Shown here in pieces: positions 1-64,000 of a stretch of 64,000 nt of DNA; position 1 is the first letter of the stretch; each line of letters starts with the position of its first letter. The notes under the pieces were generated by a model, which saw nothing but the letters and a program-made list of their open reading frames with translations, searched no databases and had not been told where the DNA came from. The stretch comes from Alistipes sp. (GTDB taxonomy: Bacteria > Bacteroidota > Bacteroidia > Bacteroidales > Rikenellaceae), in the NCBI GenBank assembly GCA_017398555.1, contig JAFQFV010000025.1, positions 1 through 64,000 on the forward strand, given 5' to 3'. Position numbers and translations under genes: made by a program.

Positions 1-386
1 TCCTTAGCAGGAGCTGACATAACTACATACTTTGCACCAGCCTTGATGTGAGCCTCAGCCTTCTCAGCTGTGAGGAACAGACCTGTAGACTCAACTACAT
101 ACTCAGCCTCAACCTCGTTCCACTTAAGCTCCTCTGGGTTACGCTCTGCAGTTACGCGGATAGCCTTACCGTTGATGATAAGAAGGCTCTTCTCTGCATC
201 GTAATCGATAGTACCCTGGAACTGACCGTGCATTGTGTCATACTTAAGCATGTAAGCCAAGTAATCTACTGGGCAAAGGTCGTTAATACCTACTACCTCG
301 AACTTGTCAGTCTGATTGCAAGCAGCGCGGAACACCATACGGCCGATACGACCGAAACCGTTGATACCAATTTTAATTGTTGCCAT
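1..386 (-). CDS. gap: Glyceraldehyde-3-phosphate dehydrogenase, N-terminal part
   Basis: The leftward frame starts at ATG 384-386 and runs off the left edge of the window, so only about the first 128 residues are visible. It opens with [16 protein letters not shown], the Rossmann NAD-binding glycine motif of type I GAPDH, followed by the typical [20 protein letters not shown] and the VVESTGLF segment. The enzyme oxidises glyceraldehyde 3-phosphate to 1,3-bisphosphoglycerate in cytoplasmic glycolysis. The catalytic cysteine lies outside the window. A strong promoter match is seen 60-90 bases upstream, which fits a highly expressed, separately transcribed gene. Identification is firm; completeness cannot be judged. 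Confidence 0.96.
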
Positions 387-447
387 AGTTTTTAATGAAA
401 TTATAGTTAAAAAAATGAAACTTTTCCTTCCTTTGCAAATATCGCCA

Positions 448-478
448 CAAAATTACAAATATTACGCTAAACAACAAA
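448..478 (-). promoter_or_regulatory. Promoter of gap (Bacteroidota type)
   Basis: Read leftward the sequence holds TTTG (475-478), a 19-base spacer and TAATTTTG (448-455), an exact match to the -33 TTTG / -7 TAnnTTTG promoter of Bacteroides. It predicts an untranslated leader of roughly 55 bases before the gap start codon. Confidence 0.7.
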
Positions 479-598
479 GAAAATCAAAGATTTTTTATAG
501 CTTTTGACTATTAGCCATCAGCTATGAGCTTTTCGGTTGCATCTACATAGCGAAAGAGTATCCTAAAATGATTTGCTCAACGACTCAATAGCGCACCA

Positions 599-675
599 TT
601 TTGTCGTCAAAAGGGGTTAGATGCAACGCTCGGCAAAAAAATCCGACAATGGATAGTATTTATTGGTACAGCCAT
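599..675 (+). repeat. Palindromic 3'-end repeat, truncated copy
   Basis: The left arm (TTTTGTCGTCAAAAGGGG...) and the core up to GCCAT are present, then the right arm is missing. It is followed at once by a second, complete copy at 707-835. The flank before this copy (from 569) and the flank before the next copy (from 675) are alike, so a segment of about 106 bp has been tandemly duplicated. Nothing coding is seen in 479-835 apart from these repeats. Confidence 0.75.
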
Positions 676-706
676 ATGATTTGCACGACGATTCATCCAC
701 GCACCA

Positions 707-835
707 TTTTGTCGTCAAAAGGGGTTAGATGCCACGCTCGGCACAAAAAATCCGACGATGGATAGTACTAAAGCGTACAGCCATTGTCGGATTTTTTTGC
801 TAGCGGAAGCAGATATGCCCCTTTTCACGGCAAAA
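707..835 (+). repeat. Palindromic 3'-end repeat, complete copy (mlaF)
   Basis: The outer ends TTTTGTCGTCAAAAGGGG and CCCCTTTTCACGGCAAAA pair over 18 positions with one C-C mismatch and one T-G pair. The inner stem is AATCCGACGATGG / CCATTGTCGGATT with A and T tracts outside it and a core containing GTAC-TAAAGC-GTAC. The right end touches the stop codon of mlaF with no gap. The inner hairpin with its T tract should act as an intrinsic terminator in either direction. Confidence 0.85.
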
Positions 836-1585
836 TCATTTTCCTCGAGCGCGCTTGGCCATCGCAGAGGCAAACACAAAATCATTAAGTTCCTTATTAT
901 CGGCATTCAAGATATCATCTTTAGTACCCTCCCACCACTTATAGCCGGTGTGGATATAGACAATTTTCTCGCCAATCTCCATTACGGAGTTCATATCGTG
1001 AGTATTGATGATGGTTGTGATATTATACTCGCGAGTAATACTCTGGATAAGGTTATCAATAACGATACTTGTCTGCGGGTCGAGACCTGAGTTTGGCTCA
1101 TCGCAGAAGAGATAGCGCGGATTGAGCACGATAGCGCGGGCGATAGCTGCACGCTTAATCATACCACCCGAAAGTTCCGATGGATAGAGGTGTGGTGCGT
1201 GCGAAAGCTCCACGCGCTCAAGGCAGAACTCTACCCTCTCGCGCTTCTCGGCCTCACTCTGCTCTGTAAAGAGGTCAAGAGGCAACTTAACATTCTCAAA
1301 GACGGTCGAAGAGTCGATAAGTGCGCCGCCCTGGAATATCATACCGATATCTTTGCGGATAGCCTTACGAGCCTTAAAGCCCAAGTCGGTATAGCAGACA
1401 TCATCGAAGTATATAGAGCCCTCATCGGGTTCATGCAGACCGACTAACGTCTTGAGTAACACCGTTTTACCCGAACCACTACGACCGATAATAAGGTTTG
1501 TCTTACCCGTCTCAAAAGTTACGGATATATCGTTGAGCACCGTACGGCCATCGAACGATTTGAATATATTCTCACACTTAATCAT
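836..1585 (-). CDS. mlaF: MlaF-type ABC transporter ATPase
   Basis: A 249-residue ABC ATPase of the Mla/Ttg2A family, which powers phospholipid traffic between inner and outer membrane together with an MlaE permease and an MCE protein. Visible motifs are Walker A GRSGSGKT (about residue 34), the signature ELSGGMIKRAAIARA, Walker B RYLFCDEPNSGLDP and the switch histidine in NTHDMN. Its start codon overlaps the stop of mlaE by four bases, so the two are translationally coupled. The gene ends exactly where a palindromic repeat begins. No MCE-domain gene (mlaD) follows, although one is commonly next to this pair in related genomes. Confidence 0.93.
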   Translation of the reverse strand: MIKCENIFKSFDGRTVLNDISVTFETGKTNLIIGRSGSGKTVLLKTLVGLHEPDEGSIYFDDVCYTDLGFKARKAIRKDIGMIFQGGALIDSSTVFENVKLPLDLFTEQSEAEKRERVEFCLERVELSHAPHLYPSELSGGMIKRAAIARAIVLNPRYLFCDEPNSGLDPQTSIVIDNLIQSITREYNITTIINTHDMNSVMEIGEKIVYIHTGYKWWEGTKDDILNADNKELNDFVFASAMAKRARGK

Positions 1586-2316
1586 CGCATCAACTGTGTT
1601 AAGAGGAGGTTAAATATCATAATCATAATAGAACTTACAACCACCGCAGTAGTCGAAGCCTTACCCACCTCAAGCGAATTACCCTTGGTATAGTAGCCGT
1701 AATAGCCTGATATAGAGGTAATAAGGAATGCAAAGACGGTCATCTTGACAAGTGAGTAGAATATCTCGTAGCTATCGAAGTAGTAGAGAAGTCCGTCGAT
1801 GTAGTCATTTGGAATCATCACACCCATACGGGCTACCAAAAAGCCTCCAAACATACCCACAATCATACTAAATGCTGCGAGAAACGGGAAGAAGATCATC
1901 GTTGCAATAATCTTTGGCAGGATAAGGTATGCCGCAGAGTTCACACCCATAATCTCCAGAGCATCAATCTGTTCGGTAATTCGCATAGTACCAATCTCCG
2001 AAGCGATGTTACTACCCACCTTACCTGCGAGGATTATGGCGATGACTGTTGATGAAAACTCAAGAATCATTGTCTCCTTTGTCGCATAACCGATCATAAA
2101 CTGCGGAATAAACGGCGACTCAAGGGTGATTGCCATCTGAATAGTAATTACCGCACCGATAAACACCGAGATAATCGCCGTCAGTGGAATTGAGCCGACA
2201 CCAAGCTGATCCATCTCAGATATCACTCGCCTATAGTATATGCTCCATTTCTCAGGGCGAGAAAAGACCTTGCCCATCAAAATAATATAGCGACCAAAAG
2301 CTGCTAAAATCTTCAT
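1582..2316 (-). CDS. mlaE: MlaE-type permease
   Basis: A 244-residue integral membrane protein of the MlaE/YrbE family, the permease of the Mla phospholipid transporter. I place the start at ATG 2314-2316 (MKILAAFGRY) rather than an upstream TTG. Family hallmarks are an N-terminal amphipathic helix followed by several hydrophobic helices, a conserved segment FSSTVIAIILAGKVGSNIASEIGTM-like in the middle (GKVGSNIASEIG) and EQIDALEIMG, the cytoplasmic coupling region that contacts the ATPase. It lies 31 bp after the DUF4834 gene and overlaps mlaF, so the three are probably one leftward operon. Confidence 0.93.
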   Translation of the reverse strand: MKILAAFGRYIILMGKVFSRPEKWSIYYRRVISEMDQLGVGSIPLTAIISVFIGAVITIQMAITLESPFIPQFMIGYATKETMILEFSSTVIAIILAGKVGSNIASEIGTMRITEQIDALEIMGVNSAAYLILPKIIATMIFFPFLAAFSMIVGMFGGFLVARMGVMIPNDYIDGLLYYFDSYEIFYSLVKMTVFAFLITSISGYYGYYTKGNSLEVGKASTTAVVVSSIMIMIFNLLLTQLMR

Positions 2317-2347
2317 AAACAATATATTACAACTCTAAAATATAGAG

Positions 2348-2677
2348 TTACTCCTCCTTAAAATCGACATACTCACCCACATCGTCGCTCACCTTCGGCT
2401 CCTGACGCGGAATATGAACAGTCACCTTGCCCTCCGGCTTTGCGCCACCCGGATTAGCCTGCGTACCGCCAGAGTTTGGCTCGTGCATACTCTTCTGCAC
2501 ATTGCGCAGACGATGGAGCATTACCGCAGTTCCGATAGCAAGAATAAGTATCGGAACAATCATCAACAATGCAATCAATCCGAAAAATTGCGGTGCTGCA
2601 ATAATAAGCATCACAACCAGCACCGTTGTAAACGGATTTCTACGGATAATATCAAACAAATTACTAAAAAATCTCAT
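2348..2677 (-). CDS. DUF4834-like small membrane protein
   Basis: A 109-residue protein with a central hydrophobic stretch (about residues 17-53, probably two closely spaced membrane helices) and a charged, Gly/Pro-rich C-terminal tail ending in DDVGEYVDFKEE. Length, layout and tail resemble the DUF4834 family found in Bacteroidota; its function is unknown. It is the first gene of the likely operon with mlaE and mlaF, which suggests but does not prove a role at the envelope. Confidence 0.65.
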   Translation of the reverse strand: MRFFSNLFDIIRRNPFTTVLVVMLIIAAPQFFGLIALLMIVPILILAIGTAVMLHRLRNVQKSMHEPNSGGTQANPGGAKPEGKVTVHIPRQEPKVSDDVGEYVDFKEE

Positions 2678-2812
2678 ATCAATAAAACGAACAAATCGTC
2701 AAGATAGTGCAAAGATAGTGATTTTTTTGCAATTTACTATCAGCCAATGAAGTTTGGCTTCTGAAAGAGATTCATCAAAGATGAATTTATGTCTGTTTTG
2801 GCGTCAAAGCTG

Positions 2813-2913
2813 AAAATGTTCAAGAATAATTTTGGCGTCAGAGCGGGGTAAACCGACACGAAAGCAACTCAGAGCTAAAAATGTTCAAGAATAATTTTGG
2901 CGTCAGAGCGGGG
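2813..2913 (+). repeat. Tandem direct repeat flanking a palindromic element
   Basis: A 36-bp unit (AAAATGTTCAAGAATAATTT followed by TGGCGTCAGAGCGGGG) occurs at 2813-2848 and again at 2878-2913, 65 bp apart. The second unit carries the left end of the complete palindrome at 2895-3020; the first carries only the end. The rest of the 2678-3024 gap shows no gene. Confidence 0.8.
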
Positions 2914-3020
2914 CAGATACTCCGCTCGGCATATAAAACAACGAAGGGCTGTACTTGTTGTACCGCCCTTTGTTGATTTTATATGTTAGCGGAGATAGGT
3001 GCCCCGCTATCACGCCAAAA
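2895..3020 (+). repeat. Palindromic 3'-end repeat, complete copy (rplI)
   Basis: Ends are TTTTGGCGTCAGAGCGGGGC and GCCCCGCTATCACGCCAAAA, i.e. the usual TCG is replaced by GCG on the left and the pairing partner is changed to match on the right. The inner stem (ATATAAAA..CAACGAAGGG) is unrelated in sequence to other copies yet complementary. The core GTAC-TTGTT-GTAC appears inverted relative to other copies. It lies 4 bases downstream of the rplI stop codon. Confidence 0.82.
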
Positions 3021-3024
3021 TGGT

Positions 3025-3465
3025 TTACTCCTCTGCTGTAACTGTAAGAGCCACCTCAGCCTTAACCTCGCGGTGAAGCTTAACAGTAGCCTTGTACTCA
3101 CCTACAGTCTTGATACCCTCAACAGAGATGTTCTTCTTATCAACCTCAATGCCCTTAGCAGCGAGTGCCTCAGCAACATCAGCAGAGGTGATAGAACCGA
3201 AGATACGACCCTCCTCAGCCTTAACAGCGAAAGCGAGGTTGAGGTTCTCGAGAGTTGCAGCCAGTGCCTGAGCGTCAGCAAGAATCTTAGCATCCTTGTG
3301 AGCGCGCTGGCGGAGGTTCTCAGCCAATACCTTCTTTGCAGAAGCGGTAGCAGCCTTAGCGAAGCCCTGTGGAATCAGGTAGTTGTTAGCGTAGCCAGGA
3401 CGAACATTTACAATGTCGTTAGCGTAGCCCAAGTTCTCTACGTCCTTAATCAAAATAATCTCCAT
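3025..3465 (-). CDS. rplI: 50S ribosomal protein bL9
   Basis: A 146-residue bL9 with the expected two-lobed layout. The N-terminal rRNA-binding lobe reads MEIILIKDVENLGYANDIVNVRPGYA-like (LGYANDIVNVRPGYANNYL), then a helical linker (KKVLAENLRQRAHKDAKILA), then the C-terminal lobe with GRIFGSITSADVAEAL. It is third in rpsF-rpsR-rplI, 12 bp after rpsR, an order conserved across Bacteroidota. Termination is probably in the palindromic element just after the stop codon. Confidence 0.97.
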   Translation of the reverse strand: MEIILIKDVENLGYANDIVNVRPGYANNYLIPQGFAKAATASAKKVLAENLRQRAHKDAKILADAQALAATLENLNLAFAVKAEEGRIFGSITSADVAEALAAKGIEVDKKNISVEGIKTVGEYKATVKLHREVKAEVALTVTAEE

Positions 3466-3477
3466 AGTGCCTCCTCC

Positions 3478-3756
3478 TTATTTCATACAATCGGTTACGA
3501 ATGGCAGAATTGCGAGGTGACGCGCACGCTTAACAGCCTGAGCAACCTTCTTCTGGAACTTCTGAGAAGTACCTGTAAGACGACGAGGAAGGATCTTACC
3601 CTGCTCGTTGAGGAACTTCTTCAAGAACTCACCATCCTTATAATCTACATACTTAATGCCGAGCTTCTTAAAACGGCAATACTTCTTCTTCTTTACATCA
3701 ACCGATACTGGGTTGAGGTAACGCAGCTCACCTGCCTGATTTACTTCCTGTGCCAT
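3478..3756 (-). CDS. rpsR: 30S ribosomal protein bS18
   Basis: A 92-residue bS18. The core [35 protein letters not shown] and the basic helix [19 protein letters not shown] are classical bS18 sequence; bS18 pairs with bS6 on the 16S rRNA platform. The start ATG lies only 3 bp after the rpsF stop codon, so the two partners are made from one message. An N-terminal extension of about 20 residues ([19 protein letters not shown]) is common in this phylum. Confidence 0.97.
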
Positions 3757-3759
3757 AGT

Positions 3760-4107
3760 TTACTCTTCAGTGTTTTTGTTAGCAAGCTTAGCACGACGAC
3801 GGTCAGCGTACTCCTTAGCGTACTTGTCCTGCTTGAAAGTTAAGAAACGGATAATGCGCTCGTCGCGACGATACTGGGTCTCAAGGGTGTTGATGATTGA
3901 ACCCTCACCAGTGAACTCTACCAGGAAGTAGAAACCGGTGGACTTCTTCTGAATTGGATATGCGAGCTTACGAAGGCCCCAGTTCTCCACATTCACAATA
4001 GATCCGCCGTTCTCAGTAATGATACCCTGGAATTTGTCAGCAACCTCTGCTACCTGAGCCTCAGAGAGCACCGGAGTGACAATGAAAACGGTTTCGTAAT
4101 TGTTCAT
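3760..4107 (-). CDS. rpsF: 30S ribosomal protein bS6
   Basis: A 115-residue bS6, the partner of bS18 in the small-subunit platform. It begins [19 protein letters not shown] and holds the typical [24 protein letters not shown] core strands, and [14 protein letters not shown]. It is first gene of the rpsF-rpsR-rplI operon and has a well-matched promoter 40-70 bases upstream. The tail ([15 protein letters not shown]) is charged, as usual. Confidence 0.97.
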
Positions 4108-4145
4108 AATGTTTTAATTTTTAGTTATTTGCTACAATAGCGGGG

Positions 4146-4177
4146 CAAAGGTACGCAAAGTTTTTTGAATATTCAAA
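4146..4177 (-). promoter_or_regulatory. Promoter of the rpsF-rpsR-rplI operon
   Basis: Leftward TTTG (4174-4177), 20-base spacer, TACCTTTG (4146-4153), a perfect match to the Bacteroidota consensus, 39 bases before the rpsF start codon. Confidence 0.7.
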
Positions 4178-4237
4178 GGTTTTCTAAAGTTTTTGCTCAA
4201 CAATCTTTGAATATTGACCGTTGGCTTTTGGCTATTA

Positions 4238-4282
4238 GCTATTGACTCACCTATGGCGACCCTTCACTGCTCCGCCTCGGCA
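4238..4282. repeat. Dispersed intergenic repeat, short segment
   Basis: The stretch ending CTGCTCCGCCTCGGC is repeated with few changes at 34371-34415, also beside a palindromic element. It is followed at 4345-4380 by another shared piece (TTTGCAC..ACTCATTTGTCG) seen again at 15694-15730 and 42005-42034. These look like debris of a composite repeat; I see no open frame in 4178-4372. Confidence 0.6.
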
Positions 4283-4372
4283 TAGCGAATAAGAGTTCGC
4301 ACTCAGCTAAATCCGCACACTGTTTTATTGTCAGAGTGGTGCAGGTTTGCACTACGTTCAATCTCTGCACTC

Positions 4373-4497
4373 ATTTGTCGTCAAAAGTGCGTAGATGTGG
4401 TATATCGTGAAAAAAATTAGTGCCGGATAGTACCAAACGTACAGCCGACACTAATTTTTAAGGGATATGCCGCAGATGCGTGCTTTTCACGATAAAT
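4373..4497 (+). repeat. Palindromic 3'-end repeat, complete copy
   Basis: Ends TTTGTCGTCAAAAGTGCG and the matching TGCGTGCTTTTCACGATAAA; inner stem ATTAGTGCCGG / CCGACACTAAT; core GTAC-CAAAC-GTAC. It is about 94% identical to the copy at 15723-15847. It is joined head to tail to the next copy, sharing one or two bases at AAATTT. Confidence 0.85.
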
Positions 4498-4619
4498 TTG
4501 TCGTCAAAATGCGGTAGTGGGTGCGCATCGTGAAATATCCCCGGATGGGACATACTAAGCGTATTTCCCATTCGGGGATATGAGGGATGTGCAGCTAATG
4601 CCGTATTTTCACGACAAAT
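4496..4619 (+). repeat. Palindromic 3'-end repeat, complete copy (yeiH)
   Basis: Ends TTTGTCGTCAAAATGCGGTA and TGCCGTATTTTCACGACAAA; inner stem ATATCCCCGGATGGGA / TCCCATTCGGGGATAT; here the core GTAC pair has become ATAC / GTAT, a compensatory double change. It lies 6 bases after the stop codon of the YeiH-type gene. Confidence 0.85.
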
Positions 4620-4625
4620 GTAGAA

Positions 4626-5921
4626 TTAGAAGAGCAAAGGCTTAACAATTCCAAACAACACCCACGCCGCAAAGAATGTAAAGATGATATTGAACAACTG
4701 CGCGCCGAGGAAGGTGTAGAGGATGTTACGATTCTCCTTTGAGACGATATCCTTGAGACGGGTATCCATACCGATACATACGAAGGCAAGCGAGAAGAAG
4801 AATCCTGAGAAGTTCTTCGCCATAGATGTCTCGGCGAGTTTCTTTGCCGCAAAGTCAGGGAATATCTCATAGCTCTGGAGCATGCTGAATACAGCAGATG
4901 CGAGAACGAAGCCCAGAACGAACTTAGGGAACTTCTCCCAAACAATCTTCAGAGATGGACGGTGGAGCTTACCATCACCTGCGCTCTTAGAAGAGAGGTA
5001 GAGTGCGATAAAGAATGCCACAACGCCGATAAGCACATTCTGAGTAGCCTTAACAATCATTGCAATCTTATTAGCCTCATCGCTATAGAGAGCAGATGCA
5101 GCACCCACACCGCTGGTAGTATCGACTGTACCGCCAATCCAAGCGCCGGCAATCTCCTGCTGGATAGCAATATCGTCAGTAAGCAGAGGCACAACGAGCT
5201 TTGCAAGGTAAGGCATGATGTAAATCATAGGCACTACAACAATCAGCACCACTGATACGATATACGAGAGCTTTTTACCATCTGTATTTGCAACGCCGGC
5301 AGCTGTAATACAAGCCGACACACCGCAAATTGAAAGACCAGAAGAGAGGGTCATTGCACTACGCTCATCAACGCCCATCTTCTTTGAGAGGAAGAAGGCG
5401 AACATCCACACGCAGAATACCACTACGCAACCCTGAATAAGGGCGAGCGAACCTGCTGCGAGGAAGTCACGGAAGAGGATTGTAGCACCGAGGCAAACAA
5501 CACCAATCTTGATGAAGAACTCGCCCTGAATAGCAGGCTTAAGCCAATCAGGAATATGGAATAGGTTACGAATAATCAGACCAAAAATTACAGAGAAGAA
5601 TACAGCCTCAAAGCCCCAAGCCTTGATAAAGCCAATCTTTGCAGTCAGCTGTGCCAACATAGATACGGCAAAGACCACAACAAAAGACCAGAACAGACCC
5701 TTCAACGGACGAGAGAGCATTCTATTTCCGACATAGAGCAACACCAATGCAATTACAAAGAGGGCGCCAATATTGAGCCAAGAGTCTGTTTCCAACAGAT
5801 TTGACGAAATTTTAAGCGCATCCTTCGGAAGGAATGTTGCACAACCTGCGATAATCAGAAGAGGGATAGAGAGAAATGTTACAACCCAATCCTCAACTAA
5901 AAATTTCTTAAGTTTTTCCAT
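4626..5921 (-). CDS. YeiH-family putative sulfate exporter
   Basis: A 431-residue polytopic membrane protein of the YeiH/UPF0324 family (Cons_hypoth698), annotated in other genomes as putative sulfate exporters; the substrate is not experimentally settled for most members. About eleven hydrophobic segments are visible. Family features include FKIGVVCLGATILFRDF-like (IGVVCLGATILF), the motif SSGLSICGVSACITAAG and GAWIGGTVDTTSGVGAA. Length matches the family. It is a single leftward gene between a palindromic repeat downstream and a short AT-rich gap upstream. Confidence 0.85.
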   Translation of the reverse strand: MEKLKKFLVEDWVVTFLSIPLLIIAGCATFLPKDALKISSNLLETDSWLNIGALFVIALVLLYVGNRMLSRPLKGLFWSFVVVFAVSMLAQLTAKIGFIKAWGFEAVFFSVIFGLIIRNLFHIPDWLKPAIQGEFFIKIGVVCLGATILFRDFLAAGSLALIQGCVVVFCVWMFAFFLSKKMGVDERSAMTLSSGLSICGVSACITAAGVANTDGKKLSYIVSVVLIVVVPMIYIMPYLAKLVVPLLTDDIAIQQEIAGAWIGGTVDTTSGVGAASALYSDEANKIAMIVKATQNVLIGVVAFFIALYLSSKSAGDGKLHRPSLKIVWEKFPKFVLGFVLASAVFSMLQSYEIFPDFAAKKLAETSMAKNFSGFFFSLAFVCIGMDTRLKDIVSKENRNILYTFLGAQLFNIIFTFFAAWVLFGIVKPLLF

Positions 5922-5994
5922 ATATTCAATAGTTTATTAATAGTCTTGTATTCGTTTACCTTCCCACTTATAAAAATGGTATAGCAACCACACT

Positions 5995-7128
5995 TTAGAA
6001 GAGTGCAGTTGCCATAAAGTAGAGGCAATTACCATGAGCCTTATCTGCCAGCTTGCTGTATGTCTGAAGAGTGTACTCTGCCTGCAGACGTATATGCTTC
6101 CAAGGGCGATAAGATACTGCTATAGAGTAGTTAGTCTGATCGAGGGCATTGCTATTCAAGTCCTCATCAAAGTAATCATAGCGCACACCTACAGTAAACT
6201 TATCGCGGAGCTTATATCCTACCTGAGCATATACGCCGGCAGAGGTAAATTCGCCAGTCTGACCACCGATAAACTCGGCACGAGCAAACAGATACTTGTT
6301 GTTATAATCCACACCGCCACCATAACGGTTGTAAGCTACATAGTTGAGATTATTCAGACCATTTACCATTGCAGGATACTTCTCCTTCAGAGTTGTGGCA
6401 TTTGCCTCACCCTGCATATAGTAACCGGCAATCTTGAGGTGCTTTACAGGCTGGATAGTCAGACGACCTGCAATATCCTTGCTCTTATTGTTATCCTTCA
6501 CGCAGATACCCGCGCCATTGAATACGCCAAGTTCGTAGTTGATAATGCTGTAGCCATCCTTCTTTACAAAGCCACCGGCAAACTGCAGACCGATATCACG
6601 ACCTGTAGATGAGATGCCTGTCATATCGCCACTACCCAGATGAGCCAAACGCTGAACAGCCTGCGCATAGTTGATAAACTCGAGCTTTGTAGCGTTATAG
6701 TCGGTATTCTCGATAGATACCGGCACCTTAAACTGACCCACCTGCACACCAAACTGATTTACCGGCTGATACTTGAGCCACAAATCGACGATAACCGGAG
6801 TGCGGCAGAAGTCCACCTGCAGACGATAGTTAGCCTTAGCGCCCTTCTCACCCTTATAGATATCGCCCTGCATGGTCATACGTGCACGACGAAGATGGAA
6901 TGTCGAAGTCTTTGTACCATCATCCTCATTCCACAGATAGTCATAGCCTGCCTGAATATAACCTGACAACTTAAATACGGGCTTGAGCTTATCCCACACC
7001 TGCGAACGCTTCTCAAGCTTTGCAATGCGCTCATTGAGTGCATCAATCTCCGCCTGCTGGTCTGTAGTCTGCGCAGAGGCAGCACCTATACCTATTATAA
7101 ATAATAAAGAGAGTAGAATTTTTTTCAT
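5995..7128 (-). CDS. OprO/OprP-type outer-membrane porin
   Basis: A 377-residue secreted beta-barrel protein of the phosphate-selective porin O/P family. A signal peptide (MKKILLSLLFIIGIGAASAQ) is followed by a short coiled coil (DALNERIAKLEKRSQ) typical of trimeric porins of this family, and then repeated amphipathic strands (KLSGYIQAGYDYLWNEDDG; FHLRRARMTMQGDI; FCRTPVIVDLWLKY; VQVGQFKVPVSIENT). The final residue is Phe after aromatic strands, as expected for BAM substrates. Anion or phosphate specificity is inferred from family only. A TAACTTTG box lies at 7156-7163 upstream. Confidence 0.85.
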   Translation of the reverse strand: MKKILLSLLFIIGIGAASAQTTDQQAEIDALNERIAKLEKRSQVWDKLKPVFKLSGYIQAGYDYLWNEDDGTKTSTFHLRRARMTMQGDIYKGEKGAKANYRLQVDFCRTPVIVDLWLKYQPVNQFGVQVGQFKVPVSIENTDYNATKLEFINYAQAVQRLAHLGSGDMTGISSTGRDIGLQFAGGFVKKDGYSIINYELGVFNGAGICVKDNNKSKDIAGRLTIQPVKHLKIAGYYMQGEANATTLKEKYPAMVNGLNNLNYVAYNRYGGGVDYNNKYLFARAEFIGGQTGEFTSAGVYAQVGYKLRDKFTVGVRYDYFDEDLNSNALDQTNYSIAVSYRPWKHIRLQAEYTLQTYSKLADKAHGNCLYFMATALF

Positions 7129-7202
7129 AACGTGAGTATTTTCAATTTAACTACGCAAAGTTATGCAATTCCTTTAAGAAATCATTAGGTAAAAATACTT
7201 AT

Positions 7203-7236
7203 AAAAAAAAACTGCCCGCTTTTGAGTGGGCAGTCT
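7203..7236 (-). terminator. Intrinsic terminator of the PHP phosphoesterase gene
   Basis: Ten-base stem ACTGCCCGCT / AGTGGGCAGT with a short loop, followed leftward by a run of eight T. It lies 20 bp after the stop codon of the gene at 7256-8428. Confidence 0.85.
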
Positions 7237-7255
7237 CTTACTTGCTATCTTAACT

Positions 7256-8428
7256 CTATCGAGCAACACGCACCTTAAATTCGAGTGGCTTGTTAGGACC
7301 GATATAGAAGTTCTCTGCTACGAAGTTTACATCATACTTCTTGACATTCTTCTCAAATGCAACTGTCTGATGATCAACAAGTAGAGGGCGAACCTTGTAT
7401 GTAAATGTTGTAAACGGAGGGATAACGACGTGGCGAGCATACCAGGTATCCTCAGAACCTGAACCCTTAGAGAGAGTTACAGGGATAGATGATACATTCT
7501 CAAACTCAATTACAATCTCCTTCTCCTTAAACTGAGTGCTCTTTACAACCAAACAAGCCTCAAGCAGTGGGCGAACCTCCTGCTCACGACCCCATACTGT
7601 ACCCTCAGCAAATACAGCTGTACGACGAGCATCAAGTGCCTCACGAACACCTGTGAGCGACTTCTCGGTAGCAAATACCAAAGTTACAGGACGGTGTGCG
7701 CCGTGCAGATAATCAACCTCCATAAAGAAAGGCATATGGCAGTCTGAGTTACCGAGCATAGCAAGGTTGTTATCCAAAGCCCACTTGTGACCCTCAGGAG
7801 TATAACCGCAAGCCATATTGTAGATCTCGATAGCATCCATAAAACCGGCCTTCAAAATCTCCTTATGCTCCTTCCACATCTTGGTCTCATTTGGAGCCTG
7901 CTTGCACCAATTAGGGTGGTTCCACATAAGGAATGCGCCCTGGTCGCGAGCCTCCTTCAGACCGCCCTGCATAGCCAGATAGTGGTCGTGGTCGGTAACC
8001 TCTGCAGCCTCACAAATAGCGTCATTATCCTTAACAAAGAGGCAGTTGAAGTGTCCCGGAGGCATACCGCGGGTAATCTCACCACCGTGAATAACAAGGA
8101 TATTCTTACCTGCAGCCTTCTCTGCGAGTTTGAAAGAGTAGTCACGATCGCACTTCTCCTTTACAAAAGTGCCATTGTTTACCATCTTCTGATGGCGAGT
8201 GTCGATATGCTCTGTAATAGCGATAACATCCAAACCCTCCCAAATAGCCTCGTAAACACGAGTTGCAGGCCATACGTTTGCATCAGAGAATACGGTGTGA
8301 ATGTGAAAATCACCGGTAAGTGTCTGGTAACCCTTAATATCAGGCACCACAATCTTGTTCGGTGTCAGCTGTGCAGAGGCGGTAAATACGCCGGCAACAG
8401 CAACGAGTGTCAATAAAAACTTCTTCAT
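7256..8428 (-). CDS. Secreted PHP-domain phosphoesterase
   Basis: A 390-residue protein with a signal peptide (MKKFLLTLVAVAGVFTASAQ) and a PHP domain. Metal-binding motifs are GDFHIHTVFSD (HxH), AITEHID, the histidine in VIHGGEITRG, and NSDCHM near residue 230. The residues from about 290 on form a beta-rich C-terminal module. Similar proteins are called Sb-PDE family phosphodiesterases after a Sphingobium organophosphate phosphodiesterase; a role in cleaving phosphodiesters in the periplasm is likely, but the natural substrate is unknown. It is a single gene with its own terminator and a TATCTTTG box (8461-8468) just upstream. Confidence 0.82.
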   Translation of the reverse strand: MKKFLLTLVAVAGVFTASAQLTPNKIVVPDIKGYQTLTGDFHIHTVFSDANVWPATRVYEAIWEGLDVIAITEHIDTRHQKMVNNGTFVKEKCDRDYSFKLAEKAAGKNILVIHGGEITRGMPPGHFNCLFVKDNDAICEAAEVTDHDHYLAMQGGLKEARDQGAFLMWNHPNWCKQAPNETKMWKEHKEILKAGFMDAIEIYNMACGYTPEGHKWALDNNLAMLGNSDCHMPFFMEVDYLHGAHRPVTLVFATEKSLTGVREALDARRTAVFAEGTVWGREQEVRPLLEACLVVKSTQFKEKEIVIEFENVSSIPVTLSKGSGSEDTWYARHVVIPPFTTFTYKVRPLLVDHQTVAFEKNVKKYDVNFVAENFYIGPNKPLEFKVRVAR

Positions 8429-8469
8429 ATTAAATTAGTGTTTAAGGTATATTCTTCTTACAAAGATAG

Positions 8470-8508
8470 CAAAAAAATAACACATCTGGTCGCGGATGTG
8501 TTATTTTT
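8470..8508 (-). terminator. Intrinsic terminator of plsX
   Basis: Stem AATAACACATC / GATGTGTTATT with eight-base loop and a leftward T run, beginning at the plsX stop codon. The promoter box of the next gene (8461-8468) follows immediately. Confidence 0.8.
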
Positions 8509-9461
8509 TACCAAAATTTCTCTCTCAGTTTCTCCACAAGCCCCGTTTTGACACTGTGTCGTGCCGAGAGTATCATATTTTTTACAGCCTCAGGGGTCGA
8601 TTTACCGTGGCCGATTGTAACGACCTTATCAACACCGAGCACCGTTGTTCCGCCCGTATGTTCGTAGTTCAAACCTTGCCAAAAATCGTTCACAAGTCCC
8701 TGCTGGGCATTAATAGCGTACAAGCCCTCGATTAGTTTGAGCACTATATTACCCACAAATCCATCACAAACGACCACATCTGCAACATCGCCCGTAAGGA
8801 TATGCGACGACTCGACATTGCCGACAAAGTTATATCTACCCTGCGCCGCAGCCTCCGCCATAAGTGAGTAGGTGACCTTCGCCTGCGCATTGCCCTTGCT
8901 ACCCTCCTGACCGATATTGAGCAGAGCCACACGAGGATTTTCGACACCCAGCACCTCCGATGCATAGACAGAGCCTATCACGGCATACTGTTCAAGTACC
9001 TCAGGGCGGCAATCTACATTTATACCTATATCGAGAATAGTCACCGGCTGACCATTTACAGCGGCAATAGATATAGCGATAGCGGGACGCAACACTCCAC
9101 TTAGTGGCTTTGCCACCATCATCGCGCCAACCATCATCGCCCCCGTAGAGCCTGCACCTGCAAAGGCGTCGATACTCCCCTCTGCAAGATGGTTAAAGCC
9201 TACAACGATGCTCGAGTCGCGCTTATGGCGGAAGCTATCTGTAGGATGGTCGCCCATCTCGATACACTCCGAGGTATGCACAATATCGAAATTCTCGACA
9301 CTGCGCCCCTCCGCCTCAAGCACGCGGACAATAGCCTGCTGGTCGCCAAAGAGCACAATACGATCATCCGCTCCGATACGTTCTAAAGCCAATATCGCAC
9401 CTTTAACAACCACTTCAGGGGCATTATCGCCACCAAAAGCATCTATACCTATTCTTGACAT
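8508..9461 (-). CDS. plsX: Phosphate acyltransferase PlsX
   Basis: A 317-residue PlsX, which turns acyl-ACP into acyl-phosphate for phosphatidic-acid synthesis. The start is set at ATG 9459-9461 (MSRIGIDAFGGDNAPEVVV), where the family begins; a GTG nine bases upstream is also in frame. Typical segments are SSIVVGFNHLAEGSIDAFAGAGSTGAMM, ILDIGINVDCRPE, ARVALLNIGQE-like (PRVALLNIGQEGSKG) and VVCDGFVGNIVLK. It follows rpmF with a 75-bp gap that holds a perfect hairpin, in the widely conserved order yceD-rpmF-plsX. Confidence 0.96.
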   Translation of the reverse strand: MSRIGIDAFGGDNAPEVVVKGAILALERIGADDRIVLFGDQQAIVRVLEAEGRSVENFDIVHTSECIEMGDHPTDSFRHKRDSSIVVGFNHLAEGSIDAFAGAGSTGAMMVGAMMVAKPLSGVLRPAIAISIAAVNGQPVTILDIGINVDCRPEVLEQYAVIGSVYASEVLGVENPRVALLNIGQEGSKGNAQAKVTYSLMAEAAAQGRYNFVGNVESSHILTGDVADVVVCDGFVGNIVLKLIEGLYAINAQQGLVNDFWQGLNYEHTGGTTVLGVDKVVTIGHGKSTPEAVKNMILSARHSVKTGLVEKLREKFW

Positions 9462-9481
9462 AATCTTCACGTTGTCACAAT

Positions 9482-9520
9482 ACTAAATAAAGCATCGTGT
9501 TTTACGATGCTTTATTTAGT
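9482..9520. terminator. Perfect 17-bp hairpin between rpmF and plsX
   Basis: ACTAAATAAAGCATCGT and its exact reverse complement flank a five-base loop. On the message it lies between the stop of rpmF and the start of plsX. The lower stem is AT-rich and there is no separate T run beyond the stem, so it may be a leaky terminator, an RNA-processing site or a stabiliser that sets the ratio of bL32 to PlsX. Confidence 0.6.
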
Positions 9521-9536
9521 ATTGGTTTCCCAACTA

Positions 9537-9722
9537 CTACTCTACTACCTTCTTCTCGATAGCCAACTTACCACGGTAGAAGCCACACTCTGGGCAAACT
9601 CTGTGGTAGAGTACTGCTGCACCGCAGTTAGAGCAAGCCACTACTGTAGGAACTACTGCCTTGTAGTGGGTTCTTCTTTTGTCACGTCGAGTAGACGAGA
9701 CTTTGTGTTTTGGATGTGCCAT
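9537..9722 (-). CDS. rpmF: 50S ribosomal protein bL32
   Basis: A 61-residue bL32 of the zinc-binding type. It begins MAHPKHKVSSTRRDKRRTH, and a four-cysteine ribbon CSNCGAAVLYHRVCPECGFYRG is complete, so this is the zinc-containing paralogue. It lies between yceD (29 bp upstream) and plsX, the standard arrangement that couples ribosome and lipid synthesis genes. Confidence 0.97.
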   Translation of the reverse strand: MAHPKHKVSSTRRDKRRTHYKAVVPTVVACSNCGAAVLYHRVCPECGFYRGKLAIEKKVVE

Positions 9723-9751
9723 AGTTATTCTTAATATTAAGTTGTTAAAAT

Positions 9752-10195
9752 TTATTCTGTTACACCACTAATTCGCGCAAGCATCTCAGGGTTGCAATCC
9801 TCAGGCTCATGAACTCGTACGATTGGCAAATCGAGCATAATGCTGTCATAAACAAACTGTGCTATCGACAACTCGTCGCCACGCAGAAGAGTCACCTCCT
9901 CACCATCGAACGGCTTTGCCTCATCTCCGAAGTACACTACCATTGTTCCTGTCGCCTCAGCCTCGATTGTCACATCATCCAGACAACGGTCACACTGAGT
10001 AACAACACTGCCCTCGCCATGAATCTCTATCTCTAACTTATTGGAAGTCAGACGAGTACCGACAACCTGAAGCTTATAATCGACACCTGACATCTCAGAC
10101 ATCTCCATAGCCTCAAACAGCTCCATACCCACCTCAAGATCAAACTCGAAGCTCTGTTGCTGCAGCGTCTGTGCGTCAATAATATACCTCTTCAT
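9752..10195 (-). CDS. yceD: YceD/DUF177 family protein
   Basis: A 147-residue DUF177 (YceD) protein. The CxxC motif in VTQCDRCLDDV and the acidic end fit the family. YceD homologues lie before rpmF in very many bacteria and have been linked to 23S rRNA accumulation in plants and E. coli; the mechanism is not settled. It is first gene of the yceD-rpmF-plsX operon with a good promoter 25-55 bases upstream. Confidence 0.88.
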   Translation of the reverse strand: MKRYIIDAQTLQQQSFEFDLEVGMELFEAMEMSEMSGVDYKLQVVGTRLTSNKLEIEIHGEGSVVTQCDRCLDDVTIEAEATGTMVVYFGDEAKPFDGEEVTLLRGDELSIAQFVYDSIMLDLPIVRVHEPEDCNPEMLARISGVTE

Positions 10196-10220
10196 ACAAG
10201 TTTTGTACGCTTTTAGTCCG

Positions 10221-10252
10221 CAAAGTTATGACAAATATTTTTATTTAACAAA
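10221..10252 (-). promoter_or_regulatory. Promoter of the yceD-rpmF-plsX operon
   Basis: Leftward TTTG (10249-10252), 20-base spacer, TAACTTTG (10221-10228), ending 26 bases before the yceD start codon. Confidence 0.7.
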
Positions 10253-10289
10253 TTTTTTCAAAAATTCGCCATCAACTTTGTATCAAAGA

Positions 10290-11978
10290 TTACTCAGCCC
10301 TCTTCTCTGCCAAATAGTCAATCTCAAATGCACCCTTCTGAGCCTTATACTTATCCAGGTTAGAGCCGGAGTGCCAAGTTGTATAGCCACCAAGCAGGCC
10401 GGCATCATACAGACCGCGAATCTCCTTCTCGACATTCTCGGCGTCATACTTAATACCGTTTCTATCCACGTGGCGCATAACATTGTATGCCTGAATCCAT
10501 GTACGAACCACTGCAGGTGTAGGAGTTACCTGCTGACGACCCTGCACACGCTCACCCCACGCCTTGAGAATCTCGTATGGATGGTTCCACGGCTTCTTGA
10601 TGCCATAGTAGCCATTCGAGAAGTGGTCAGGGTAAGGCATACCGCAGATTACATCGGCAATATTTGAGATTGCAGGCCAATACTGGCCATAAGCTGTTGT
10701 ATAACCAGGATTTGCAGCCTCACCGAAGACATCGATAGATACATAAGCGCCTACAGCGTGAATCTCGTCACAAGCATACTGCACAAAGCGCTGAATAGCC
10801 TGCACCTTGCTCTCGTTGTACTTATTGTGGTAGTCAATCAGCTGCTCAACCTTTGTCATACGGTCTGGGAAGCGGACATAGTCGAAGTTAATCTCGTTGA
10901 AGCCAAACTTACGCACCGCCTCCTTTGCAAGCTCGACATTGAACTGCCAAACCTTGCGGTCGTACGGACTTGGCCAATATGCCTTGTTGTGCTTAAACGG
11001 CTTACCTGTCGCCTTCTCTGTAATTGCCACCTCCGGATGGTCCTTCACGAGGTATGAGTCCTTAAAACATGTAATTCGACCCACTACATAAAATCCCTCC
11101 TCGTGCAGACGACGCACAGCCTTGGCATACATCGCCTCCTTTGTCGAGCCGGCACGAGAGTAGTTTGTTGGCGAGTAGAGCTTCATCGCCTCCGCCTTGT
11201 AACCAGGACACTCGTTATCCTTAATATCTATTACAAAGGTATTAATCTTTGTCTGCTTTGCAAAGGCGATATACGACTCGATATTACCGATAACAGCCGG
11301 CGAAATATTGAGGTAGAGTGAGTAGCACGCCTCAGGCATCTTGTTGTTCTCAAACACCACGCGCTCTGTCGGATAGAAGTCGCAACCAATAGCCTGACCA
11401 CCACCAAAAGAGTCCTTGACAGCCTTGTGCACCTTGTCATACACCTCAGCCTTGTAACGCTTCAGCGCCTCAGCCTTGTCAAAGACGGTGTACTTGGCAT
11501 AGATATATCCCTCAACCTCGCCCTGACGCACCTTGTAGCGATTTACGCGACCTGTAACATCTATCGTATCGTAGTCGATAACCATCAACTCCTCGCCCTT
11601 GTCGGCATTACCGCCAACCTTTGAGGTCTCAATATCCGAGATAATCGATGCAGGTGTACGTACAAAGATACTCTTCTCCTGCACAACCTCGCGTGGCTGA
11701 GCCACCAACTGTGAAAGTAGAGCGTAATATCTCTGCTTACCGACCTTTACAGGCAGATACTCTGTATCATCGAGCTTCTTTCTGCCATTTACAACAACAT
11801 CCAGCTGCGTACCGCGCACTAACGTATCAACAACAGCCACTGCATCGGTCTCTGCATCAATCGAATAGAGATATGCAGTATGTACAGGCGATGCCAAATA
11901 GCGCACCTCCACAATCTCCTCTGTGTTGCACGCCACCAACGCCACAACAGCACAAATAAGGGTTAAAAGTCTCTTCAT
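10290..11978 (-). CDS. DUF4015 putative glycoside hydrolase lipoprotein
   Basis: A 562-residue lipoprotein; start at ATG 11976-11978, giving a short signal with lipobox VALVAC. The N-terminal 150 residues look like small beta-rich SH3-like modules (GTQLDVV, VKVGKQRYYALLSQL). The second half matches the DUF4015 (PF13200) putative glycosyl-hydrolase TIM barrel: FVIDIKDNECPGY, GRITCFKDSYL, NFDYVRFPDRM and YVSIDVFGEAAN. The acidic residues in the DIKD and FDYVRFPD motifs are plausible catalytic candidates. Substrate is unknown. It is monocistronic, with a promoter close upstream. Confidence 0.8.
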   Translation of the reverse strand: MKRLLTLICAVVALVACNTEEIVEVRYLASPVHTAYLYSIDAETDAVAVVDTLVRGTQLDVVVNGRKKLDDTEYLPVKVGKQRYYALLSQLVAQPREVVQEKSIFVRTPASIISDIETSKVGGNADKGEELMVIDYDTIDVTGRVNRYKVRQGEVEGYIYAKYTVFDKAEALKRYKAEVYDKVHKAVKDSFGGGQAIGCDFYPTERVVFENNKMPEACYSLYLNISPAVIGNIESYIAFAKQTKINTFVIDIKDNECPGYKAEAMKLYSPTNYSRAGSTKEAMYAKAVRRLHEEGFYVVGRITCFKDSYLVKDHPEVAITEKATGKPFKHNKAYWPSPYDRKVWQFNVELAKEAVRKFGFNEINFDYVRFPDRMTKVEQLIDYHNKYNESKVQAIQRFVQYACDEIHAVGAYVSIDVFGEAANPGYTTAYGQYWPAISNIADVICGMPYPDHFSNGYYGIKKPWNHPYEILKAWGERVQGRQQVTPTPAVVRTWIQAYNVMRHVDRNGIKYDAENVEKEIRGLYDAGLLGGYTTWHSGSNLDKYKAQKGAFEIDYLAEKRAE

Positions 11979-12002
11979 TGTTAATTTTGAACTATTTTGG
12001 CG

Positions 12003-12036
12003 CAAAGATAGTAAAATTCGGAATGTAAAATACAAA
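12003..12036 (-). promoter_or_regulatory. Promoter of the DUF4015 lipoprotein gene
   Basis: Leftward TTTG (12033-12036), 22-base spacer, TATCTTTG (12003-12010); the spacer is slightly long. Confidence 0.55.
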
Positions 12037-12077
12037 ATAGAGTATTAAAAATAGATAGCATATTACAGAGTTGTATA

Positions 12078-12109
12078 TTTTGATTTCAAAAAATTGTTTG
12101 TTATCTTTG
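12078..12109 (+). promoter_or_regulatory. Promoter of the sodium:solute symporter gene
   Basis: TTTTG at 12078-12082, 19-base spacer, TATCTTTG at 12102-12109, about 40 bases before the start codon. It is divergent from the promoter at 12003-12036. Confidence 0.65.
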
Positions 12110-12148
12110 TCAAGATTACGCAGTAACTAAACTAAAACCTAAACCTAT

Positions 12149-13720
12149 ATGACTATTTTTGATTGGTTGATTGTTGCCCTATTCTTGGGCACTCTGATGG
12201 CGATTGGTTATGCCTTCTCTCGCCGCAATAAAGATGTTGAGGACTATTTTGTGGCCGGTCGCTCTATGCCGGGCTGGATTGTGGCTATTGCAGCTACAGG
12301 TACAACTATCTCGGCCGGTACATTTGTCGGCTCTCCCGAGTTGGGATTTAACACCGACCTTACATACGTACTCAACCTGCTCGGTGCCATTGTCGGCGGT
12401 ATGTTGGTGGCAGCGCTTATTATGCCGAAACTCTACAAGGCAAATACCATTACCATCTACGGCTTTATCGGTGACCGTTTTGGCGAGAAGTCAAAGCGCG
12501 TAAATAGCGCGATGTTCCTTCTGGGTCAGCTCTTTACCTCAGGCTCTCGACTCTTTATCGCCGCTATCGCTATCTCGGTAATCGTCTTTGGCAATATCAA
12601 GTTCGACTTTATGGTCTATTCGATTATCATTCTGGGCCTTGTATCAACCATATATACAATGATGGGCGGTATTAAGGGTCTGCTCTATATCGATACTTTC
12701 CAGACTCTGCTACTTGTAGGTACAGGTGTTGTTGCACTCATTATGATCTATTGCACACTCGATATGCCGCTTGCTGAGATTTGGGCAACCATTACAGACG
12801 GCGGTCTTACAAAGATTCCTGGTGCCAATGCAGGTGGTCTTACTGCCGATGGCGCTATTGCCGGCTGGCAGGAGGGCAGTAAGGTTAAGATGTTCGATTT
12901 CTCCCTTAATTGGGCATCTCCATACACCGTTCTTGGCGGTATGATTGGTGTAGCATTCTTCAAGGTCTGCCAATATACAACCGACCACGAGTTTGTGCAG
13001 CGCCAGCTCGCTTGCCGCGATGTTAAGCAGGCATCTATGTCGCTGGTTTGGTCACAGCTTATCTCACTGCCTATCGTGCTTGTATTCCTCATGATTGGCG
13101 TGCTGCTCTTTGCTAAGTATAAGACAGAGTTCCTTGCAGGCGGTGAGCTGTCGCAGTTCTTTACAGATGCACGCGACATCTTCCCACAGTATATCAAGAA
13201 CCATATTCCTACAGGCGTGCGCGGCCTTATGATTACAGGTCTGTTGGCAGCAGCCCTCTCTTCATTTAACTCGGCTATCAACGCTATGGCGTCAAGTTTT
13301 GTTACCGACCTCTATCTGCCTATCCGTGCCGAGCACGGTAAGGAGGTGAAGGGCGATGCAGACCAGCTCTCATCTTCTCGTAAGATGGTATTCCTAATGG
13401 GTATGCTCCTCACAGGCTTTGCTATCGTTACAGCCGTTATGCAGGAGGCGAGCGGCCTTAACCTTGTCGATTTCGCAACAGGTGTGATGTGCTTCGCATA
13501 CGCAGGTATGATTGGTGTATTCCTCACAGCTATCTTTACAAAGAACCGCGGTAACTATGCCACCGTTGTTGCAGCTATCGTCGTTGGCGCAGCAATTATC
13601 ATCCCTCTGATGTTCCAGAAGCAGCTCTTCGGCACACAGTATATCGCATGGACTTGGTGGGCTCCTATTGGCGGTATCATTTCAACTACAATCTGTATGC
13701 TCGGCAAGACAAAGAGGTAA
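12149..13720 (+). CDS. Sodium:solute symporter (SSS family)
   Basis: A 523-residue inner-membrane symporter with about 13-14 hydrophobic helices. It starts MTIFDWLIVALFLGTLMAIG and carries the SSS signature region near FVAGRSMPGWIVAIAATGTTISAGTF and the helix GLLAAALSSFNSAINAMASSF, where sodium-site serines lie. The family imports sugars, amino acids, vitamins or sialic acid; nothing here fixes the substrate, although the length and ending (CMLGKTKR) resemble the sugar-type members of Bacteroidales. It is a single gene with its own promoter and terminator. Confidence 0.88.
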   Translation: MTIFDWLIVALFLGTLMAIGYAFSRRNKDVEDYFVAGRSMPGWIVAIAATGTTISAGTFVGSPELGFNTDLTYVLNLLGAIVGGMLVAALIMPKLYKANTITIYGFIGDRFGEKSKRVNSAMFLLGQLFTSGSRLFIAAIAISVIVFGNIKFDFMVYSIIILGLVSTIYTMMGGIKGLLYIDTFQTLLLVGTGVVALIMIYCTLDMPLAEIWATITDGGLTKIPGANAGGLTADGAIAGWQEGSKVKMFDFSLNWASPYTVLGGMIGVAFFKVCQYTTDHEFVQRQLACRDVKQASMSLVWSQLISLPIVLVFLMIGVLLFAKYKTEFLAGGELSQFFTDARDIFPQYIKNHIPTGVRGLMITGLLAAALSSFNSAINAMASSFVTDLYLPIRAEHGKEVKGDADQLSSSRKMVFLMGMLLTGFAIVTAVMQEASGLNLVDFATGVMCFAYAGMIGVFLTAIFTKNRGNYATVVAAIVVGAAIIIPLMFQKQLFGTQYIAWTWWAPIGGIISTTICMLGKTKR

Positions 13721-13735
13721 TTGACTATCACATAA

Positions 13736-13773
13736 CAAATAGAGGGCTGCGCAATACAGCCCTCTATTTGTTT
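13736..13773 (+). terminator. Intrinsic terminator of the symporter gene
   Basis: Perfect 14-bp stem CAAATAGAGGGCTG / CAGCCCTCTATTTG with a 7-base loop, 16 bp after the stop codon. Confidence 0.8.
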
Positions 13774-13943
13774 ATGGCTATTACATTTTCTTATTCAGAT
13801 ACTTGTTTTTGAAAAAAAATTCATAATTTTGTAGTAGTAGATATATAGAAAGTGTTTTTGCAGTCTTACAACGGAAATCAACTCCACACTTTCATTTTAT
13901 GTATAGCTCGGTAGGAGTTGCCGAGAATAAAATCTCTATTGCC

Positions 13944-15371
13944 ATGAAAAGATTTGTTCTATTTTTGTGTGCGCTGACCATCACTACATCGCTCTATGCA
14001 CAAGGCCACCTTTTTGAGGTCAAACACTTTAAGAATTGGGGAAAGGAGTATCTAACCATAACCAATCACTATTTCTACACAAAGTGGGACACCAATGATA
14101 AGATTGTAGATATAGGTTCTCATTTAACTATTGATGGTTATAAGTTCACAATAGGAGATTTAATTCTCGAGATTAACGGACAATCCACAAAGGGCATGAG
14201 CGAAAAGGATTTTTATGCCATTTTGGATAATAGCACCGAAAAGATAAGCCTGAAGGTAAAGAGCTACAAAACCAAAAATATTGAGACTTCAACCGTCAGT
14301 GCTAAAGCTACAATTCCTGATTTTGCCAACAGAGTCTATATCCAAAAAGCTCTTCAGCTTGCACTGAATGGTCAGAGCGATAAAAACTTTGACACCAGCT
14401 ATCTGCATTACTACTCAGACATGGTTTCAACACGAAATGGCAAATTCTTTCACGCAAAAGTAAAATGTTTTGAGCTAACCGATCCCGATTTCGACTGGTT
14501 TAATGTAAGCACATACGACTTTGCCATTGTCAGTGATCAGCCGTTGGTAGACCGTTCTATTTTTGAACAGTTGAGAATTCCGGAGTCTTGGAAACGCGAT
14601 ACCAAAAATCCCGATGTAATTTTTACTATTGCAAAAGATAGCAAGCAGAGCATCAATTCAACATATATCCCGCCAACCGTCCGCACTATCAATCATGGCA
14701 GCAAAACGACATCCCGCTATAACGCACTGACCAAACAGACCGAATATACAACAACTCAAAATAACCAAACAGTTAGAGAGGGCGGATACACCAAAACTAT
14801 CAGCAATAACGACATATACCTTGAGTTGGCAATGTTGGATGCAAAACGAATTAACGACCCTAATCAACAAACTGCTCCTATTGTCTGGCAGGCTACATTT
14901 GAACAACACATCACAGATCCAAGTGTGAATGCTGTTGATCAGTTCATCAGTTTTGCCTCTTATGTTCGTCTATACGATTTTATATGGGCAAACAACCACG
15001 AGGCACATGTTTTTACGTTTGAGAGAGTTTGGGCTTATTCTAAGGATGGTGTAGTTACCTATGCCGAGCCGAATAGTCCTCTTAAGGTCGGTGACAAGAT
15101 TATCAAATATCAACATAGAAAAACAGCCGATTGGACACACAACGTGGTAAGAAATCTCGTAGAAGAGGATGATAATATTTACAGTCAATGTTGGGGACAC
15201 GATCATGATTATCAGTATTATCGTAACAACCTCTACATCGAAAGATTCCATAAGGTACAAGTTCAGCATGCCGATGGTAAAAAAGAGACACTGCAATCTG
15301 TACCATTCCTAAAGAAGACCGGTTCTGTAAGATTATTGTGGACGCTAAAGGAGTATCAACCAAAGCGATAG
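13944..15371 (+). CDS. Secreted PDZ-like protein of unknown function
   Basis: A 475-residue protein; I take ATG 13944 because a clean signal peptide follows (MKRFVLFLCALTITTSLYAQ). Residues about 55-95 resemble a PDZ domain (FTIGDLILEINGQSTKGMSE...FYAILD), and a second PDZ-like ligand-groove segment is near residue 395 (GVVTYAEPNSPLKVGDKIIKY). No protease catalytic triad is evident. The middle is rich in Asn, Thr and Lys. I do not recognise the family. It is alone, with a TAATTTTG box at 13824-13831 (a TTG lies 18 bases before it). Codon use is more AT-rich than in the neighbouring genes. Confidence 0.6.
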   Translation: MKRFVLFLCALTITTSLYAQGHLFEVKHFKNWGKEYLTITNHYFYTKWDTNDKIVDIGSHLTIDGYKFTIGDLILEINGQSTKGMSEKDFYAILDNSTEKISLKVKSYKTKNIETSTVSAKATIPDFANRVYIQKALQLALNGQSDKNFDTSYLHYYSDMVSTRNGKFFHAKVKCFELTDPDFDWFNVSTYDFAIVSDQPLVDRSIFEQLRIPESWKRDTKNPDVIFTIAKDSKQSINSTYIPPTVRTINHGSKTTSRYNALTKQTEYTTTQNNQTVREGGYTKTISNNDIYLELAMLDAKRINDPNQQTAPIVWQATFEQHITDPSVNAVDQFISFASYVRLYDFIWANNHEAHVFTFERVWAYSKDGVVTYAEPNSPLKVGDKIIKYQHRKTADWTHNVVRNLVEEDDNIYSQCWGHDHDYQYYRNNLYIERFHKVQVQHADGKKETLQSVPFLKKTGSVRLLWTLKEYQPKR

Positions 15372-15490
15372 CTGATAGCTATTGGCTTTTTTCAGCGGTG
15401 TCGGCATAGCCAACTTTTACAAATTCACAGAGCGGATACCTCTTAAAGGCTAACAGCCAAAAGCTAATAGTGCCACTATCACGATAAAAA

Positions 15491-15518
15491 CTCATTTGTC
15501 GTCAAAATGCGGTAGTTA
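15491..15518 (+). repeat. Left end of a palindromic 3'-end repeat (fragment)
   Basis: CATTTGTCGTCAAAATGCGG matches the left end of complete copies, then the sequence switches to the dispersed repeat that starts near 15527. Confidence 0.6.
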
Positions 15519-15526
15519 ATCCATCT

Positions 15527-15606
15527 TAAAGATGGATTTTCCTCCTTCGCACCTCGGCATAGTCTGCAAGCAGCCTCTGCTCTCGGTTTGGCGTCGGTTG
15601 TCAAAA
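15527..15606. repeat. Dispersed intergenic repeat, 80-bp segment
   Basis: This segment (CCTCCTTCGCACCTCGGCAT ... GGTTTGGCGTCGG) recurs nearly unchanged at 42043-42128. At both sites it runs straight into TCAAAAG of a palindromic element. It begins with a small hairpin whose arms differ between copies (ATCC..GGAT here, CACC..GGTG there). No coding frame is apparent. Confidence 0.75.
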
Positions 15607-15696
15607 GGTAGTAGTAATTGTGCATCGTGCAAAAAGCAACGGCGGATAGCACTAAAACGTACAGCCGCCGTTGGTTTTAAGGGATGTGCAGCAGAC
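15597..15696 (+). repeat. Palindromic 3'-end repeat, partial copy
   Basis: The inner stem GCAACGGCGG / CCGCCGTTG and core GCAC-TAAAAC-GTAC are intact with A and T tracts, but the right terminus is replaced by the piece shared with 4345-4380. Together with the next copy it fills the gap between two convergent genes (15372-15857), where no gene is seen. Confidence 0.75.
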
Positions 15697-15722
15697 TTGT
15701 ACTCCGTTCAATCTTCGCACTC

Positions 15723-15847
15723 ATTTGTCGTCAAAAGTGCGTAGCTGTGGTGTATCGTGCAAAAAATTAGTGTCGGATAGTACAAGACGTACAGCCGACA
15801 CTAATTTTTAAGGGATATGCCGCAGATGCGTGCTTTTCACGACAAAT
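15723..15847 (+). repeat. Palindromic 3'-end repeat, complete copy (FAD oxidoreductase)
   Basis: Ends TTTGTCGTCAAAAGTGCG and TGCTTTTCACGACAAA; inner stem ATTAGTGTCGG / CCGACACTAAT, perfect here where the sister copy at 4373 has one mismatch. It lies 10 bases after the stop codon of the FAD oxidoreductase gene. Confidence 0.85.
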
Positions 15848-15857
15848 GCACGGCAAA

Positions 15858-17681
15858 TTATCTGTCTTCGGCCTGATGCCCCGTACGATCCACCTGGTGG
15901 TAGAACTGAGTATAAGGGACATCGGTGCGGCCGGTACCCTTACGCATCAACTCCTTAAGGTCCTCGAAGTAGGTTGTATAGACATCGCGTGGGTAGGCGT
16001 CACGGCGTGCGCAGACAGCGGCAGCCATACCTACAACCTCGCCGATAAGTCCACAGGTACGCATAACGCGTGTAGAGCCGAGGGCGATATGTGTTACGGA
16101 GATATTACGGCCTGCCATGAACATATTCTTGATATCCTTAGAGTAGAAGCAACGATAAGGCAGAGCGTAGAAGTCGATTGGTGTCAGCACGCCATAAGAG
16201 AGCCACTCCTGATTTGGATAGTCCTTGCTATTCTTCTCCATAGGATAGTGCTGGTCTATACGCCAAGTGGTTGTACAGGTCTCATCCTCGTGACGAATAG
16301 GACGTGTAAGGTCCTGCTCACGGAGGATATAGTCACCCATAATACGGCGTGACTCGCGCTTACCCGACACGTGGCTTACCCAAGTGAGGTGAGTGCAAGT
16401 CCAATCCTCCTTCTTCGAGTAGCGGTTCTTGCAGTAAGAGAATGTAGAGTATGCCACATACATACCGTAGTCACGAATCTTCTCGGCATCGGCCACCTGG
16501 TCATCCATCATACCAACCTCCCAATACCAATTTGCGCGGTGTACAGGCTCTACGGTGTACTCATCCAGGCGCAAGCCCCAATCGAGTGAGTCAGGGAAGT
16601 CGCAAGGAGTATTCCAATCCTCGCAGTACCACTCGATAGATACACCCATAGTCATATCATCCGCCTTCTCAGGGGCCAGACGCTCATCGAACTCCGAGCG
16701 TGCCTCACGACCCATACGGCACTCTGCACCGGCCATATAACCGAGGTGTGCATCACCTGTACAGTCAGAGAAGTACTTACCCGAAATCTTTATTCTGTTC
16801 TGTGCTGTCGCCTCCTGAGCCACTACAGATACAATCTTATCGTCATCCTTCTCCACCTCAATTACGGTGTAACCCATAAAGAGCGAGATATTCTTCTCTG
16901 CCAGCACAACCTTCATCTTCTTATCATCCTGATAGTGGTGTGCACCGCGGGCATTACCAATGCGGTCAGGGCCAATCTCATTGAGCAGATAACCGAGTGA
17001 TGGATATGGGTCGATATTAATCTGACCACCAAGACCTACGCGCACCTCTGAAGAGTTGTTGCCACCAAGTACATATCTATCCTGAATAAGCGCCACCTTA
17101 AGACCCAAACGAGAGGCTGCAAGAGCTGCACAGATGCCGGAGATACCGCCACCGACAACCACAAAGTCGTAGTTACCCTTATCCTCAACTACAGGCTTGC
17201 CGAGCAGCGCCTCACGCAACTCAAAGTACTCCTCAAGGCTCTCTGACGGCACATAATCCTCAGTTGTAAGGATTACCGCGTCACAACGACCGTCAAAACC
17301 TGTCAGGTCGTGCAGTGCAATAGTGTGCTCGCCGGCTGTAAGGGCAACCTTACCACCACGCTGCCAATACCAATTCACAGAGTCTGTACCATAAGTTGTA
17401 CCATCACTCTGTCCGTCAATAAGCACCGAGAAGATACCCGGCGTAGGACCGTCTGACCAATGCTTTGTCCAGTTCTTTGTACGAACCAGAACGTTGTACT
17501 GCCCATCTGCAGGCACTGTCACGGTTGTCACAGCATCCTTTTGCAGCGGAGTACCAATTCCGTGAGCTAAAAGATAAGAAGAGCCCATCTGCAGAACAAA
17601 CTGCTGCTCTACTATCCAATCGCCCTTATCTGCGAATGTTGTCGCAAGGGCCATTACCGAATTTGTAGTGTTCAGTTTCAT
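15858..17681 (-). CDS. FAD-dependent oxidoreductase with N-terminal beta module
   Basis: A 607-residue protein of the FAD_oxidored (PF12831) type. The first 140 or so residues form a beta-rich, carbohydrate-binding-like module (TVPADGQYNVLVRTKNW, LTAGEHTIALHDLTGFDGRCDAVILT). The FAD site starts with DFVVVGGGISGICAALAASRLG, near residue 175, and is followed by the conserved GGNNSSEVRVGLGG and DCTGDAHLGYMAG. A late motif is FMAGRNISVTH. Such proteins are often near polysaccharide- or sugar-degrading genes in Bacteroidota; the substrate is unknown. No signal peptide is visible. It follows dut by 33 bp and may share its transcript. Confidence 0.8.
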   Translation of the reverse strand: MKLNTTNSVMALATTFADKGDWIVEQQFVLQMGSSYLLAHGIGTPLQKDAVTTVTVPADGQYNVLVRTKNWTKHWSDGPTPGIFSVLIDGQSDGTTYGTDSVNWYWQRGGKVALTAGEHTIALHDLTGFDGRCDAVILTTEDYVPSESLEEYFELREALLGKPVVEDKGNYDFVVVGGGISGICAALAASRLGLKVALIQDRYVLGGNNSSEVRVGLGGQINIDPYPSLGYLLNEIGPDRIGNARGAHHYQDDKKMKVVLAEKNISLFMGYTVIEVEKDDDKIVSVVAQEATAQNRIKISGKYFSDCTGDAHLGYMAGAECRMGREARSEFDERLAPEKADDMTMGVSIEWYCEDWNTPCDFPDSLDWGLRLDEYTVEPVHRANWYWEVGMMDDQVADAEKIRDYGMYVAYSTFSYCKNRYSKKEDWTCTHLTWVSHVSGKRESRRIMGDYILREQDLTRPIRHEDETCTTTWRIDQHYPMEKNSKDYPNQEWLSYGVLTPIDFYALPYRCFYSKDIKNMFMAGRNISVTHIALGSTRVMRTCGLIGEVVGMAAAVCARRDAYPRDVYTTYFEDLKELMRKGTGRTDVPYTQFYHQVDRTGHQAEDR

Positions 17682-17714
17682 TGTTTGTGTATAGTTGTGT
17701 AAATACTTATCATT

Positions 17715-18149
17715 CTATCCCCTTCCTGTTGAGCCGAAACCGCCTGCTCCGCGCTCGGTTGAGCCGAGCTGTTCAACAGCCTCCCACTCGATTGTCGCGT
17801 GCTGTGCCACCACAGCCTGAGCGATACGCTCACCGGGAACAATCTCAAATGGAGTGTTTGAGAGATTTACAAGGATAACCTTTATCTCGCCGCGATAGTC
17901 GGCATCGATAGTTCCGGGGCTGTTGAGAACTGTTATTCCGTGCTTTGCAGCAAGACCGCTACGAGGACGAATCTGCATCTCGTAACCCTCAGGCAGCTCC
18001 ACATAGAGGCCTGTCGGAACGAGTGCGCGCTCAAGTGGTGCAAGTGTGATACTCTGCTCCATAGCTGCTCGCAGATCCATACCTGCCGAGAGTGGAGTTG
18101 CATAGTGCGGAAGTTCCATACCGGAACGGTTGATTACTTTTACCTTCAT
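17715..18149 (-). CDS. dut: Deoxyuridine triphosphatase
   Basis: A 144-residue trimeric dUTPase, which converts dUTP to dUMP and pyrophosphate and so keeps uracil out of DNA. The five family motifs are visible: [40 protein letters not shown] and the C-terminal [12 protein letters not shown] that closes over the nucleotide. The start codon overlaps the stop codon of the DA1-like peptidase by four bases (ATGA), so both are translated from one message. Confidence 0.97.
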
Positions 18150-18916
18150 AGTCTGAATATTCTTTTACTTTGTTTTGCCTTTGTCTGTAGAATCTGAATA
18201 GTCTTTTCGAGATTTCTGCTGCCCTCTGTCTCAAATATCTGCTTAACCTCACGAAATCCGTCGCCATATATCGGGTCGGGCTCCTGCATCATCTTCTCGG
18301 CACGCTTTTTCGACAGCTCGTTGTCGAGATATGAGTAGAAGAGATATGTGCCGAGGTTACAAAATCCCTCACAATATTTCGGCGGCAACGATACCCGATG
18401 CTCGTTCTGCCAAACGTGCAGCAACTCATGGGCAAGCACTCCTCCAAAGACCACTTTGTGCTGATAATCAAGCATATAGACCTTATGATTCATCTTTGCG
18501 CCAAACAACCCGATACCTCCCGACACTGTCAGACCCGACGGATAACGACCGTCATAGTTATTTCGACTGAGCTTTACTATACGGTCAGGATCGACCACCT
18601 CCACAGGCACTCTGCCCGGCAGCGAGAGAAAATTCTTCTCAAAAATCTCCTGCACACGGTCATAGACCCACTGCACATGCGCATCCTTTTGGACAACCTT
18701 GTCGATGCAATGTGAACACACCTGACGATTGTGCGGCAGGTGCAAATCGCCCATAGCCACCACCCTACCACAGTTTATGCAGGGTTTGAACTCGCACTGC
18801 TCATGAAAATATTGTCCCCACTCATCCACACGGCACCGACCAACCACAGGTTGGCCGCACACCGCACAGTTTTGCGGAGTCAAGCCCTTCATCATATTTT
18901 TTAGCGCGTCTAACAT
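18146..18916 (-). CDS. LIM-like zinc-ribbon plus DA1-type metallopeptidase
   Basis: A 256-residue protein; ATG 18914-18916 is preferred over a TTG further up. Residues 17-70 hold a LIM-like double zinc site (C17, C20, H38, C41, then C46, C49, C67, C70). Residues about 155-195 carry a zinc peptidase motif [10 protein letters not shown] (HExxH at 163-167) and a second helix with YCEGFC (E183 as the likely third ligand). This order and the spacing between the two helices match the DA1-like peptidase family, known best from plant DA1, where it is a ubiquitin-activated peptidase; bacterial versions with LIM domains exist but their role is unknown. It is encoded upstream of dut and divergent from the vWA-PP2C-kinase cluster. 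Confidence 0.75.
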
Positions 18917-18920
18917 ATCA

Positions 18921-18951
18921 CAAATGTAACAACTTTTGCAATTTAATCCAA
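18921..18951 (-). promoter_or_regulatory. Promoter of the DA1-like gene
   Basis: Leftward TTG (18949-18951), 20-base spacer, TACATTTG (18921-18928). The -7 box ends only 4 bases before ATG 18916, so the message would be leaderless or nearly so. Confidence 0.6.
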
Positions 18952-19055
18952 TAATTTTCACCAATATTTTCTTGCAATTTTACTAAGCAACAAGACTCTC
19001 GACAGCGACAAAAAGAGGTGCATTTCGTGCTTTTATGCAAATTTCTCCATAAATA

Positions 19056-19087
19056 CTTGATACTCTTAAAACTTTTTACTATATTTG
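19056..19087 (+). promoter_or_regulatory. Promoter of the vWA-PP2C-kinase cluster
   Basis: TTG at 19057-19059, 20-base spacer, TATATTTG at 19080-19087, 39 bases before the vWA start codon. It fires rightward while the DA1 promoter 105 bases away fires leftward. Confidence 0.65.
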
Positions 19088-19126
19088 TATTCAAATTGAT
19101 TTTTAACACTTTAATTTCCAATAACT

Positions 19127-19834
19127 ATGGGTACTGAAAGATTTGCCGGCGAATCAGCCGTTAACCAGGAGCAGAAATGTATGTGCGTATTCGTGCTTGA
19201 CGTTTCAGGTTCAATGCGAGGAGAGAAACTCGACGCTCTCAATCAGGGTTTGAGAGATTTCTATAATGAGATTAAGTCTGGCGAGGGCGGCATTTCAGAG
19301 AAGCTTATCGAGCAGCTCGAAGTTGCCATTATCCAGTATGACGAGGAGGCTAAGATTCTCCGCGAGCCTAAATTGCTTGACGAGGAGGAGATTCCACCGG
19401 TACTTGAGGAGCGTGGCTCTACTACCGAGACTGTTGTAGCTATGGAGGAGGCTATCAAGATGGTTGAGGATCGTAAGGCTTGGTACAAGGAGACAGGTCA
19501 GAAGTACTACCGTCCTTGGATCGTTGTTATGACCGACGGTGAGCCTTATGGCAATCGTGCTTCACAGTCAGATATCGACGCTATCTCTGCTCGCGTTGCA
19601 TCTGATGCAGCTGCAAAGAAATATACTATGATCGGTATCGGCGTTGGCGAGGCTAACATGGAGCTTTTGAGCAAGATGTGCGGTGGCAAGGCACTTCCTT
19701 TGAAGGGCACTAAGTTCACCGAGTTCTTCAAGTGGCTCAGCAACTCACTCTCTATGGTATCTACCAGCAAGGAGGGCGAGAAGGTGAATATCAGCCAGGG
19801 TGCCGATGCTTGGATGGACTCATTCGAGATCTAA
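19127..19834 (+). CDS. TerY/YegL-like von Willebrand factor A protein
   Basis: A 235-residue cytoplasmic vWA domain protein. The metal site (MIDAS) is complete: DVSGSMRG (D25, S27, S29), a threonine in RGSTTETVVAMEEA near residue 100, and VMTDGEPYG (D137). Insertions and length match TerY and E. coli YegL. In the TerY-P triads such a vWA protein is encoded with a PP2C phosphatase and a Ser/Thr kinase, exactly as here. It probably scaffolds or presents targets to the kinase/phosphatase pair. First gene of the rightward cluster; no signal peptide. Confidence 0.9.
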   Translation: MGTERFAGESAVNQEQKCMCVFVLDVSGSMRGEKLDALNQGLRDFYNEIKSGEGGISEKLIEQLEVAIIQYDEEAKILREPKLLDEEEIPPVLEERGSTTETVVAMEEAIKMVEDRKAWYKETGQKYYRPWIVVMTDGEPYGNRASQSDIDAISARVASDAAAKKYTMIGIGVGEANMELLSKMCGGKALPLKGTKFTEFFKWLSNSLSMVSTSKEGEKVNISQGADAWMDSFEI

Positions 19835-19848
19835 AATTTTATAGCACA

Positions 19849-19905
19849 TATTCCGAAATAGAGGCGTAGCCGCTCAAGCGGATACTCCTCTATTTTGGCA
19901 AAATA
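19849..19905 (+). terminator. Hairpin between vWA and PP2C genes
   Basis: AAATAGAGG and CCTCTATTTT flank a smaller CCGCT-CAAG-CGG hairpin in the 92-bp gap. It could attenuate transcription so that the vWA protein is made in excess of the phosphatase. There is a T run only of four bases, so it is a weak terminator at best. Confidence 0.4.
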
Positions 19906-19926
19906 AACCCCTAAAACAGTACTACT

Positions 19927-21384
19927 ATGGGTAAATTGACTTCTCTATTCAAGAGTATTCTTAAGAGTGATGCCGAGGTTGAGCCTACACCAACCGCACC
20001 TGCACCTGCACCTGCACCTGTTCCGGAGCCGAAGACAGATGACGCTCCAAAAACAGATGATGCTCCCGCAGCCGACGTTGAACCAAAAGATGTTGAGCCA
20101 AAGACGGATGACACACCTGCTACTGACGACGAGCCAACAACTGACGATGCCCCTGCGGCCGATGTCGAGCCAAAAGATGACGAACCAAAGGCAGACGACA
20201 CTCCTTCAGCCGATGTCGAACCGAAAGATGACGAACCAGCAGACGTCGAGCCGAAAGATGACGAGCCGAAGGCTGACGATACTACAGATGTAGCGACCGA
20301 GGCTGACCCACAGCTCGACACAGACCCCGTTACAGAGCCTGAGTCCGAGCCTGAGGTTGTTATCGACCTCGATAAGCCTGAGCGCCGTTTGGTAACGAGC
20401 GTTGAGGAGGATTGGGGCTACATTGTCGGCTTCTCTATTCAGGGTCGTAGCCACATCTCCGGCGGCACACCTTGTGAGGATTACCACGCATATAAGGAGT
20501 TTGCTCCGGGCTGGAAACTGCTTATCACCTCTGACGGTGCGGGCTCGGCACGTGAGTCAGCTCGCGGCTCAAAGGCCAATTGCGACCTTGCCGTGCGCCT
20601 TGTTTCGCAGCTTGTTGCACAGAAGCAGTGGGTTGAGAAGAACTATATGCCGACAGAGTTAGAGTGGTTTGCCGAGATGCGCAATCTCTTCGCTGTGATG
20701 CAGCATCTGATTATCGCCTCAGCAGCAAAGCAGGCAGATGCCTACAAGATGGGCAAGGAGGAGGAGCTCAAGGCCCTTGAGGAGCAGATTGCCAAGACTA
20801 CAGACGACATAAAGCTCGCAAAACTGAAGGTCAAAAAGTCTGATATCGAGAAGGATATCGAAAAACCACTTGAGGCACGCGACTTCAACGCAACAATTAT
20901 CCTCATGCTGCTCACTCCGCAGGGTATGCTCACAGCACATATCGGCGATGGCCGTATGGGCTACAAGGCACAGGATGGCAGCTGGAAGGCGCTGATGACC
21001 CCACATAAGGGCGACGAGGCTTCGGCTACCGTATTTATCCCGAATAATTGGAACGACCAGCGTTGCGTACCTGCATTTACCATGTCTGATGTCTATCTGC
21101 CTGATGTTCGCGTAGTACACGAACTTCCGCAGGCAGTTGTACTGATGAGCGACGGCTGCGAGAATATCACTTGGAGCTGCTACGCACAGGATAAGGAGAC
21201 AGGCCGCTACTACGACCCTAACCTCCCATTTGCAGGCTTCTTCGAGCCACTTTTGGAGGAGATGAATAGCGCCGCCGATAAGGATGCTCGCGCAGAGCGC
21301 CTGATTGAGATTATCAATGTCGGCACACGCGCAGGCAAGCAGGAGCACGACGACAGAACAATGCTCTTCGGCGTTCTGAAGTAA
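19927..21384 (+). CDS. PP2C-family phosphatase with acidic repeat tail
   Basis: A 485-residue protein. Residues 1-14 are basic; residues 15-150 are a low-complexity Pro/Asp/Glu/Lys region made of reiterated DDAPAADVEPKD-like units; residues 160-485 are a PP2C_2 phosphatase domain. Metal-site motifs are CEDYH (D185), LLITSDGAGSARESARGS (D203), HIGDGRMGY and VVLMSDGCENI, with a closing EHDDRTM. It corresponds to YegK in the E. coli yegIKL set and would reverse phosphorylation by the downstream kinase. An insert of charged helices (about residues 275-315) lies inside the catalytic domain. The repeat tail may be a flexible, negatively charged tether. Confidence 0.87.
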   Translation: MGKLTSLFKSILKSDAEVEPTPTAPAPAPAPVPEPKTDDAPKTDDAPAADVEPKDVEPKTDDTPATDDEPTTDDAPAADVEPKDDEPKADDTPSADVEPKDDEPADVEPKDDEPKADDTTDVATEADPQLDTDPVTEPESEPEVVIDLDKPERRLVTSVEEDWGYIVGFSIQGRSHISGGTPCEDYHAYKEFAPGWKLLITSDGAGSARESARGSKANCDLAVRLVSQLVAQKQWVEKNYMPTELEWFAEMRNLFAVMQHLIIASAAKQADAYKMGKEEELKALEEQIAKTTDDIKLAKLKVKKSDIEKDIEKPLEARDFNATIILMLLTPQGMLTAHIGDGRMGYKAQDGSWKALMTPHKGDEASATVFIPNNWNDQRCVPAFTMSDVYLPDVRVVHELPQAVVLMSDGCENITWSCYAQDKETGRYYDPNLPFAGFFEPLLEEMNSAADKDARAERLIEIINVGTRAGKQEHDDRTMLFGVLK

Positions 21385-21447
21385 CTCTCTCGCCGAGGGA
21401 GGGGTAAGACTCTCCTTCGGCGCAAATTTAATACTCTGTAGATAAAG

Positions 21448-23949
21448 ATGAAGGTATACATAAAGAGATCATCGTCTGCTAACTTTGAGCATATAGATAT
21501 CAAAGACACTCCGCTCGGCAAGGGTGGTCAGGGTGCTGTACACAACATCACCACGGCTGCATATAGTGCCGAGTACTGTATCAAGATATACATCAAGGAG
21601 CCTGAGAAGAGCTTTGAGAAGATTCGTTACATGGTGGAGCACCAGCCGCAGAACATCAACACCAATCCGAGCTTCCGCATCTGTTGGCCTACCGCGTTGG
21701 TGTACGATACAAACAAGAAATTTATCGGCTACATGATGCCTTTGGCATTCCCGAAGGGTCACGACCTTACTATTCTCTCGGTCTATCAGCGTCGCCCATT
21801 GGCGCAGATTAAGCGCTACCAGAAGTACACCGAGTGGCACGGCAAGTATGAGCTTGACACCCCTATCGGTATTCAAAACCGTATCAAGATGCTCTGCAAT
21901 GTAGCCATTGCGCTGCACTGCATCCACGCTACGGGCAAGTATGTGCTTGTCGATTTGAAGCCTGAGAATATCGACGCAACTGGTACGGGTAAGGTGTCGA
22001 TTATGGATACCGACTCTATCCAAATCTCGGAGGGTGGCCGTATTCTCCACCCCGCAACAGCCTTTACCCCCGACTACTTCGCGCCGGAGGGCAAGAGTAT
22101 CCAATCAAAGGGGCTCCCATTCCCTGTTGAGTGCGACTACTTTGCCGCTGCAGTCTGCTTCTACCAGATTTTGACCGGTACACACCCATACGCGGGTACT
22201 GTCCTCAAGCCACCTTACGACAACTGTAACGAGCTTGCCGAGTGTATCGCCAATGGTCTGTTTGCCTTCGGTGAGAAGCAGAAGTATATCTCTCTGCCAA
22301 AGGGTTTTAACCTGCAGCAGAACTTCTTCAACCTCCCACTGCCTGTTCAGGAGCTCTTTAAGCGCGCCTTTGGCTCAAATGTAAAGAATCGCCCTTCGAT
22401 GGAGGAGTGGGGTAAGACCTTCTTCGGCCTTATCAAGAATAATATCAAGGTGGGCGCCTCAACCGTAAAGCGCGACACCTCAAGTGCTATCCCTATTAAG
22501 ATTACGGGGGTAGAGTTCAGTGATGAGGACCAAAACGGCAAGGTTATCCGTAGCGTGGGCAGTAAGATGTACACCGACACATCATACCTTTGCCCTCACA
22601 TCACATATCAGGTGCTAAGTGCCGTAGGTAAGGTTGATATCCACTACAAGATTATCAACCCTGAGGGTGGCTCCTCAACCAACTCAAACACCTTCGGCTC
22701 TATCAACCTCACCAGCTCGGGCACACACACCTCTTCGCTCGGTGGATGGGGTAATGATAAAAAGAACTCTTACAAGAAGCCGGGCGAGTGGACAATCGAG
22801 TTCTACTATAAGGGTAAGTGTATCTATCGCACCAAGTTTACCATCTACCAACTTGGCGCAAGCACTACATCTACACCTCGCACGACGACAACTACAACGA
22901 CTACAACAACACCTCCGTCGGGCGCACCAATTCGCATTACAAACGTGCAGTTCTGCGACCAGGACTACGATGGCAAAATCTTAAGACAGTATGGTAGCAC
23001 GATGTACACAGATATATCATACCTCTGTCCGAAGATATCATACGTTGCCAATCGAGCAGGCACATTTGAGGTGGATATGAAGATTATCTCGCCTAACGGA
23101 ACACCTCTCCGCAGTAGTGCTCCAAATGGTATGTACTCCAGAAAGCTCAGCCCGACAGGCTCTGGAAACTACTATACAAATTGTAACGGTGTGGGTAATA
23201 CTGAGAAGACCTGCTACAACACACCAGGTACTTGGCGCATCGAGTTCTACTATAACGGCAGTCGTATCTATGCCACAACTATCGAGGTTCACAAGAAGAG
23301 AGCCTTTAGTGGTTTTGCACCGCGCTCTACCTCTTCATATTCAGGTGGCGGACTCTTCTCCGGCCTCAACAGAGGCGTAAAACGCATCGGCGAGTGGATT
23401 GAGGATAAGCGTGATGATTGGTCAGATGACGATTTGTGGGAGAAGATTGTAAAGATTGGCGGCGGCATCATCCTTGCCTTGGGTGCTTTGGGCACAGGCT
23501 CAATTATCGGCGGAGCGCTGGTACTGATTATCGGCGGTCTTATCCTGATGTTTGGCGGGCCACTGCTTGCTGCAGGCCTTAGCATTGCGACCTACTTCAT
23601 ACTCGGCGGTGTCAGATATATATTCTACAACATCTGGACTCTGCTGGCTGTTGTTCTCCTTATTGCCAGCCCTATTATCACTCCGTTGTTGGACACAGAT
23701 ACATTAAAAGATAAGATTAGCAACATTAAAACCGACGATAGCAAAACCACTTGGTACTACTGCACCTCTACTGATGTTCTGAATGTTCGCAAAAGGCCGA
23801 ATGCATCTGCCGAGGTTATCGGTGTGCTGCAACCAAAGCAGGCTGTTGAGGTCTATGAGGTTACAAGTGGCTTTGCCAAGATTAAATTTGAGGGTGGCAT
23901 AGGCTACGCGAGTGAGCAATATCTATCCAAAACAAAGCCAAAGAAGTGA
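21448..23949 (+). CDS. YegI-like membrane-anchored Ser/Thr protein kinase
   Basis: An 833-residue protein. Residues 1-335 are a protein kinase domain: GKGGQGAVH (24-32), the ATP lysine K46, VDLKPEN with catalytic D169, DTDS in place of DFG (187-190) and APE at 212-214; HRD is replaced by LVD, as in YegI-type kinases. Two homologous beta-rich modules follow (about 348-468 and 494-615), each starting with a DxDx[ND]G loop and separated by a Thr-rich linker. Three or so membrane segments lie at 669-747, and an SH3b domain at 768-827 (STDVLNVRKRPNASAEVIGV). It probably senses an envelope or ionic state and phosphorylates targets controlled by the two upstream genes. It overlaps the next gene by four bases. 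Confidence 0.88.
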   Translation: MKVYIKRSSSANFEHIDIKDTPLGKGGQGAVHNITTAAYSAEYCIKIYIKEPEKSFEKIRYMVEHQPQNINTNPSFRICWPTALVYDTNKKFIGYMMPLAFPKGHDLTILSVYQRRPLAQIKRYQKYTEWHGKYELDTPIGIQNRIKMLCNVAIALHCIHATGKYVLVDLKPENIDATGTGKVSIMDTDSIQISEGGRILHPATAFTPDYFAPEGKSIQSKGLPFPVECDYFAAAVCFYQILTGTHPYAGTVLKPPYDNCNELAECIANGLFAFGEKQKYISLPKGFNLQQNFFNLPLPVQELFKRAFGSNVKNRPSMEEWGKTFFGLIKNNIKVGASTVKRDTSSAIPIKITGVEFSDEDQNGKVIRSVGSKMYTDTSYLCPHITYQVLSAVGKVDIHYKIINPEGGSSTNSNTFGSINLTSSGTHTSSLGGWGNDKKNSYKKPGEWTIEFYYKGKCIYRTKFTIYQLGASTTSTPRTTTTTTTTTTPPSGAPIRITNVQFCDQDYDGKILRQYGSTMYTDISYLCPKISYVANRAGTFEVDMKIISPNGTPLRSSAPNGMYSRKLSPTGSGNYYTNCNGVGNTEKTCYNTPGTWRIEFYYNGSRIYATTIEVHKKRAFSGFAPRSTSSYSGGGLFSGLNRGVKRIGEWIEDKRDDWSDDDLWEKIVKIGGGIILALGALGTGSIIGGALVLIIGGLILMFGGPLLAAGLSIATYFILGGVRYIFYNIWTLLAVVLLIASPIITPLLDTDTLKDKISNIKTDDSKTTWYYCTSTDVLNVRKRPNASAEVIGVLQPKQAVEVYEVTSGFAKIKFEGGIGYASEQYLSKTKPKK

Positions 23950-24911
23950 TAGATAGCAGCGACATATTTGCAATCTCCGAGGCAGAGCAATTCTCAAGGC
24001 TTGCGATGGATATCTTCCGCTTTCAGGCGGAAAACTGTCCACCGTATAGGGAGTATCTGCACCTTATCGGCGCAGATATTGAGGGCATTACCTCTGTTGA
24101 GCAGATACCTATGCTTCCGATAGAGCTCTTTAAGAGCCACAACGTCTATTCGGCAAAAAATGAGCCGCAGATTCTCTTCACATCGAGTGCCACAACGGGT
24201 ATGACCCCGTCACGCCACCCTGTGGCAGATGTTTCGATTTACGAGCGCGATTTTATCGAGAGTTTCCGACTATTCTACGGCGAGCCTGAGAGGTGGAGCA
24301 TCTATGGTCTTCTGCCAAACTACCTGCAGCGCAGTGGCTCGTCACTTGTATATATGGTCGATAGGCTTATCAAGTGCTGCGGTCGCGGTGGTTTCTACCT
24401 TGACAACTACAGACAACTACTTGACGATATGGCGGCCGATGAGCGACCGAAGATACTTATCGGCGTGACATACGCCCTACTTGACCTTGCCGAGCAGTTT
24501 GCTCCAAAGTTGGACAATACGATAGTTATGGAGACGGGCGGCATGAAGGGTTATCGTGCCGAGATTTCCAAAGAGGAGCTGCATAAAATACTCTGCAACG
24601 CCTTTGGTGTAGATAAGATTCACTCCGAGTATGGTATGGCAGAGCTGATGACGCAGGGCTACTCTGTGGGCGAGGGTATATTTGCTGCTCCACCGTGGAT
24701 GAGGGTCTTTGTGCGCGATGTAAATGACCCGTTCAAGGTCTTGGGTACAGAGCGTCGCGGTGCGATAAATATTATCGATTTGGCAAATATCTACTCCTGC
24801 TCATTTATCGCCACACAGGATATGGGAGTAACCTACAGCGACGGCACTTTCCGCATCGAGGGGCGAGTGACAGACGCAGATATTAGAGGATGTAATTTAC
24901 TTGTACAGTAA
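23946..24911 (+). CDS. LuxE-like acyl-protein synthetase
   Basis: A 321-residue protein of the acyl-protein synthetase LuxE family (PF04443), adenylate-forming enzymes that activate a carboxylic acid. The start is GTG 23946, inside the overlap with the kinase stop codon (GTGA). Motifs are FTSSATTGMTPSRH (nucleotide loop), METGGMKGYR and HSEYGMAELMTQGY. In light-emitting bacteria LuxE works with LuxC and LuxD, neither of which is here; relatives also occur in surface-polysaccharide and phenazine-type clusters. It overlaps licD by one base, so the whole run kinase-luxE-licD-GT2 is translationally coupled. Confidence 0.82.
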   Translation: MIDSSDIFAISEAEQFSRLAMDIFRFQAENCPPYREYLHLIGADIEGITSVEQIPMLPIELFKSHNVYSAKNEPQILFTSSATTGMTPSRHPVADVSIYERDFIESFRLFYGEPERWSIYGLLPNYLQRSGSSLVYMVDRLIKCCGRGGFYLDNYRQLLDDMAADERPKILIGVTYALLDLAEQFAPKLDNTIVMETGGMKGYRAEISKEELHKILCNAFGVDKIHSEYGMAELMTQGYSVGEGIFAAPPWMRVFVRDVNDPFKVLGTERRGAINIIDLANIYSCSFIATQDMGVTYSDGTFRIEGRVTDADIRGCNLLVQ

Positions 24912-25750
24912 TGAAGTATAACGAACAGGATTTACAACAATTACACACCGTTCTCTACCAAATCTTGGCAGAGATTGACCGTGTATGCAAAAAGCATAAC
25001 ATCCCCTACTTTATCCAGGGTGGTAGTGCCATTGGCGCCTTCTACAACAAGGGCATAGTGCCGTGGGATGACGATATAGATGTGGGTATGACCCGCGAAA
25101 ACTACAACCGCTTCCTTGAGGTTGCACCCACAGAGCTTGGCACCGACTACTTCCTTGAGTGGTTTGGCTCAGAGCCTAACACCCCATTCTACTTTGCAAA
25201 AGTAAAGCGTAACAATACCCTGTTTGTCGAGCATATTTGGCGTAATATGGATATCCACCACGGCATCTTTGTCGATATCTTCCCCTACGACCGCATCCCC
25301 GATAACAAGCGTTGCGAGAAGATGCACCGCTTTGCTGCCAAATTCTGGATTAACTGCTTTATGGGCAAGCAGATATGGCTCTGGAAGCACTGCGGCAAGT
25401 GTCAGATAGACGACCCGCTGCCAAAGTCGTGGATTAGTTGTGCAGCGATTAAGGCTATCTGTCTGTTGATGTCCCGTAAGGCTATCTACAACAAGATGTG
25501 CCGCGTGCTCGCTCGTCATAACGGCAAGGATACCGAGTATATAAATATAGTCCGTATGCCGAAGGACCAGATTCGCCGTCGTTACGCCGAAAACCCTGTT
25601 CTTATGGAGTTTGGCGGTATGCAGATACCAGTTCCTGACAATGTCGAGGAGTATCTGCGCCACCACTACCCTAACCTGCGCCCCGTACTTCCGGTAGAGG
25701 AGCAGATAAACCACGCACCATATAAATTAGTATTCGATACAGAGCAATGA
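24911..25750 (+). CDS. LicD-family phosphotransferase
   Basis: A 279-residue LicD/nucleotidyltransferase-fold protein. The diagnostic region is FIQGGSAIGAFYNKGIVPWDDDIDVGM, whose WDDDID aspartates bind metal. LicD proteins transfer phosphocholine or similar groups from a CDP carrier to surface glycans. No licA/licC choline genes are in the window, so the group transferred is unknown. Its start shares one base with the LuxE stop and its end overlaps the glycosyltransferase by four bases. Confidence 0.88.
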   Translation: MKYNEQDLQQLHTVLYQILAEIDRVCKKHNIPYFIQGGSAIGAFYNKGIVPWDDDIDVGMTRENYNRFLEVAPTELGTDYFLEWFGSEPNTPFYFAKVKRNNTLFVEHIWRNMDIHHGIFVDIFPYDRIPDNKRCEKMHRFAAKFWINCFMGKQIWLWKHCGKCQIDDPLPKSWISCAAIKAICLLMSRKAIYNKMCRVLARHNGKDTEYINIVRMPKDQIRRRYAENPVLMEFGGMQIPVPDNVEEYLRHHYPNLRPVLPVEEQINHAPYKLVFDTEQ

Positions 25751-26811
25751 AACGGACAAAAAGGCTATCGGTCATAATCCCAACCTATAATATGGCGGCA
25801 CTGCTTCCCCAGTGTCTGGACTCCCTTGTGCGTTCAGCAGCCGCATCTTCGCTCGATGTTGTGGTTGTAAATGATGGCAGCCGTGATGCTTCATTGTCTA
25901 TTGCCCAGCGCTATGCTGACCACCACCCCGATATTGTCCGCATAATCGACAAGCCTAACGGCAACTACGGTTCGACTATCAACGCCGCCCTACCAACACT
26001 AAAGGGCGAGTATGTCAAGATTCTCGACGCCGATGATACTTTCAACTGCTCGGCAGTGGTTCGTATGGTCGATTTTCTAAAGAGTGTATCGGGCGTAGAT
26101 ATGGTTGTAGGGCCATTTATCGAGATTCACCCCAAGTCGGAGTATAAGATAAACTACACCCTTAACAAGCAGCAACCATACGACACGGAGAGGATATATA
26201 AGGCGGAGCAGGTGATTAAAGAGGGACATATCCCATTCTTTATGATGCACTCTATCGCCTACCGCACCGAGCTACTGCAGCAGATGGGCTACAGACAGAG
26301 TGAGGGTATATCCTACACCGACCAGCAGTGGTGTTTCTTCCCTATCTTCAATGTTCAGACTATCGCATTTACCGATATTCCGCTCTACCGTTATAACCTC
26401 ACACGCGAGGGGCAGACTATGGATATGGCTGTGCAGCTGAAGAGTATCTCGCAACTGACAGAGGTTGTCCTCAGTATGGCAGAGTATCTGAAAGAGCACC
26501 AGAGCGAGGTATCAAAAGCTCGTCGTTACTTCCTTGCAGTGGTCGTTACACGCCGTATGCAGGGTGTGCTGAGGCGTTTTCTGCTCGATATGAATGATAA
26601 GCAGTTCGACACTTCAGCTTTCACAACAACTCTGGAGCAGTTCAAGGCTGCAGCCCCTCTACCACTCAAGGTTAGAGTAAATCGTATGCTCGACATCGAC
26701 CTTTTGGAGTATTGGCAGAGCAATGGTTGTCGCTATCCACAGTGGAGACGAGATATACTTATAAAACTCGATAACCTTATGCAGTGGGTCTATCGATTGA
26801 AAAACTACTAA
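25747..26811 (+). CDS. Family 2 glycosyltransferase
   Basis: A 354-residue GT2 enzyme with a GT-A fold. Visible are SVIIPTYNMAALLPQCLDSL, the nucleotide-binding VVVVNDGSRDAS, KPNGNYGSTINAAL and the metal motif DADD near residue 100. No membrane helix is predicted by eye, so it likely works at the inner face of the membrane. The sugar donor cannot be read from sequence. It is coupled by ATGA overlap to licD and ends 9 bp before the short peptide gene. Confidence 0.87.
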   Translation: MKRTKRLSVIIPTYNMAALLPQCLDSLVRSAAASSLDVVVVNDGSRDASLSIAQRYADHHPDIVRIIDKPNGNYGSTINAALPTLKGEYVKILDADDTFNCSAVVRMVDFLKSVSGVDMVVGPFIEIHPKSEYKINYTLNKQQPYDTERIYKAEQVIKEGHIPFFMMHSIAYRTELLQQMGYRQSEGISYTDQQWCFFPIFNVQTIAFTDIPLYRYNLTREGQTMDMAVQLKSISQLTEVVLSMAEYLKEHQSEVSKARRYFLAVVVTRRMQGVLRRFLLDMNDKQFDTSAFTTTLEQFKAAAPLPLKVRVNRMLDIDLLEYWQSNGCRYPQWRRDILIKLDNLMQWVYRLKNY

Positions 26812-26820
26812 AATAGAGAT

Positions 26821-26946
26821 ATGATTAAACCTATCTACGTTGCACCCGTTGTGCGCATTGTGAATATCGCCCTTGAGAGGGGCTTTGCAGTATCTGCAGA
26901 TGACAATTTTGAGCAACCCGAGTACGGCGGTGCCGACAACCTATAA
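26821..26946 (+). CDS. 41-residue peptide, Bacteroidales short YxxP type
   Basis: An intact 41-codon frame, MIKPIYVAPVVRIVNIALER followed by GFAVSADDNFEQPEYGGADN and a final L. It has no signal peptide. Very short proteins with this pattern (a start such as MKxxYxxPxxxxxxxx, a central G-F-A-x-S and an acidic Gly/Asn tail) are common just upstream of fimbrillin-like and other surface lipoprotein genes in Bacteroidales; their role is unknown. Here it sits 9 bp after the glycosyltransferase and 11 bp before the fimbrillin-like gene, with consistent coding spacing, which supports it being real. Confidence 0.7.
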   Translation: MIKPIYVAPVVRIVNIALERGFAVSADDNFEQPEYGGADNL

Positions 26947-26957
26947 AACTACCTATC

Positions 26958-29900
26958 ATGAAGAGATTTTTTACACTTTTGCTCTCTGCAGCAACCTTAA
27001 TATGCTCTTGTACACAGAGCCTTGAGACAGATATAGAGGTGGCACGCAAGCCTCTGAGCTTCTACGTAGATTTTGACGGCACCCGTATCGAATTTACCGA
27101 CCAAAACAGATATAGTTGGGAGGGGGATGAAATTTTAGGTACCTACATCCGCTCTACCGAGACTACTATCAACGCCCCCGCCACACTCACCTTTGCCGAT
27201 GGCAGAGCTATGTGCCACACAATGGTCAGTAGCTACGCTGCGGGCGATAATCTCCACGTTTACTATCCATGGAGTGAGCTGAATGATACAAATGGCCCCG
27301 ACAATGTCACTCTGACCATTCCTTCAGTGCAGAAACAGGCTGTGGCAGGCGACTTTGCCGTTGAGAATATGCCGATGGTAAGCTCTTCCCTTACCCTCGA
27401 CCCTGCAACAGATACGAAGGTCTATATGCGACCTGTAGCCGGGTTTATCCGCATAAACATCTACTCATCCACAGCCCTCTCGGAGAGCGTTCGCGCTGTT
27501 ACATATAGTGCTATCGACAGCCCTATTGCCGGTGATGTCACTGTCGATATGACAGCCGTCGAGAGTAGCGGAGAGTTCTTTATCAGCCAGGGTGACAAGA
27601 TGAGTGTCAGCCTCTCTGTGGCAGAGCCGTATGCTGTCACCACCTCACTCGAGCAGGCGAAACCGCTCTATATGGTACTTGCACCGAGCCATACAGAGGG
27701 TACACTTACCATCACCACAGACAAGGCTATATACACCTACGAGAACTACTGCGCAAATGTTGGTCGCAACAAGTACTACGACCTGAATATCGACCTGAGC
27801 AGGGCAGCCTCACGCCAATCTATCGAGGGCGATTGGGGCGGTGGCGATGGTAGCGCGGAGTCCCCTTACCTTATCCGCACTGCCGAGGATTTAGTGCGCC
27901 TTGCCGAGGTTATAAATAGTAACGATACCTACACATCTTATAACGATAAGCACTACCGCCAGCTCTGCGATATAGATATGTCGGGCATAAGCCTGCTCCC
28001 TATCGGAGCGACAAAAAACCGCGCCTTTAAGGGCACTTACGATGGCGGTGGTTTTACTATCAGCAACGCAAGCATCGCCCCATCAAGAGAGACTCTCCCT
28101 TGCGGTCTGTTCGGATATACCTCAAGCGCTACAATCAATGGTGTTACTGTCAAGGACTTTACTATCAACAGCACCTCCAACTATCAGTCAGCACTCGTGG
28201 CATACGCCATAGATAGCAATATCTCGAATTGTACTCTGCAGGGCAATGTAAACTTCTACAACCTCTATAGTGGAGGTCTTATAGGCCAAATGGAGGGCGG
28301 AGTTATCAGCCATTGCCGCATTGAGGGCAGGGTTGAGAATAATGTCAATGGCATTACACTCGACTCCGAGAGCAATGTCGCATATACAGCAGGTGTTGTG
28401 GGCTATGCGATTAATGGTGCGTTGATTGAGGATTGCACCCTTGCGGGCGATGTAGCGACAATGGGTCGCTATGCAGCCGGTATCGTGTCGCGCATAGATA
28501 ACTCAACCGTTCGCAACTGTACCGTTCTAAATACCGCCGAGGTGTCAAATGTATCGCACTATTGCGGTGGTATTGTGGCACTTATGACGGGTAATGATAG
28601 TCTTGTCGATGGTTGTCGTTTCGAGGGCCGTGTCAATACCAGCTACCCTATCGCCGGAGCTATCGTCGGCTCGGTTACTGCGGGTAAGGTTACAAATTCT
28701 ATCTCTACACGCACCTCATTTACAACAAGTTACGAAGGATATTCAGGCGGTATCGTGGGTCAAATATATACCGCTACCGCATCAGACATCGCCATTATTG
28801 ACCACTGCGCCGCCTATGGACAGGTTGAGGGCGCATATAATATTGGCGGTATCGTGGGCTATATCTATCACCCTGTTGCAGGTGCATACGCGGGCATTAC
28901 CAACTGCGCTGTTGTGGGCAGTAAGCTCATCTCGCGTGGTGCAAACTCAAACGGATACAACCTTGTCGGCGGTCTTGCCGGTTGGTTGAAAGGTAGTGGC
29001 ACAATTGTCATTGCAGCCTGCTCAGCACGCCCTTATGAGGTTCACGGAGCACCGATAAGCAAGGGCACCACAACCAAAGAGCTCATCTCCGGACTTGTTG
29101 CCTGCTTTGATAGCAGCGGTATTGTTATGGATGGTTGTTATACCGACCTTGCCCGCACAAATACCCTTTGGGGCTTTGAGCCTATCGCTGTAACTATCTC
29201 TGGCACAGTACGTCACGGAGCACTCTTCGGCTACTCATACAACAACGCAGCAGTCAATAGCTGCTACTGCGGCGAGACCCTTCCAATCCACGGCAGCGTG
29301 GGCAGTGGTAAGAGCGTTACTACAACAAATTGCTCTATCTTCGCCCCTACACAGATGACCGACGGCACACTGCTTGCCGCGCTCAATGCTGCATCTGCAG
29401 CCTATACTCCTGCCGCAAACACCCCTGCTGCCGATAGCTGGGCTACAGATAGTGAGGGTTTTCCTATTCCTGCCAATCTGCCGATAGATACCACGCCGAC
29501 AAATGCAACACCAAAGCGCGTGAGCGTTATCGGCGACTCTATATCAACATTTAGAGGCTATATCCCTTACGCATATAGCACCTACTATCCGCGTACAGAT
29601 GGCACCTTCCTCTCTGTTAATGACACCTATTGGCACCGCCTGATATACAAGCATATGACCAACGCCCGCCTTGAGCGCAATATCGCCTACTCAGGCTCGT
29701 GGGTCACAAATGCCGAGGCAAGCGCATCAACCTACTTCGCCAAGCGATTTATGGATCAGAATGGCGTGGGTAATGCCGATATAGTAATTATCCACGGCGG
29801 AACGAACGACTGGAATAAGAAGGTTGTTAATCTTGTCGATGGCTTAGGCATCCGCTCTACAACTTGTCCGACAGATGAACAACTTGCGCCAATCTTTGCA

Positions 29901-30263
29901 GCAGCCGATGCTGCAACAACGCGCAGTCAAATTGAGGCTCTTGACGATACAACCTTCTGCGAGGCATATATAAAACTGATAAAGCTCGTCATCGACCGCA
30001 ATCCGAATGTAAAGATTGTCTGTCTTATTGGTGACTACGTAGGCGTAGGCGTTGAGCTGGCGACACTCAAACTCGCCGAGCACTTCCCAAATAACTGTAG
30101 AAGCGTGGATCTTCGCGCCGTCAATGGCTTTAACGACCAAACCTGTATGCCGAAGCTCTACTATAGCTCAACCAACACAGGCCAGTGCCACCCAAATCAG
30201 CAGGCTATGGCATTTATCGCCGAGAAGATTTACAAAGAACTCGGCACTTGGCTTGAGGAGTAA
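26958..30263 (+). CDS. Surface lipoprotein: fimbrillin-like, GLUG repeats, SGNH esterase
   Basis: An 1101-residue exported lipoprotein (MKRFFTLLLSAATLICSC). Residues about 20-290 resemble a fimbrillin-like Mfa2/FimA-type beta domain (YSWEGDEILGTYI, PVAGFIRINIYSS). Residues about 295-800 are a repeated GLUG-type beta-helix (GGLIGQMEGGVISHC, AGVVGYAINGALIEDC, GGIVGYIYHP). Residues about 850-1101 are an SGNH hydrolase domain with VIGDSIST (Ser block I), HGGTNDW (block III) and QCHPNQQ (block V His). The combination suggests a cell-surface adhesin that removes acyl groups from a glycan or lipid. It ends the rightward cluster. Confidence 0.82.
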   Translation: MKRFFTLLLSAATLICSCTQSLETDIEVARKPLSFYVDFDGTRIEFTDQNRYSWEGDEILGTYIRSTETTINAPATLTFADGRAMCHTMVSSYAAGDNLHVYYPWSELNDTNGPDNVTLTIPSVQKQAVAGDFAVENMPMVSSSLTLDPATDTKVYMRPVAGFIRINIYSSTALSESVRAVTYSAIDSPIAGDVTVDMTAVESSGEFFISQGDKMSVSLSVAEPYAVTTSLEQAKPLYMVLAPSHTEGTLTITTDKAIYTYENYCANVGRNKYYDLNIDLSRAASRQSIEGDWGGGDGSAESPYLIRTAEDLVRLAEVINSNDTYTSYNDKHYRQLCDIDMSGISLLPIGATKNRAFKGTYDGGGFTISNASIAPSRETLPCGLFGYTSSATINGVTVKDFTINSTSNYQSALVAYAIDSNISNCTLQGNVNFYNLYSGGLIGQMEGGVISHCRIEGRVENNVNGITLDSESNVAYTAGVVGYAINGALIEDCTLAGDVATMGRYAAGIVSRIDNSTVRNCTVLNTAEVSNVSHYCGGIVALMTGNDSLVDGCRFEGRVNTSYPIAGAIVGSVTAGKVTNSISTRTSFTTSYEGYSGGIVGQIYTATASDIAIIDHCAAYGQVEGAYNIGGIVGYIYHPVAGAYAGITNCAVVGSKLISRGANSNGYNLVGGLAGWLKGSGTIVIAACSARPYEVHGAPISKGTTTKELISGLVACFDSSGIVMDGCYTDLARTNTLWGFEPIAVTISGTVRHGALFGYSYNNAAVNSCYCGETLPIHGSVGSGKSVTTTNCSIFAPTQMTDGTLLAALNAASAAYTPAANTPAADSWATDSEGFPIPANLPIDTTPTNATPKRVSVIGDSISTFRGYIPYAYSTYYPRTDGTFLSVNDTYWHRLIYKHMTNARLERNIAYSGSWVTNAEASASTYFAKRFMDQNGVGNADIVIIHGGTNDWNKKVVNLVDGLGIRSTTCPTDEQLAPIFAAADAATTRSQIEALDDTTFCEAYIKLIKLVIDRNPNVKIVCLIGDYVGVGVELATLKLAEHFPNNCRSVDLRAVNGFNDQTCMPKLYYSSTNTGQCHPNQQAMAFIAEKIYKELGTWLEE

Positions 30264-30281
30264 AATTCGACACTACAAAAA

Positions 30282-30312
30282 AAGAGGTTGGCAAAAAGCC
30301 AACCTCTTCTAC
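30282..30312. terminator. Bidirectional terminator after the surface lipoprotein gene
   Basis: Perfect 10-bp stem AGAGGTTGGC / GCCAACCTCT, loop AAAAA. The T run is stronger leftward (seven or more T) than rightward, so it may also catch leftward read-through from infC. Confidence 0.75.
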
Positions 30313-30360
30313 TATCTACCTGTTTTACACAAATTTGCACACCGTTATACCCGTGTACCG

Positions 30361-30487
30361 TTTTGTCGTCAAAATGTGTTAGAGATGGTGCATCGCGTAA
30401 AAAGCCCAGCGATGGATAGTACTAAAGCGTACAGCCATTGCTGGGTTTTTAGGGATGTGCCATATATGACACATTTTCACGACAAAT
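30361..30487 (+). repeat. Palindromic 3'-end repeat, complete copy (infC)
   Basis: The cleanest copy: TTTTGTCGTCAAAATGTGTT pairs with GACACATTTTCACGACAAA, GATGGTGCATCGC with GGATGTGCC, and CCCAGCGATGG with CCATTGCTGGG; core ATAGTACTAAAGCGTACAG. It lies 11 bases after the infC stop codon, between convergent genes. Confidence 0.87.
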
Positions 30488-30498
30488 GTCGCTAAAAT

Positions 30499-31092
30499 CT
30501 AATTCTTCTTTGGCTTTGGCGCAAGAATCATATTCATCTTCTTACCCTCCAAAGTTGGCATAACCTCAACCTTTGCAATATCCTCAAGGGCTGTTGCAAA
30601 GCGGAGGAGAAGAATCTCGCCCTGCTCCTTAAATACGATACTACGACCGCGGAAGAAGACATACGCCTTGACCTTTGCACCCTCCTTGATGAAGTTCTCG
30701 GCGTGGCGGAGCTTAAAGTTAAAATCGTGGTCATCTGTCTGCGGACCGAAGCGAATCTCCTTGATTACCACCTTGGTCTGCTTTGCCTTAATCTCCTTCT
30801 GCTTTTTCTTCTGCTGATAGAGGAACTTCTGATAGTCAACGATGCGACATACCGGAGGCTCGGCATTTGGAGAGATCTCGACCAGGTCGAGCTCCATCTC
30901 ATCAGCCAGGGCAATAGCCTTAGCGATAGGGAGAACAAGGTTTGGCTCAACATTGTCGCCTACAACACGAACGGTAGGAGCCGTAATCTCGTTATTAATG
31001 CGGTTTGGGTTCTCCTTTACAGGACGACGACCGCGATTTTGATTCCCCTGAGCATTCTGCGGACGGGGAGTAAATGGTTTGAAACCAGCCAT
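30499..31092 (-). CDS. infC: Translation initiation factor IF-3
   Basis: A 197-residue IF-3. The N-terminal domain begins [17 protein letters not shown] and includes [22 protein letters not shown], a strongly conserved stretch; the C-terminal domain has [24 protein letters not shown] and [14 protein letters not shown]. The start is an ordinary ATG (31090-31092), with a basic N-terminal extension of about 30 residues usual in this phylum. It lies 80 bp after thrS. The usual followers rpmI and rplT are absent; a palindromic repeat and a convergent gene follow. Confidence 0.97.
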
Positions 31093-31133
31093 TAAAGTTG
31101 TTAAATGTTAATAAAATAAAAATATGTGTGTAG

Positions 31134-31157
31134 TGAGGGTTACACGAGGTAACCCTC
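31134..31157 (-). promoter_or_regulatory. Hairpin in the thrS-infC gap
   Basis: Perfect stem GAGGGTTAC / GTAACCCTC with a five-base loop, 16 bp after the thrS stop and 42 bp before infC. There is no long T run, so a processing site or partial terminator is more likely than a full terminator. Confidence 0.45.
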
Positions 31158-31172
31158 TCATTCTACGAAATT

Positions 31173-33119
31173 TTAGTGCATTTTGTTCGCCTCAATCTCC
31201 TCTTTTACAAGGTTGTGCATATACTCACAGTACTGCTCAAGTGACATTGTACCCTTGTCACCATCGCCCTGTGCACGAACAGATACTGCACGCTCGGCAG
31301 CCTCCTTCTCACCTACGATAAGCAGGTAAGGGATACGCTTAAGCTCGTTATCACGAATCTTACGACCAATCTTCTCGTTACGATCGTCAATCTGTGCACG
31401 AACATCGTTTGCATTGAGGTAAGCTACAACCTCCTCTGCATAGGCGTTGAACTTCTCAGAGATAGGAAGCACTACGCACTGATCAGGAGCGAGCCAAAGT
31501 GGGAACTTACCTGCTGTATGCTCCAAAAGCACAGCCACGAAACGCTCCATAGAGCCAAATGGCGCACGGTGAATCATAATCGGGCGGTGGAGCTTATCGT
31601 CTGCACCCTTGTATGTAAGGTCAAAACGCTCAGGCAGGTTGTAATCCACCTGAATAGTACCCAACTGCCAGCTACGACCAAGTGCATCCTTAACCATAAA
31701 GTCGAGCTTAGGGCCATAGAATGCAGCCTCACCTGTCTCAACAACGGTATTAAGACCCTTCTCCTGGCAAGCCTGAATAATAGCGTTCTCAGCCTTCTCC
31801 CAATTCTCATCCGAGCCGATATACTTCGATGTATTCTCAGGGTCACGGAGTGAAATCTGAGCTGTGTACTTATCGAACTTCAGTGTGCGGAAGATGTAGA
31901 GCACGATGTCGATAACCTTCTCGAACTCCTCCAGAAGCTGGTCAGGACGCACGAAGAGGTGAGCATCATCCTGAGTAAATGAACGTACACGAGTAAGACC
32001 GTGGAGCTCACCACTCTGCTCATAACGATATACAGTACCGAACTCTGCAAGACGAACAGGCAGATCCTTGTAAGAACGAGGCTTGCTGCGGTAAATCTCG
32101 CAGTGGTGAGGACAGTTCATCGGCTTGAGCAGATACTCCTCGCCCTCAAATGGGGTGTGGATAGGCTGGAATGAGTCCTTACCATACTTTGCATAGTGGC
32201 CTGAAGTCACATAGAGGTCCTTATTACCGATATGCGGAGTGATAACCTGCTGGTAGCCGTGCTCCTTCTGAATCTTACGCAAGAAGCGCTCCAGACGGTC
32301 ACGAAGCTCTGCACCCTTTGGAAGCCACAAAGGCAGACCCTGACCTACGCGCTGTGAGAATGTAAAGAGCTCAAGCTCCTTACCCAGCTTACGGTGGTCA
32401 CGCTTCTTTGCCTCCTCGAGCATCTGCAGATACTCGTCAAGCATCGCCTTCTTAGGGAATGATATACCGTAGATACGGGTGAGCATCTTATTCTTCTCAT
32501 CACCACGCCAATAAGCACCTGCAACAGCAGTAAGCTTGATAGCCTTAATAAAGCCTGTGTGTGGGATATGCGGGCCACGGCACAAATCGGTAAATGCACC
32601 GTTGCTATAGAACGAGATTGTACCATCCTCAAGTGCTGAGATAAGCTCAACCTTGTACTGGTCACCCTTCTCTGTAAATGTCTTCAATGCGTCAGCCTTA
32701 GCTACCTCTGTACGAACAAGAACCTCCTTGTTACGAGCCAGCTCAGCCATCTTAGCCTCAATCTTTGGAAGATCAGACTCCAAAATAGATACCGGACAAT
32801 CTACATCGTAGTAGAAACCCTGCTCAATAGCAGGACCGATACCGAACTTAATGCCCGGATAGAGCGCCTCAAGCGCCTCTGCGAGCAGGTGAGATGAAGT
32901 GTGCCAGAAGGCGTGCTTACCCTCTGCATCCTCCCACTTGTAGAATTTAATAGTGCAATCGTTCTCGATTGCGCGTGACAAATCGACAGTCACATCATTT
33001 ACCGAAGCAGCCAAGCAGTCCGCAGCTAAACGAGGGCTGATACTCTCGGCAACCTGATAAGCAGTTGTTCCCGCAGCATACTCTCTTACCGAGCCATCGG
33101 GAAAGGTTACTTTAACCAT
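31173..33119 (-). CDS. thrS: Threonyl-tRNA synthetase
   Basis: A 648-residue class II ThrRS. The TGS domain is at the N-terminus ([19 protein letters not shown]), the editing domain holds [11 protein letters not shown] and the second zinc-like motif around GPHIPHTG, the catalytic core has [10 protein letters not shown] (zinc cysteine), [16 protein letters not shown] and the C-terminal anticodon-binding domain reads [17 protein letters not shown]. Full length for the family. It lies between pdxA (66 bp upstream) and infC. Confidence 0.98.
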
Positions 33120-33185
33120 AGTTTCTCTTCTTTTTATTTAATTGTTTATATTAACACCTTCGCAGCTCCACAATAACGAGACGGA

Positions 33186-34292
33186 TTACTGCTCAGTTGT
33201 GTCCTCAACTTTAATATCCTTCATCGACATATCCCTGCCACGATCACGCTCAAAGCGCTCTAACGGATTACGACTCCAACGGGCAAAAGAGTCACGACGA
33301 CGAACAATGTCAATAGCAGCATAGAGCGCATTACGCATCGACTGCGCATCTGCCACACCCTTGCCTGCAATATCATACGCCACACCGTGGTCAGGTGAGG
33401 TGCGAACAAGGTCAAGACCTGCCGTAAAGTTCACGCCATCAGGCGAGAGTGTCTTAAACGGAGTAAGTCCCTGATCGTGATACATCGCAAGTATCGCATC
33501 ATACCTACTAAAGCCTCCCGATGCAAACAGACCATCTGCCGCAAGTGGGCCAAAGGCGAGAACTCCCGACTCATACGCCTCAACAACTGCAGGGCGGATA
33601 ATCTCATTCTCCTCTGTACCAAGCAGACCGCCATCTCCCGCGTGAGGGTTGAGTGCAAGCACTGCAATACGAGGCTCTACAATACCAAAATCGCTCTTCA
33701 GAGTATCTCTGAGCGATGTTATCTGCTCAACAAGTGACTCCTTATCAAGCGATGAAGCCACCTTATCTACCGGAATGTGAATTGTTGCAAGAGCTACGCG
33801 AAGAATATCTGAACACATAATCATCATCGCATTGCCCTCCGACTTCGCCTCAAAAAACTCCGTATGACCTGTAAAGCCAAAGCCCGCATCGTTCATACTC
33901 TCCTTGCTTATTGGCGCTGTAACTACCGCCGCAAGCGAGCCATTATTTACATCCACAACAGCAGCCTCAAGTGCCGCCATAGCAGCCTTTGCAGCATCTG
34001 TCGTTGCCTTTCCGGGCTCTATCTTGAGATCCTTCTGTCCAACCTCCACAAAGTTCACGGCACCATAACGCGCCTGCTCTGCAGATGAGCAGTAGTAGAA
34101 CTTGAGTGGCTGCAACTCCTCATCCACCTCAACAAGTGACATATAGTGCTCCGCCGCCTTGCGATTACCATAAATCACCGGCGTACAGAGCTCTGTGACC
34201 ATCGGATCGATAAAGGTCTTTAATATCACCTCCCAGCCAATACCGTTGGTGTCACCCTGAGTTATACCTATCTTTATTCTGTTATCAAACAT
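33186..34292 (-). CDS. pdxA: 4-hydroxythreonine-4-phosphate dehydrogenase
   Basis: A 368-residue PdxA, which oxidises 4-phosphohydroxy-L-threonine in the DXP-dependent pathway to pyridoxal phosphate. Motifs are GITQGDTNGIGWEV at the start, APISKESMNDAGFGFTGHTEF with the metal/substrate histidine, LNPHAGDGGLLG, MYHDQGLTPFK and RTSPDHGVAYDIAG. The C-terminal tail (about 25 residues, ERDRGRDMSMKDIKVEDTTEQ-like) is charged and longer than in E. coli. It heads a likely pdxA-thrS-infC transcript; a TATCTTTG box is at 34312-34319. Confidence 0.96.
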   Translation of the reverse strand: MFDNRIKIGITQGDTNGIGWEVILKTFIDPMVTELCTPVIYGNRKAAEHYMSLVEVDEELQPLKFYYCSSAEQARYGAVNFVEVGQKDLKIEPGKATTDAAKAAMAALEAAVVDVNNGSLAAVVTAPISKESMNDAGFGFTGHTEFFEAKSEGNAMMIMCSDILRVALATIHIPVDKVASSLDKESLVEQITSLRDTLKSDFGIVEPRIAVLALNPHAGDGGLLGTEENEIIRPAVVEAYESGVLAFGPLAADGLFASGGFSRYDAILAMYHDQGLTPFKTLSPDGVNFTAGLDLVRTSPDHGVAYDIAGKGVADAQSMRNALYAAIDIVRRRDSFARWSRNPLERFERDRGRDMSMKDIKVEDTTEQ

Positions 34293-34370
34293 TTCCTAAC
34301 GCTTTAAGATACAAAGATATATCTTTTTTTTGAAATTAGTACGCGCGCACTAAAAAAATATATAGGTAAG

Positions 34371-34415
34371 GGTATTGGCTCGCCTACGGCGACCCGTCAC
34401 TGCTCCGCCTTGGCT
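34371..34415. repeat. Dispersed intergenic repeat, short segment
   Basis: Second copy of the segment at 4238-4282 (CTGCTCCGCCTTGGC here). At 34428-34461 it is followed by a right-end remnant of the palindromic family (CGCTATCACGACAAAA). No gene is seen in the 34293-34614 gap. Confidence 0.6.
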
Positions 34416-34485
34416 GTTTATTTGGGTTAACGGAAGTAGGTGTCCCGCTATCACGACAAAAGCTAGACCTTCCCCCTGAGTAAAG

Positions 34486-34613
34486 TTTTAGCGTCAAAAC
34501 GCGGTAGGTACAACGCTCAATAAAAAATCCCAGCGATGGATAGTACTAAATCGTACAGCCATTGCTGGAATTTTTTATTAGCGGAAGTAGATATCCGCGT
34601 TATCACGCTAAAA
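34486..34613 (+). repeat. Palindromic 3'-end repeat, complete copy (mutB)
   Basis: Ends TTTTAGCGTCAAAACGCGG and CCGCGTTATCACGCTAAAA: the terminal triplet GTC/GAC of other copies has become AGC/GCT on both sides. Inner stem CCAGCGATGG / CCATTGCTGG. It is one base from the mutB stop codon. Confidence 0.85.
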
Positions 34614-34614
34614 A

Positions 34615-36735
34615 CTACTCAGACAAGATTTCAAGCATCTTAATAGCCGCCGCCGAAATCTTCGAACCAGGGCCGAAGATAGCTGCTGCGCCATCACGAT
34701 AGAGCTGATCGTAGTCCTGTGCAGGGATTACACCACCGACGATAACGATGATATCCTCACGACCGAGCTTACGGAGCTCCTCGATAATCTGAGGCACGAG
34801 TGTAAGGTGACCTGCAGCAAGTGAAGATACACCTACAATGTGTACGTCATTCTCTACAGCCTGCTTTGCAGCCTCTGCAGGGGTCTGGAAGAGAGGACCC
34901 ATATCGACATCGAAGCCGATATCTGCGTAACCTGTTGCTACCACCTTCGCACCACGGTCGTGACCGTCCTGACCCAGCTTAGCAATCATAATACGTGGCT
35001 GACGACCCTCGCGCTTTGCGAACTCTGCGCACATCTGCTTTGCCTTCTCAAACTCTGCATCCTGCTTCATAGCTGAACTATATACACCTGAAATTGAACG
35101 AATTACTGCATTGTAACGGCCTACAACAACCTCGCAAGCGTAAGAGATCTCACCGAGAGTTGCGCGAACCTTAGCTGCCTCAACAGCCAGCTCGAGCAGG
35201 TTACCCTCACCGGTCTCAACACACTTAGTAATTGCTGCCAGAGCTGCATCAACAGCTGCCTGGTCACGGTTAGCCTTAAGCTCATTCAGACGAGCAATCT
35301 GGCTCTCGCGTACTGCGGTGTTATCAACTGCCAAGATATCGATTGGAGCCTCCTTCTCAAGGCGGTACTCGTTAAGACCGATAATCTTCTGCTCACCAGA
35401 GTCGATACGAGCCTGTGTACGAGCTGCAGCCTCCTCGATACGCATCTTAGGGATACCTGTCTCGATAGCCTTAGCCATACCACCAAGCTGCTCAACCTCC
35501 TCGATAAGAGCCCAAGCCTTGTGTGCAATCTCATTAGTCAGGCTCTCAACATAGTATGAACCTGCCCATGGATCTACAGAGCGGCAAACGTTAGTCTCCT
35601 CCTGGATATAGATCTGAGTGTTACGAGCGATACGAGCCGAGAAGTCGGTAGGAAGAGCGATAGCCTCATCCAGAGCGTTAGTATGCAGTGACTGAGTGTG
35701 ACCCAGAGCTGCACCCATAGCCTCGATAGCTGTACGGCCAACGTTGTTGAATGGATCCTGCTCAGTGAGTGACCAACCAGAGGTCTGTGAGTGGGTACGA
35801 AGAGCGAGTGACTTAGGGTTCTTAGGGTTGAACTGCTTAACAATCTTCGCCCACAGCATACGAGCTGCACGCATCTTAGCAATCTCCATAAAGTGGTTCA
35901 TACCAATCGCCCAGAAGAATGAGAGGCGTGGTGCGAAGGCGTCGATAGACATACCTGCGTTGATACCTGCGCGCAGATACTCAAGACCGTCAGCCAGAGT
36001 ATAAGCAAGCTCGATATCGGCAGTAGCACCTGCCTCCTGCATATGGTAACCAGAGATAGAGATTGAGTTGAACTTAGGCATATTCTTCGAAGTGTACTCG
36101 AAGATATCTGCGATAATCTTCATAGAGAACTTTGGAGGATAGATGTAGGTGTTACGCACCATGAACTCCTTCAAAATATCGTTCTGAATAGTACCAGCAA
36201 GCTGATCAAGAGTACAACCCTGCTCAAGACCTGTAACAATATAGAACGCAAGTACAGGGAGTACTGCACCGTTCATTGTCATAGATACAGACATCTTGTC
36301 GAGTGGGATACCGTTGAACAGTACCTTCATATCCTCAACAGAGCAGATAGATACACCTGCCTTACCAACATCACCTACTACACGTGGGTGGTCAGCATCG
36401 TAACCACGGTGTGTAGCCAGGTCGAATGCTACAGAGAGACCCTTCTGACCTGCTGCAAGGTTACGACGATAGAATGCGTTAGACTCCTCAGCGGTAGAGA
36501 AACCTGCATACTGACGGATAGTCCAAGGACGCATTACATACATAGTTGAATATGGGCCACGGAGGAACGGTGCAACACCTGCTGCATAGTTCAAATGCTC
36601 CATACCCTCAAGATCTGCCGCAGTATAGCCATCCTTGACAGATATCTGCTCGGCAGTAATCCAAGGCTCCTTAGTAGCCTCAGCGGTGTGGCAAGCGCCA
36701 CCCTGATATTTCAATTCTGAAAATTTTGCTCTCAT
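34615..36735 (-). CDS. mutB: Methylmalonyl-CoA mutase, large subunit
   Basis: A 706-residue catalytic subunit (also called ScpA) that interconverts succinyl-CoA and (R)-methylmalonyl-CoA with coenzyme B12, part of propionate formation. The barrel starts with [17 protein letters not shown] and has the substrate-site [15 protein letters not shown]; the C-terminal cobalamin domain shows [15 protein letters not shown] (H of DxHxxG) with [11 protein letters not shown] and [13 protein letters not shown]. It follows mutA by 12 bp as expected for the heterodimer. Confidence 0.98.
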
Positions 36736-36747
36736 TGTTTCTGCTGT

Positions 36748-38607
36748 TTAGATACCCATCTGAGCCAAGTAGCTGCGCAGTGTCTCAAGGACATTACTCT
36801 TGACGCTGATGAAGTTGTTAATACCCTTTGCCTGAAGCTCCTCGGTGCAAGCAGGTGCGCCTGCTACAACAAGGATAGCCTTGCCGCCCAAAAGCTCCTG
36901 TACCTTTGGTGCTACCTCTGCATAGTCATCATCTGATGCACAAACAACTACAATCTGTGCCTCTGATGCCAGAGCAGCCTCAACACCCTCCTCAACACTC
37001 TTGAAGAAGTTGTTGTCCTGTACGCGGATACCTGCGCAAGCGAAGAAGTTGCAAGAGAACTGTGCACGAGCACGAGCCATTGCAAGGTTGCCGCAAGTGA
37101 GCATAAATGCCTTGAGCTCCTTACCACTCTTATCTACGCCGTAACGCATAGCCTCGAATGCCATAGCACCACGATAAGGAACAAGTACATTACCCTCAGC
37201 TGCAGGACGAGTTACAGCCTCAACAGATACAGCTGCGTCTGCAACCTCGTTAAAGTTAGGATACTGGTTTGCACCCAGCAGAATCTGACGACGAGTAGCG
37301 ATAGCCTTATCCTTAGCAGCTGCTGAAGCCTTAACGCGCTCAACAACATAACCTGCCTTGAATGCCTCTACATAACCACCCTTCTCCTCAAGCTCGAGGA
37401 AGAGCTTCCAAGCCTCGTCAGCGATAGTCTTTGTAAGGTTCTCGATGTAGTACGAACCACCGGCAGGGTCGATAACCTGGTCGAAGTGTGACTCGTGCTT
37501 AAGCAGCAAGCTCTGGTTGCGAGCGATGCGCTCAGAGAACTCTGTAGGATTTGTGTATGCATAGTCAAATGGCAATACCTCAAGAGAGTGTACACCTGCA
37601 ATAGCAGCAGACATAGCCTCGGTAGTACCACGGAGCATATTTACGTATGGGTCGTAAACAGTCTGGTTCCAAGATGATGTACGAGCGTGAACGAACATCT
37701 TGCAAGAGCACTCACATGCAGGCTCATACTGCTTTACGATGTTAGCCCAGAGCAGACGAGCTGCACGGAACTTAGCCATCTCCATAAAGTAGTTTGAAGT
37801 AACTGCGAATGTAAAGCGAATCTTCTTAGCTGCCTGATCAACAGTAAGACCGGCCTCCATAAGACGAACGAGATACTCGTGAGCAACAGAGAGACCGAAA
37901 CCGAGCTCCTCAACGATTGTAGAACCGCTGTCAGAGAATACGTTTGCAGATACATTCACAACATTCACGTGCTTGTACTCAGCAGTAGCCTTTACAAGGT
38001 CAGCGAGCTTTGCGATGCACTTGCCACCCTCGCAATCCTCACACCACTCACCCTTCTGAGAGAGGTGCTTTACGATAGGGTCAATTGCGAAGTTCACACG
38101 AAGATCCTCCTTAGCTACACCATCCTTCTCAGCCTTAGCCAGAACAAGAGCAACGAGTTTGCCTACACCCTTACCGCAGAATGTAAGCTCTACTGCAGGA
38201 AGAACGATACCTGCGAGCAGAACGTCAAGATCCTCAGCAGTAAGCTCAGCTGTAGCGTTGCAGAAGCAGAAGCCAAGTGAATCTACGCCAGCGTTGAGCA
38301 TCTTCAGAGCAGCCTCATTAGCAGCCTTTGGACACTTCACTGCGATTGTCTGATGAGTAAGCCAGCTGTTATCGCCGCTCACACCTCTCAAATAAGGGAA
38401 CTCACCTGCCTGAGTACCCAAAGTCTCAAGACCCTCAAGGTTCTCAGCGCGGTAGTATGGACGGAGGTTAAAGCCCTCTGTTGTACGCCATACCAACTTG
38501 CGCTCATAGTCGGCACCCTTAAGGTCCACAGCTATCGCCGCCTCCCAAGTCTCGGTAGAGACCTCTGGGAACTCGGCAAATAACTTCTCACAATTGGTTG
38601 TTGCCAT
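36748..38607 (-). CDS. mutA: Methylmalonyl-CoA mutase, small subunit
   Basis: A 619-residue small subunit, the non-catalytic partner of MutB. It shares the barrel (AHEYLVRLMEAGLTVDQAAKKIRF, ARTSSWNQTVYDPYVNMLRGTTEAM, DPAGGSYYIENLT) and a C-terminal Rossmann-like domain that lacks the cobalamin DxHxxG motif, as normal for this subunit. First gene of the pair. A long 5' region to 38804 contains no other gene. Confidence 0.97.
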   Translation of the reverse strand: MATTNCEKLFAEFPEVSTETWEAAIAVDLKGADYERKLVWRTTEGFNLRPYYRAENLEGLETLGTQAGEFPYLRGVSGDNSWLTHQTIAVKCPKAANEAALKMLNAGVDSLGFCFCNATAELTAEDLDVLLAGIVLPAVELTFCGKGVGKLVALVLAKAEKDGVAKEDLRVNFAIDPIVKHLSQKGEWCEDCEGGKCIAKLADLVKATAEYKHVNVVNVSANVFSDSGSTIVEELGFGLSVAHEYLVRLMEAGLTVDQAAKKIRFTFAVTSNYFMEMAKFRAARLLWANIVKQYEPACECSCKMFVHARTSSWNQTVYDPYVNMLRGTTEAMSAAIAGVHSLEVLPFDYAYTNPTEFSERIARNQSLLLKHESHFDQVIDPAGGSYYIENLTKTIADEAWKLFLELEEKGGYVEAFKAGYVVERVKASAAAKDKAIATRRQILLGANQYPNFNEVADAAVSVEAVTRPAAEGNVLVPYRGAMAFEAMRYGVDKSGKELKAFMLTCGNLAMARARAQFSCNFFACAGIRVQDNNFFKSVEEGVEAALASEAQIVVVCASDDDYAEVAPKVQELLGGKAILVVAGAPACTEELQAKGINNFISVKSNVLETLRSYLAQMGI

Positions 38608-38757
38608 AGTTTTTTAAGTTTTGTTTATTGTTTAGGGTAAAAATTGTTTGTCTATTTATAAAATCGCGTAAAGTTAGCCATATTTTTCAAGATTTCAAAA
38701 TATTTTTCGACAAATAGTCACAGAATAGGACTTACACTCCGCTCCACACCCCCATAA

Positions 38758-38786
38758 ACAAAAAAATCCCGCCAATGCAGCGGGAC
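38758..38786 (-). terminator. Terminator of the small lipoprotein gene
   Basis: Stem TCCCGC / GCGGGA, then a leftward run of seven T; about 20 bp after the stop codon at 38805. Confidence 0.75.
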
Positions 38787-38804
38787 TATATATATAAAAG
38801 TTTT

Positions 38805-39230
38805 CTATTGCCATATCATATCTTGACGCTCTTGCCATACCGACTCCCCATTAAGGAAGTAGCTTTCGTGCTCTTTGGTGTTGGCATTCTGAAGTGTCAA
38901 AAGTGAATAGGTTTCGCCATTTGATTGTATTGTTCCTTCCCACACCAACTTACCGGATGTTGGGTCGTTCAGTTTAAGAGCAGGTGCTTGATAATCAAAT
39001 GTGTACGACTCACTTATCAGGTCAGAGTCCTCAGAAACCTCACGCTCCAAAGTGCAGAGTTCGCCCTTGAAATACAATCGCGATTTTTCTAAATCGCCGG
39101 TACATCTCATCCATACCGTTCCGTCAAGGCTTTTGGGTACGCCATATTCATTATTGGAACAGTTTGTCAGAAATAGAGCACAACCTGCAACAAGTAGAGC
39201 AAGCAAGGACTTAAATTTAAGAGTTTTCAT
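38805..39230 (-). CDS. Small lipoprotein of unknown function
   Basis: A 141-residue exported lipoprotein (signal MKTLKFKSLLALLVAGCALF, lipobox LTNC). The mature part is beta-rich: LDGTVWMRCTGDLEKSRLYFKG, then a C-terminal LVWEGTIQSNGETYSLLTLQN. The opening SLDGTVW is the kind seen in lipocalin-like lipoproteins of Bacteroidales, but I cannot name a family. Single gene with its own terminator. The 39231-39518 gap upstream is very AT-rich and holds promoters for this gene and glnN, nothing else. Confidence 0.65.
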   Translation of the reverse strand: MKTLKFKSLLALLVAGCALFLTNCSNNEYGVPKSLDGTVWMRCTGDLEKSRLYFKGELCTLEREVSEDSDLISESYTFDYQAPALKLNDPTSGKLVWEGTIQSNGETYSLLTLQNANTKEHESYFLNGESVWQERQDMIWQ

Positions 39231-39458
39231 AATAAAATGTTTTAGTGGTTAATGTGTGATGTTGAAAATATACTGCCTAACGCAATGCCTCTAATTTTTA
39301 TTATACAATATAAATAAAAAACAATTTTATCCTCCAACTTAATTTCGACAGTTCAAAGCAACAACAAATTAGCCTTTTAACGAAAAACATTAAACGCGAA
39401 ATTTTAATTTATCGAATAACATTAAATCGAATTAAAAATTTACAGATTTTGTATGATT

Positions 39459-39492
39459 TTTGTGCGATTTTTGCAATAAATCTATATATTTG
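39459..39492 (+). promoter_or_regulatory. Promoter of glnN
   Basis: TTTG at 39459-39462, 22-base spacer, TATATTTG at 39485-39492, 26 bases before the start codon. Confidence 0.55.
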
Positions 39493-39518
39493 CACTCAGA
39501 ACATCAACATATCGAAAT

Positions 39519-41693
39519 ATGTCACTACTCAGATTCAGAATGCTCGAGCGAGCACTTGAGCAGAAGGCTGTAGAGGTTACACCTCCGAGCAACAATCCGT
39601 CCGACTACTTTGGCGAGAGAGTTTTTGGTCGCAAGCAGATGCGAAAGTATCTCAACAAGCAGACCTTTGAGGCTCTGATTGCAACTATCGAGAACAACAC
39701 TCCCCTTACGCAGGATGTTGCCGATGCTGTTGCGGCGGGTATGCGTCAGTGGGCGCTGGTGCACGGTGCCGACCACTACTGCCACTGGTTTCAGCCACTT
39801 ACGGGCGGAACAGCCGAGAAGCATGACTCCTTTGCCGAGCCTGATGGTCAGGGTGGACTTTTAGAGGAGTTTTCGGGCAAGGTGCTCATTCAGCAGGAGC
39901 CTGATGCATCGAGTTTTCCGAGTGGTGGTATTCGCAACACCTTTGAGGCGCGCGGTTACTCGGCTTGGGACCCGACATCACCTGCATTTATCGTAGATAC
40001 AACACTCTGTATCCCCACCCTCTTTATCGCCTACAATGGCGAGGCACTCGACTACAAGACCCCGCTGCTGCGCTCCATACAGGCGGTAAATAAGGCTGCG
40101 ACAGATGTCTGCCGCTACTTCGACAAGAGCGTTGAGCGAGTATTCTCATACTTGGGTTGGGAGCAGGAGTATTTTCTCATTGACGATGCCCTTTGGTCAG
40201 CCCGTCCCGACCTTGTGCAGACAGGTCGAACACTGATGGGTCACGAGGCATCAAAGAATCAGCAGCTCGATGACCACTACTTCGGTGCTATCCCTTCGCG
40301 CGTAATTGCATTTATGAAAGACCTTGAGTATGAGTCGCTTAAGCTCGGTATTCCACTCAAGACCCGCCATAATGAGGTGGCTCCAAATCAGTTTGAGCTC
40401 GCTCCGGTATATGAGGAGGCTAACTTGGCAAACGACCACAACCAGCTGCTTATTACAATTATGAATCAGGTGGCAAAGCGTCACCACTTCCGTGTGCTCT
40501 TCCACGAAAAGCCGTTCAAGGGCATCAATGGTTCGGGCAAGCACAACAACTGGTCGCTCGGCACAGATGCAGGCGTCAATCTGCTCAGCCCTGGCAAGAC
40601 CGCCTTTGAAAATTTGCAGTTCATCACATTCCTTGTCAATGTCATCGCTGCCGTATATAAGCACAACGGACTGCTCAAGGCCTCTGTGATGTCGGCAACA
40701 AACGAGCATCGTCTCGGTGCCGGCGAGGCTCCACCTGCAATTATCTCGACCTTCCTCGGCTCGCAGATATCATCTGTATTGGACAAGATTGAGAACTCAA
40801 AGAGCGATGAGGATATCCGCTTCGACTCGAAGAATGTATTCCGCATGAGCGGTCTGACTCAGATACCGTCGCTGCTACGTGACAATACCGACCGAAATCG
40901 CACCTCACCTTTTGCATTTACGGGAAATCGTTTCGAGTTCCGCGCCGTAGGTGCTTCAGATAACTGCGCCGAGGCAATTATCGTCATCAACACAGCCGTT
41001 GCCGAGCAGCTGACGCTCTTTAAGCGCGCTGTGGATGCAAAAATCGAGAAGGGAGAGAAGAAGGAGCGCGCCATCTACGAGACAATCCGCGAGTTGATTA
41101 AGTGGTGTAAGCCTATCCGCTTTGATGGCAACGGTTACTCTGACGAGTGGAGAGCCGAGGCGGCTAAGCGCGGACTTGATTGCGAGGTATCGGCACCGCT
41201 CAACTTCGACCGCTTTACAGACCCTCAGACAGTACGTATGTTCGAGGATATGGGCGTCTATAACCGCGTAGAGCTTGAGGCACGCGCAGAGATTAAGCGC
41301 GAGATATATGTCAAGAAGATACAGATTGAGGCGCGAGTACTTGGCGACCTTGCGATGAACCATATCGTACCTATCGCCTCAAAATATGAGGGCGTGTTGC
41401 TCGACAAGGCGTGGAAGCTCAATCAGCTCCGTATGGACTCTAAGACCGACCGAATACTGATTGAGAATATCCAGACCCGCACAGCTAAGATACAGACCTT
41501 AGTGGCTGAGATGATTGAGTGCCGCAAAAAGGCTAACCGCATCGAGGATATCCGCGAGAAGGCTATCGCCTACCACGACACCGTGGCTGTCTATTTCGAC
41601 ACTATCCGCGAGCAGATTGACCGCCTTGAGGAGGTGGTTGATGACCAAATATGGACACTGCCTAAGTATCGAGAAATTCTGTTTATCAAGTAG
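39519..41693 (+). CDS. glnN: Glutamine synthetase type III
   Basis: A 724-residue GSIII, the long glutamine synthetase typical of Bacteroidota and cyanobacteria. Motifs include the N-terminal domain FGERVFGRKQMRKYL, HYCHWFQPLTGGTAEKHDSF, EQEYFLIDDALW (acidic metal site), KTRHNEVAPNQFELAPVYEEAN, NGSGKHNNWSLGTD (ammonium/ATP region) and NRTSPFAFTGNRFEFRAVG. It makes glutamine from glutamate and ammonia. Single gene with a strong terminator. No amtB or glnK nearby. Confidence 0.97.
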   Translation: MSLLRFRMLERALEQKAVEVTPPSNNPSDYFGERVFGRKQMRKYLNKQTFEALIATIENNTPLTQDVADAVAAGMRQWALVHGADHYCHWFQPLTGGTAEKHDSFAEPDGQGGLLEEFSGKVLIQQEPDASSFPSGGIRNTFEARGYSAWDPTSPAFIVDTTLCIPTLFIAYNGEALDYKTPLLRSIQAVNKAATDVCRYFDKSVERVFSYLGWEQEYFLIDDALWSARPDLVQTGRTLMGHEASKNQQLDDHYFGAIPSRVIAFMKDLEYESLKLGIPLKTRHNEVAPNQFELAPVYEEANLANDHNQLLITIMNQVAKRHHFRVLFHEKPFKGINGSGKHNNWSLGTDAGVNLLSPGKTAFENLQFITFLVNVIAAVYKHNGLLKASVMSATNEHRLGAGEAPPAIISTFLGSQISSVLDKIENSKSDEDIRFDSKNVFRMSGLTQIPSLLRDNTDRNRTSPFAFTGNRFEFRAVGASDNCAEAIIVINTAVAEQLTLFKRAVDAKIEKGEKKERAIYETIRELIKWCKPIRFDGNGYSDEWRAEAAKRGLDCEVSAPLNFDRFTDPQTVRMFEDMGVYNRVELEARAEIKREIYVKKIQIEARVLGDLAMNHIVPIASKYEGVLLDKAWKLNQLRMDSKTDRILIENIQTRTAKIQTLVAEMIECRKKANRIEDIREKAIAYHDTVAVYFDTIREQIDRLEEVVDDQIWTLPKYREILFIK

Positions 41694-41729
41694 TTAGCTG
41701 TTGCGGATTTAAGATACCTTTAGGCTATT

Positions 41730-41792
41730 ACAATAAAAGAAAACCCTTCACTTTCAAGCAAACTTGAGTAAGGGGTTTTCTTTTATTGCACT
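41730..41792 (+). terminator. Terminator of glnN
   Basis: Long stem CAATAAAAGAAAACCC / GGGGTTTTCTTTTATTG around a 20-base inner loop; works in either direction. Confidence 0.8.
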
Positions 41793-42147
41793 ATCTTCGA
41801 TAGCATCCTAAATCCGAAAACAAAAGGCTGATACTAGTACTTAAAAAAATATTGACATTCCCTCCAAACCTCCCTTTGAAAAAGGGAGGCTTAGTCGCAG
41901 AGTTCCTCTGCTCCGGGTGCACAAATCTTTCGGGTTCCCTGGCTACGCAGTACAGCTAACGCAGTAAAAATAGCCAATGGCAAACAATCAATAGCAAATC
42001 AGAGTTTGCACTCCGCTCAATCTGTGCACTCATTTTGTTGACCCACCTAAAGGTGGCTCTTCCTCCTTCGCACCTCGGCATAGTCTACAAGCAGCCTCTG
42101 CCCTCGGTTTGGCGTCGGTCGTCAAAAGTTTAATCAAGATGACGTAA
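41793..42147. other. Gene-free interval with composite repeats
   Basis: No credible coding frame is seen. It holds a small hairpin (CCTCCCTTT-GAAA-AAGGGAGG near 41870), the TTTGCACTCCGCTCAATCTG piece at 42005-42034 shared with 4345-4380 and 15694-15730, and the 80-bp repeat at 42043-42128 shared with 15527-15606. It leads directly into the palindromic element at 42148. Confidence 0.65.
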
Positions 42148-42272
42148 TTTTGTAGTCAGAGCGTGTTAGAGATGGTGCATCGTGAAAAAAATTAGTGGCG
42201 GATAGTACAAAACGTACAGCCGCCACTGATTTTTAAGCGATGTGCCATATATGACACGCTATCACTACAAAA
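42148..42272 (+). repeat. Palindromic 3'-end repeat, complete copy overlapping a stop codon
   Basis: Ends TTTTGTAGTCAGAGCGTGTT and GACACGCTATCACTACAAAA; relative to other copies C has become A on the left and G has become T on the right, and AAAATG/CATTTT has become AGAGCG/CGCTAT. Inner stem AGTGGCGG / CCGCCACT. The right end encodes the last two codons and the stop codon (Ile-Leu-stop) of the C1 peptidase. Confidence 0.87.
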
Positions 42273-43434
42273 TCTTGTTGCGGATTTCTGCCGGAATAGC
42301 ATTCACATTCACCATAATCGACATAGTCTTATACTCCACGAATGGACGTGAGAAGTAGTAGTAGCCGTCGTATGGTGGGCGAACACCCCAAGAGTTCTTA
42401 ACCTTGAAGTAAGGGTTGCCGCACTGGTCGGTAGCAGTACCGATGATAACCATACCGTGGTCATCTGTGGTCTGGTAGTTATCGTAAGCCTCCTGGCGCA
42501 TCTTCTGGTCAATCTTCTTCTCCTTACCAGGCTTATCGAAGCTATAGAGTGCCTCGTTACGCTCGCGCTCGGTCATCGCACCCCAACGCTCTGCGTCTGT
42601 ACCGCTCATATTATCGACATTATCCTCTGGAACGATAGCGATAGCCTTTGTACGGCTGAAGCCCTTCTCTGACACATCAGAGGCCCAACCGATTGAGTAG
42701 TTATTTGCAAGAGCGTTATCTACAACTGCCATCATCTCCTCAAGAGGAACGTTATATACGCTTGCCCACATCCAGTTATCAGGCACCTCGATAACGAAAG
42801 AGCTATAGAATGGGTGGTGAGTAAATGATGAGAGGGATACATAGTCATCCATCTTGATTGGCAGTGAGGCTGCAAATGACTGCGGAGTGTAACTCTTACC
42901 CTTATATTCGAAAGTCTCAGGCATCTTACCGAAGTAAGCGTCAAGGATACCGTTCAGACCGGCCTGCCAAGCAGTTGTAAGGGTCTTGTTAGGGTTCTTG
43001 ATAATAGCATCAACGTATGCCTTAAGCACAGCGTCAATCTCGTTGAAGTGAGGCAGCTCTGTACCGTAGTTCAGACCCTCATAGACCTCCTGTGGTACGA
43101 TACCGTACTTCTTGATACCCTCGGTAACATCGTGGAAAGCACCGCCAACAGCGAAGTTGAGCGCACCATGCAGGCGAACATACTTTACAGCCTTCTCGAA
43201 ATATACATTACGAACAATCCACATCTCTGACAGATCCATCTCCTCGCCACCGGCACGCATAATCTCATTCTCAAGGTATGAGAGTGCAGAGAAGCACCAG
43301 CAGGTACCGCTACGGAACTGATTCTTTACAGATGTTGTTGGAACGAGCTTACCATCGGTAAACTTATAACCCTTTGCCTCTGCAACGTTGAACGCAAGCA
43401 GGCAGACAACCAAAGTGATAAATAGTTTCTTCAT
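42265..43434 (-). CDS. Secreted C1 (papain/bleomycin hydrolase-like) peptidase
   Basis: A 389-residue cysteine peptidase with a signal peptide (MKKLFITLVVCLLAFNVAEA). The active-site cysteine lies in RSGTCWCFSALSYLENE, the histidine in DDHGMVIIGTATDQ and the asparagine in YFKVKNSWG, so the triad is complete. Overall layout follows the bleomycin hydrolase/PepC group, but the signal peptide places it outside the cytoplasm. It lies 10 bp after topA in the same direction. Its final codons come from the palindromic repeat. Confidence 0.88.
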   Translation of the reverse strand: MKKLFITLVVCLLAFNVAEAKGYKFTDGKLVPTTSVKNQFRSGTCWCFSALSYLENEIMRAGGEEMDLSEMWIVRNVYFEKAVKYVRLHGALNFAVGGAFHDVTEGIKKYGIVPQEVYEGLNYGTELPHFNEIDAVLKAYVDAIIKNPNKTLTTAWQAGLNGILDAYFGKMPETFEYKGKSYTPQSFAASLPIKMDDYVSLSSFTHHPFYSSFVIEVPDNWMWASVYNVPLEEMMAVVDNALANNYSIGWASDVSEKGFSRTKAIAIVPEDNVDNMSGTDAERWGAMTERERNEALYSFDKPGKEKKIDQKMRQEAYDNYQTTDDHGMVIIGTATDQCGNPYFKVKNSWGVRPPYDGYYYFSRPFVEYKTMSIMVNVNAIPAEIRNKIL

Positions 43435-43444
43435 AATTTTAAGG

Positions 43445-45745
43445 TTATTTTTTTGACGAATTTACAATCTTCATACAAGCCTCATAGGTTGCACTCTCCG
43501 GCTTAACGCCCTTTGGCAGACGGTAGTTCTTACCCTTATAGGCGATATAGGCACCATAACGGCCATTCTTGATGACAAGGCTCTTATCCTCAGCAAAGGT
43601 CTTGAGTGGCACATTTGCCGCTGCGGCCTGCTCCTGCTGCTGGCGGATAAGCTCTACTGCACGCTCGTATGAGACGGTGTATGGATCATCGCTCTTTGCA
43701 AGGGATGCGAATGACTTTCCGTAGCGCACATAGCCACCGAACTTACCGATACCGACAACAACCTCCTCGCCCTCATAGACACCTACCGTGCGAGGCAGAG
43801 CAAAGAGCTCCAAAGCCTCCTCAAGGGTGATTGACTCGATAAGCTGACCCTTCTTGAGTGATGCGTACTGCGGTTTGCCGCCCTCTGCCGCCTCAATCTC
43901 AACCATAGGGCCATAGCGACCGATACGAGCCTTAACAGTATGGCCTGTAGTTGGATCTACACCAAGCTCCCTTACAGCCTGCTGATGGGTGGTAACCTGT
44001 GTGCCGATTGCAGCATCTACCATCTTATGGAATGGGGTGTAGAAGGTCTCAATCATATTTACCCACTGCAGCTCGCCATCTGCAATACGGTCAAACTCCT
44101 TCTCGACATTTGCCGTGAAGTTATAGTCCATAATCATTGCAAATTGAGCCTCAAGGTAGTCATTTACAACCATACCGATATCGGTTGGGCTAAGGCGATT
44201 CTTCTCTGTACCATAGCTCTCGTAAGCCACCTTCTCGGTGATATTTGCTCCGCGCAGGGTGAGTGCAGTATAGTTGCGCTTCTGTGCAGGGCGAGAGCTC
44301 TTCTCGACATAGCCACGAGTGATAATGGTAGAGATTGTCGGAGCATATGTTGATGGACGGCCGATACCCAGCTCCTCAAGGCGTTTTACGAGCGATGCCT
44401 CGTTATAGCGCATTGGCGGCTGTGTAAAGCGCTCGGTAGCAACTACAGAGTGGTACTTTACCCTCTCTCCCTCCTTAAGATGAGGAAGGGTTGCTATCTG
44501 CTCGCCATCCTGATTCTCCTCCTCAACGCTCTCCGAGTAGAGGCGCATAAAGCCATCAAAACGCATTGTATCGCCGGTAGCCACGAAGTGATCCTCGCTG
44601 CCTGACATTGCGATATTGATAGTTGTGCGGTCGATATCTGCAGGGACCATCTGCGAAGCTACTGTACGCTTCCAGATAAGGTCATAGAGGCGCTTCTCTA
44701 CAGCTGTACCCTCAATCTCGCGGCGATCGATATATGACGGACGGATAGCCTCGTGAGCCTCCTGCGCACCCTTACTATGGGTGGTATAGTTGCGCGGATT
44801 TGAGTACTTCTCGCCAAAGAGCTCTGTAACCTCCTTCTTGCAAGCATTAATGGCAAGTTGTGAGAGGTTTACCGAGTCAGTACGCATATAGGTAATAAGA
44901 CCCTGCTCGTAGAGGCGCTGTGCAACCGACATTGTCTGCGAAACAGACATACCGAACTTTCGCGCAGCCTCCTGCTGGAGGGTCGAGGTGGTAAATGGCG
45001 GTGCAGGATAACGCTTTGTAGGCTTAACCTCGCTATGTACAACGGTAAACTCCGCCTGCTTACAGCGCTCAAGCATTGCCAAAGCCTGCTCCTTATCGGC
45101 AAAGCGCTGTGAATACTCAGCCTTGAAGAGGGTCTTCTGCTCATCCTCTACAGAGTAGAACTGAGCCACCACGCGGTAGTAGCTTGTTGAATTATGAGCG
45201 ATAATATCGCGCTCGCGCTCAACGATAAGTCTTACAGCAACGCTCTGCACACGGCCTGCCGAGAGTGCCGGTTTTACCTTCTTCCAAAGGATTGGAGAGA
45301 GCTCAAAGCCCACAATACGGTCAAGCACACGGCGTGCCTGCTGGGCATTGACAAGGTTCAAATCTACTGTACGCGGATTCTCGATAGCCTTGAGAATTGC
45401 ATTCTTTGTAATCTCGTGAAAGACGATACGGCGTGTGCGCTCAACAGGCAGACCCAGCACCTCGGTAAGGTGCCAAGCGATAGCCTCTCCCTCGCGGTCT
45501 TCATCGGATGCCAACCACACAGCATCCACCTTCTTTGCGAGTTTTGACAGCTCATCCACAACCTTCTTCTTCTCGGCCGATATCTCATAACAAGGGGCAA
45601 AGTTCTGCTCAATATCCACACCCAGACCCTTCTTTGCCAGGTCGCGGATATGTCCGAAGCTGGACTTTACGATATAATCTTTACCGAGAAACTTCTCTAT
45701 AGTTTTCGCCTTGGCAGGCGACTCTACGATAACCAGATTTTGCAT
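43445..45745 (-). CDS. topA: DNA topoisomerase I
   Basis: A 766-residue type IA topoisomerase; the start MQNLVIVESPAKAKTIEKFL is chosen because the family begins there, although the frame stays open upstream. The Toprim acidic triad is in SDEDREGEAIAWHL, the catalytic tyrosine in GLITYMRTDSVNLS, with RPSTYAPTISTI further on. The C-terminus carries repeated GRYGPMVEIEAAEGG-like, GKFGGYVRYGKSF and NGRYGAYIAYKGKNYRLP units and no zinc fingers, normal in Bacteroidota. It relaxes negative supercoils. Confidence 0.97.
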   Translation of the reverse strand: MQNLVIVESPAKAKTIEKFLGKDYIVKSSFGHIRDLAKKGLGVDIEQNFAPCYEISAEKKKVVDELSKLAKKVDAVWLASDEDREGEAIAWHLTEVLGLPVERTRRIVFHEITKNAILKAIENPRTVDLNLVNAQQARRVLDRIVGFELSPILWKKVKPALSAGRVQSVAVRLIVERERDIIAHNSTSYYRVVAQFYSVEDEQKTLFKAEYSQRFADKEQALAMLERCKQAEFTVVHSEVKPTKRYPAPPFTTSTLQQEAARKFGMSVSQTMSVAQRLYEQGLITYMRTDSVNLSQLAINACKKEVTELFGEKYSNPRNYTTHSKGAQEAHEAIRPSYIDRREIEGTAVEKRLYDLIWKRTVASQMVPADIDRTTINIAMSGSEDHFVATGDTMRFDGFMRLYSESVEEENQDGEQIATLPHLKEGERVKYHSVVATERFTQPPMRYNEASLVKRLEELGIGRPSTYAPTISTIITRGYVEKSSRPAQKRNYTALTLRGANITEKVAYESYGTEKNRLSPTDIGMVVNDYLEAQFAMIMDYNFTANVEKEFDRIADGELQWVNMIETFYTPFHKMVDAAIGTQVTTHQQAVRELGVDPTTGHTVKARIGRYGPMVEIEAAEGGKPQYASLKKGQLIESITLEEALELFALPRTVGVYEGEEVVVGIGKFGGYVRYGKSFASLAKSDDPYTVSYERAVELIRQQQEQAAAANVPLKTFAEDKSLVIKNGRYGAYIAYKGKNYRLPKGVKPESATYEACMKIVNSSKK

Positions 45746-45860
45746 CCTAATATCTTTTATATACTCTTGCGCAGCCCCATCTGAAGACCACTTAGTTCTA
45801 TCTGACGACAAAAATAAACAGTCTTCGACAATCGGGATATTACGCTACAATTAACTCAGT

Positions 45861-47570
45861 TTACTTAATCATTGTATAGGTCATCTCCAAATGGATTGGA
45901 GCACCGGCAGCAGACGAACCCTGAAGTTCTGTATGCTTAAAGGTGAATGGCGATACCGCCTCAGGACCTATAAAGATTGTTCGAGAGACAATACTCTCGT
46001 CATAATCCTCCAACTTCTCAAGGGAGTTCACGTAGTTACACAGACGCTGCATAAAGCCTGTGATATCCATCTCATAGCAGCCACGGGTACGATTCAGATA
46101 ACCGCCGTATGCAAGGCTTGAACCTGACTGTGTCTCATATACCGGATCGTAGTCTGCAATGCAGTTGAGATTGCTGTAACCCACATACGAGCCCAGACGA
46201 GAGATAAACTTATCCATCAGCGGAGTAAGCGTTGCCGCATTGCTGATATTATCAGCCCAGACATAGCTTGCACTCTTCATATAGATATACAAGCGGCACT
46301 GGTTTACACCGATAGCGCGATACTTGCTACCATCCTTATCGTTGGTATATGCTCTCTGAATCTGCTGCAAGAACTCATCTGTAAAGTAGAGCTCGGTAGC
46401 AACACCTGCCAGGCCCTCTACATAACACTCGGCAACCTCATCACGAGAGCTATTTGGCAACTTATTACCCGACTCATCGTAAGCGTCGATATTAAGCGCA
46501 CCAATCAGTGAGCCTGAGTAGTCGTGCTCCACCTTATTTACAGAGATATTGATTGCACCCTCAACACCAGGGACATACTGTCCATAGTTAGTTGTATAAG
46601 GCTCAATAGACTCATCATAGAAGTAGAAGTTTGCACCTATAGTATCCTGAATGAGTGTAGGGTCCTTCGGATTGCGATTTCGACCCTGCAACTGCAGACC
46701 TGACGACTTGAGGTCGAAGCTATAGAGTGCTCCGCGCTTTGACCTATCCACACTCTCAAGAACAGGCTTGATATAGATGCCGTGGAAGGCCTGCTGCCAA
46801 TTCTTCTCGCTGCTATAGAGGCTATCCACATCGCGTGCGTAGCCATCCCACTCGCTATTTGTGTCGTAATCCTCCGGAATGAGCATCATTCGGCGAACGA
46901 AGTCCCAAGTCTGACCGTTACGCGACATATCTACCGGAGTAAGGTCGATAGAGGTGGTTGTAGGGCCTGTCTTCTTACCATCAGGGAAGACAAAGGTGAA
47001 GAGTGGTTTAGTCTCGTCATAAGCCTTTGTAATATCGCAGTTGGTATATGCAGTGGTATCCTTTGCATCCACAACGCTACCCAGCAGCGGCTTTGTCAGC
47101 TCATAAATCTCATACCTTACCGGAGTGAGGGTATCAACGCCATAGTCGTTGATTGTAAGAATGAGCGACAGAGTATCGAAGATTGGTCTGTAACCGAAGC
47201 CCGTCTCCTTATCCACGCTATTCATAAAGAGTATAGACGATGCCAGAGCCGAGCTACGCATACCAAAGGTATCGCTATGCTCAACGCCGATATAGCCATA
47301 CGAAATATTGCTTGAGAGCAGTGAGTCGGTACGATAGAGCGAGGTACGGAAGAAGTTACCCTCCTCAGAGTCATACACGCTCTTATCATCGTCACTTGCT
47401 GCTGCGTTAAAGCGCAGAACCTTACCACCCTTGAATGTAAGATGGCGCATCTCCATCTTCTGGTGGTCAGGGATAATATCGTAACCCAATTCACTATCTA
47501 CATCTGCCGAGCAGCCTACAGCAAACAGCGCTACAGCTGCACAGAGTATCAATCTAAAACAGTTCATCAT
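45861..47570 (-). CDS. DUF4270 lipoprotein
   Basis: A 569-residue exported lipoprotein. I start at ATG 47568-47570 (MMNCFRLILCAAVALFAVGC), which gives a good signal with lipobox AVGC; the frame continues upstream but lacks a reason to start there. The mature start SADVDSELGYDIIPD is the hallmark of DUF4270, a Bacteroidota family of unknown function that is often next to the short starch-synthase-like gene. It overlaps that gene's 3' end by 17 bp. Probably at the outer membrane. Confidence 0.82.
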   Translation of the reverse strand: MMNCFRLILCAAVALFAVGCSADVDSELGYDIIPDHQKMEMRHLTFKGGKVLRFNAAASDDDKSVYDSEEGNFFRTSLYRTDSLLSSNISYGYIGVEHSDTFGMRSSALASSILFMNSVDKETGFGYRPIFDTLSLILTINDYGVDTLTPVRYEIYELTKPLLGSVVDAKDTTAYTNCDITKAYDETKPLFTFVFPDGKKTGPTTTSIDLTPVDMSRNGQTWDFVRRMMLIPEDYDTNSEWDGYARDVDSLYSSEKNWQQAFHGIYIKPVLESVDRSKRGALYSFDLKSSGLQLQGRNRNPKDPTLIQDTIGANFYFYDESIEPYTTNYGQYVPGVEGAINISVNKVEHDYSGSLIGALNIDAYDESGNKLPNSSRDEVAECYVEGLAGVATELYFTDEFLQQIQRAYTNDKDGSKYRAIGVNQCRLYIYMKSASYVWADNISNAATLTPLMDKFISRLGSYVGYSNLNCIADYDPVYETQSGSSLAYGGYLNRTRGCYEMDITGFMQRLCNYVNSLEKLEDYDESIVSRTIFIGPEAVSPFTFKHTELQGSSAAGAPIHLEMTYTMIK

Positions 47571-48363
47571 AGAATCTTGTATAGTTGTCATAAAAACCAT
47601 CCTGCTCAGGCGATACATAGTCCAGCACCTTCTTACCCGCAGCGCGAGCCTCATCGAGAAACTTCGCATCGACAGCTGCCGAACCTGCGATAACGCCATC
47701 AACCTGAGACATAACGAAACGATAGAGATTTTCGTATGAAGGGTTGTCAATAATTGATATATTTTCATCAACAATGCCCTCGCCCTCAATCTTGCTACGC
47801 AACTGACTGCTCAGCGGTTTCTCAAAACGATCCTCGTAGAGAGATGTTACAATCTTCACGTCGCGGAAGATAGGGTCGTTGTTGAAGACCTTACGCAGAT
47901 AGAGCGGTGCGATAGATGAGAACCAGCCGTGACAATGCACAACGTCAGGAGTCCAACGCAGCTTCTTTACAGTCTCAAGCACACCGCGAGCGAAGAAGAC
48001 CATACGCTCGTCATTATCCTCAAACTCTGCTCCATTCTCATCTGTAACCACTGCACGACGAGAGAAGAAGTCCTCATTGTCGATAAAGTATATCTGAATA
48101 CGAGCAGATGGGATAGATGCCACCTTGATAATGAGCTGGTGATCGTCATCGTCAATAATCAGGTTCATACCCGACAGACGGATTACCTCGTGGAGCTGAT
48201 TGCGGCGCTCATTGATGCAGCCATAACGCGGCATAAAGGTACGAATCTCGTTACCACGCTCCTGCATTGCCTGCGACAACTCACGACAGAGCTTTGACTC
48301 CTCTGTCTCCGGGAGATAAGGCATTATCTGCTGACAAATATAGAGTATCTTGTGTTTTGCCAT
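47554..48363 (-). CDS. Short GT5 (glycogen/starch synthase N-domain) protein
   Basis: A 269-residue protein that matches only the N-terminal GT-B half of glycogen synthase (PF08323): ILYICQQIMPYLPETEES, a region like RTFMPRYGCINERRNQLHEV, and VVHCHGWFSSIAPLYLRK. The C-terminal donor-binding half is missing, yet the gene is intact and this short form is common in Bacteroidota. It may bind an acceptor glucan or have lost catalysis. It lies 21 bp after queA and overlaps the DUF4270 gene. Confidence 0.85.
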   Translation of the reverse strand: MAKHKILYICQQIMPYLPETEESKLCRELSQAMQERGNEIRTFMPRYGCINERRNQLHEVIRLSGMNLIIDDDDHQLIIKVASIPSARIQIYFIDNEDFFSRRAVVTDENGAEFEDNDERMVFFARGVLETVKKLRWTPDVVHCHGWFSSIAPLYLRKVFNNDPIFRDVKIVTSLYEDRFEKPLSSQLRSKIEGEGIVDENISIIDNPSYENLYRFVMSQVDGVIAGSAAVDAKFLDEARAAGKKVLDYVSPEQDGFYDNYTRFYDELF

Positions 48364-48384
48364 AATTCAACGATAATTTACTTA

Positions 48385-49434
48385 CTACAAAATCAACATC
48401 GCATCACCATAGGTACCAAAGCGATAGCCCTCAGCAACGGCAACCTCGTATGCCTTCATAACATGGTCATAACCGCCAAATGCAGCCACCATCATAAGCT
48501 GTGTAGAGCCCGGAAGGTGGAGGTTTGACACCATTGCATCGGCAACGGTAAAGTCGTATGGAGCAAAGATGAACTTATTTGTCCATCCCGACTGCGGTTT
48601 AATCATTCCGTGAGTTGAGACAACGGTCTCAAGTGTTCGCATAACGGTTGTGCCGACAGCAACAATCTTATGGCCTTCGGTCTTGGCAGTATTAATCTCC
48701 TCGGCACTCTGCTCGGTTACGAAGAACTGCTCTGAATCGACCTTATGCTTTGACAAATCCTCAACATCTACGCTGCGGAAGTTACCCAAACCTGCGTGCA
48801 GAGTGATAAATGAGCGGTCGATGCCCTTAATCTCCATCCACTTAAGCAGATGCTTCGAGAAGTGCATACCTGCGGTCGGAGCCACAACGGCGCCCTCCTT
48901 CTCTGCGAAGATTGTCTGGTAGCGCTCGGCATCCTCAGGCTCTACAGTCTTACGCACCCAACGTGGCAGCGGAGTCTCTCCGAGGCGGTAGAGGGTATCC
49001 TTAAACTCCTCATACGAGCCATCATAGAGGAAACGGAGGGTACGACCACGAGAGGTTGTGTTATCGATAACCTCTGCGCCCAGAATATCATCCTCACCGA
49101 AGTAGAGCTTATTGCCGATACGAATCTTACGTGCAGGATCTACAAGCACATCCCACAGACGCAGCTCACGATTAAGCTCACGCAGCAGGAAGATCTCAAT
49201 CTCGGCACCGGTCTTCTCCTTATTACCATACAGGCGCGCAGGAAAGACCTTTGTATCGTTGAACACAAAGCGGTCCTTCTCCTCGAAATAGTCCAGAATG
49301 TCCTTAAAAATTCGATGCTCAATCTCACCTGTATCGCGGTGCACGACAATCAGGCGCGACTCATCACGATTAATCTCCGGATACTGTGCAATCAGCTCCG
49401 GCTTAAAATCGAATCCGTAATTTGAAAGTTTCAT
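48385..49434 (-). CDS. queA: S-adenosylmethionine:tRNA ribosyltransferase-isomerase
   Basis: A 349-residue QueA, which adds the epoxycyclopentane ring from SAM to 7-aminomethyl-7-deazaguanine in tRNA (queuosine synthesis). Motifs include [63 protein letters not shown] and [17 protein letters not shown]. Full length. It lies between truB (52 bp upstream) and the GT5 gene, a common Bacteroidota order. Confidence 0.97.
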
Positions 49435-49486
49435 ATATAGTCTTTTGCGTTTTTACAAAAAGCATATCATTTATTTTACGAAAAAA

Positions 49487-50197
49487 TCATCTTTTTGTTT
49501 CACACTCTGACAATTTTTTCAAAAAATCTTCGAGTTGCCATGCATTTTCCACATTAAACTCGCCACTTGCTGTGCGACGAAGGGATGTCAGGTAGGCACC
49601 ACTATTTACCGCCTCGCCAATCTCCTGGGCAAGCGAGCGGATATATGTACCCTTGCTGCACTCTACGCGAATACGGATTTTTGGCAGGTCATACTCCTCC
49701 AAAGTGAGCGAATAGATGTTGATGAGTGCCTTCTTCAACTCTATCTCCTCGCCCTGACGTGCAAACTCGTAGGCACGCACGCCCTCAACCTTCTTTGCCG
49801 AGTAGAGAGGTGGCGACTGCAATCGTTCGCCCTCAAGGCTATGCAGAGCCTCCTCCACCATTTGGCGGGTGATGTGCTCTGTGGGGTAGGTCTTATCCAC
49901 CGGATGCTCCATATCGAAGCTCGGCGTAGTTGCACCCAGCATCAGCTCGGCAACATACTCCTTACGCTCCGCCTGAAGCGCATCCACGCGCTTTGTCGCA
50001 CGGCCTATACAGACAAGCAGAATACCCGTAGCAAGGGGGTCAAGTGTGCCGGCATGGCCGACCTTAATCTTTCGGTAGCCCATACGCTGAAGGCGGAACT
50101 TAACCTTGCGGACAACATCTGCCGAGGTCCACTCTAACGGTTTGTCGATAACGGCAACATAGCCATCCTCGACCAAATTTATATCTTTTAACTCCAT
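49487..50197 (-). CDS. truB: tRNA pseudouridine-55 synthase
   Basis: A 236-residue TruB. The catalytic aspartate is in KVGHAGTLDPLATGILLVCIG and the substrate-binding SAKKVEGVRAYEFAR and CSKGTYIRSLAQEIG segments are present. It lacks the C-terminal PUA domain of longer TruB proteins, as usual here. It starts one base after the uppP stop codon, so the two are tightly linked. Confidence 0.96.
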   Translation of the reverse strand: MELKDINLVEDGYVAVIDKPLEWTSADVVRKVKFRLQRMGYRKIKVGHAGTLDPLATGILLVCIGRATKRVDALQAERKEYVAELMLGATTPSFDMEHPVDKTYPTEHITRQMVEEALHSLEGERLQSPPLYSAKKVEGVRAYEFARQGEEIELKKALINIYSLTLEEYDLPKIRIRVECSKGTYIRSLAQEIGEAVNSGAYLTSLRRTASGEFNVENAWQLEDFLKKLSECETKR

Positions 50198-50198
50198 A

Positions 50199-50987
50199 CT
50201 ATAACAACGATGCTACAAGCGCTACAACACCTACCACGCCGCAGTAGATTGCAAACCAAATCAACTTTCCGCGCTTGACAATATCAATCATCCACTTACA
50301 AGCGATACAGCCTGTGACAAATGCCGACACAAAGCCTGCAACAAGCGGTAATATATCCACTCCGCCGCCAAAATCGCCCTTTACAATATCGAGCAGAGCA
50401 TTTCCCAAAATCGGAGGCAGAACCATCAGAAACGAGAACTGCGCCACACTCTGCTTCTGATTTCCCAGCAGCAGACCCGTTGCGATAGTGGTACCTGAGC
50501 GGGATAGACCCGGAAGTACCGCCACAGCCTGCGAAAGACCGATAATAAATGAGTCGCGATAGGAGATTGTATCCTTCTGACGCGGCTTTGCGTAGTATGC
50601 AAAGGCGAGAAGCGCCGAGGTTATGAGCAACATAATACCCACCACAACAACAGACGAAAACGCCGCCTCGATATAGTCCTTAAAGAATAGGCCTACAATA
50701 CCGACAGGAATCATCGAGATTACAATCTTCAGAATATAGGCCTGCTCCTCGGTAAAGGTACGGCTGAACAGTCCCTTAATCAGTCGCCAAACCTCCGCCC
50801 AAAGAACGACGATTGTACTCAGTACAGTTGCTGCGTGGAGTGTAAGGCTGAAGGTGAGATTGCTCTCGGGATCGAGATTTGTACCAAGCAACTCATTTGC
50901 AAGCTGCAGATGGCCACTGCTCGACACGGGCAGAAACTCCGTAAGTCCCTGCACAATACCCAATATTATCGCCTGAAGTGTATCCAT
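50199..50987 (-). CDS. uppP: Undecaprenyl-diphosphatase
   Basis: A 262-residue BacA-type UppP, which recycles the lipid carrier for cell-wall and polysaccharide synthesis. The start is ATG 50985-50987 ([20 protein letters not shown]). The two active-site regions are [18 protein letters not shown] and [17 protein letters not shown], within a multi-helix membrane protein. It heads the uppP-truB-queA-GT5-DUF4270-topA run. A TACCTTTG box lies 37 bases upstream (51024-51031). Confidence 0.96.
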
Positions 50988-51040
50988 AGTGGTATCAGTA
51001 TTCAAAAGGTCGAAAAATCGCACAAAGGTAGTAAAAATTC

Positions 51041-51073
51041 AAAAAAACAAAAAATCCCGCCGCAGCGGGATAT
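51041..51073 (-). terminator. Terminator of the thioredoxin-like lipoprotein gene
   Basis: Stem TCCCGC / GCGGGA with loop CGCA, then a leftward T run. It overlaps the promoter region of uppP. Confidence 0.75.
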
Positions 51074-51141
51074 TAATAAACAATTCTTAACCTCATTATC
51101 AAAGATTTTTGCTTTCGGGGCTATTGATTGTAAGCGAGTTG

Positions 51142-53016
51142 TTACAAGCCCAGCTCCTTTTTGAGGCTTTTGACCATCTTATTGTGGTCGCGGAACTGGT
51201 TTGCAAGGGTGTATGTTCCGTCTCGTTTCACAAACACATACGATGGAATGGCGTCGATGTTAAACTGCTTGCAGAGGTGCTCCCACTGCTGCTCATTCAG
51301 GCGGTAGTGTATGCCCTTGATGGTCGGAATGGTCTTTACATAGGAGGTGATATCTGAGGTGTGATTTGCGATGTAAATCCACACCATATCCTTATGGGCC
51401 AGCTCGCCCGACTTAAGTGGTTCGTTGTTATTCAGCGCCAGGTTGCACGGGCCGCACCAGGTGTTCCAGAAGTCTACCACCACAACCTTGCCCTTATGCG
51501 GTGCCACGATGGCGTCAAAGAGCTTTGAGAGTGGTACATCAGGTGCAGGGGTGATAAGGTTGCTCGATGTTGCCAGCAACTCTATTGCGCGGGCTTGCGC
51601 CTGCTCGCAGACGCGGGCAAAGTATGGGTTGTCCCAGCCCTTCATCTCTTTAAGGGTCTGGGCGCTAAGCTTGCCAGAGGTAGCATCCTTCAGCGCCATA
51701 GAGGCGGGGTTGAAGTATCGTGCATTGCCATACTTGGCGGCGTTGTTTATATCGAGCTTTGTGGCACTGATAATATTTGAGTGTGGGTGGAGCAACAGCT
51801 TAGGGTCGGAGATGTCGAACAGGTCAGTCACAAGGGCTATATGCTCGTCTGGAATCTGCTCGAGGTTAATCTCGAGGCTGTCGTCGTAGCCATTGTGCGC
51901 ATAGATGCCATATTCGCGGTATCCATTGGCAAAGACTACGGCCCGTATTGCAGCAAGCTTGAGGGTTATCTGGTGGTAAATCTTTGCCATTGCGTGAGCC
52001 TCAACCTGCTCGAGGGCATGCATAGCGTCGTGATACTGGGCAATAATCTTGGCGGTATACTCCTCGGCGCTAATGTAGCAATCTTCGACGGTTGATGGTA
52101 TGCCTGCAAGGCCTATCTTTATCTGCTCTAACTGCGGGCAGTCGGGAATATTGTTAAGGTTGTCGTAGATACTGCCCGAGGTGTATATCGGTACAAGATC
52201 CATCTTCGGTTTGTCGGTCTTGCGCTGCTGCGTGAGGTCGCAGTTGATGTAGCTAAGGTCGTGGTATACATCGACAGTCTCGCCCGGTGCAATGCGGAAT
52301 GCACGCATAGCCACGCTGTATGGCGCAACGATATTGCAACATACCGTGCCCTGCTGAGTGAAGGTGTAGCTACCTACGCCCGTCTGCGGGTCGATGTTGA
52401 TTGTCACGCTCTGCCCACGCGGCGGCTCGAGTGGGTTTAGGAAGATGGCCTTTATGCTTGTTCCCATCTCGGGTTTGTAGCCCAAGAGGTGGAGGTTAAT
52501 TGTCGACTCGGCAATGTCGTAGACATAGTCGGGTATGTCGGTTATATTGTCAGCCGTAATCTTGACACTCTTAGGTAGTCCGCGCTTGTATGGTGAGCTG
52601 CTTTTGCCCGTAAGGTCAATACCGTATAGATTCCAGTTGCCGCGCTCTGTGCCCTCTGAGAGGTCAAACTTCTTTGTCGAGAGTGGCAGTGGCTCGAAGT
52701 GTAGCACCAATAGCGAGTCGCCATCCTCGGGCATATGCAGTTTCTGACCAAGTGTAACACCCTCAGAACCTACAATATTGTAGCGCTGGCCGTCGGCGAT
52801 AAGCTCTGTCTTGTCAGAGACAGTTATCCACCACTTTGGCAGGTGGTATGCCCTGATATGCAGCGAGGTGAGGCTGTCGGTAAGCGTAACCTTCTCGATG
52901 ATAACGGAGTTTGTGTTTGCCGACTCGAGTGTCGGGAAGTCGATGCACCTTGGTTTAGGGGTGCAGGATGTAAGTGAGAGCAGCAGTGCTGCAAGTGGTA
53001 ATAATCTTCTCTTCAT
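51142..53016 (-). CDS. Lipoprotein with C-terminal thioredoxin (TlpA-like) domain
   Basis: A 624-residue lipoprotein (MKRRLLPLAALLLSLTSC). The first 480 or so residues are a beta- and helix-rich region without a recognised family, perhaps DUF4369-like in part. Residues about 495-624 are a TlpA/AhpC-type thioredoxin fold: VVDFWNTWCGPCNLAL (CGPC at 521-524), IPSYVFVKRDG (cis-proline). Such proteins are periplasmic reductants or partners of outer-membrane systems in Bacteroidota. Single gene. Its third-position base use looks more GC-rich than adjacent genes. Confidence 0.78.
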   Translation of the reverse strand: MKRRLLPLAALLLSLTSCTPKPRCIDFPTLESANTNSVIIEKVTLTDSLTSLHIRAYHLPKWWITVSDKTELIADGQRYNIVGSEGVTLGQKLHMPEDGDSLLVLHFEPLPLSTKKFDLSEGTERGNWNLYGIDLTGKSSSPYKRGLPKSVKITADNITDIPDYVYDIAESTINLHLLGYKPEMGTSIKAIFLNPLEPPRGQSVTINIDPQTGVGSYTFTQQGTVCCNIVAPYSVAMRAFRIAPGETVDVYHDLSYINCDLTQQRKTDKPKMDLVPIYTSGSIYDNLNNIPDCPQLEQIKIGLAGIPSTVEDCYISAEEYTAKIIAQYHDAMHALEQVEAHAMAKIYHQITLKLAAIRAVVFANGYREYGIYAHNGYDDSLEINLEQIPDEHIALVTDLFDISDPKLLLHPHSNIISATKLDINNAAKYGNARYFNPASMALKDATSGKLSAQTLKEMKGWDNPYFARVCEQAQARAIELLATSSNLITPAPDVPLSKLFDAIVAPHKGKVVVVDFWNTWCGPCNLALNNNEPLKSGELAHKDMVWIYIANHTSDITSYVKTIPTIKGIHYRLNEQQWEHLCKQFNIDAIPSYVFVKRDGTYTLANQFRDHNKMVKSLKKELGL

Positions 53017-53074
53017 GTGCTTGTTTTAATGCGTTTGTCTGTGTATAAGACTGAAAAAAAGGCGAAATATTACA

Positions 53075-54634
53075 TCACTGCTCAAAATTTTTCATACGCA
53101 GCAGGGCGCAGACGGAGTCGTAGGTGCAGTTAATCCAGTACGAAGGCTCTACATTGAATCTCACGCGCCAAGATGTGAGGATTTTACCTGTATTGACGCA
53201 CTGAATAACGGTGATATTATCAATAAGTGCCGTAGCCTTTGCCTTCATCAGTTCATCGCCCGTAGCCTCGTAGATATCGAGCATCGCATTTGCGACATTA
53301 CAAGCACTGTTATCAATCGGCATTTGATACTTATACTGTTCAAAGACACACGGAGTGCTATCAAGTTTATAGCCGTTCTCCCCTATCGGCATATCCCAAT
53401 AGACAAACTGATCCTCGCTGAAACGGACAAGTTCGTAGGCAGTTTCAATATCTCCCTGCGCAATACCACGATTAAGGATATACGAAGCATAAGGAGCTGC
53501 TGTACAGTTAGTTAAATTCTCATACGGCTGAAGATTGAGCACCGAAACATCCTCGAACTGACCTGTCATATCAAACTTATCGAGGATATGGGTTGCCATC
53601 CACTTCTCGCCACGAATACGAGCGTCGGTGTATTTGGCCTGTCCGTACTCCTTTTCAAGGCGGAGGAAGTAGTTGAGAAGTGGGTGGAGCATCGCTTTGC
53701 TGTTATTTACAGGTTCGCCCGTCGCAAAGTCATACTTGATATGCCATGAGCCATCCTCGCACTGCAAGCGAAGATATGTATCGGCAATGCCGAGGGCCTG
53801 CTGCAGGTATAACTCATCTCCCGTAGCGTCGTACAAGTCGAGGTATGCCTGACCCGCTGATGCAGCCTCCATAGCCATCGTTTTACCCTGATTTTCAGGA
53901 AATTTCGACGCCATATACTGCTTGTAGTATGTCGGAGGGAAGTATGCAAGCGGCTCGCCAGGTTTGCGTGCCTGATTGATAAGGAATTGAGCCGCATTTT
54001 TTGCTATGGCGAGTGCATTTTCTGCATAGGCAGGGGCAGTCTTGGCGAGCAGGGTCTCCACCTGCACAACGGCGCCGATGATTTTACAAGGATAGGTAAA
54101 ATAGACATAGCTCATATCGGGCTCTGCGGAGGATGCGAAGCTCTGCACCTGAGGCATTGTATGAACATAGAGCATACCCAAAATTGCAGCCTCACGATAG
54201 CCGCGAACTGCCCCCGTATATGGCGGATTAAAGCCGTAATCACGCCAAAAAGTACGCTCACCGGCCTTGTCTAAAATGTTACCCGACGCATCTATGCCTT
54301 CGACGGTGAGTGTGACGTTTGTGCCCTGTGGAATTTCGTTCCAAATCGGAGCGAGTGAGCACTGCGGACTATCTGCCTTAAAGCTCCACTCTCCGACCTC
54401 GGATGTGACCTTATAGAGATACTCCGTTGCGCCCTCAACTGCCTGAAAATCAAAGGCTGGCGCATAGATAAACTTCTTGGCAAAGCCATTCCAGAATGGG
54501 CGCTCAGAACTACCCGGATGAACGGGTGTCAGATACTCCTCTGCCGCCTGCTCTGCAAGGCGCTGATTGGCATCTTTTGGTGCGCACGAAACCATCGCAC
54601 AGAGAAGTGCGATGAAGAGAATACTGTTTTTCAT
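53075..54634 (-). CDS. Toroid-fold lipoprotein, putative polysaccharide-active enzyme
   Basis: A 519-residue lipoprotein (signal MKNSILFIALLCAMVSC). An N-terminal beta domain (PAFDFQAVEGATEYLYKV, TNVTLTVEGIDASGN) is followed by many helical repeats with motifs such as GQAYLDLYDATGDELYLQQALGIAD, which look like an alpha/alpha toroid as in glycoside hydrolases, lyases and C5-epimerases. No catalytic residues can be assigned. It lies 25 bp after tatA and 200 bp after a Gfo/Idh/MocA oxidoreductase, which suggests a sugar-processing unit. Confidence 0.65.
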   Translation of the reverse strand: MKNSILFIALLCAMVSCAPKDANQRLAEQAAEEYLTPVHPGSSERPFWNGFAKKFIYAPAFDFQAVEGATEYLYKVTSEVGEWSFKADSPQCSLAPIWNEIPQGTNVTLTVEGIDASGNILDKAGERTFWRDYGFNPPYTGAVRGYREAAILGMLYVHTMPQVQSFASSAEPDMSYVYFTYPCKIIGAVVQVETLLAKTAPAYAENALAIAKNAAQFLINQARKPGEPLAYFPPTYYKQYMASKFPENQGKTMAMEAASAGQAYLDLYDATGDELYLQQALGIADTYLRLQCEDGSWHIKYDFATGEPVNNSKAMLHPLLNYFLRLEKEYGQAKYTDARIRGEKWMATHILDKFDMTGQFEDVSVLNLQPYENLTNCTAAPYASYILNRGIAQGDIETAYELVRFSEDQFVYWDMPIGENGYKLDSTPCVFEQYKYQMPIDNSACNVANAMLDIYEATGDELMKAKATALIDNITVIQCVNTGKILTSWRVRFNVEPSYWINCTYDSVCALLRMKNFEQ

Positions 54635-54659
54635 CGTAAGTTGAACTATCTAAAGGTCT

Positions 54660-54839
54660 CTATTTCTCCTCTGTCTTATCATCCTCAGGCTCTGCCTTTC
54701 CATCCATACCGTCACGGAAAGACTTTACACCCTTACCGATACCGCGCATAAGTTCAGGAATCTTCTTGCCACCAAAGAGCAGAAGGACAAGCACTACAAT
54801 AAGTACAATTTCAGTATAACCAATCATCAACAATTTCAT
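54660..54839 (-). CDS. tatA: Twin-arginine translocase subunit TatA
   Basis: A 59-residue TatA/E protein. It has a short N-terminal membrane helix (MIGYTEIVLIVVLVLLLFGG), the conserved FGGKKIPELMRGIGKGVKSF amphipathic helix, and an acidic tail. TatA forms the pore of the twin-arginine export system, which moves folded proteins. tatC is not in the window. The gene sits between a Gfo/Idh/MocA oxidoreductase that has a Tat-like signal (12 bp upstream) and a lipoprotein gene. Confidence 0.93.
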   Translation of the reverse strand: MKLLMIGYTEIVLIVVLVLLLFGGKKIPELMRGIGKGVKSFRDGMDGKAEPEDDKTEEK

Positions 54840-54851
54840 AGTTGTAATATT

Positions 54852-56273
54852 TTATCCAATTTTAACTTTCTTCATTGACAGTCGGCTCTTCTCCGCCTTA
54901 AAGCCGATGATATGGCTCTCGATTGAGGCGTCGATAGTGCTCGACAGTTTTGTAGGGTCTTGAGCGGCAACAGCCTCGACAAAGTCACGAGCAAGAGCGT
55001 GGTCACCGCCACCATGGCCGGCGTGTTTATACTCCGCCATCTCCTTTACGCTCTTATACCAAACGCGCCTCTTATTATCGCGGAAGGTATAGAGGGTAAA
55101 TTTAGTTCCATCGCCCTCGATATAGCCCGTAGTACCCATAATACGAGTTCGACGACCACCCCACGGAGTAAATGCATCCATAGTAAAACTTGCCGTAACA
55201 CCGCCCTCAAAGAGCATTGTAGTTACATAGTGGTCAGGCTGATTATTGTCGCACTTATAGACACAACGACCGAACATTGTAGTACGTATCTTCTCCATAA
55301 TCGCCGCCTCATCCTTGCGGTCAGGCAGGTCGAAAACGCCCAAGTGACGCTTGCGACGAACATAGATATCTATCGCTGAATATGGACAGGTAGCCTCATG
55401 CGGGCAGCCATCTGTACAGCGTGCAGGGGCACCCTCAGGGGTATTTTCAGCCTTAAAGTGCATCAGCGTACCCTCGGCAGCAATCTGGATACACGGCTTA
55501 TCGACTATCCAACGGATAATATCGAGGTCGTGGCAACTCTTGGCAAGGATAATAGGCGTGGTCTGCTTACTATCACGCCACTTACCACGAACGTATGAGT
55601 GAGCCATATGGGCATACTGAATAGGCTCCATATGTTGGATACTCACAAGGTCACCAATCATACCCGAATGTACCGCCTCACGCATAGCGATAAAGTATGG
55701 AGCGTAGCGCAGAACGTGGCAAATAGCAACGATGCGATTATACTTTTTCGCCTGTGCAAGGATTGCCTTACACTCCTTCTCAGTCTGCGCTGCAGGCTTC
55801 TCAAGCAGAACATCATAACCCATCTCCAACGCCTTCATACAAGGCTCGAAGTGCAAATCATCAGGGGTGGCAATAACCACTGCATCGGCAAACTTTGGAC
55901 GAGCAAACACCTCACTCCAATCCCCAAAGCAGTTCTCTGCAGGGATATTATGAGCCTTTGCAGTGCGCTTTTTACGGAAATTATTGATATCTGACACACC
56001 AACCACCCTCATAACATCAGGGAATTGGGATGCATACTTGCCGTATGTTGTTCCTCGACTACCCGCACCAATGATAATGGCTGTAATTGCCCTATCCGCC
56101 TTTGCCTTCAGAGGTCGTACAGGAAAGTCGAGGTCGGGGTGGGTCTTATTACCACCATTTGCAACAGGCTCTGCTGCAGCAGATTCAGCCGCCATAGCCT
56201 CTAAATCTACGCCGACAAGCGAAGCACCTACGGTAAGCATACCGAGTCGTTTGAGAAACTCTTTTCGATTCAT
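54852..56273 (-). CDS. Gfo/Idh/MocA oxidoreductase with Tat-like signal
   Basis: A 473-residue NAD(P)-dependent sugar-type dehydrogenase. The N-terminus MNRKEFLKRLGMLTVGASLVG resembles a twin-arginine signal with Arg-Lys in place of Arg-Arg, ending near AMAAESAAAEP. The Rossmann motif IIIGAGSRGTTYGKYAS and the Gfo/Idh hallmark LLEKPAAQTEKECKAI are clear, with HDLDIIRW lower down. A cysteine-rich insert (CTDGCPHEATCPYSA) is unusual. It is transcribed with tatA, which fits export of a folded, cofactor-bound enzyme. Confidence 0.85.
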   Translation of the reverse strand: MNRKEFLKRLGMLTVGASLVGVDLEAMAAESAAAEPVANGGNKTHPDLDFPVRPLKAKADRAITAIIIGAGSRGTTYGKYASQFPDVMRVVGVSDINNFRKKRTAKAHNIPAENCFGDWSEVFARPKFADAVVIATPDDLHFEPCMKALEMGYDVLLEKPAAQTEKECKAILAQAKKYNRIVAICHVLRYAPYFIAMREAVHSGMIGDLVSIQHMEPIQYAHMAHSYVRGKWRDSKQTTPIILAKSCHDLDIIRWIVDKPCIQIAAEGTLMHFKAENTPEGAPARCTDGCPHEATCPYSAIDIYVRRKRHLGVFDLPDRKDEAAIMEKIRTTMFGRCVYKCDNNQPDHYVTTMLFEGGVTASFTMDAFTPWGGRRTRIMGTTGYIEGDGTKFTLYTFRDNKRRVWYKSVKEMAEYKHAGHGGGDHALARDFVEAVAAQDPTKLSSTIDASIESHIIGFKAEKSRLSMKKVKIG

Positions 56274-56435
56274 ATAGGAAATTTAGGTTGCCACAGTTAT
56301 TTGACAAAGATAAAAAATTTTATCTTAAATAGCAAAAATATCCTGTATATATCCCATTTCTGACCATTCATCTGCAAATTTCCGTCTGTGAATAAACTAA
56401 CAGCAAAAAATTTAGGAAGTAAAAAAAAGAGTTAC

Positions 56436-56443
56436 TATTTTTG
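56436..56443 (+). promoter_or_regulatory. Possible -7 box of nifJ
   Basis: TATTTTTG, 84 bases before the nifJ start codon, giving a leader of about 80 bases. No good -33 TTTG lies at the right distance, so this is a weak call. Confidence 0.4.
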
Positions 56444-56527
56444 CAACGCTGAAAAAAGGCGCTTATTATAAATAAGGTGTGTTAGGTACGAAATTTGATA
56501 AAAACAATAAAACAAATAGAGTTAATT

Positions 56528-59500
56528 ATGGCAGAAAAGAAGTTTATCACATGTGACGGTAACTACGCTGCAGCACATATTGCATATATGTTCTCTGAGG
56601 TTGCCGCCATCTACCCTATCACCCCATCTTCGACTATGGCGGAGCTGGTGGATGAGTGGGCTGCGCAGGGTCGCAAAAATATCTTCGGTCAGACCGTAAA
56701 GGTTGTTGAGATGCAGTCTGAGGCTGGTGCAGCTGGTGCTGTACACGGCTCTCTTCAGTCAGGTGCTCTCACATCTACATTTACAGCTTCACAGGGTCTG
56801 CTGTTGATGATTCCGAATATGTACAAAATCTCAGGTGAGTTGCTCCCTGGTGTATTCCACGTTTCAGCACGTGCACTTGCTGCACAGTCACTCTCAATCT
56901 TTGGTGACCACCAGGATGTTATGGCTGCTCGTCAGACAGGTTTTGCAATGCTGGCAACATCTTCTGTACAGGAGGTGATGGACCTTGCCGGTGTTGCTCA
57001 CATCGTTGCACTGAAGGCTCGCGTTCCTTTTGTACACTTCTTTGACGGTTTCCGTACCTCACACGAGATTCAGAAGGTCGAGATGATGGATGCAGCATCA
57101 CTGACTGCTATGTTCGACCGCGAGGCGCTTGCTGCATTCCGCAACCGCGCACTCAACCCTGAGCACCCTGTATCACGCGGTACTGCTCAGAACCCTGATA
57201 TCTACTTCCAGACTCGTGAGGCATCTAACAAGTTCTACGATGCTGTCCCTGAGATGGTTGCAGAGGCTATGGAGCAGATTTCGACTATCACAGGCCGCGA
57301 GTACAAGCCGTTTGTATATTATGGTGCTGAGGATGCAGACCGCGTAGTGATTGCTATGGGCTCTGTAACCGAGACTCTAAAGGAGACTGTGGATTATCTG
57401 AATGCACGCGGCGAGAAGGTAGGTGTTGTAACTGTTCACCTCTATCGTCCATTCTCAGCCAAGTATCTGTTCAACGTACTTCCAAAGAGTGCAAAGAACA
57501 TTTGCGTTCTCGACCGTACAAAGGAGCCGGGTGCAAATGGTGAGCCACTCTACCTCGATATCGTAGATGCATTCTACTCTGAGGGTGTTGAGGCTAAGAT
57601 TATCGGCGGTCGCTATGGTCTCTCTTCAAAGGACACTACCCCTGCTCAGATGCTTGCAGTATATGAGAATATGACTCTTGCTACTCCGAAGAACCACTTT
57701 ACCGTTGGTATCGTTGATGACGTTACAAACCTCTCTCTGCCTGTTGGCGAGGAGATTTCAATGGCTAAGGAGGGTACTTTCGAGGCGCTATTCTTCGGTC
57801 TGGGTGCTGATGGTACTGTAGGTGCTAACAAGAACTCAATCAAGATTATCGGTGGTTCTACAGACAAGTACTGCCAGGCATACTTCAGCTACGACTCAAA
57901 GAAGTCAGGCGGTTATACATCTTCACACCTCCGTTTTGGTGACAAGCCAATCACTTCACCATACTTGGTAACAACTCCTGACTTTATCGCTTGCCACGTA
58001 CCATCTTATGTTGATAAGTACGATGTGCTGAAGGGTCTGAAGAGGGGCGGTTCATTCCTGCTCAACTCTGTAGGTGATGTTGAGACCACTTGCGCTACCC
58101 TGCCTGACCACATGAAGGTATATCTTGCAAAGAACAACATCAACTTCTACATCATCAACGCTACAAAGATTGCTGCAGAGCTCGGTCTTGGCAGCCGTAC
58201 AAATACCATTATGCAGTCTGCATTCTTCAAGATTGCTAATGTTATTCCGTTCGAGAAGGCTGTAGAGGAGATGAAGAAGGCTATCTACAAGTCTTATGGC
58301 AAGAAGGGCGAGGATATCGTAAATATGAACTACGCAGCTGTTGATGCAGGTGCTACAGCAGTTGTTAAGGTTGAGGTGCCTGCTGAGTGGGCAAATATCG
58401 TTGTAACAGAGGCAGCAGAGAGCGTTGATAACTCTCGTCCTGAGTTTGTTCGCAACGTGGTTGATCCAATCAACGCACTTAAGGGCGATATGCTCCCTGT
58501 ATCTGCATTCAATGGTCGCGAGGATGGTACTTGGGACAACGGTACTGCTGCTTGGGAGAAGCGCGGTATCGCTGTAAATGTTCCGCAGTGGGATGTTGAT
58601 AAGTGTATCCAGTGTAACCAGTGTTCTTATGTATGTCCTCACGCAGCTATCCGTCCGTTCCTTGCAACTGAGGAGCAGGTAGCAGCCGCTCCGGAGGGTA
58701 CTGCTTTCAAGCAGGGTCTGGGTAACACCAAGGCTTACAAGTTCCGCATACAGGTATCTCCACTCGACTGTACAGGTTGCGGTAACTGTGTGGATGTATG
58801 TCCTGCAAAGGAGAAGGCGCTCGTTATGCAGCCACTCGGCAGCCAGATGGGCGAGGTTGAGCGTTGGAACTACCTCCACAACAAGGTTGGTTACAAGGAT
58901 CTTGACCGCGCAAAGATGGTTAAGAACAGCCAGTTTGCACAGCCGCTCTTCGAGTTCTCAGGTGCTTGCGCAGGTTGTGGCGAGACTCCATATATCAAGA
59001 CTATCACACAACTCTTTGGTGAGCGTATGATGGTGGCAAATGCTACAGGTTGTACATCTATCTACTCTGCATCTGCACCATCTACTCCATACTGCACAAA
59101 CGAGAAGGGTCAGGGTCCGGCTTGGGCTAACTCTCTGTTTGAGGACAATGCTGAGTTCGGTCTTGGTATGCACATCGGTATCGAGAAGCTCCGCGACACA
59201 CTCGCAGACACTATGGCACCTGCCATTGCAGAGTGCAACTGCTGCTCTGCTGAGCTGAAGGGCGTAATGCAGGAGTGGATTGACAACCGTCACCTTGCTG
59301 CTGCATCTGCAGAGATTACAGCTCGCCTTATTCCACTTTGCGAGGCTTGCGACTGCGACACTTGCCGCAAGATTCTTGAGAACAAGCAGTTCCTTGTAAA
59401 GAAGTCACAGTGGATTATCGGTGGCGACGGTTGGGGTTACGATATCGGCTTCGGCGGTGTAGATCACGTACTTGCATCAGGTGAGGATGTAAATATCCTT

Positions 59501-60058
59501 GTTGTTGATACCGAGGTTTACTCAAATACAGGTGGTCAGTCATCAAAATCAACTCCTATCGGTGCTGTAGCGAAGTTCGCATCTAACGGTAAGCGTATCC
59601 GCAAGAAGGATCTGGGTGCTATCGCGATGACATACGGCTATGTATATGTTGCACAGGTATCTATCGGTGCTTCACAGACACAGCTCTTCAATGTACTTAA
59701 GGAGGCTGAGGCTTACCCAGGCCCATCACTCATCATCGCTTATGCGCCTTGTATCAATCACGGTATCAAGGGCGGTATGAGCCGCACACAGACCGTTGGT
59801 AAGCAGGCTGTTGAGTGCGGTTACTGGCACTTGTGGCACTACAACCCACTGCTTGAGGATGAGGGTAAGAACCCATTTGTTCTCGACTCAAAGGAGCCAG
59901 ATTGGAGCAAGTTCCGCGACTTCCTGCTCAAGGAGGTACGTTACACTTCACTCCAGAAGACCTTCCCTGCAGAGGCTGACGAGCTCTTCGCAGCAGCTGA
60001 GGAGAATGCTAAGTGGCGTTACAACTCTTACGTTCGCAAGAGCAAGATGGAGTACTAA
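56528..60058 (+). CDS. nifJ: Pyruvate:ferredoxin (flavodoxin) oxidoreductase
   Basis: An 1176-residue single-chain PFOR; start ATG 56528 (MAEKKFITCDGNYAAAHIAY) rather than an upstream TTG. It decarboxylates pyruvate to acetyl-CoA and reduces ferredoxin, central to anaerobic metabolism. Domain I has YPITPSSTMAE; two 4Fe-4S motifs are CIQCNQCSYVCPHA and CTGCGNCVDVCPAK; the TPP domain has CAGCGETPY, GGDGWGYDIGFGG and NTGGQSSKSTP. Codon choice looks optimised, consistent with very high expression. Single gene with its own terminator. Confidence 0.98.
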   Translation: MAEKKFITCDGNYAAAHIAYMFSEVAAIYPITPSSTMAELVDEWAAQGRKNIFGQTVKVVEMQSEAGAAGAVHGSLQSGALTSTFTASQGLLLMIPNMYKISGELLPGVFHVSARALAAQSLSIFGDHQDVMAARQTGFAMLATSSVQEVMDLAGVAHIVALKARVPFVHFFDGFRTSHEIQKVEMMDAASLTAMFDREALAAFRNRALNPEHPVSRGTAQNPDIYFQTREASNKFYDAVPEMVAEAMEQISTITGREYKPFVYYGAEDADRVVIAMGSVTETLKETVDYLNARGEKVGVVTVHLYRPFSAKYLFNVLPKSAKNICVLDRTKEPGANGEPLYLDIVDAFYSEGVEAKIIGGRYGLSSKDTTPAQMLAVYENMTLATPKNHFTVGIVDDVTNLSLPVGEEISMAKEGTFEALFFGLGADGTVGANKNSIKIIGGSTDKYCQAYFSYDSKKSGGYTSSHLRFGDKPITSPYLVTTPDFIACHVPSYVDKYDVLKGLKRGGSFLLNSVGDVETTCATLPDHMKVYLAKNNINFYIINATKIAAELGLGSRTNTIMQSAFFKIANVIPFEKAVEEMKKAIYKSYGKKGEDIVNMNYAAVDAGATAVVKVEVPAEWANIVVTEAAESVDNSRPEFVRNVVDPINALKGDMLPVSAFNGREDGTWDNGTAAWEKRGIAVNVPQWDVDKCIQCNQCSYVCPHAAIRPFLATEEQVAAAPEGTAFKQGLGNTKAYKFRIQVSPLDCTGCGNCVDVCPAKEKALVMQPLGSQMGEVERWNYLHNKVGYKDLDRAKMVKNSQFAQPLFEFSGACAGCGETPYIKTITQLFGERMMVANATGCTSIYSASAPSTPYCTNEKGQGPAWANSLFEDNAEFGLGMHIGIEKLRDTLADTMAPAIAECNCCSAELKGVMQEWIDNRHLAAASAEITARLIPLCEACDCDTCRKILENKQFLVKKSQWIIGGDGWGYDIGFGGVDHVLASGEDVNILVVDTEVYSNTGGQSSKSTPIGAVAKFASNGKRIRKKDLGAIAMTYGYVYVAQVSIGASQTQLFNVLKEAEAYPGPSLIIAYAPCINHGIKGGMSRTQTVGKQAVECGYWHLWHYNPLLEDEGKNPFVLDSKEPDWSKFRDFLLKEVRYTSLQKTFPAEADELFAAAEENAKWRYNSYVRKSKMEY

Positions 60059-60060
60059 TA

Positions 60061-60087
60061 GAAAAGGGAGCAATTGCTCCCTTTTTT
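60061..60087 (+). terminator. Terminator of nifJ
   Basis: Stem AAAGGGAGC / GCTCCCTTT, then seven T, immediately after the stop codon. Confidence 0.88.
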
Positions 60088-60093
60088 TATGCA

Positions 60094-60138
60094 CAAAATA
60101 TGGGTGCCCAAAAACATATTGGGCACCCATATTTTTAT
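60094..60138 (-). terminator. Terminator of the S1/P1 nuclease pair
   Basis: Perfect 13-bp stem ATATGGGTGCCCA / TGGGCACCCATAT with A and T runs on both sides; can serve both directions, and lies just after the leftward nuclease gene. Confidence 0.85.
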
Positions 60139-60145
60139 CTCTTCT

Positions 60146-60961
60146 CTACTTAAAAATCTCGTTAAACAGAGCTGCCAAACGGTAACCCGCCTTACGAATC
60201 TGCTCCTCTGCCAAAGGTGCGTACTCATTCAGATAGAGGCGCTTATCGAGCTTTGCCCCCTCCTTAATATCGTGCACCTTACGAGAGGCCTTGGCTGAAT
60301 CATAGCCCCAATCGTATGGAGAGCCTGCTGTAACCTCGGCAATCTGCTTCTTTGTATATGTATCGAGCAGTGCGGCAGTATCCGAGAAGCCCCATGGGTT
60401 GCGTGCTGCAATGATAGGGGTATCCCAAAGGGTATGATAGCGAACCTTATCCTTACCAAAGTAAACAGGATAGTAGCCGATAGTCTGATCATCCGGGTAG
60501 CGGATATGCTCAGGGCAGTGCATATCGCCCACAAAGTGCACGATAAGCGCGATAGAGGCTACACGGACAGAGTCTGAGAGGTTCTCTACGTCCTTCAAAT
60601 CCTCTGCCATCTTCTCGATATAGTAGATGCAGTTCTTCACATACTTATCGCCCTTGCGGATGCCACGATACGGAGTGCAATCCTCATTTGCCTCAAAGGT
60701 GTGAGGATAGGTAATAAAACGCTTTGCATCAGATGGTTCAAAGCCCAAATCGACAAGCAGTTCAGGCTTATAATCGTCAGCATAAGATGCCCACTTGACG
60801 ATTGACTCGCCGTGCATGTACTCTGTAATCTGCTTTTTTGCTTTTTTTGTCAGATGGTTCTCTGCAATCTTCGCTACGGTTGCATGACCGAGTCTGCCCC
60901 ACGCCGATGCTGTTGATACAACAAGCACCACAGCGCACATAAGTGTTAAGATTCGTTTCAT
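60146..60961 (-). CDS. S1/P1 nuclease family protein (copy 1)
   Basis: A 271-residue secreted nuclease; ATG 60959-60961 gives a signal peptide MKRILTLMCAVVLVVSTASA with cleavage before Trp, which in this family is the N-terminal zinc ligand (WGRLGHATVAKIAENHL). Other zinc ligands are present in ITYPHTF, VHFVGDMHCPEH and YHTLWDTPI, so the three-zinc active site looks complete. It cleaves single-stranded DNA or RNA and 3'-nucleotides. It follows the paralogue at 60971-61789 after 9 bp. Confidence 0.92.
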   Translation of the reverse strand: MKRILTLMCAVVLVVSTASAWGRLGHATVAKIAENHLTKKAKKQITEYMHGESIVKWASYADDYKPELLVDLGFEPSDAKRFITYPHTFEANEDCTPYRGIRKGDKYVKNCIYYIEKMAEDLKDVENLSDSVRVASIALIVHFVGDMHCPEHIRYPDDQTIGYYPVYFGKDKVRYHTLWDTPIIAARNPWGFSDTAALLDTYTKKQIAEVTAGSPYDWGYDSAKASRKVHDIKEGAKLDKRLYLNEYAPLAEEQIRKAGYRLAALFNEIFK

Positions 60962-60970
60962 AATATTCAA

Positions 60971-61789
60971 TTAATCAAAAATGTCATTTAGCAATGCTGC
61001 AAGACGATAACCAGCCTTACAAATCTGCGACTGAGCGATAGGTGCATACTCATTAAAGTACAGTCGCTTATTAAACTTATCGCCCTCCTTAACCTGATGC
61101 ACTTTACGCGTTGCCACAACAGAGTCATAGCCCCAATCGTATGGAGTTCCCGCTGTAACCTCCGCAATTTGAGCCTTTGTATATGTATCAAACAGCTCTG
61201 CCGTATCAGAGTAGCCCCACGGGTTATGCGCCGCTATAATTTTAGAGTCCCACAAACTATGATAACGCACTCTATCCTTATCCAGATGGATATAGAAGTC
61301 GCCTGCTGTAGGGTCCTCCGGGCAACGTATATGCCCCGGACAGTGCATATCGCCCACGAAGTGTACTAACAGTGCGATTGAGGCAACACGCACAGAGTCC
61401 GACATATTATCGGCATTAGCCTTAAGATCGTCAGCTATCTTCTCGACATAGTATATGCAATTTTTAACATACTCATCTCCCCTACGGATATCACGATATG
61501 GAGTACCGTCATCATTGGTAACAAAGGTGTGAGGATAGGTGATAAATCGCTTGGCATTTGACGGCTCAAAGCCCAAATCAACAAGCAGCTCCGGCTTGCT
61601 ATCGTCAGCATATGTTGCCCACTTGACGATTGACTCGCCGTGCATATACTTGGTAATCTGTTTTTTAGCCCTTTTTGTCAGATGATTCTCTGCAATCTTT
61701 GCTACGGTTGCATGTCCAATTCTACCCCATGCAGCTGCCGAGCCAACGGCCACGACTGCGACCATCAAAAGTGTAAATAGTCTTCTCAT
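60971..61789 (-). CDS. S1/P1 nuclease family protein (copy 2)
   Basis: A 272-residue paralogue of copy 1, with the same WGRIGHATVAKIAENHL start after the signal peptide (MRRLFTLLMVAVVAVGSAAA), ITYPHTF, LVHFVGDMHCPGH and YHSLWDSKI. The two proteins agree over most of their length and differ mostly in surface positions, so this is a recent tandem duplication. Both zinc sites look intact in both copies. Transcription probably starts upstream of this copy. Confidence 0.92.
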   Translation of the reverse strand: MRRLFTLLMVAVVAVGSAAAWGRIGHATVAKIAENHLTKRAKKQITKYMHGESIVKWATYADDSKPELLVDLGFEPSNAKRFITYPHTFVTNDDGTPYRDIRRGDEYVKNCIYYVEKIADDLKANADNMSDSVRVASIALLVHFVGDMHCPGHIRCPEDPTAGDFYIHLDKDRVRYHSLWDSKIIAAHNPWGYSDTAELFDTYTKAQIAEVTAGTPYDWGYDSVVATRKVHQVKEGDKFNKRLYFNEYAPIAQSQICKAGYRLAALLNDIFD

Positions 61790-61863
61790 CTATCTATTGT
61801 TTTTAAGTTTGCTATCTATATTATGACACATTAAATGGTTTTTTGTCCCTACTCTCCGTAAAT

Positions 61864-62649
61864 TTATCCGAGAGCAGTATCAAGTACCATCATTATCACA
61901 AAGCCGATAGCAAAACCGATAGTGGGGATATTCGAGTGTTTATCCTGATGTGATTCAGGTATAAGTTCCTCAATAACGACATATATCATAGCACCTGCCG
62001 CCGCTGCAAGCAGATATGGGAAGATGCCTACAAGTTGCTCAACCAACAGTATTGTCACCGCAGCCGACAGAGGCTCAACAATACCCGACAGCGCGCCATA
62101 GCCGAAAGATTTAGCGCGAGATGCCCCCTGAGCACGCAGTGGCAACGATATTATAGCACCCTCAGGGATATTTTGCAGTGCCATACCGGCAGCAAGAGCC
62201 ACCGCCGCAGCCACGCCCAAATCGGCCTGCCCGGATAGTGTTCCCGCCACCACAACACCTACAGCCATACCCTCCGGAATGTTATGCAGCGTTACGGCAA
62301 GCATCAGCATTGTCGAACGACCGAGCGACGAAGGCAGTCCCTCCGGAGTATCGCTATCTAAATGCAGGTGCGGTGTAAAGTGGTCCAAAAGCAGCATAAA
62401 TGCCATACCGCACAGAAAGCCGACAGAGGCCGGCAACCAACCGATACCGCCACTCTGCTCCGAAAACTCTATGGCCGGAATAAGCAGCGACCATACAGCT
62501 GCGGCAACCATTACGCCCGAGGCGAAACCGAGCAGAGTCTTCTGCATCTTTGAGGCTGTGCTCTCGCCAAAGAGCAGTGCACTTGCCGAGCCGAGAACAG
62601 TTCCACAAAGTGGAATTATTAGTATTGTTACAATCTGAAGTGGTGTCAT
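61864..62649 (-). CDS. ZIP-family metal transporter
   Basis: A 261-residue membrane protein of the ZIP (ZupT-like) family, importing zinc or other divalent metals. The transport-site helices are AVTLHNIPEGMAVGVVVAG and AAGMALQNIPEGAIISLPL, with a histidine-bearing loop (DHFTPHLHLDSD) between helices III and IV and VIEELIPESHQDKHS late. A TATCTTTG box lies close upstream at 62657-62664. Single gene. Confidence 0.93.
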   Translation of the reverse strand: MTPLQIVTILIIPLCGTVLGSASALLFGESTASKMQKTLLGFASGVMVAAAVWSLLIPAIEFSEQSGGIGWLPASVGFLCGMAFMLLLDHFTPHLHLDSDTPEGLPSSLGRSTMLMLAVTLHNIPEGMAVGVVVAGTLSGQADLGVAAAVALAAGMALQNIPEGAIISLPLRAQGASRAKSFGYGALSGIVEPLSAAVTILLVEQLVGIFPYLLAAAAGAMIYVVIEELIPESHQDKHSNIPTIGFAIGFVIMMVLDTALG

Positions 62650-62782
62650 AGTGTTACAAAGATATGTATTTTGTCCGAGAAATCATCACTTGCAAGAACT
62701 ATTTTATATCCTAACACAATCTATTTTTATGTAGAAACCATAAAATAATATTCAATATCGGCTATTTCTCAACCTTTTTTGT

Positions 62783-62790
62783 TATCTTTG
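62783..62790 (+). promoter_or_regulatory. -7 box very close to the WecA/MraY-type gene
   Basis: TATCTTTG ends four bases before the start codon, implying a leaderless or near-leaderless message. No clear -33 element is seen. Confidence 0.45.
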
Positions 62791-62794
62791 TTTT

Positions 62795-63958
62795 ATGAAT
62801 ACCTTTTTACTGACCCTGATAACCTTTGCTGTTGCTTTTGTCGGCGTGGCGGTGATACATCCGTATCTCGTGCGCTTTGCCAAGGCAAAAAATATTGTGG
62901 ATAACCCCAATACACGTAAAATTCAAATTCGCCCCGTACCTGTCTTGGGTGGTCTTGCCATCTTCTTCGGAATTGTCGTGGGCATTCTCGCTGCGCATAC
63001 TATTGTACCTTGTGCCGATATGTTTGTCATTCTGGCCTGTATGATGATTATGACCTATGTCGGTGCGTTAGACGATGTATTGGATATCTCTCCGAAGATT
63101 CGCCTTATATCTGAGGTGGCTGTTATTCTGATTCTCATATACATCGGCGGCTTCTCGCTCAACAATTTCCACGGGCTTTGGGGCATCGGAGCACTACCTG
63201 AATGGGCAACAGTTTTGGTGACGATTGTCGCCGTAACGGGAATTATCAACGCCATAAACCTTATTGACGGCGCAGATGGTCTGTTCTCAATATTCTGTAT
63301 GAGCGTCTGCGCGATATATGGCACACTCTTCCTCGCCGTTGGTGATTATCCGCTCTTTGTGCTTGCTGTAGCCGCTATAGGTGCTGTAATTCCGTTCTTG
63401 CTACACAACGCATTCGGCATTGAGTCCAAGATGTTTGTAGGCGATGGTGGCTCGTTGCAGATGGGTGTCGTGCTCTCTGTTTTCGTTATGGAGGCTATTT
63501 GCAAACCCGAATATACAGCTATTGCCGAGGCGCAAAACCTCGCACTCGTTCCATTTGTGCTGGCAACACTCTCGATACCTGTTTTCGATACTCTTAGAGT
63601 GATGATTGCCCGCATTGCCCGCGGTATCTCTCCGCTCATTGGCGATAAGACACACCTCCACCACCTCTTTATCGGTCTGGGAATATCACATATCGGTACG
63701 GCTGTACTCATTACACTGCTCAACTTCTGCGTAGTACTTATATGGCACGCCGCAGCCCGCGGAGGATGCAGTGCCGATGTGCAGCTGTACGTGGTTATCG
63801 GCGCAGCGCTGCTGCTCGATTGGGGCATCTACTACCTTGTTGCGCTGCTCGATAAAACTATTCCACAGAGGATGAACCGCTTGAGAGAGTGGAAGATAAA
63901 TCACCGCCCAAACCGCCGATTATTCGACTTTATGAGAAAAATAGTTGATAAGATGTAG
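62795..63958 (+). CDS. MraY/WecA-type polyprenyl-phosphate sugar-phosphate transferase
   Basis: A 387-residue polytopic enzyme of glycosyltransferase family 4 (MraY/WecA). It transfers a HexNAc-1-phosphate to undecaprenyl phosphate and begins surface glycan synthesis. Motifs are RKIQIRPVPVLGGLAIF, the Asp-Asp of YVGALDDVLDISPKIRL, NLIDGADGLFSI, GDGGSLQMG and the HIHH-like THLHHLFIGLGISH. The last motif and length favour the WecA group over MraY. The stop codon is close to the window end; 63959-64000 holds only a possible TACTTTTG box. Confidence 0.9.
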   Translation: MNTFLLTLITFAVAFVGVAVIHPYLVRFAKAKNIVDNPNTRKIQIRPVPVLGGLAIFFGIVVGILAAHTIVPCADMFVILACMMIMTYVGALDDVLDISPKIRLISEVAVILILIYIGGFSLNNFHGLWGIGALPEWATVLVTIVAVTGIINAINLIDGADGLFSIFCMSVCAIYGTLFLAVGDYPLFVLAVAAIGAVIPFLLHNAFGIESKMFVGDGGSLQMGVVLSVFVMEAICKPEYTAIAEAQNLALVPFVLATLSIPVFDTLRVMIARIARGISPLIGDKTHLHHLFIGLGISHIGTAVLITLLNFCVVLIWHAAARGGCSADVQLYVVIGAALLLDWGIYYLVALLDKTIPQRMNRLREWKINHRPNRRLFDFMRKIVDKM

Positions 63959-64000
63959 GCAAATTGGAAAAAATATATTACTTTTGCGGAGCATTTTAGC

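Follow-up and report, generated by a model that had tools for sequence, protein, structure and literature searches.

The window, that is, the whole 64-kb stretch of DNA analysed, carries eight complete copies of a palindromic element, all folding as long imperfect hairpins, as the preliminary description had held. The folded strand is the plus strand in every case, while the neighbouring genes named below lie on the minus strand. The first hairpin (707..835) adjoins the 3' end of an ABC-transporter gene (836-1585), the second (2895..3020) lies behind rplI, which encodes ribosomal protein L9 (3025-3465), and the next two form a tandem pair, where 4496..4619 stands behind gene 4626-5921 and 4373..4497 is the distal, second member. 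The others are found at 15723..15847 behind gene 15858-17681, at 30361..30487 behind infC (30499-31092), at 34486..34613 behind a methylmalonyl-CoA mutase gene (34615-36735) and at 42148..42272, where the hairpin shares 8 nt with the terminal part of gene 42265-43434, the stop codon of this gene thus lying inside the hairpin arm. Two of these genes were confirmed by Pfam as rplI and infC. The claim that copies lie at stop codons held for most of them, but the 4373-4497 copy sits in tandem behind 4496-4619 and the 42148-42272 copy runs into its gene. The 4496..4619 hairpin is matched over 122 of its 124 nt, at 100% identity, by a copy on contig C30.

Four partial copies, also on the plus strand, had been reported as well. 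Two were recovered by the HMM, namely 599..675 (model positions 1-73), which is cut by the 707 copy, and 15597..15694, which has lost its gene-proximal arm, whereas those placed at 15491 and 34428 are shorter: a left-arm fragment at 15494..15516, with 23 nt identical to the arm of the 4496 copy, and a right-arm fragment at about 34408..34461 (its start being 34408 or 34410). Beside the 15723 hairpin lies a distal box with approximate borders (15695..15722, plus strand), a GAGTGC-N12-GAGTGC-like direct repeat in gene sense, and an 11-bp spacer (30488..30498, plus strand), TTTTAGCG-like and resembling the arm of an earlier hairpin, separates the 30361 hairpin from the infC stop codon. In many bacteria, infC is usually followed by rpmI-rplT; here, it is followed by the hairpin and then by a convergent gene. 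Elsewhere in the window, two neighbouring leftward genes (60146-61789) are paralogues in tandem, sharing 300-nt blocks of 73% and 83% identity, and gene 19927-21384 contains coding repeats at 20038-20266 with an Asp/Pro-rich period (GATGACGAACCAAAG-like).

The RNA-fold energies of the eight complete hairpins range from -57.9 to -81.4 kcal/mol, and their DNA-fold z values from -6.9 to -12.9, with none of 200 dinucleotide shuffles as good for any of them. A covariance model was trained on alignment A2, which contains 57 of the 61 complete copies from loci of the same genome and leaves out three near-copies judged by eye and one shortened copy. Owing to the palindromic nature of the element, orientation was lost when an HMM was iterated over both strands, and oriented seeds were used instead. 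In the own genome, an 89% complete MAG of 2.03 Mb from a gut bacterium, the model gave 149 matches. On contigs C5, C11, C21, C23, C26, C29, C30, C35 and C38, many copies are found no more than a few hundred bases from the contig end, so that the repeat probably breaks short-read assemblies and its true number is probably higher. The element consists of about 125 nt with several stacked helices, plus an outer box. In the 57 aligned copies, which are related to one another, so that copy counts overstate independence, 95.2% of cells are paired (79.5% when shuffled) and the covariation score is 0.507 (0.216 shuffled, 0.04-0.12 slid), the outer and middle arms covarying strongly; pairs changed on both sides numbered 16, a figure reached by 105 of 500 shuffles. 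The observation that the arms differ widely and stay complementary is borne out by these values. The two outcomes that would have refuted the preliminary description, a family already named and a lack of 3'-end bias and covariation elsewhere, were both looked for and neither was seen; the 3'-end bias and the covariation hold in other genomes.

Of the 61 complete copies in the own genome, 55 have their gene-proximal end directed at a gene 3' end and the other six at a 5' end; one copy scored as 5'-facing directly adjoins the end of a tRNA-Arg gene. A second set comprised 80 loci listed among 98 stretches, all from MAGs named 'Alistipes sp.' or 'Rikenellaceae bacterium'. In these 80 loci, 103 of 113 complete copies point toward a 3' end, 7 toward a 5' end and 3 have no called neighbour, genes being called by a simple codon-based gene finder. 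The hairpin comes within -1 to +1 nt of the stop codon in 15 of 55 own copies and 43 of 103 from the 80 listed loci, and within -25 to +21 nt in 41 and 82, respectively, while the remaining copies are mostly second tandem members, some 127-155 nt from the stop or further. Some copies stand 11 or about 21 nt off the stop codon, and the gap is filled by TTTGTCGTGCA-like units with the appearance of a first arm left from an earlier hairpin. A direct-repeat box, with GAGTGC or GGTGC twice about 18 nt apart, adjoins the outer end of many copies and is often followed, further out, by an older hairpin without its gene-proximal arm. From the arm remnants and the armless older hairpins, we infer repeated insertion at the gene-proximal end. 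A second palindromic repeat of about 80 bp, of the GCCACC..GGCGG / CTTAATCGCAGCGTT type, was also seen at L215 (behind infC of genome G003), with partial copies near 15527-15607 and 42048-42128 of the window, and at L018 and L020. Behind the G003 infC, this repeat breaks up the hairpin's distal arm and is flanked by TGA at either end, in the manner of a target duplication.

The orientation of the element is fixed relative to replication, the folded strand being the leading-strand template. In 514 kb of seven own contigs, with the leading strand assigned by GC skew on the assumption that the G-rich strand is leading, 74 of 75 copies share one replication orientation, and in these 74 the folded strand is the lagging-sense strand, i.e. 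the template of the leading strand. A hairpin lies behind 40 of 114 free 3' ends of leading-strand genes compared with 1 of 84 of lagging-strand genes (Fisher p 1.8e-10), the latter count leaving out two hairpins near lagging-strand genes that faced the wrong way. Over the whole own genome, 127 of 135 copies match the majority orientation of their contig (contigs with at least 3 copies); the skew has the wrong sign for the majority orientation in 4 of 20 non-tied contigs (C10, C12, C21 and C23, with 4-11.5 kb sampled each), and one minority-orientation copy (C33:140543) falls outside the stretches of the 74/75 count. The listed copies agree in orientation in G195 (71/74), where the skew of contig C1 is near zero, and in G003 (34/35). 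In G079, a one-contig chromosome of 3.79 Mb, 19 matches reduce to 15 places, four being the same place on the other strand; these are '+' at 0.04-1.08 and 3.26-3.62 Mb and '-' at 1.82-2.24 Mb, and thus fall in two mirrored chromosome halves, with the skew consistent at 9 of 10 sampled. Both 16S genes of G079 are directed away from the origin implied by copy orientation, which supports the assumption on the leading strand. The preliminary description had noted that copies lie only behind leftward genes and in a single orientation; this is true within the window, and it reflects the replication-strand rule.

It is the strand antisense to the neighbouring gene whose pairing is conserved. When each strand is folded by itself, the antisense one comes out as more stable in 56 of 57 own copies and 109 of 113 from the 80 listed loci with RNA parameters (mean advantage about 14-18 kcal/mol), and in 57 of 57 and 113 of 113 with DNA parameters. 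The same holds for 10 of 10 copies in the distant species G079 and for 6 of the 7 diverged hairpins that follow orthologues of infC and rplI, whereas in ordinary 3' regions of the window, taken as a control, the antisense fold is better in only 11 of 36, which is the opposite tendency. In Watson-Crick-only folds of the antisense strand, 1x1 mismatches are G.T rather than A.C by 126:6 in own copies and 231:8 in the 80 listed loci, and by column, counting those seen at least twice in own copies, by 14 to 1. On a strand-neutral consensus, the per-column ratios are 21:11 (p 0.11) and 14:5 (p 0.06), neither significant alone, and hence a good part of the G.T excess comes from a few conserved wobble positions. 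Since the antisense strand folds better, the reverse of what ordinary 3' regions show, it is unlikely that the pairing is maintained through the gene's own mRNA, and an mRNA hairpin of the adjacent gene was rejected as its reason.

An alternative which takes up this polarity is a functional RNA antisense to the gene, transcribed from the outer box toward the stop codon, with the pairing selected in the RNA. The wobble polarity and the covariation would fit RNA pairing, and the hairpin is regular, at about 125 nt. Nevertheless, such an RNA would leave unexplained the replication-strand rule and the fact that copies stand only 0-1 nt from genes of different kinds; a promoter motif could not be established for it, and Rfam covariance models gave no match at gathering score anywhere in the window, the single permissive match over an element being mir-B8, at 28.3 bits against a cut-off of 90. 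This explanation is considered to have a small chance of being right.

The element might also terminate transcription. The T-rich tail behind the core stem is better in the gene-sense direction in 43 own copies versus 5 (of 57) and in 63 versus 23 (of 111) in the 80 listed loci, a pattern which suggests a terminator function read in the sense direction; this putative function would explain why the element is tolerated at gene ends. The preliminary description compared the centre to a two-way intrinsic terminator. A T-rich tail is indeed present, but it is polarised, and the pairing is kept on the antisense strand, which termination of the adjacent gene does not require, so that the comparison stands only in part. 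A scan for promoter and terminator patterns showed no excess over shuffles (26 vs 24.3 promoters, 13 vs 15.4 terminators), and none of the terminators it listed is inside an element. It could be argued that the copies simply terminate transcription of the adjacent gene or protect the 3' end of its mRNA, having spread by recombination and been retained for this function. Besides the sense-direction tail, they occupy the terminator slot, where several infC and rplI orthologues without the element have an ordinary hairpin. However, the gene-sense strand pairs more weakly, the reverse of ordinary 3' regions here, lagging-strand genes have almost no hairpin though they also need terminators, and arms distal to the T-tail would be untranscribed if termination worked. 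Taken together, this account is quite improbable.

Hairpins turn over at the same site between close relatives. G195 gave the best infC match among the 180 genus genomes searched (92% nucleotide identity). When 17 own sites were paired with it, 14 had a hairpin less than 85% identical and 3 had none; in the reverse direction, 16 of 17 differed and one was the same, the two site sets overlapping and many sites being impossible to pair. The one shared hairpin is that at window 42148, which is 92% identical, and 42148..42272 differs from its G195 counterpart by two compensatory double differences in the inner stem. At the infC stop codon (the 30361..30487 site), the closest relative found has a different hairpin. 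Comparison of empty and filled sites against G195 yielded no clean insertion pair with a target duplication. At the same stop codons, relatives G006, G028 and G118 (loci L183, L212 and L223) carry hairpins whose outer arms are quite unlike these (AAATCCGATTTT or TTTTGGATTTTA types), which suggests arm exchange or subfamilies; L183 and L223 keep a GTAC-loop-GTAC-like core all the same.

As regards taxonomic range, the element is present in 21 of 36 other genomes of the genus, which we take to be Cryptobacteroides in GTDB, and absent from the other 15; near-complete genomes such as G180, G186, G073 and G175 are without it, as are all 24 genomes examined from other families. Among 393 genomes of the order, matches came from two, the own genome and G493, which belongs to another family. 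The G493 hairpins stand in tandem, starting at the first base behind a stop codon, and their folded strand is the antisense one. The placement rule is also obeyed at a second G493 site, with 0.33 matches expected by shuffling in 334 kb; in a loose scan of G493 for strong hairpins behind stop codons, 2 of 236 ends fell below -50 kcal, and these were not copies of the element. A motif scan over 251 kb from 20 other genomes (17 of other families, 3 of the same family) gave no match. These data bear on two further explanations. An oriented signal related to replication or the chromosome, following a Chi- or KOPS-like logic and acting when forks and transcription are co-directional, would account for the near-absolute replication orientation and for the presence on 35% of free leading-strand gene ends, but the absence from many close species makes it very unlikely. 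Equally poor is the case for host replication making and swapping the hairpins by template switching, with no dedicated enzyme and the leading-strand template exposed behind a terminating RNA polymerase, a mechanism which would combine co-directionality, 3' ends and rapid co-change of the arms, but the conserved core, conserved mismatches and common outer box point to a specific recognised sequence, and common host enzymes should have produced such elements elsewhere too, whereas of the 392 other genomes in the order just 1 gave a match.

The reading preferred here, with a probability of roughly one half, is that the element behaves like folded, strand-specific DNA and works like REP or attC hairpins. 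It is probably non-autonomous. In this mechanism, it would act as folded single-stranded DNA, through one strand only, and a putative enzyme would recognise the folded antisense strand. New hairpins would be inserted at the slot behind stop codons or into it, in many cases taking the place of the previous one and leaving 11-bp arm remnants. As the core would serve in the sense direction as the gene's terminator, a copy could be tolerated behind stop codons and not elsewhere. Copies would survive almost only with the folded strand as leading-strand template, which is rarely single-stranded, the opposite orientation, with the folded strand on the lagging-strand template, being lost by excision or deletion. 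This retention half of the replication rule draws on the attC precedent and on what is known in general of hairpin instability. Several points count against the folded-DNA reading: the domain and motif searches described below yielded no enzyme for it, a clean pair of empty and filled sites was not obtained, the G.T excess per column is weak on the strand-neutral consensus, the skew disagrees or is near zero on some contigs, and the wobble bias would look alike if the pairing were that of an antisense RNA. A fuller proposal, in which a mobile, strand-specific folded-DNA hairpin targets the stop-codon junctions (and one tRNA 3' end) of co-directional genes and replaces their terminators by means of some enzyme, is tentative and rather unlikely as a whole. 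If it were true, the system would be driven by co-directional replication and transcription, with more than one third of free leading-strand gene ends occupied.

The usual interpretation of palindromic repeats behind genes is that they are RNA elements or transposon leftovers. Since pairing is kept on the strand that is not the mRNA and the replication-strand rule is near absolute, this element offers a testable case of repeats as single-stranded DNA substrates, with the replication fork deciding on their persistence. It also suggests that the terminators of about one third of leading-strand transcription units can come from an element turning over between close species.

In agreement with the preliminary description, no named family for the element was found in Rfam or in the literature searched. 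A retron or other reverse transcriptase as its engine was rejected, since PF00078 occurs in 7 of 9 copy-free genomes as well as in 7 of 12 copy-rich ones. To our knowledge, ERIC, YPAL and other MITE-like palindromes of enterobacteria follow no replication-strand or antisense-pairing rule; they belong to other taxa and have other sequences. ERIC and YPAL resemble the element in length (127 bp and 168 bp), intergenic position and many copies (PMC2759123). IS200/IS605 ends and their non-autonomous derivatives are likewise strand-specific folded DNA with a replication-strand preference (PMC6006769), but their active strand is on the lagging-strand template, whereas the folded strand here is the leading-strand template (74/75); with no PF01797 in the own genome either, membership was rejected.

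REPs come closer. According to PMC3733652, they are high-copy palindromes of 20-40 bp, with a stem of 8-9 bp (CGTC) or 5-13 bp (GTAG), which in two species analysed lie mostly less than 20 bp from 3' ends, with the stop codon in some cases supplied by the REP itself, and the CGTC super-family, without known transposase, occurs in Bacteroidetes. The element is also a high-copy palindrome near gene 3' ends, and its antisense strand often starts with an arm ending in ..CGTC. It differs in its size of about 125 nt with several stacked helices, and in its usual single tandem orientation in place of head-to-head dimers; moreover, its CGTC-like string is paired (C7, G8 and T9 of alignment A2, only C10 being in a C.C mismatch), while the GTAG or CGTC tag at one end of a REP is unpaired. 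The RAYT domain (PF01797, Y1) had no match in the 89% complete own genome, the control being found in 5 of 14 named genomes. On account of the wrong size, the paired tag and the lack of PF01797 in the own genome, membership of the GTAG or CGTC REPs was rejected.

Regarding integrons, a tyrosine-recombinase motif was matched nowhere in 719 kb of partly overlapping own stretches and once in the named loci, and the element is dispersed behind core genes (infC, rplI), not in cassette arrays as attC sites are. The attC box motif is RYYYAAC/GTTRRRY, and such boxes were found within 16 nt of the ends in none of 57 own copies and none of 111 from the 80 listed loci, on which ground membership of attC was rejected. 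In PMC5371416, attC sites are described as recognised by structure and recombining as folded bottom strand, which in sedentary integrons is mostly on the leading-strand template. Like them, the element is an imperfect hairpin behind an ORF, in one orientation, with the folding strand antisense to the ORF and on the leading-strand template. Since the hallmarks of both attC and REP fail but their logic matches, the element is described here as an unnamed family which would work like them.
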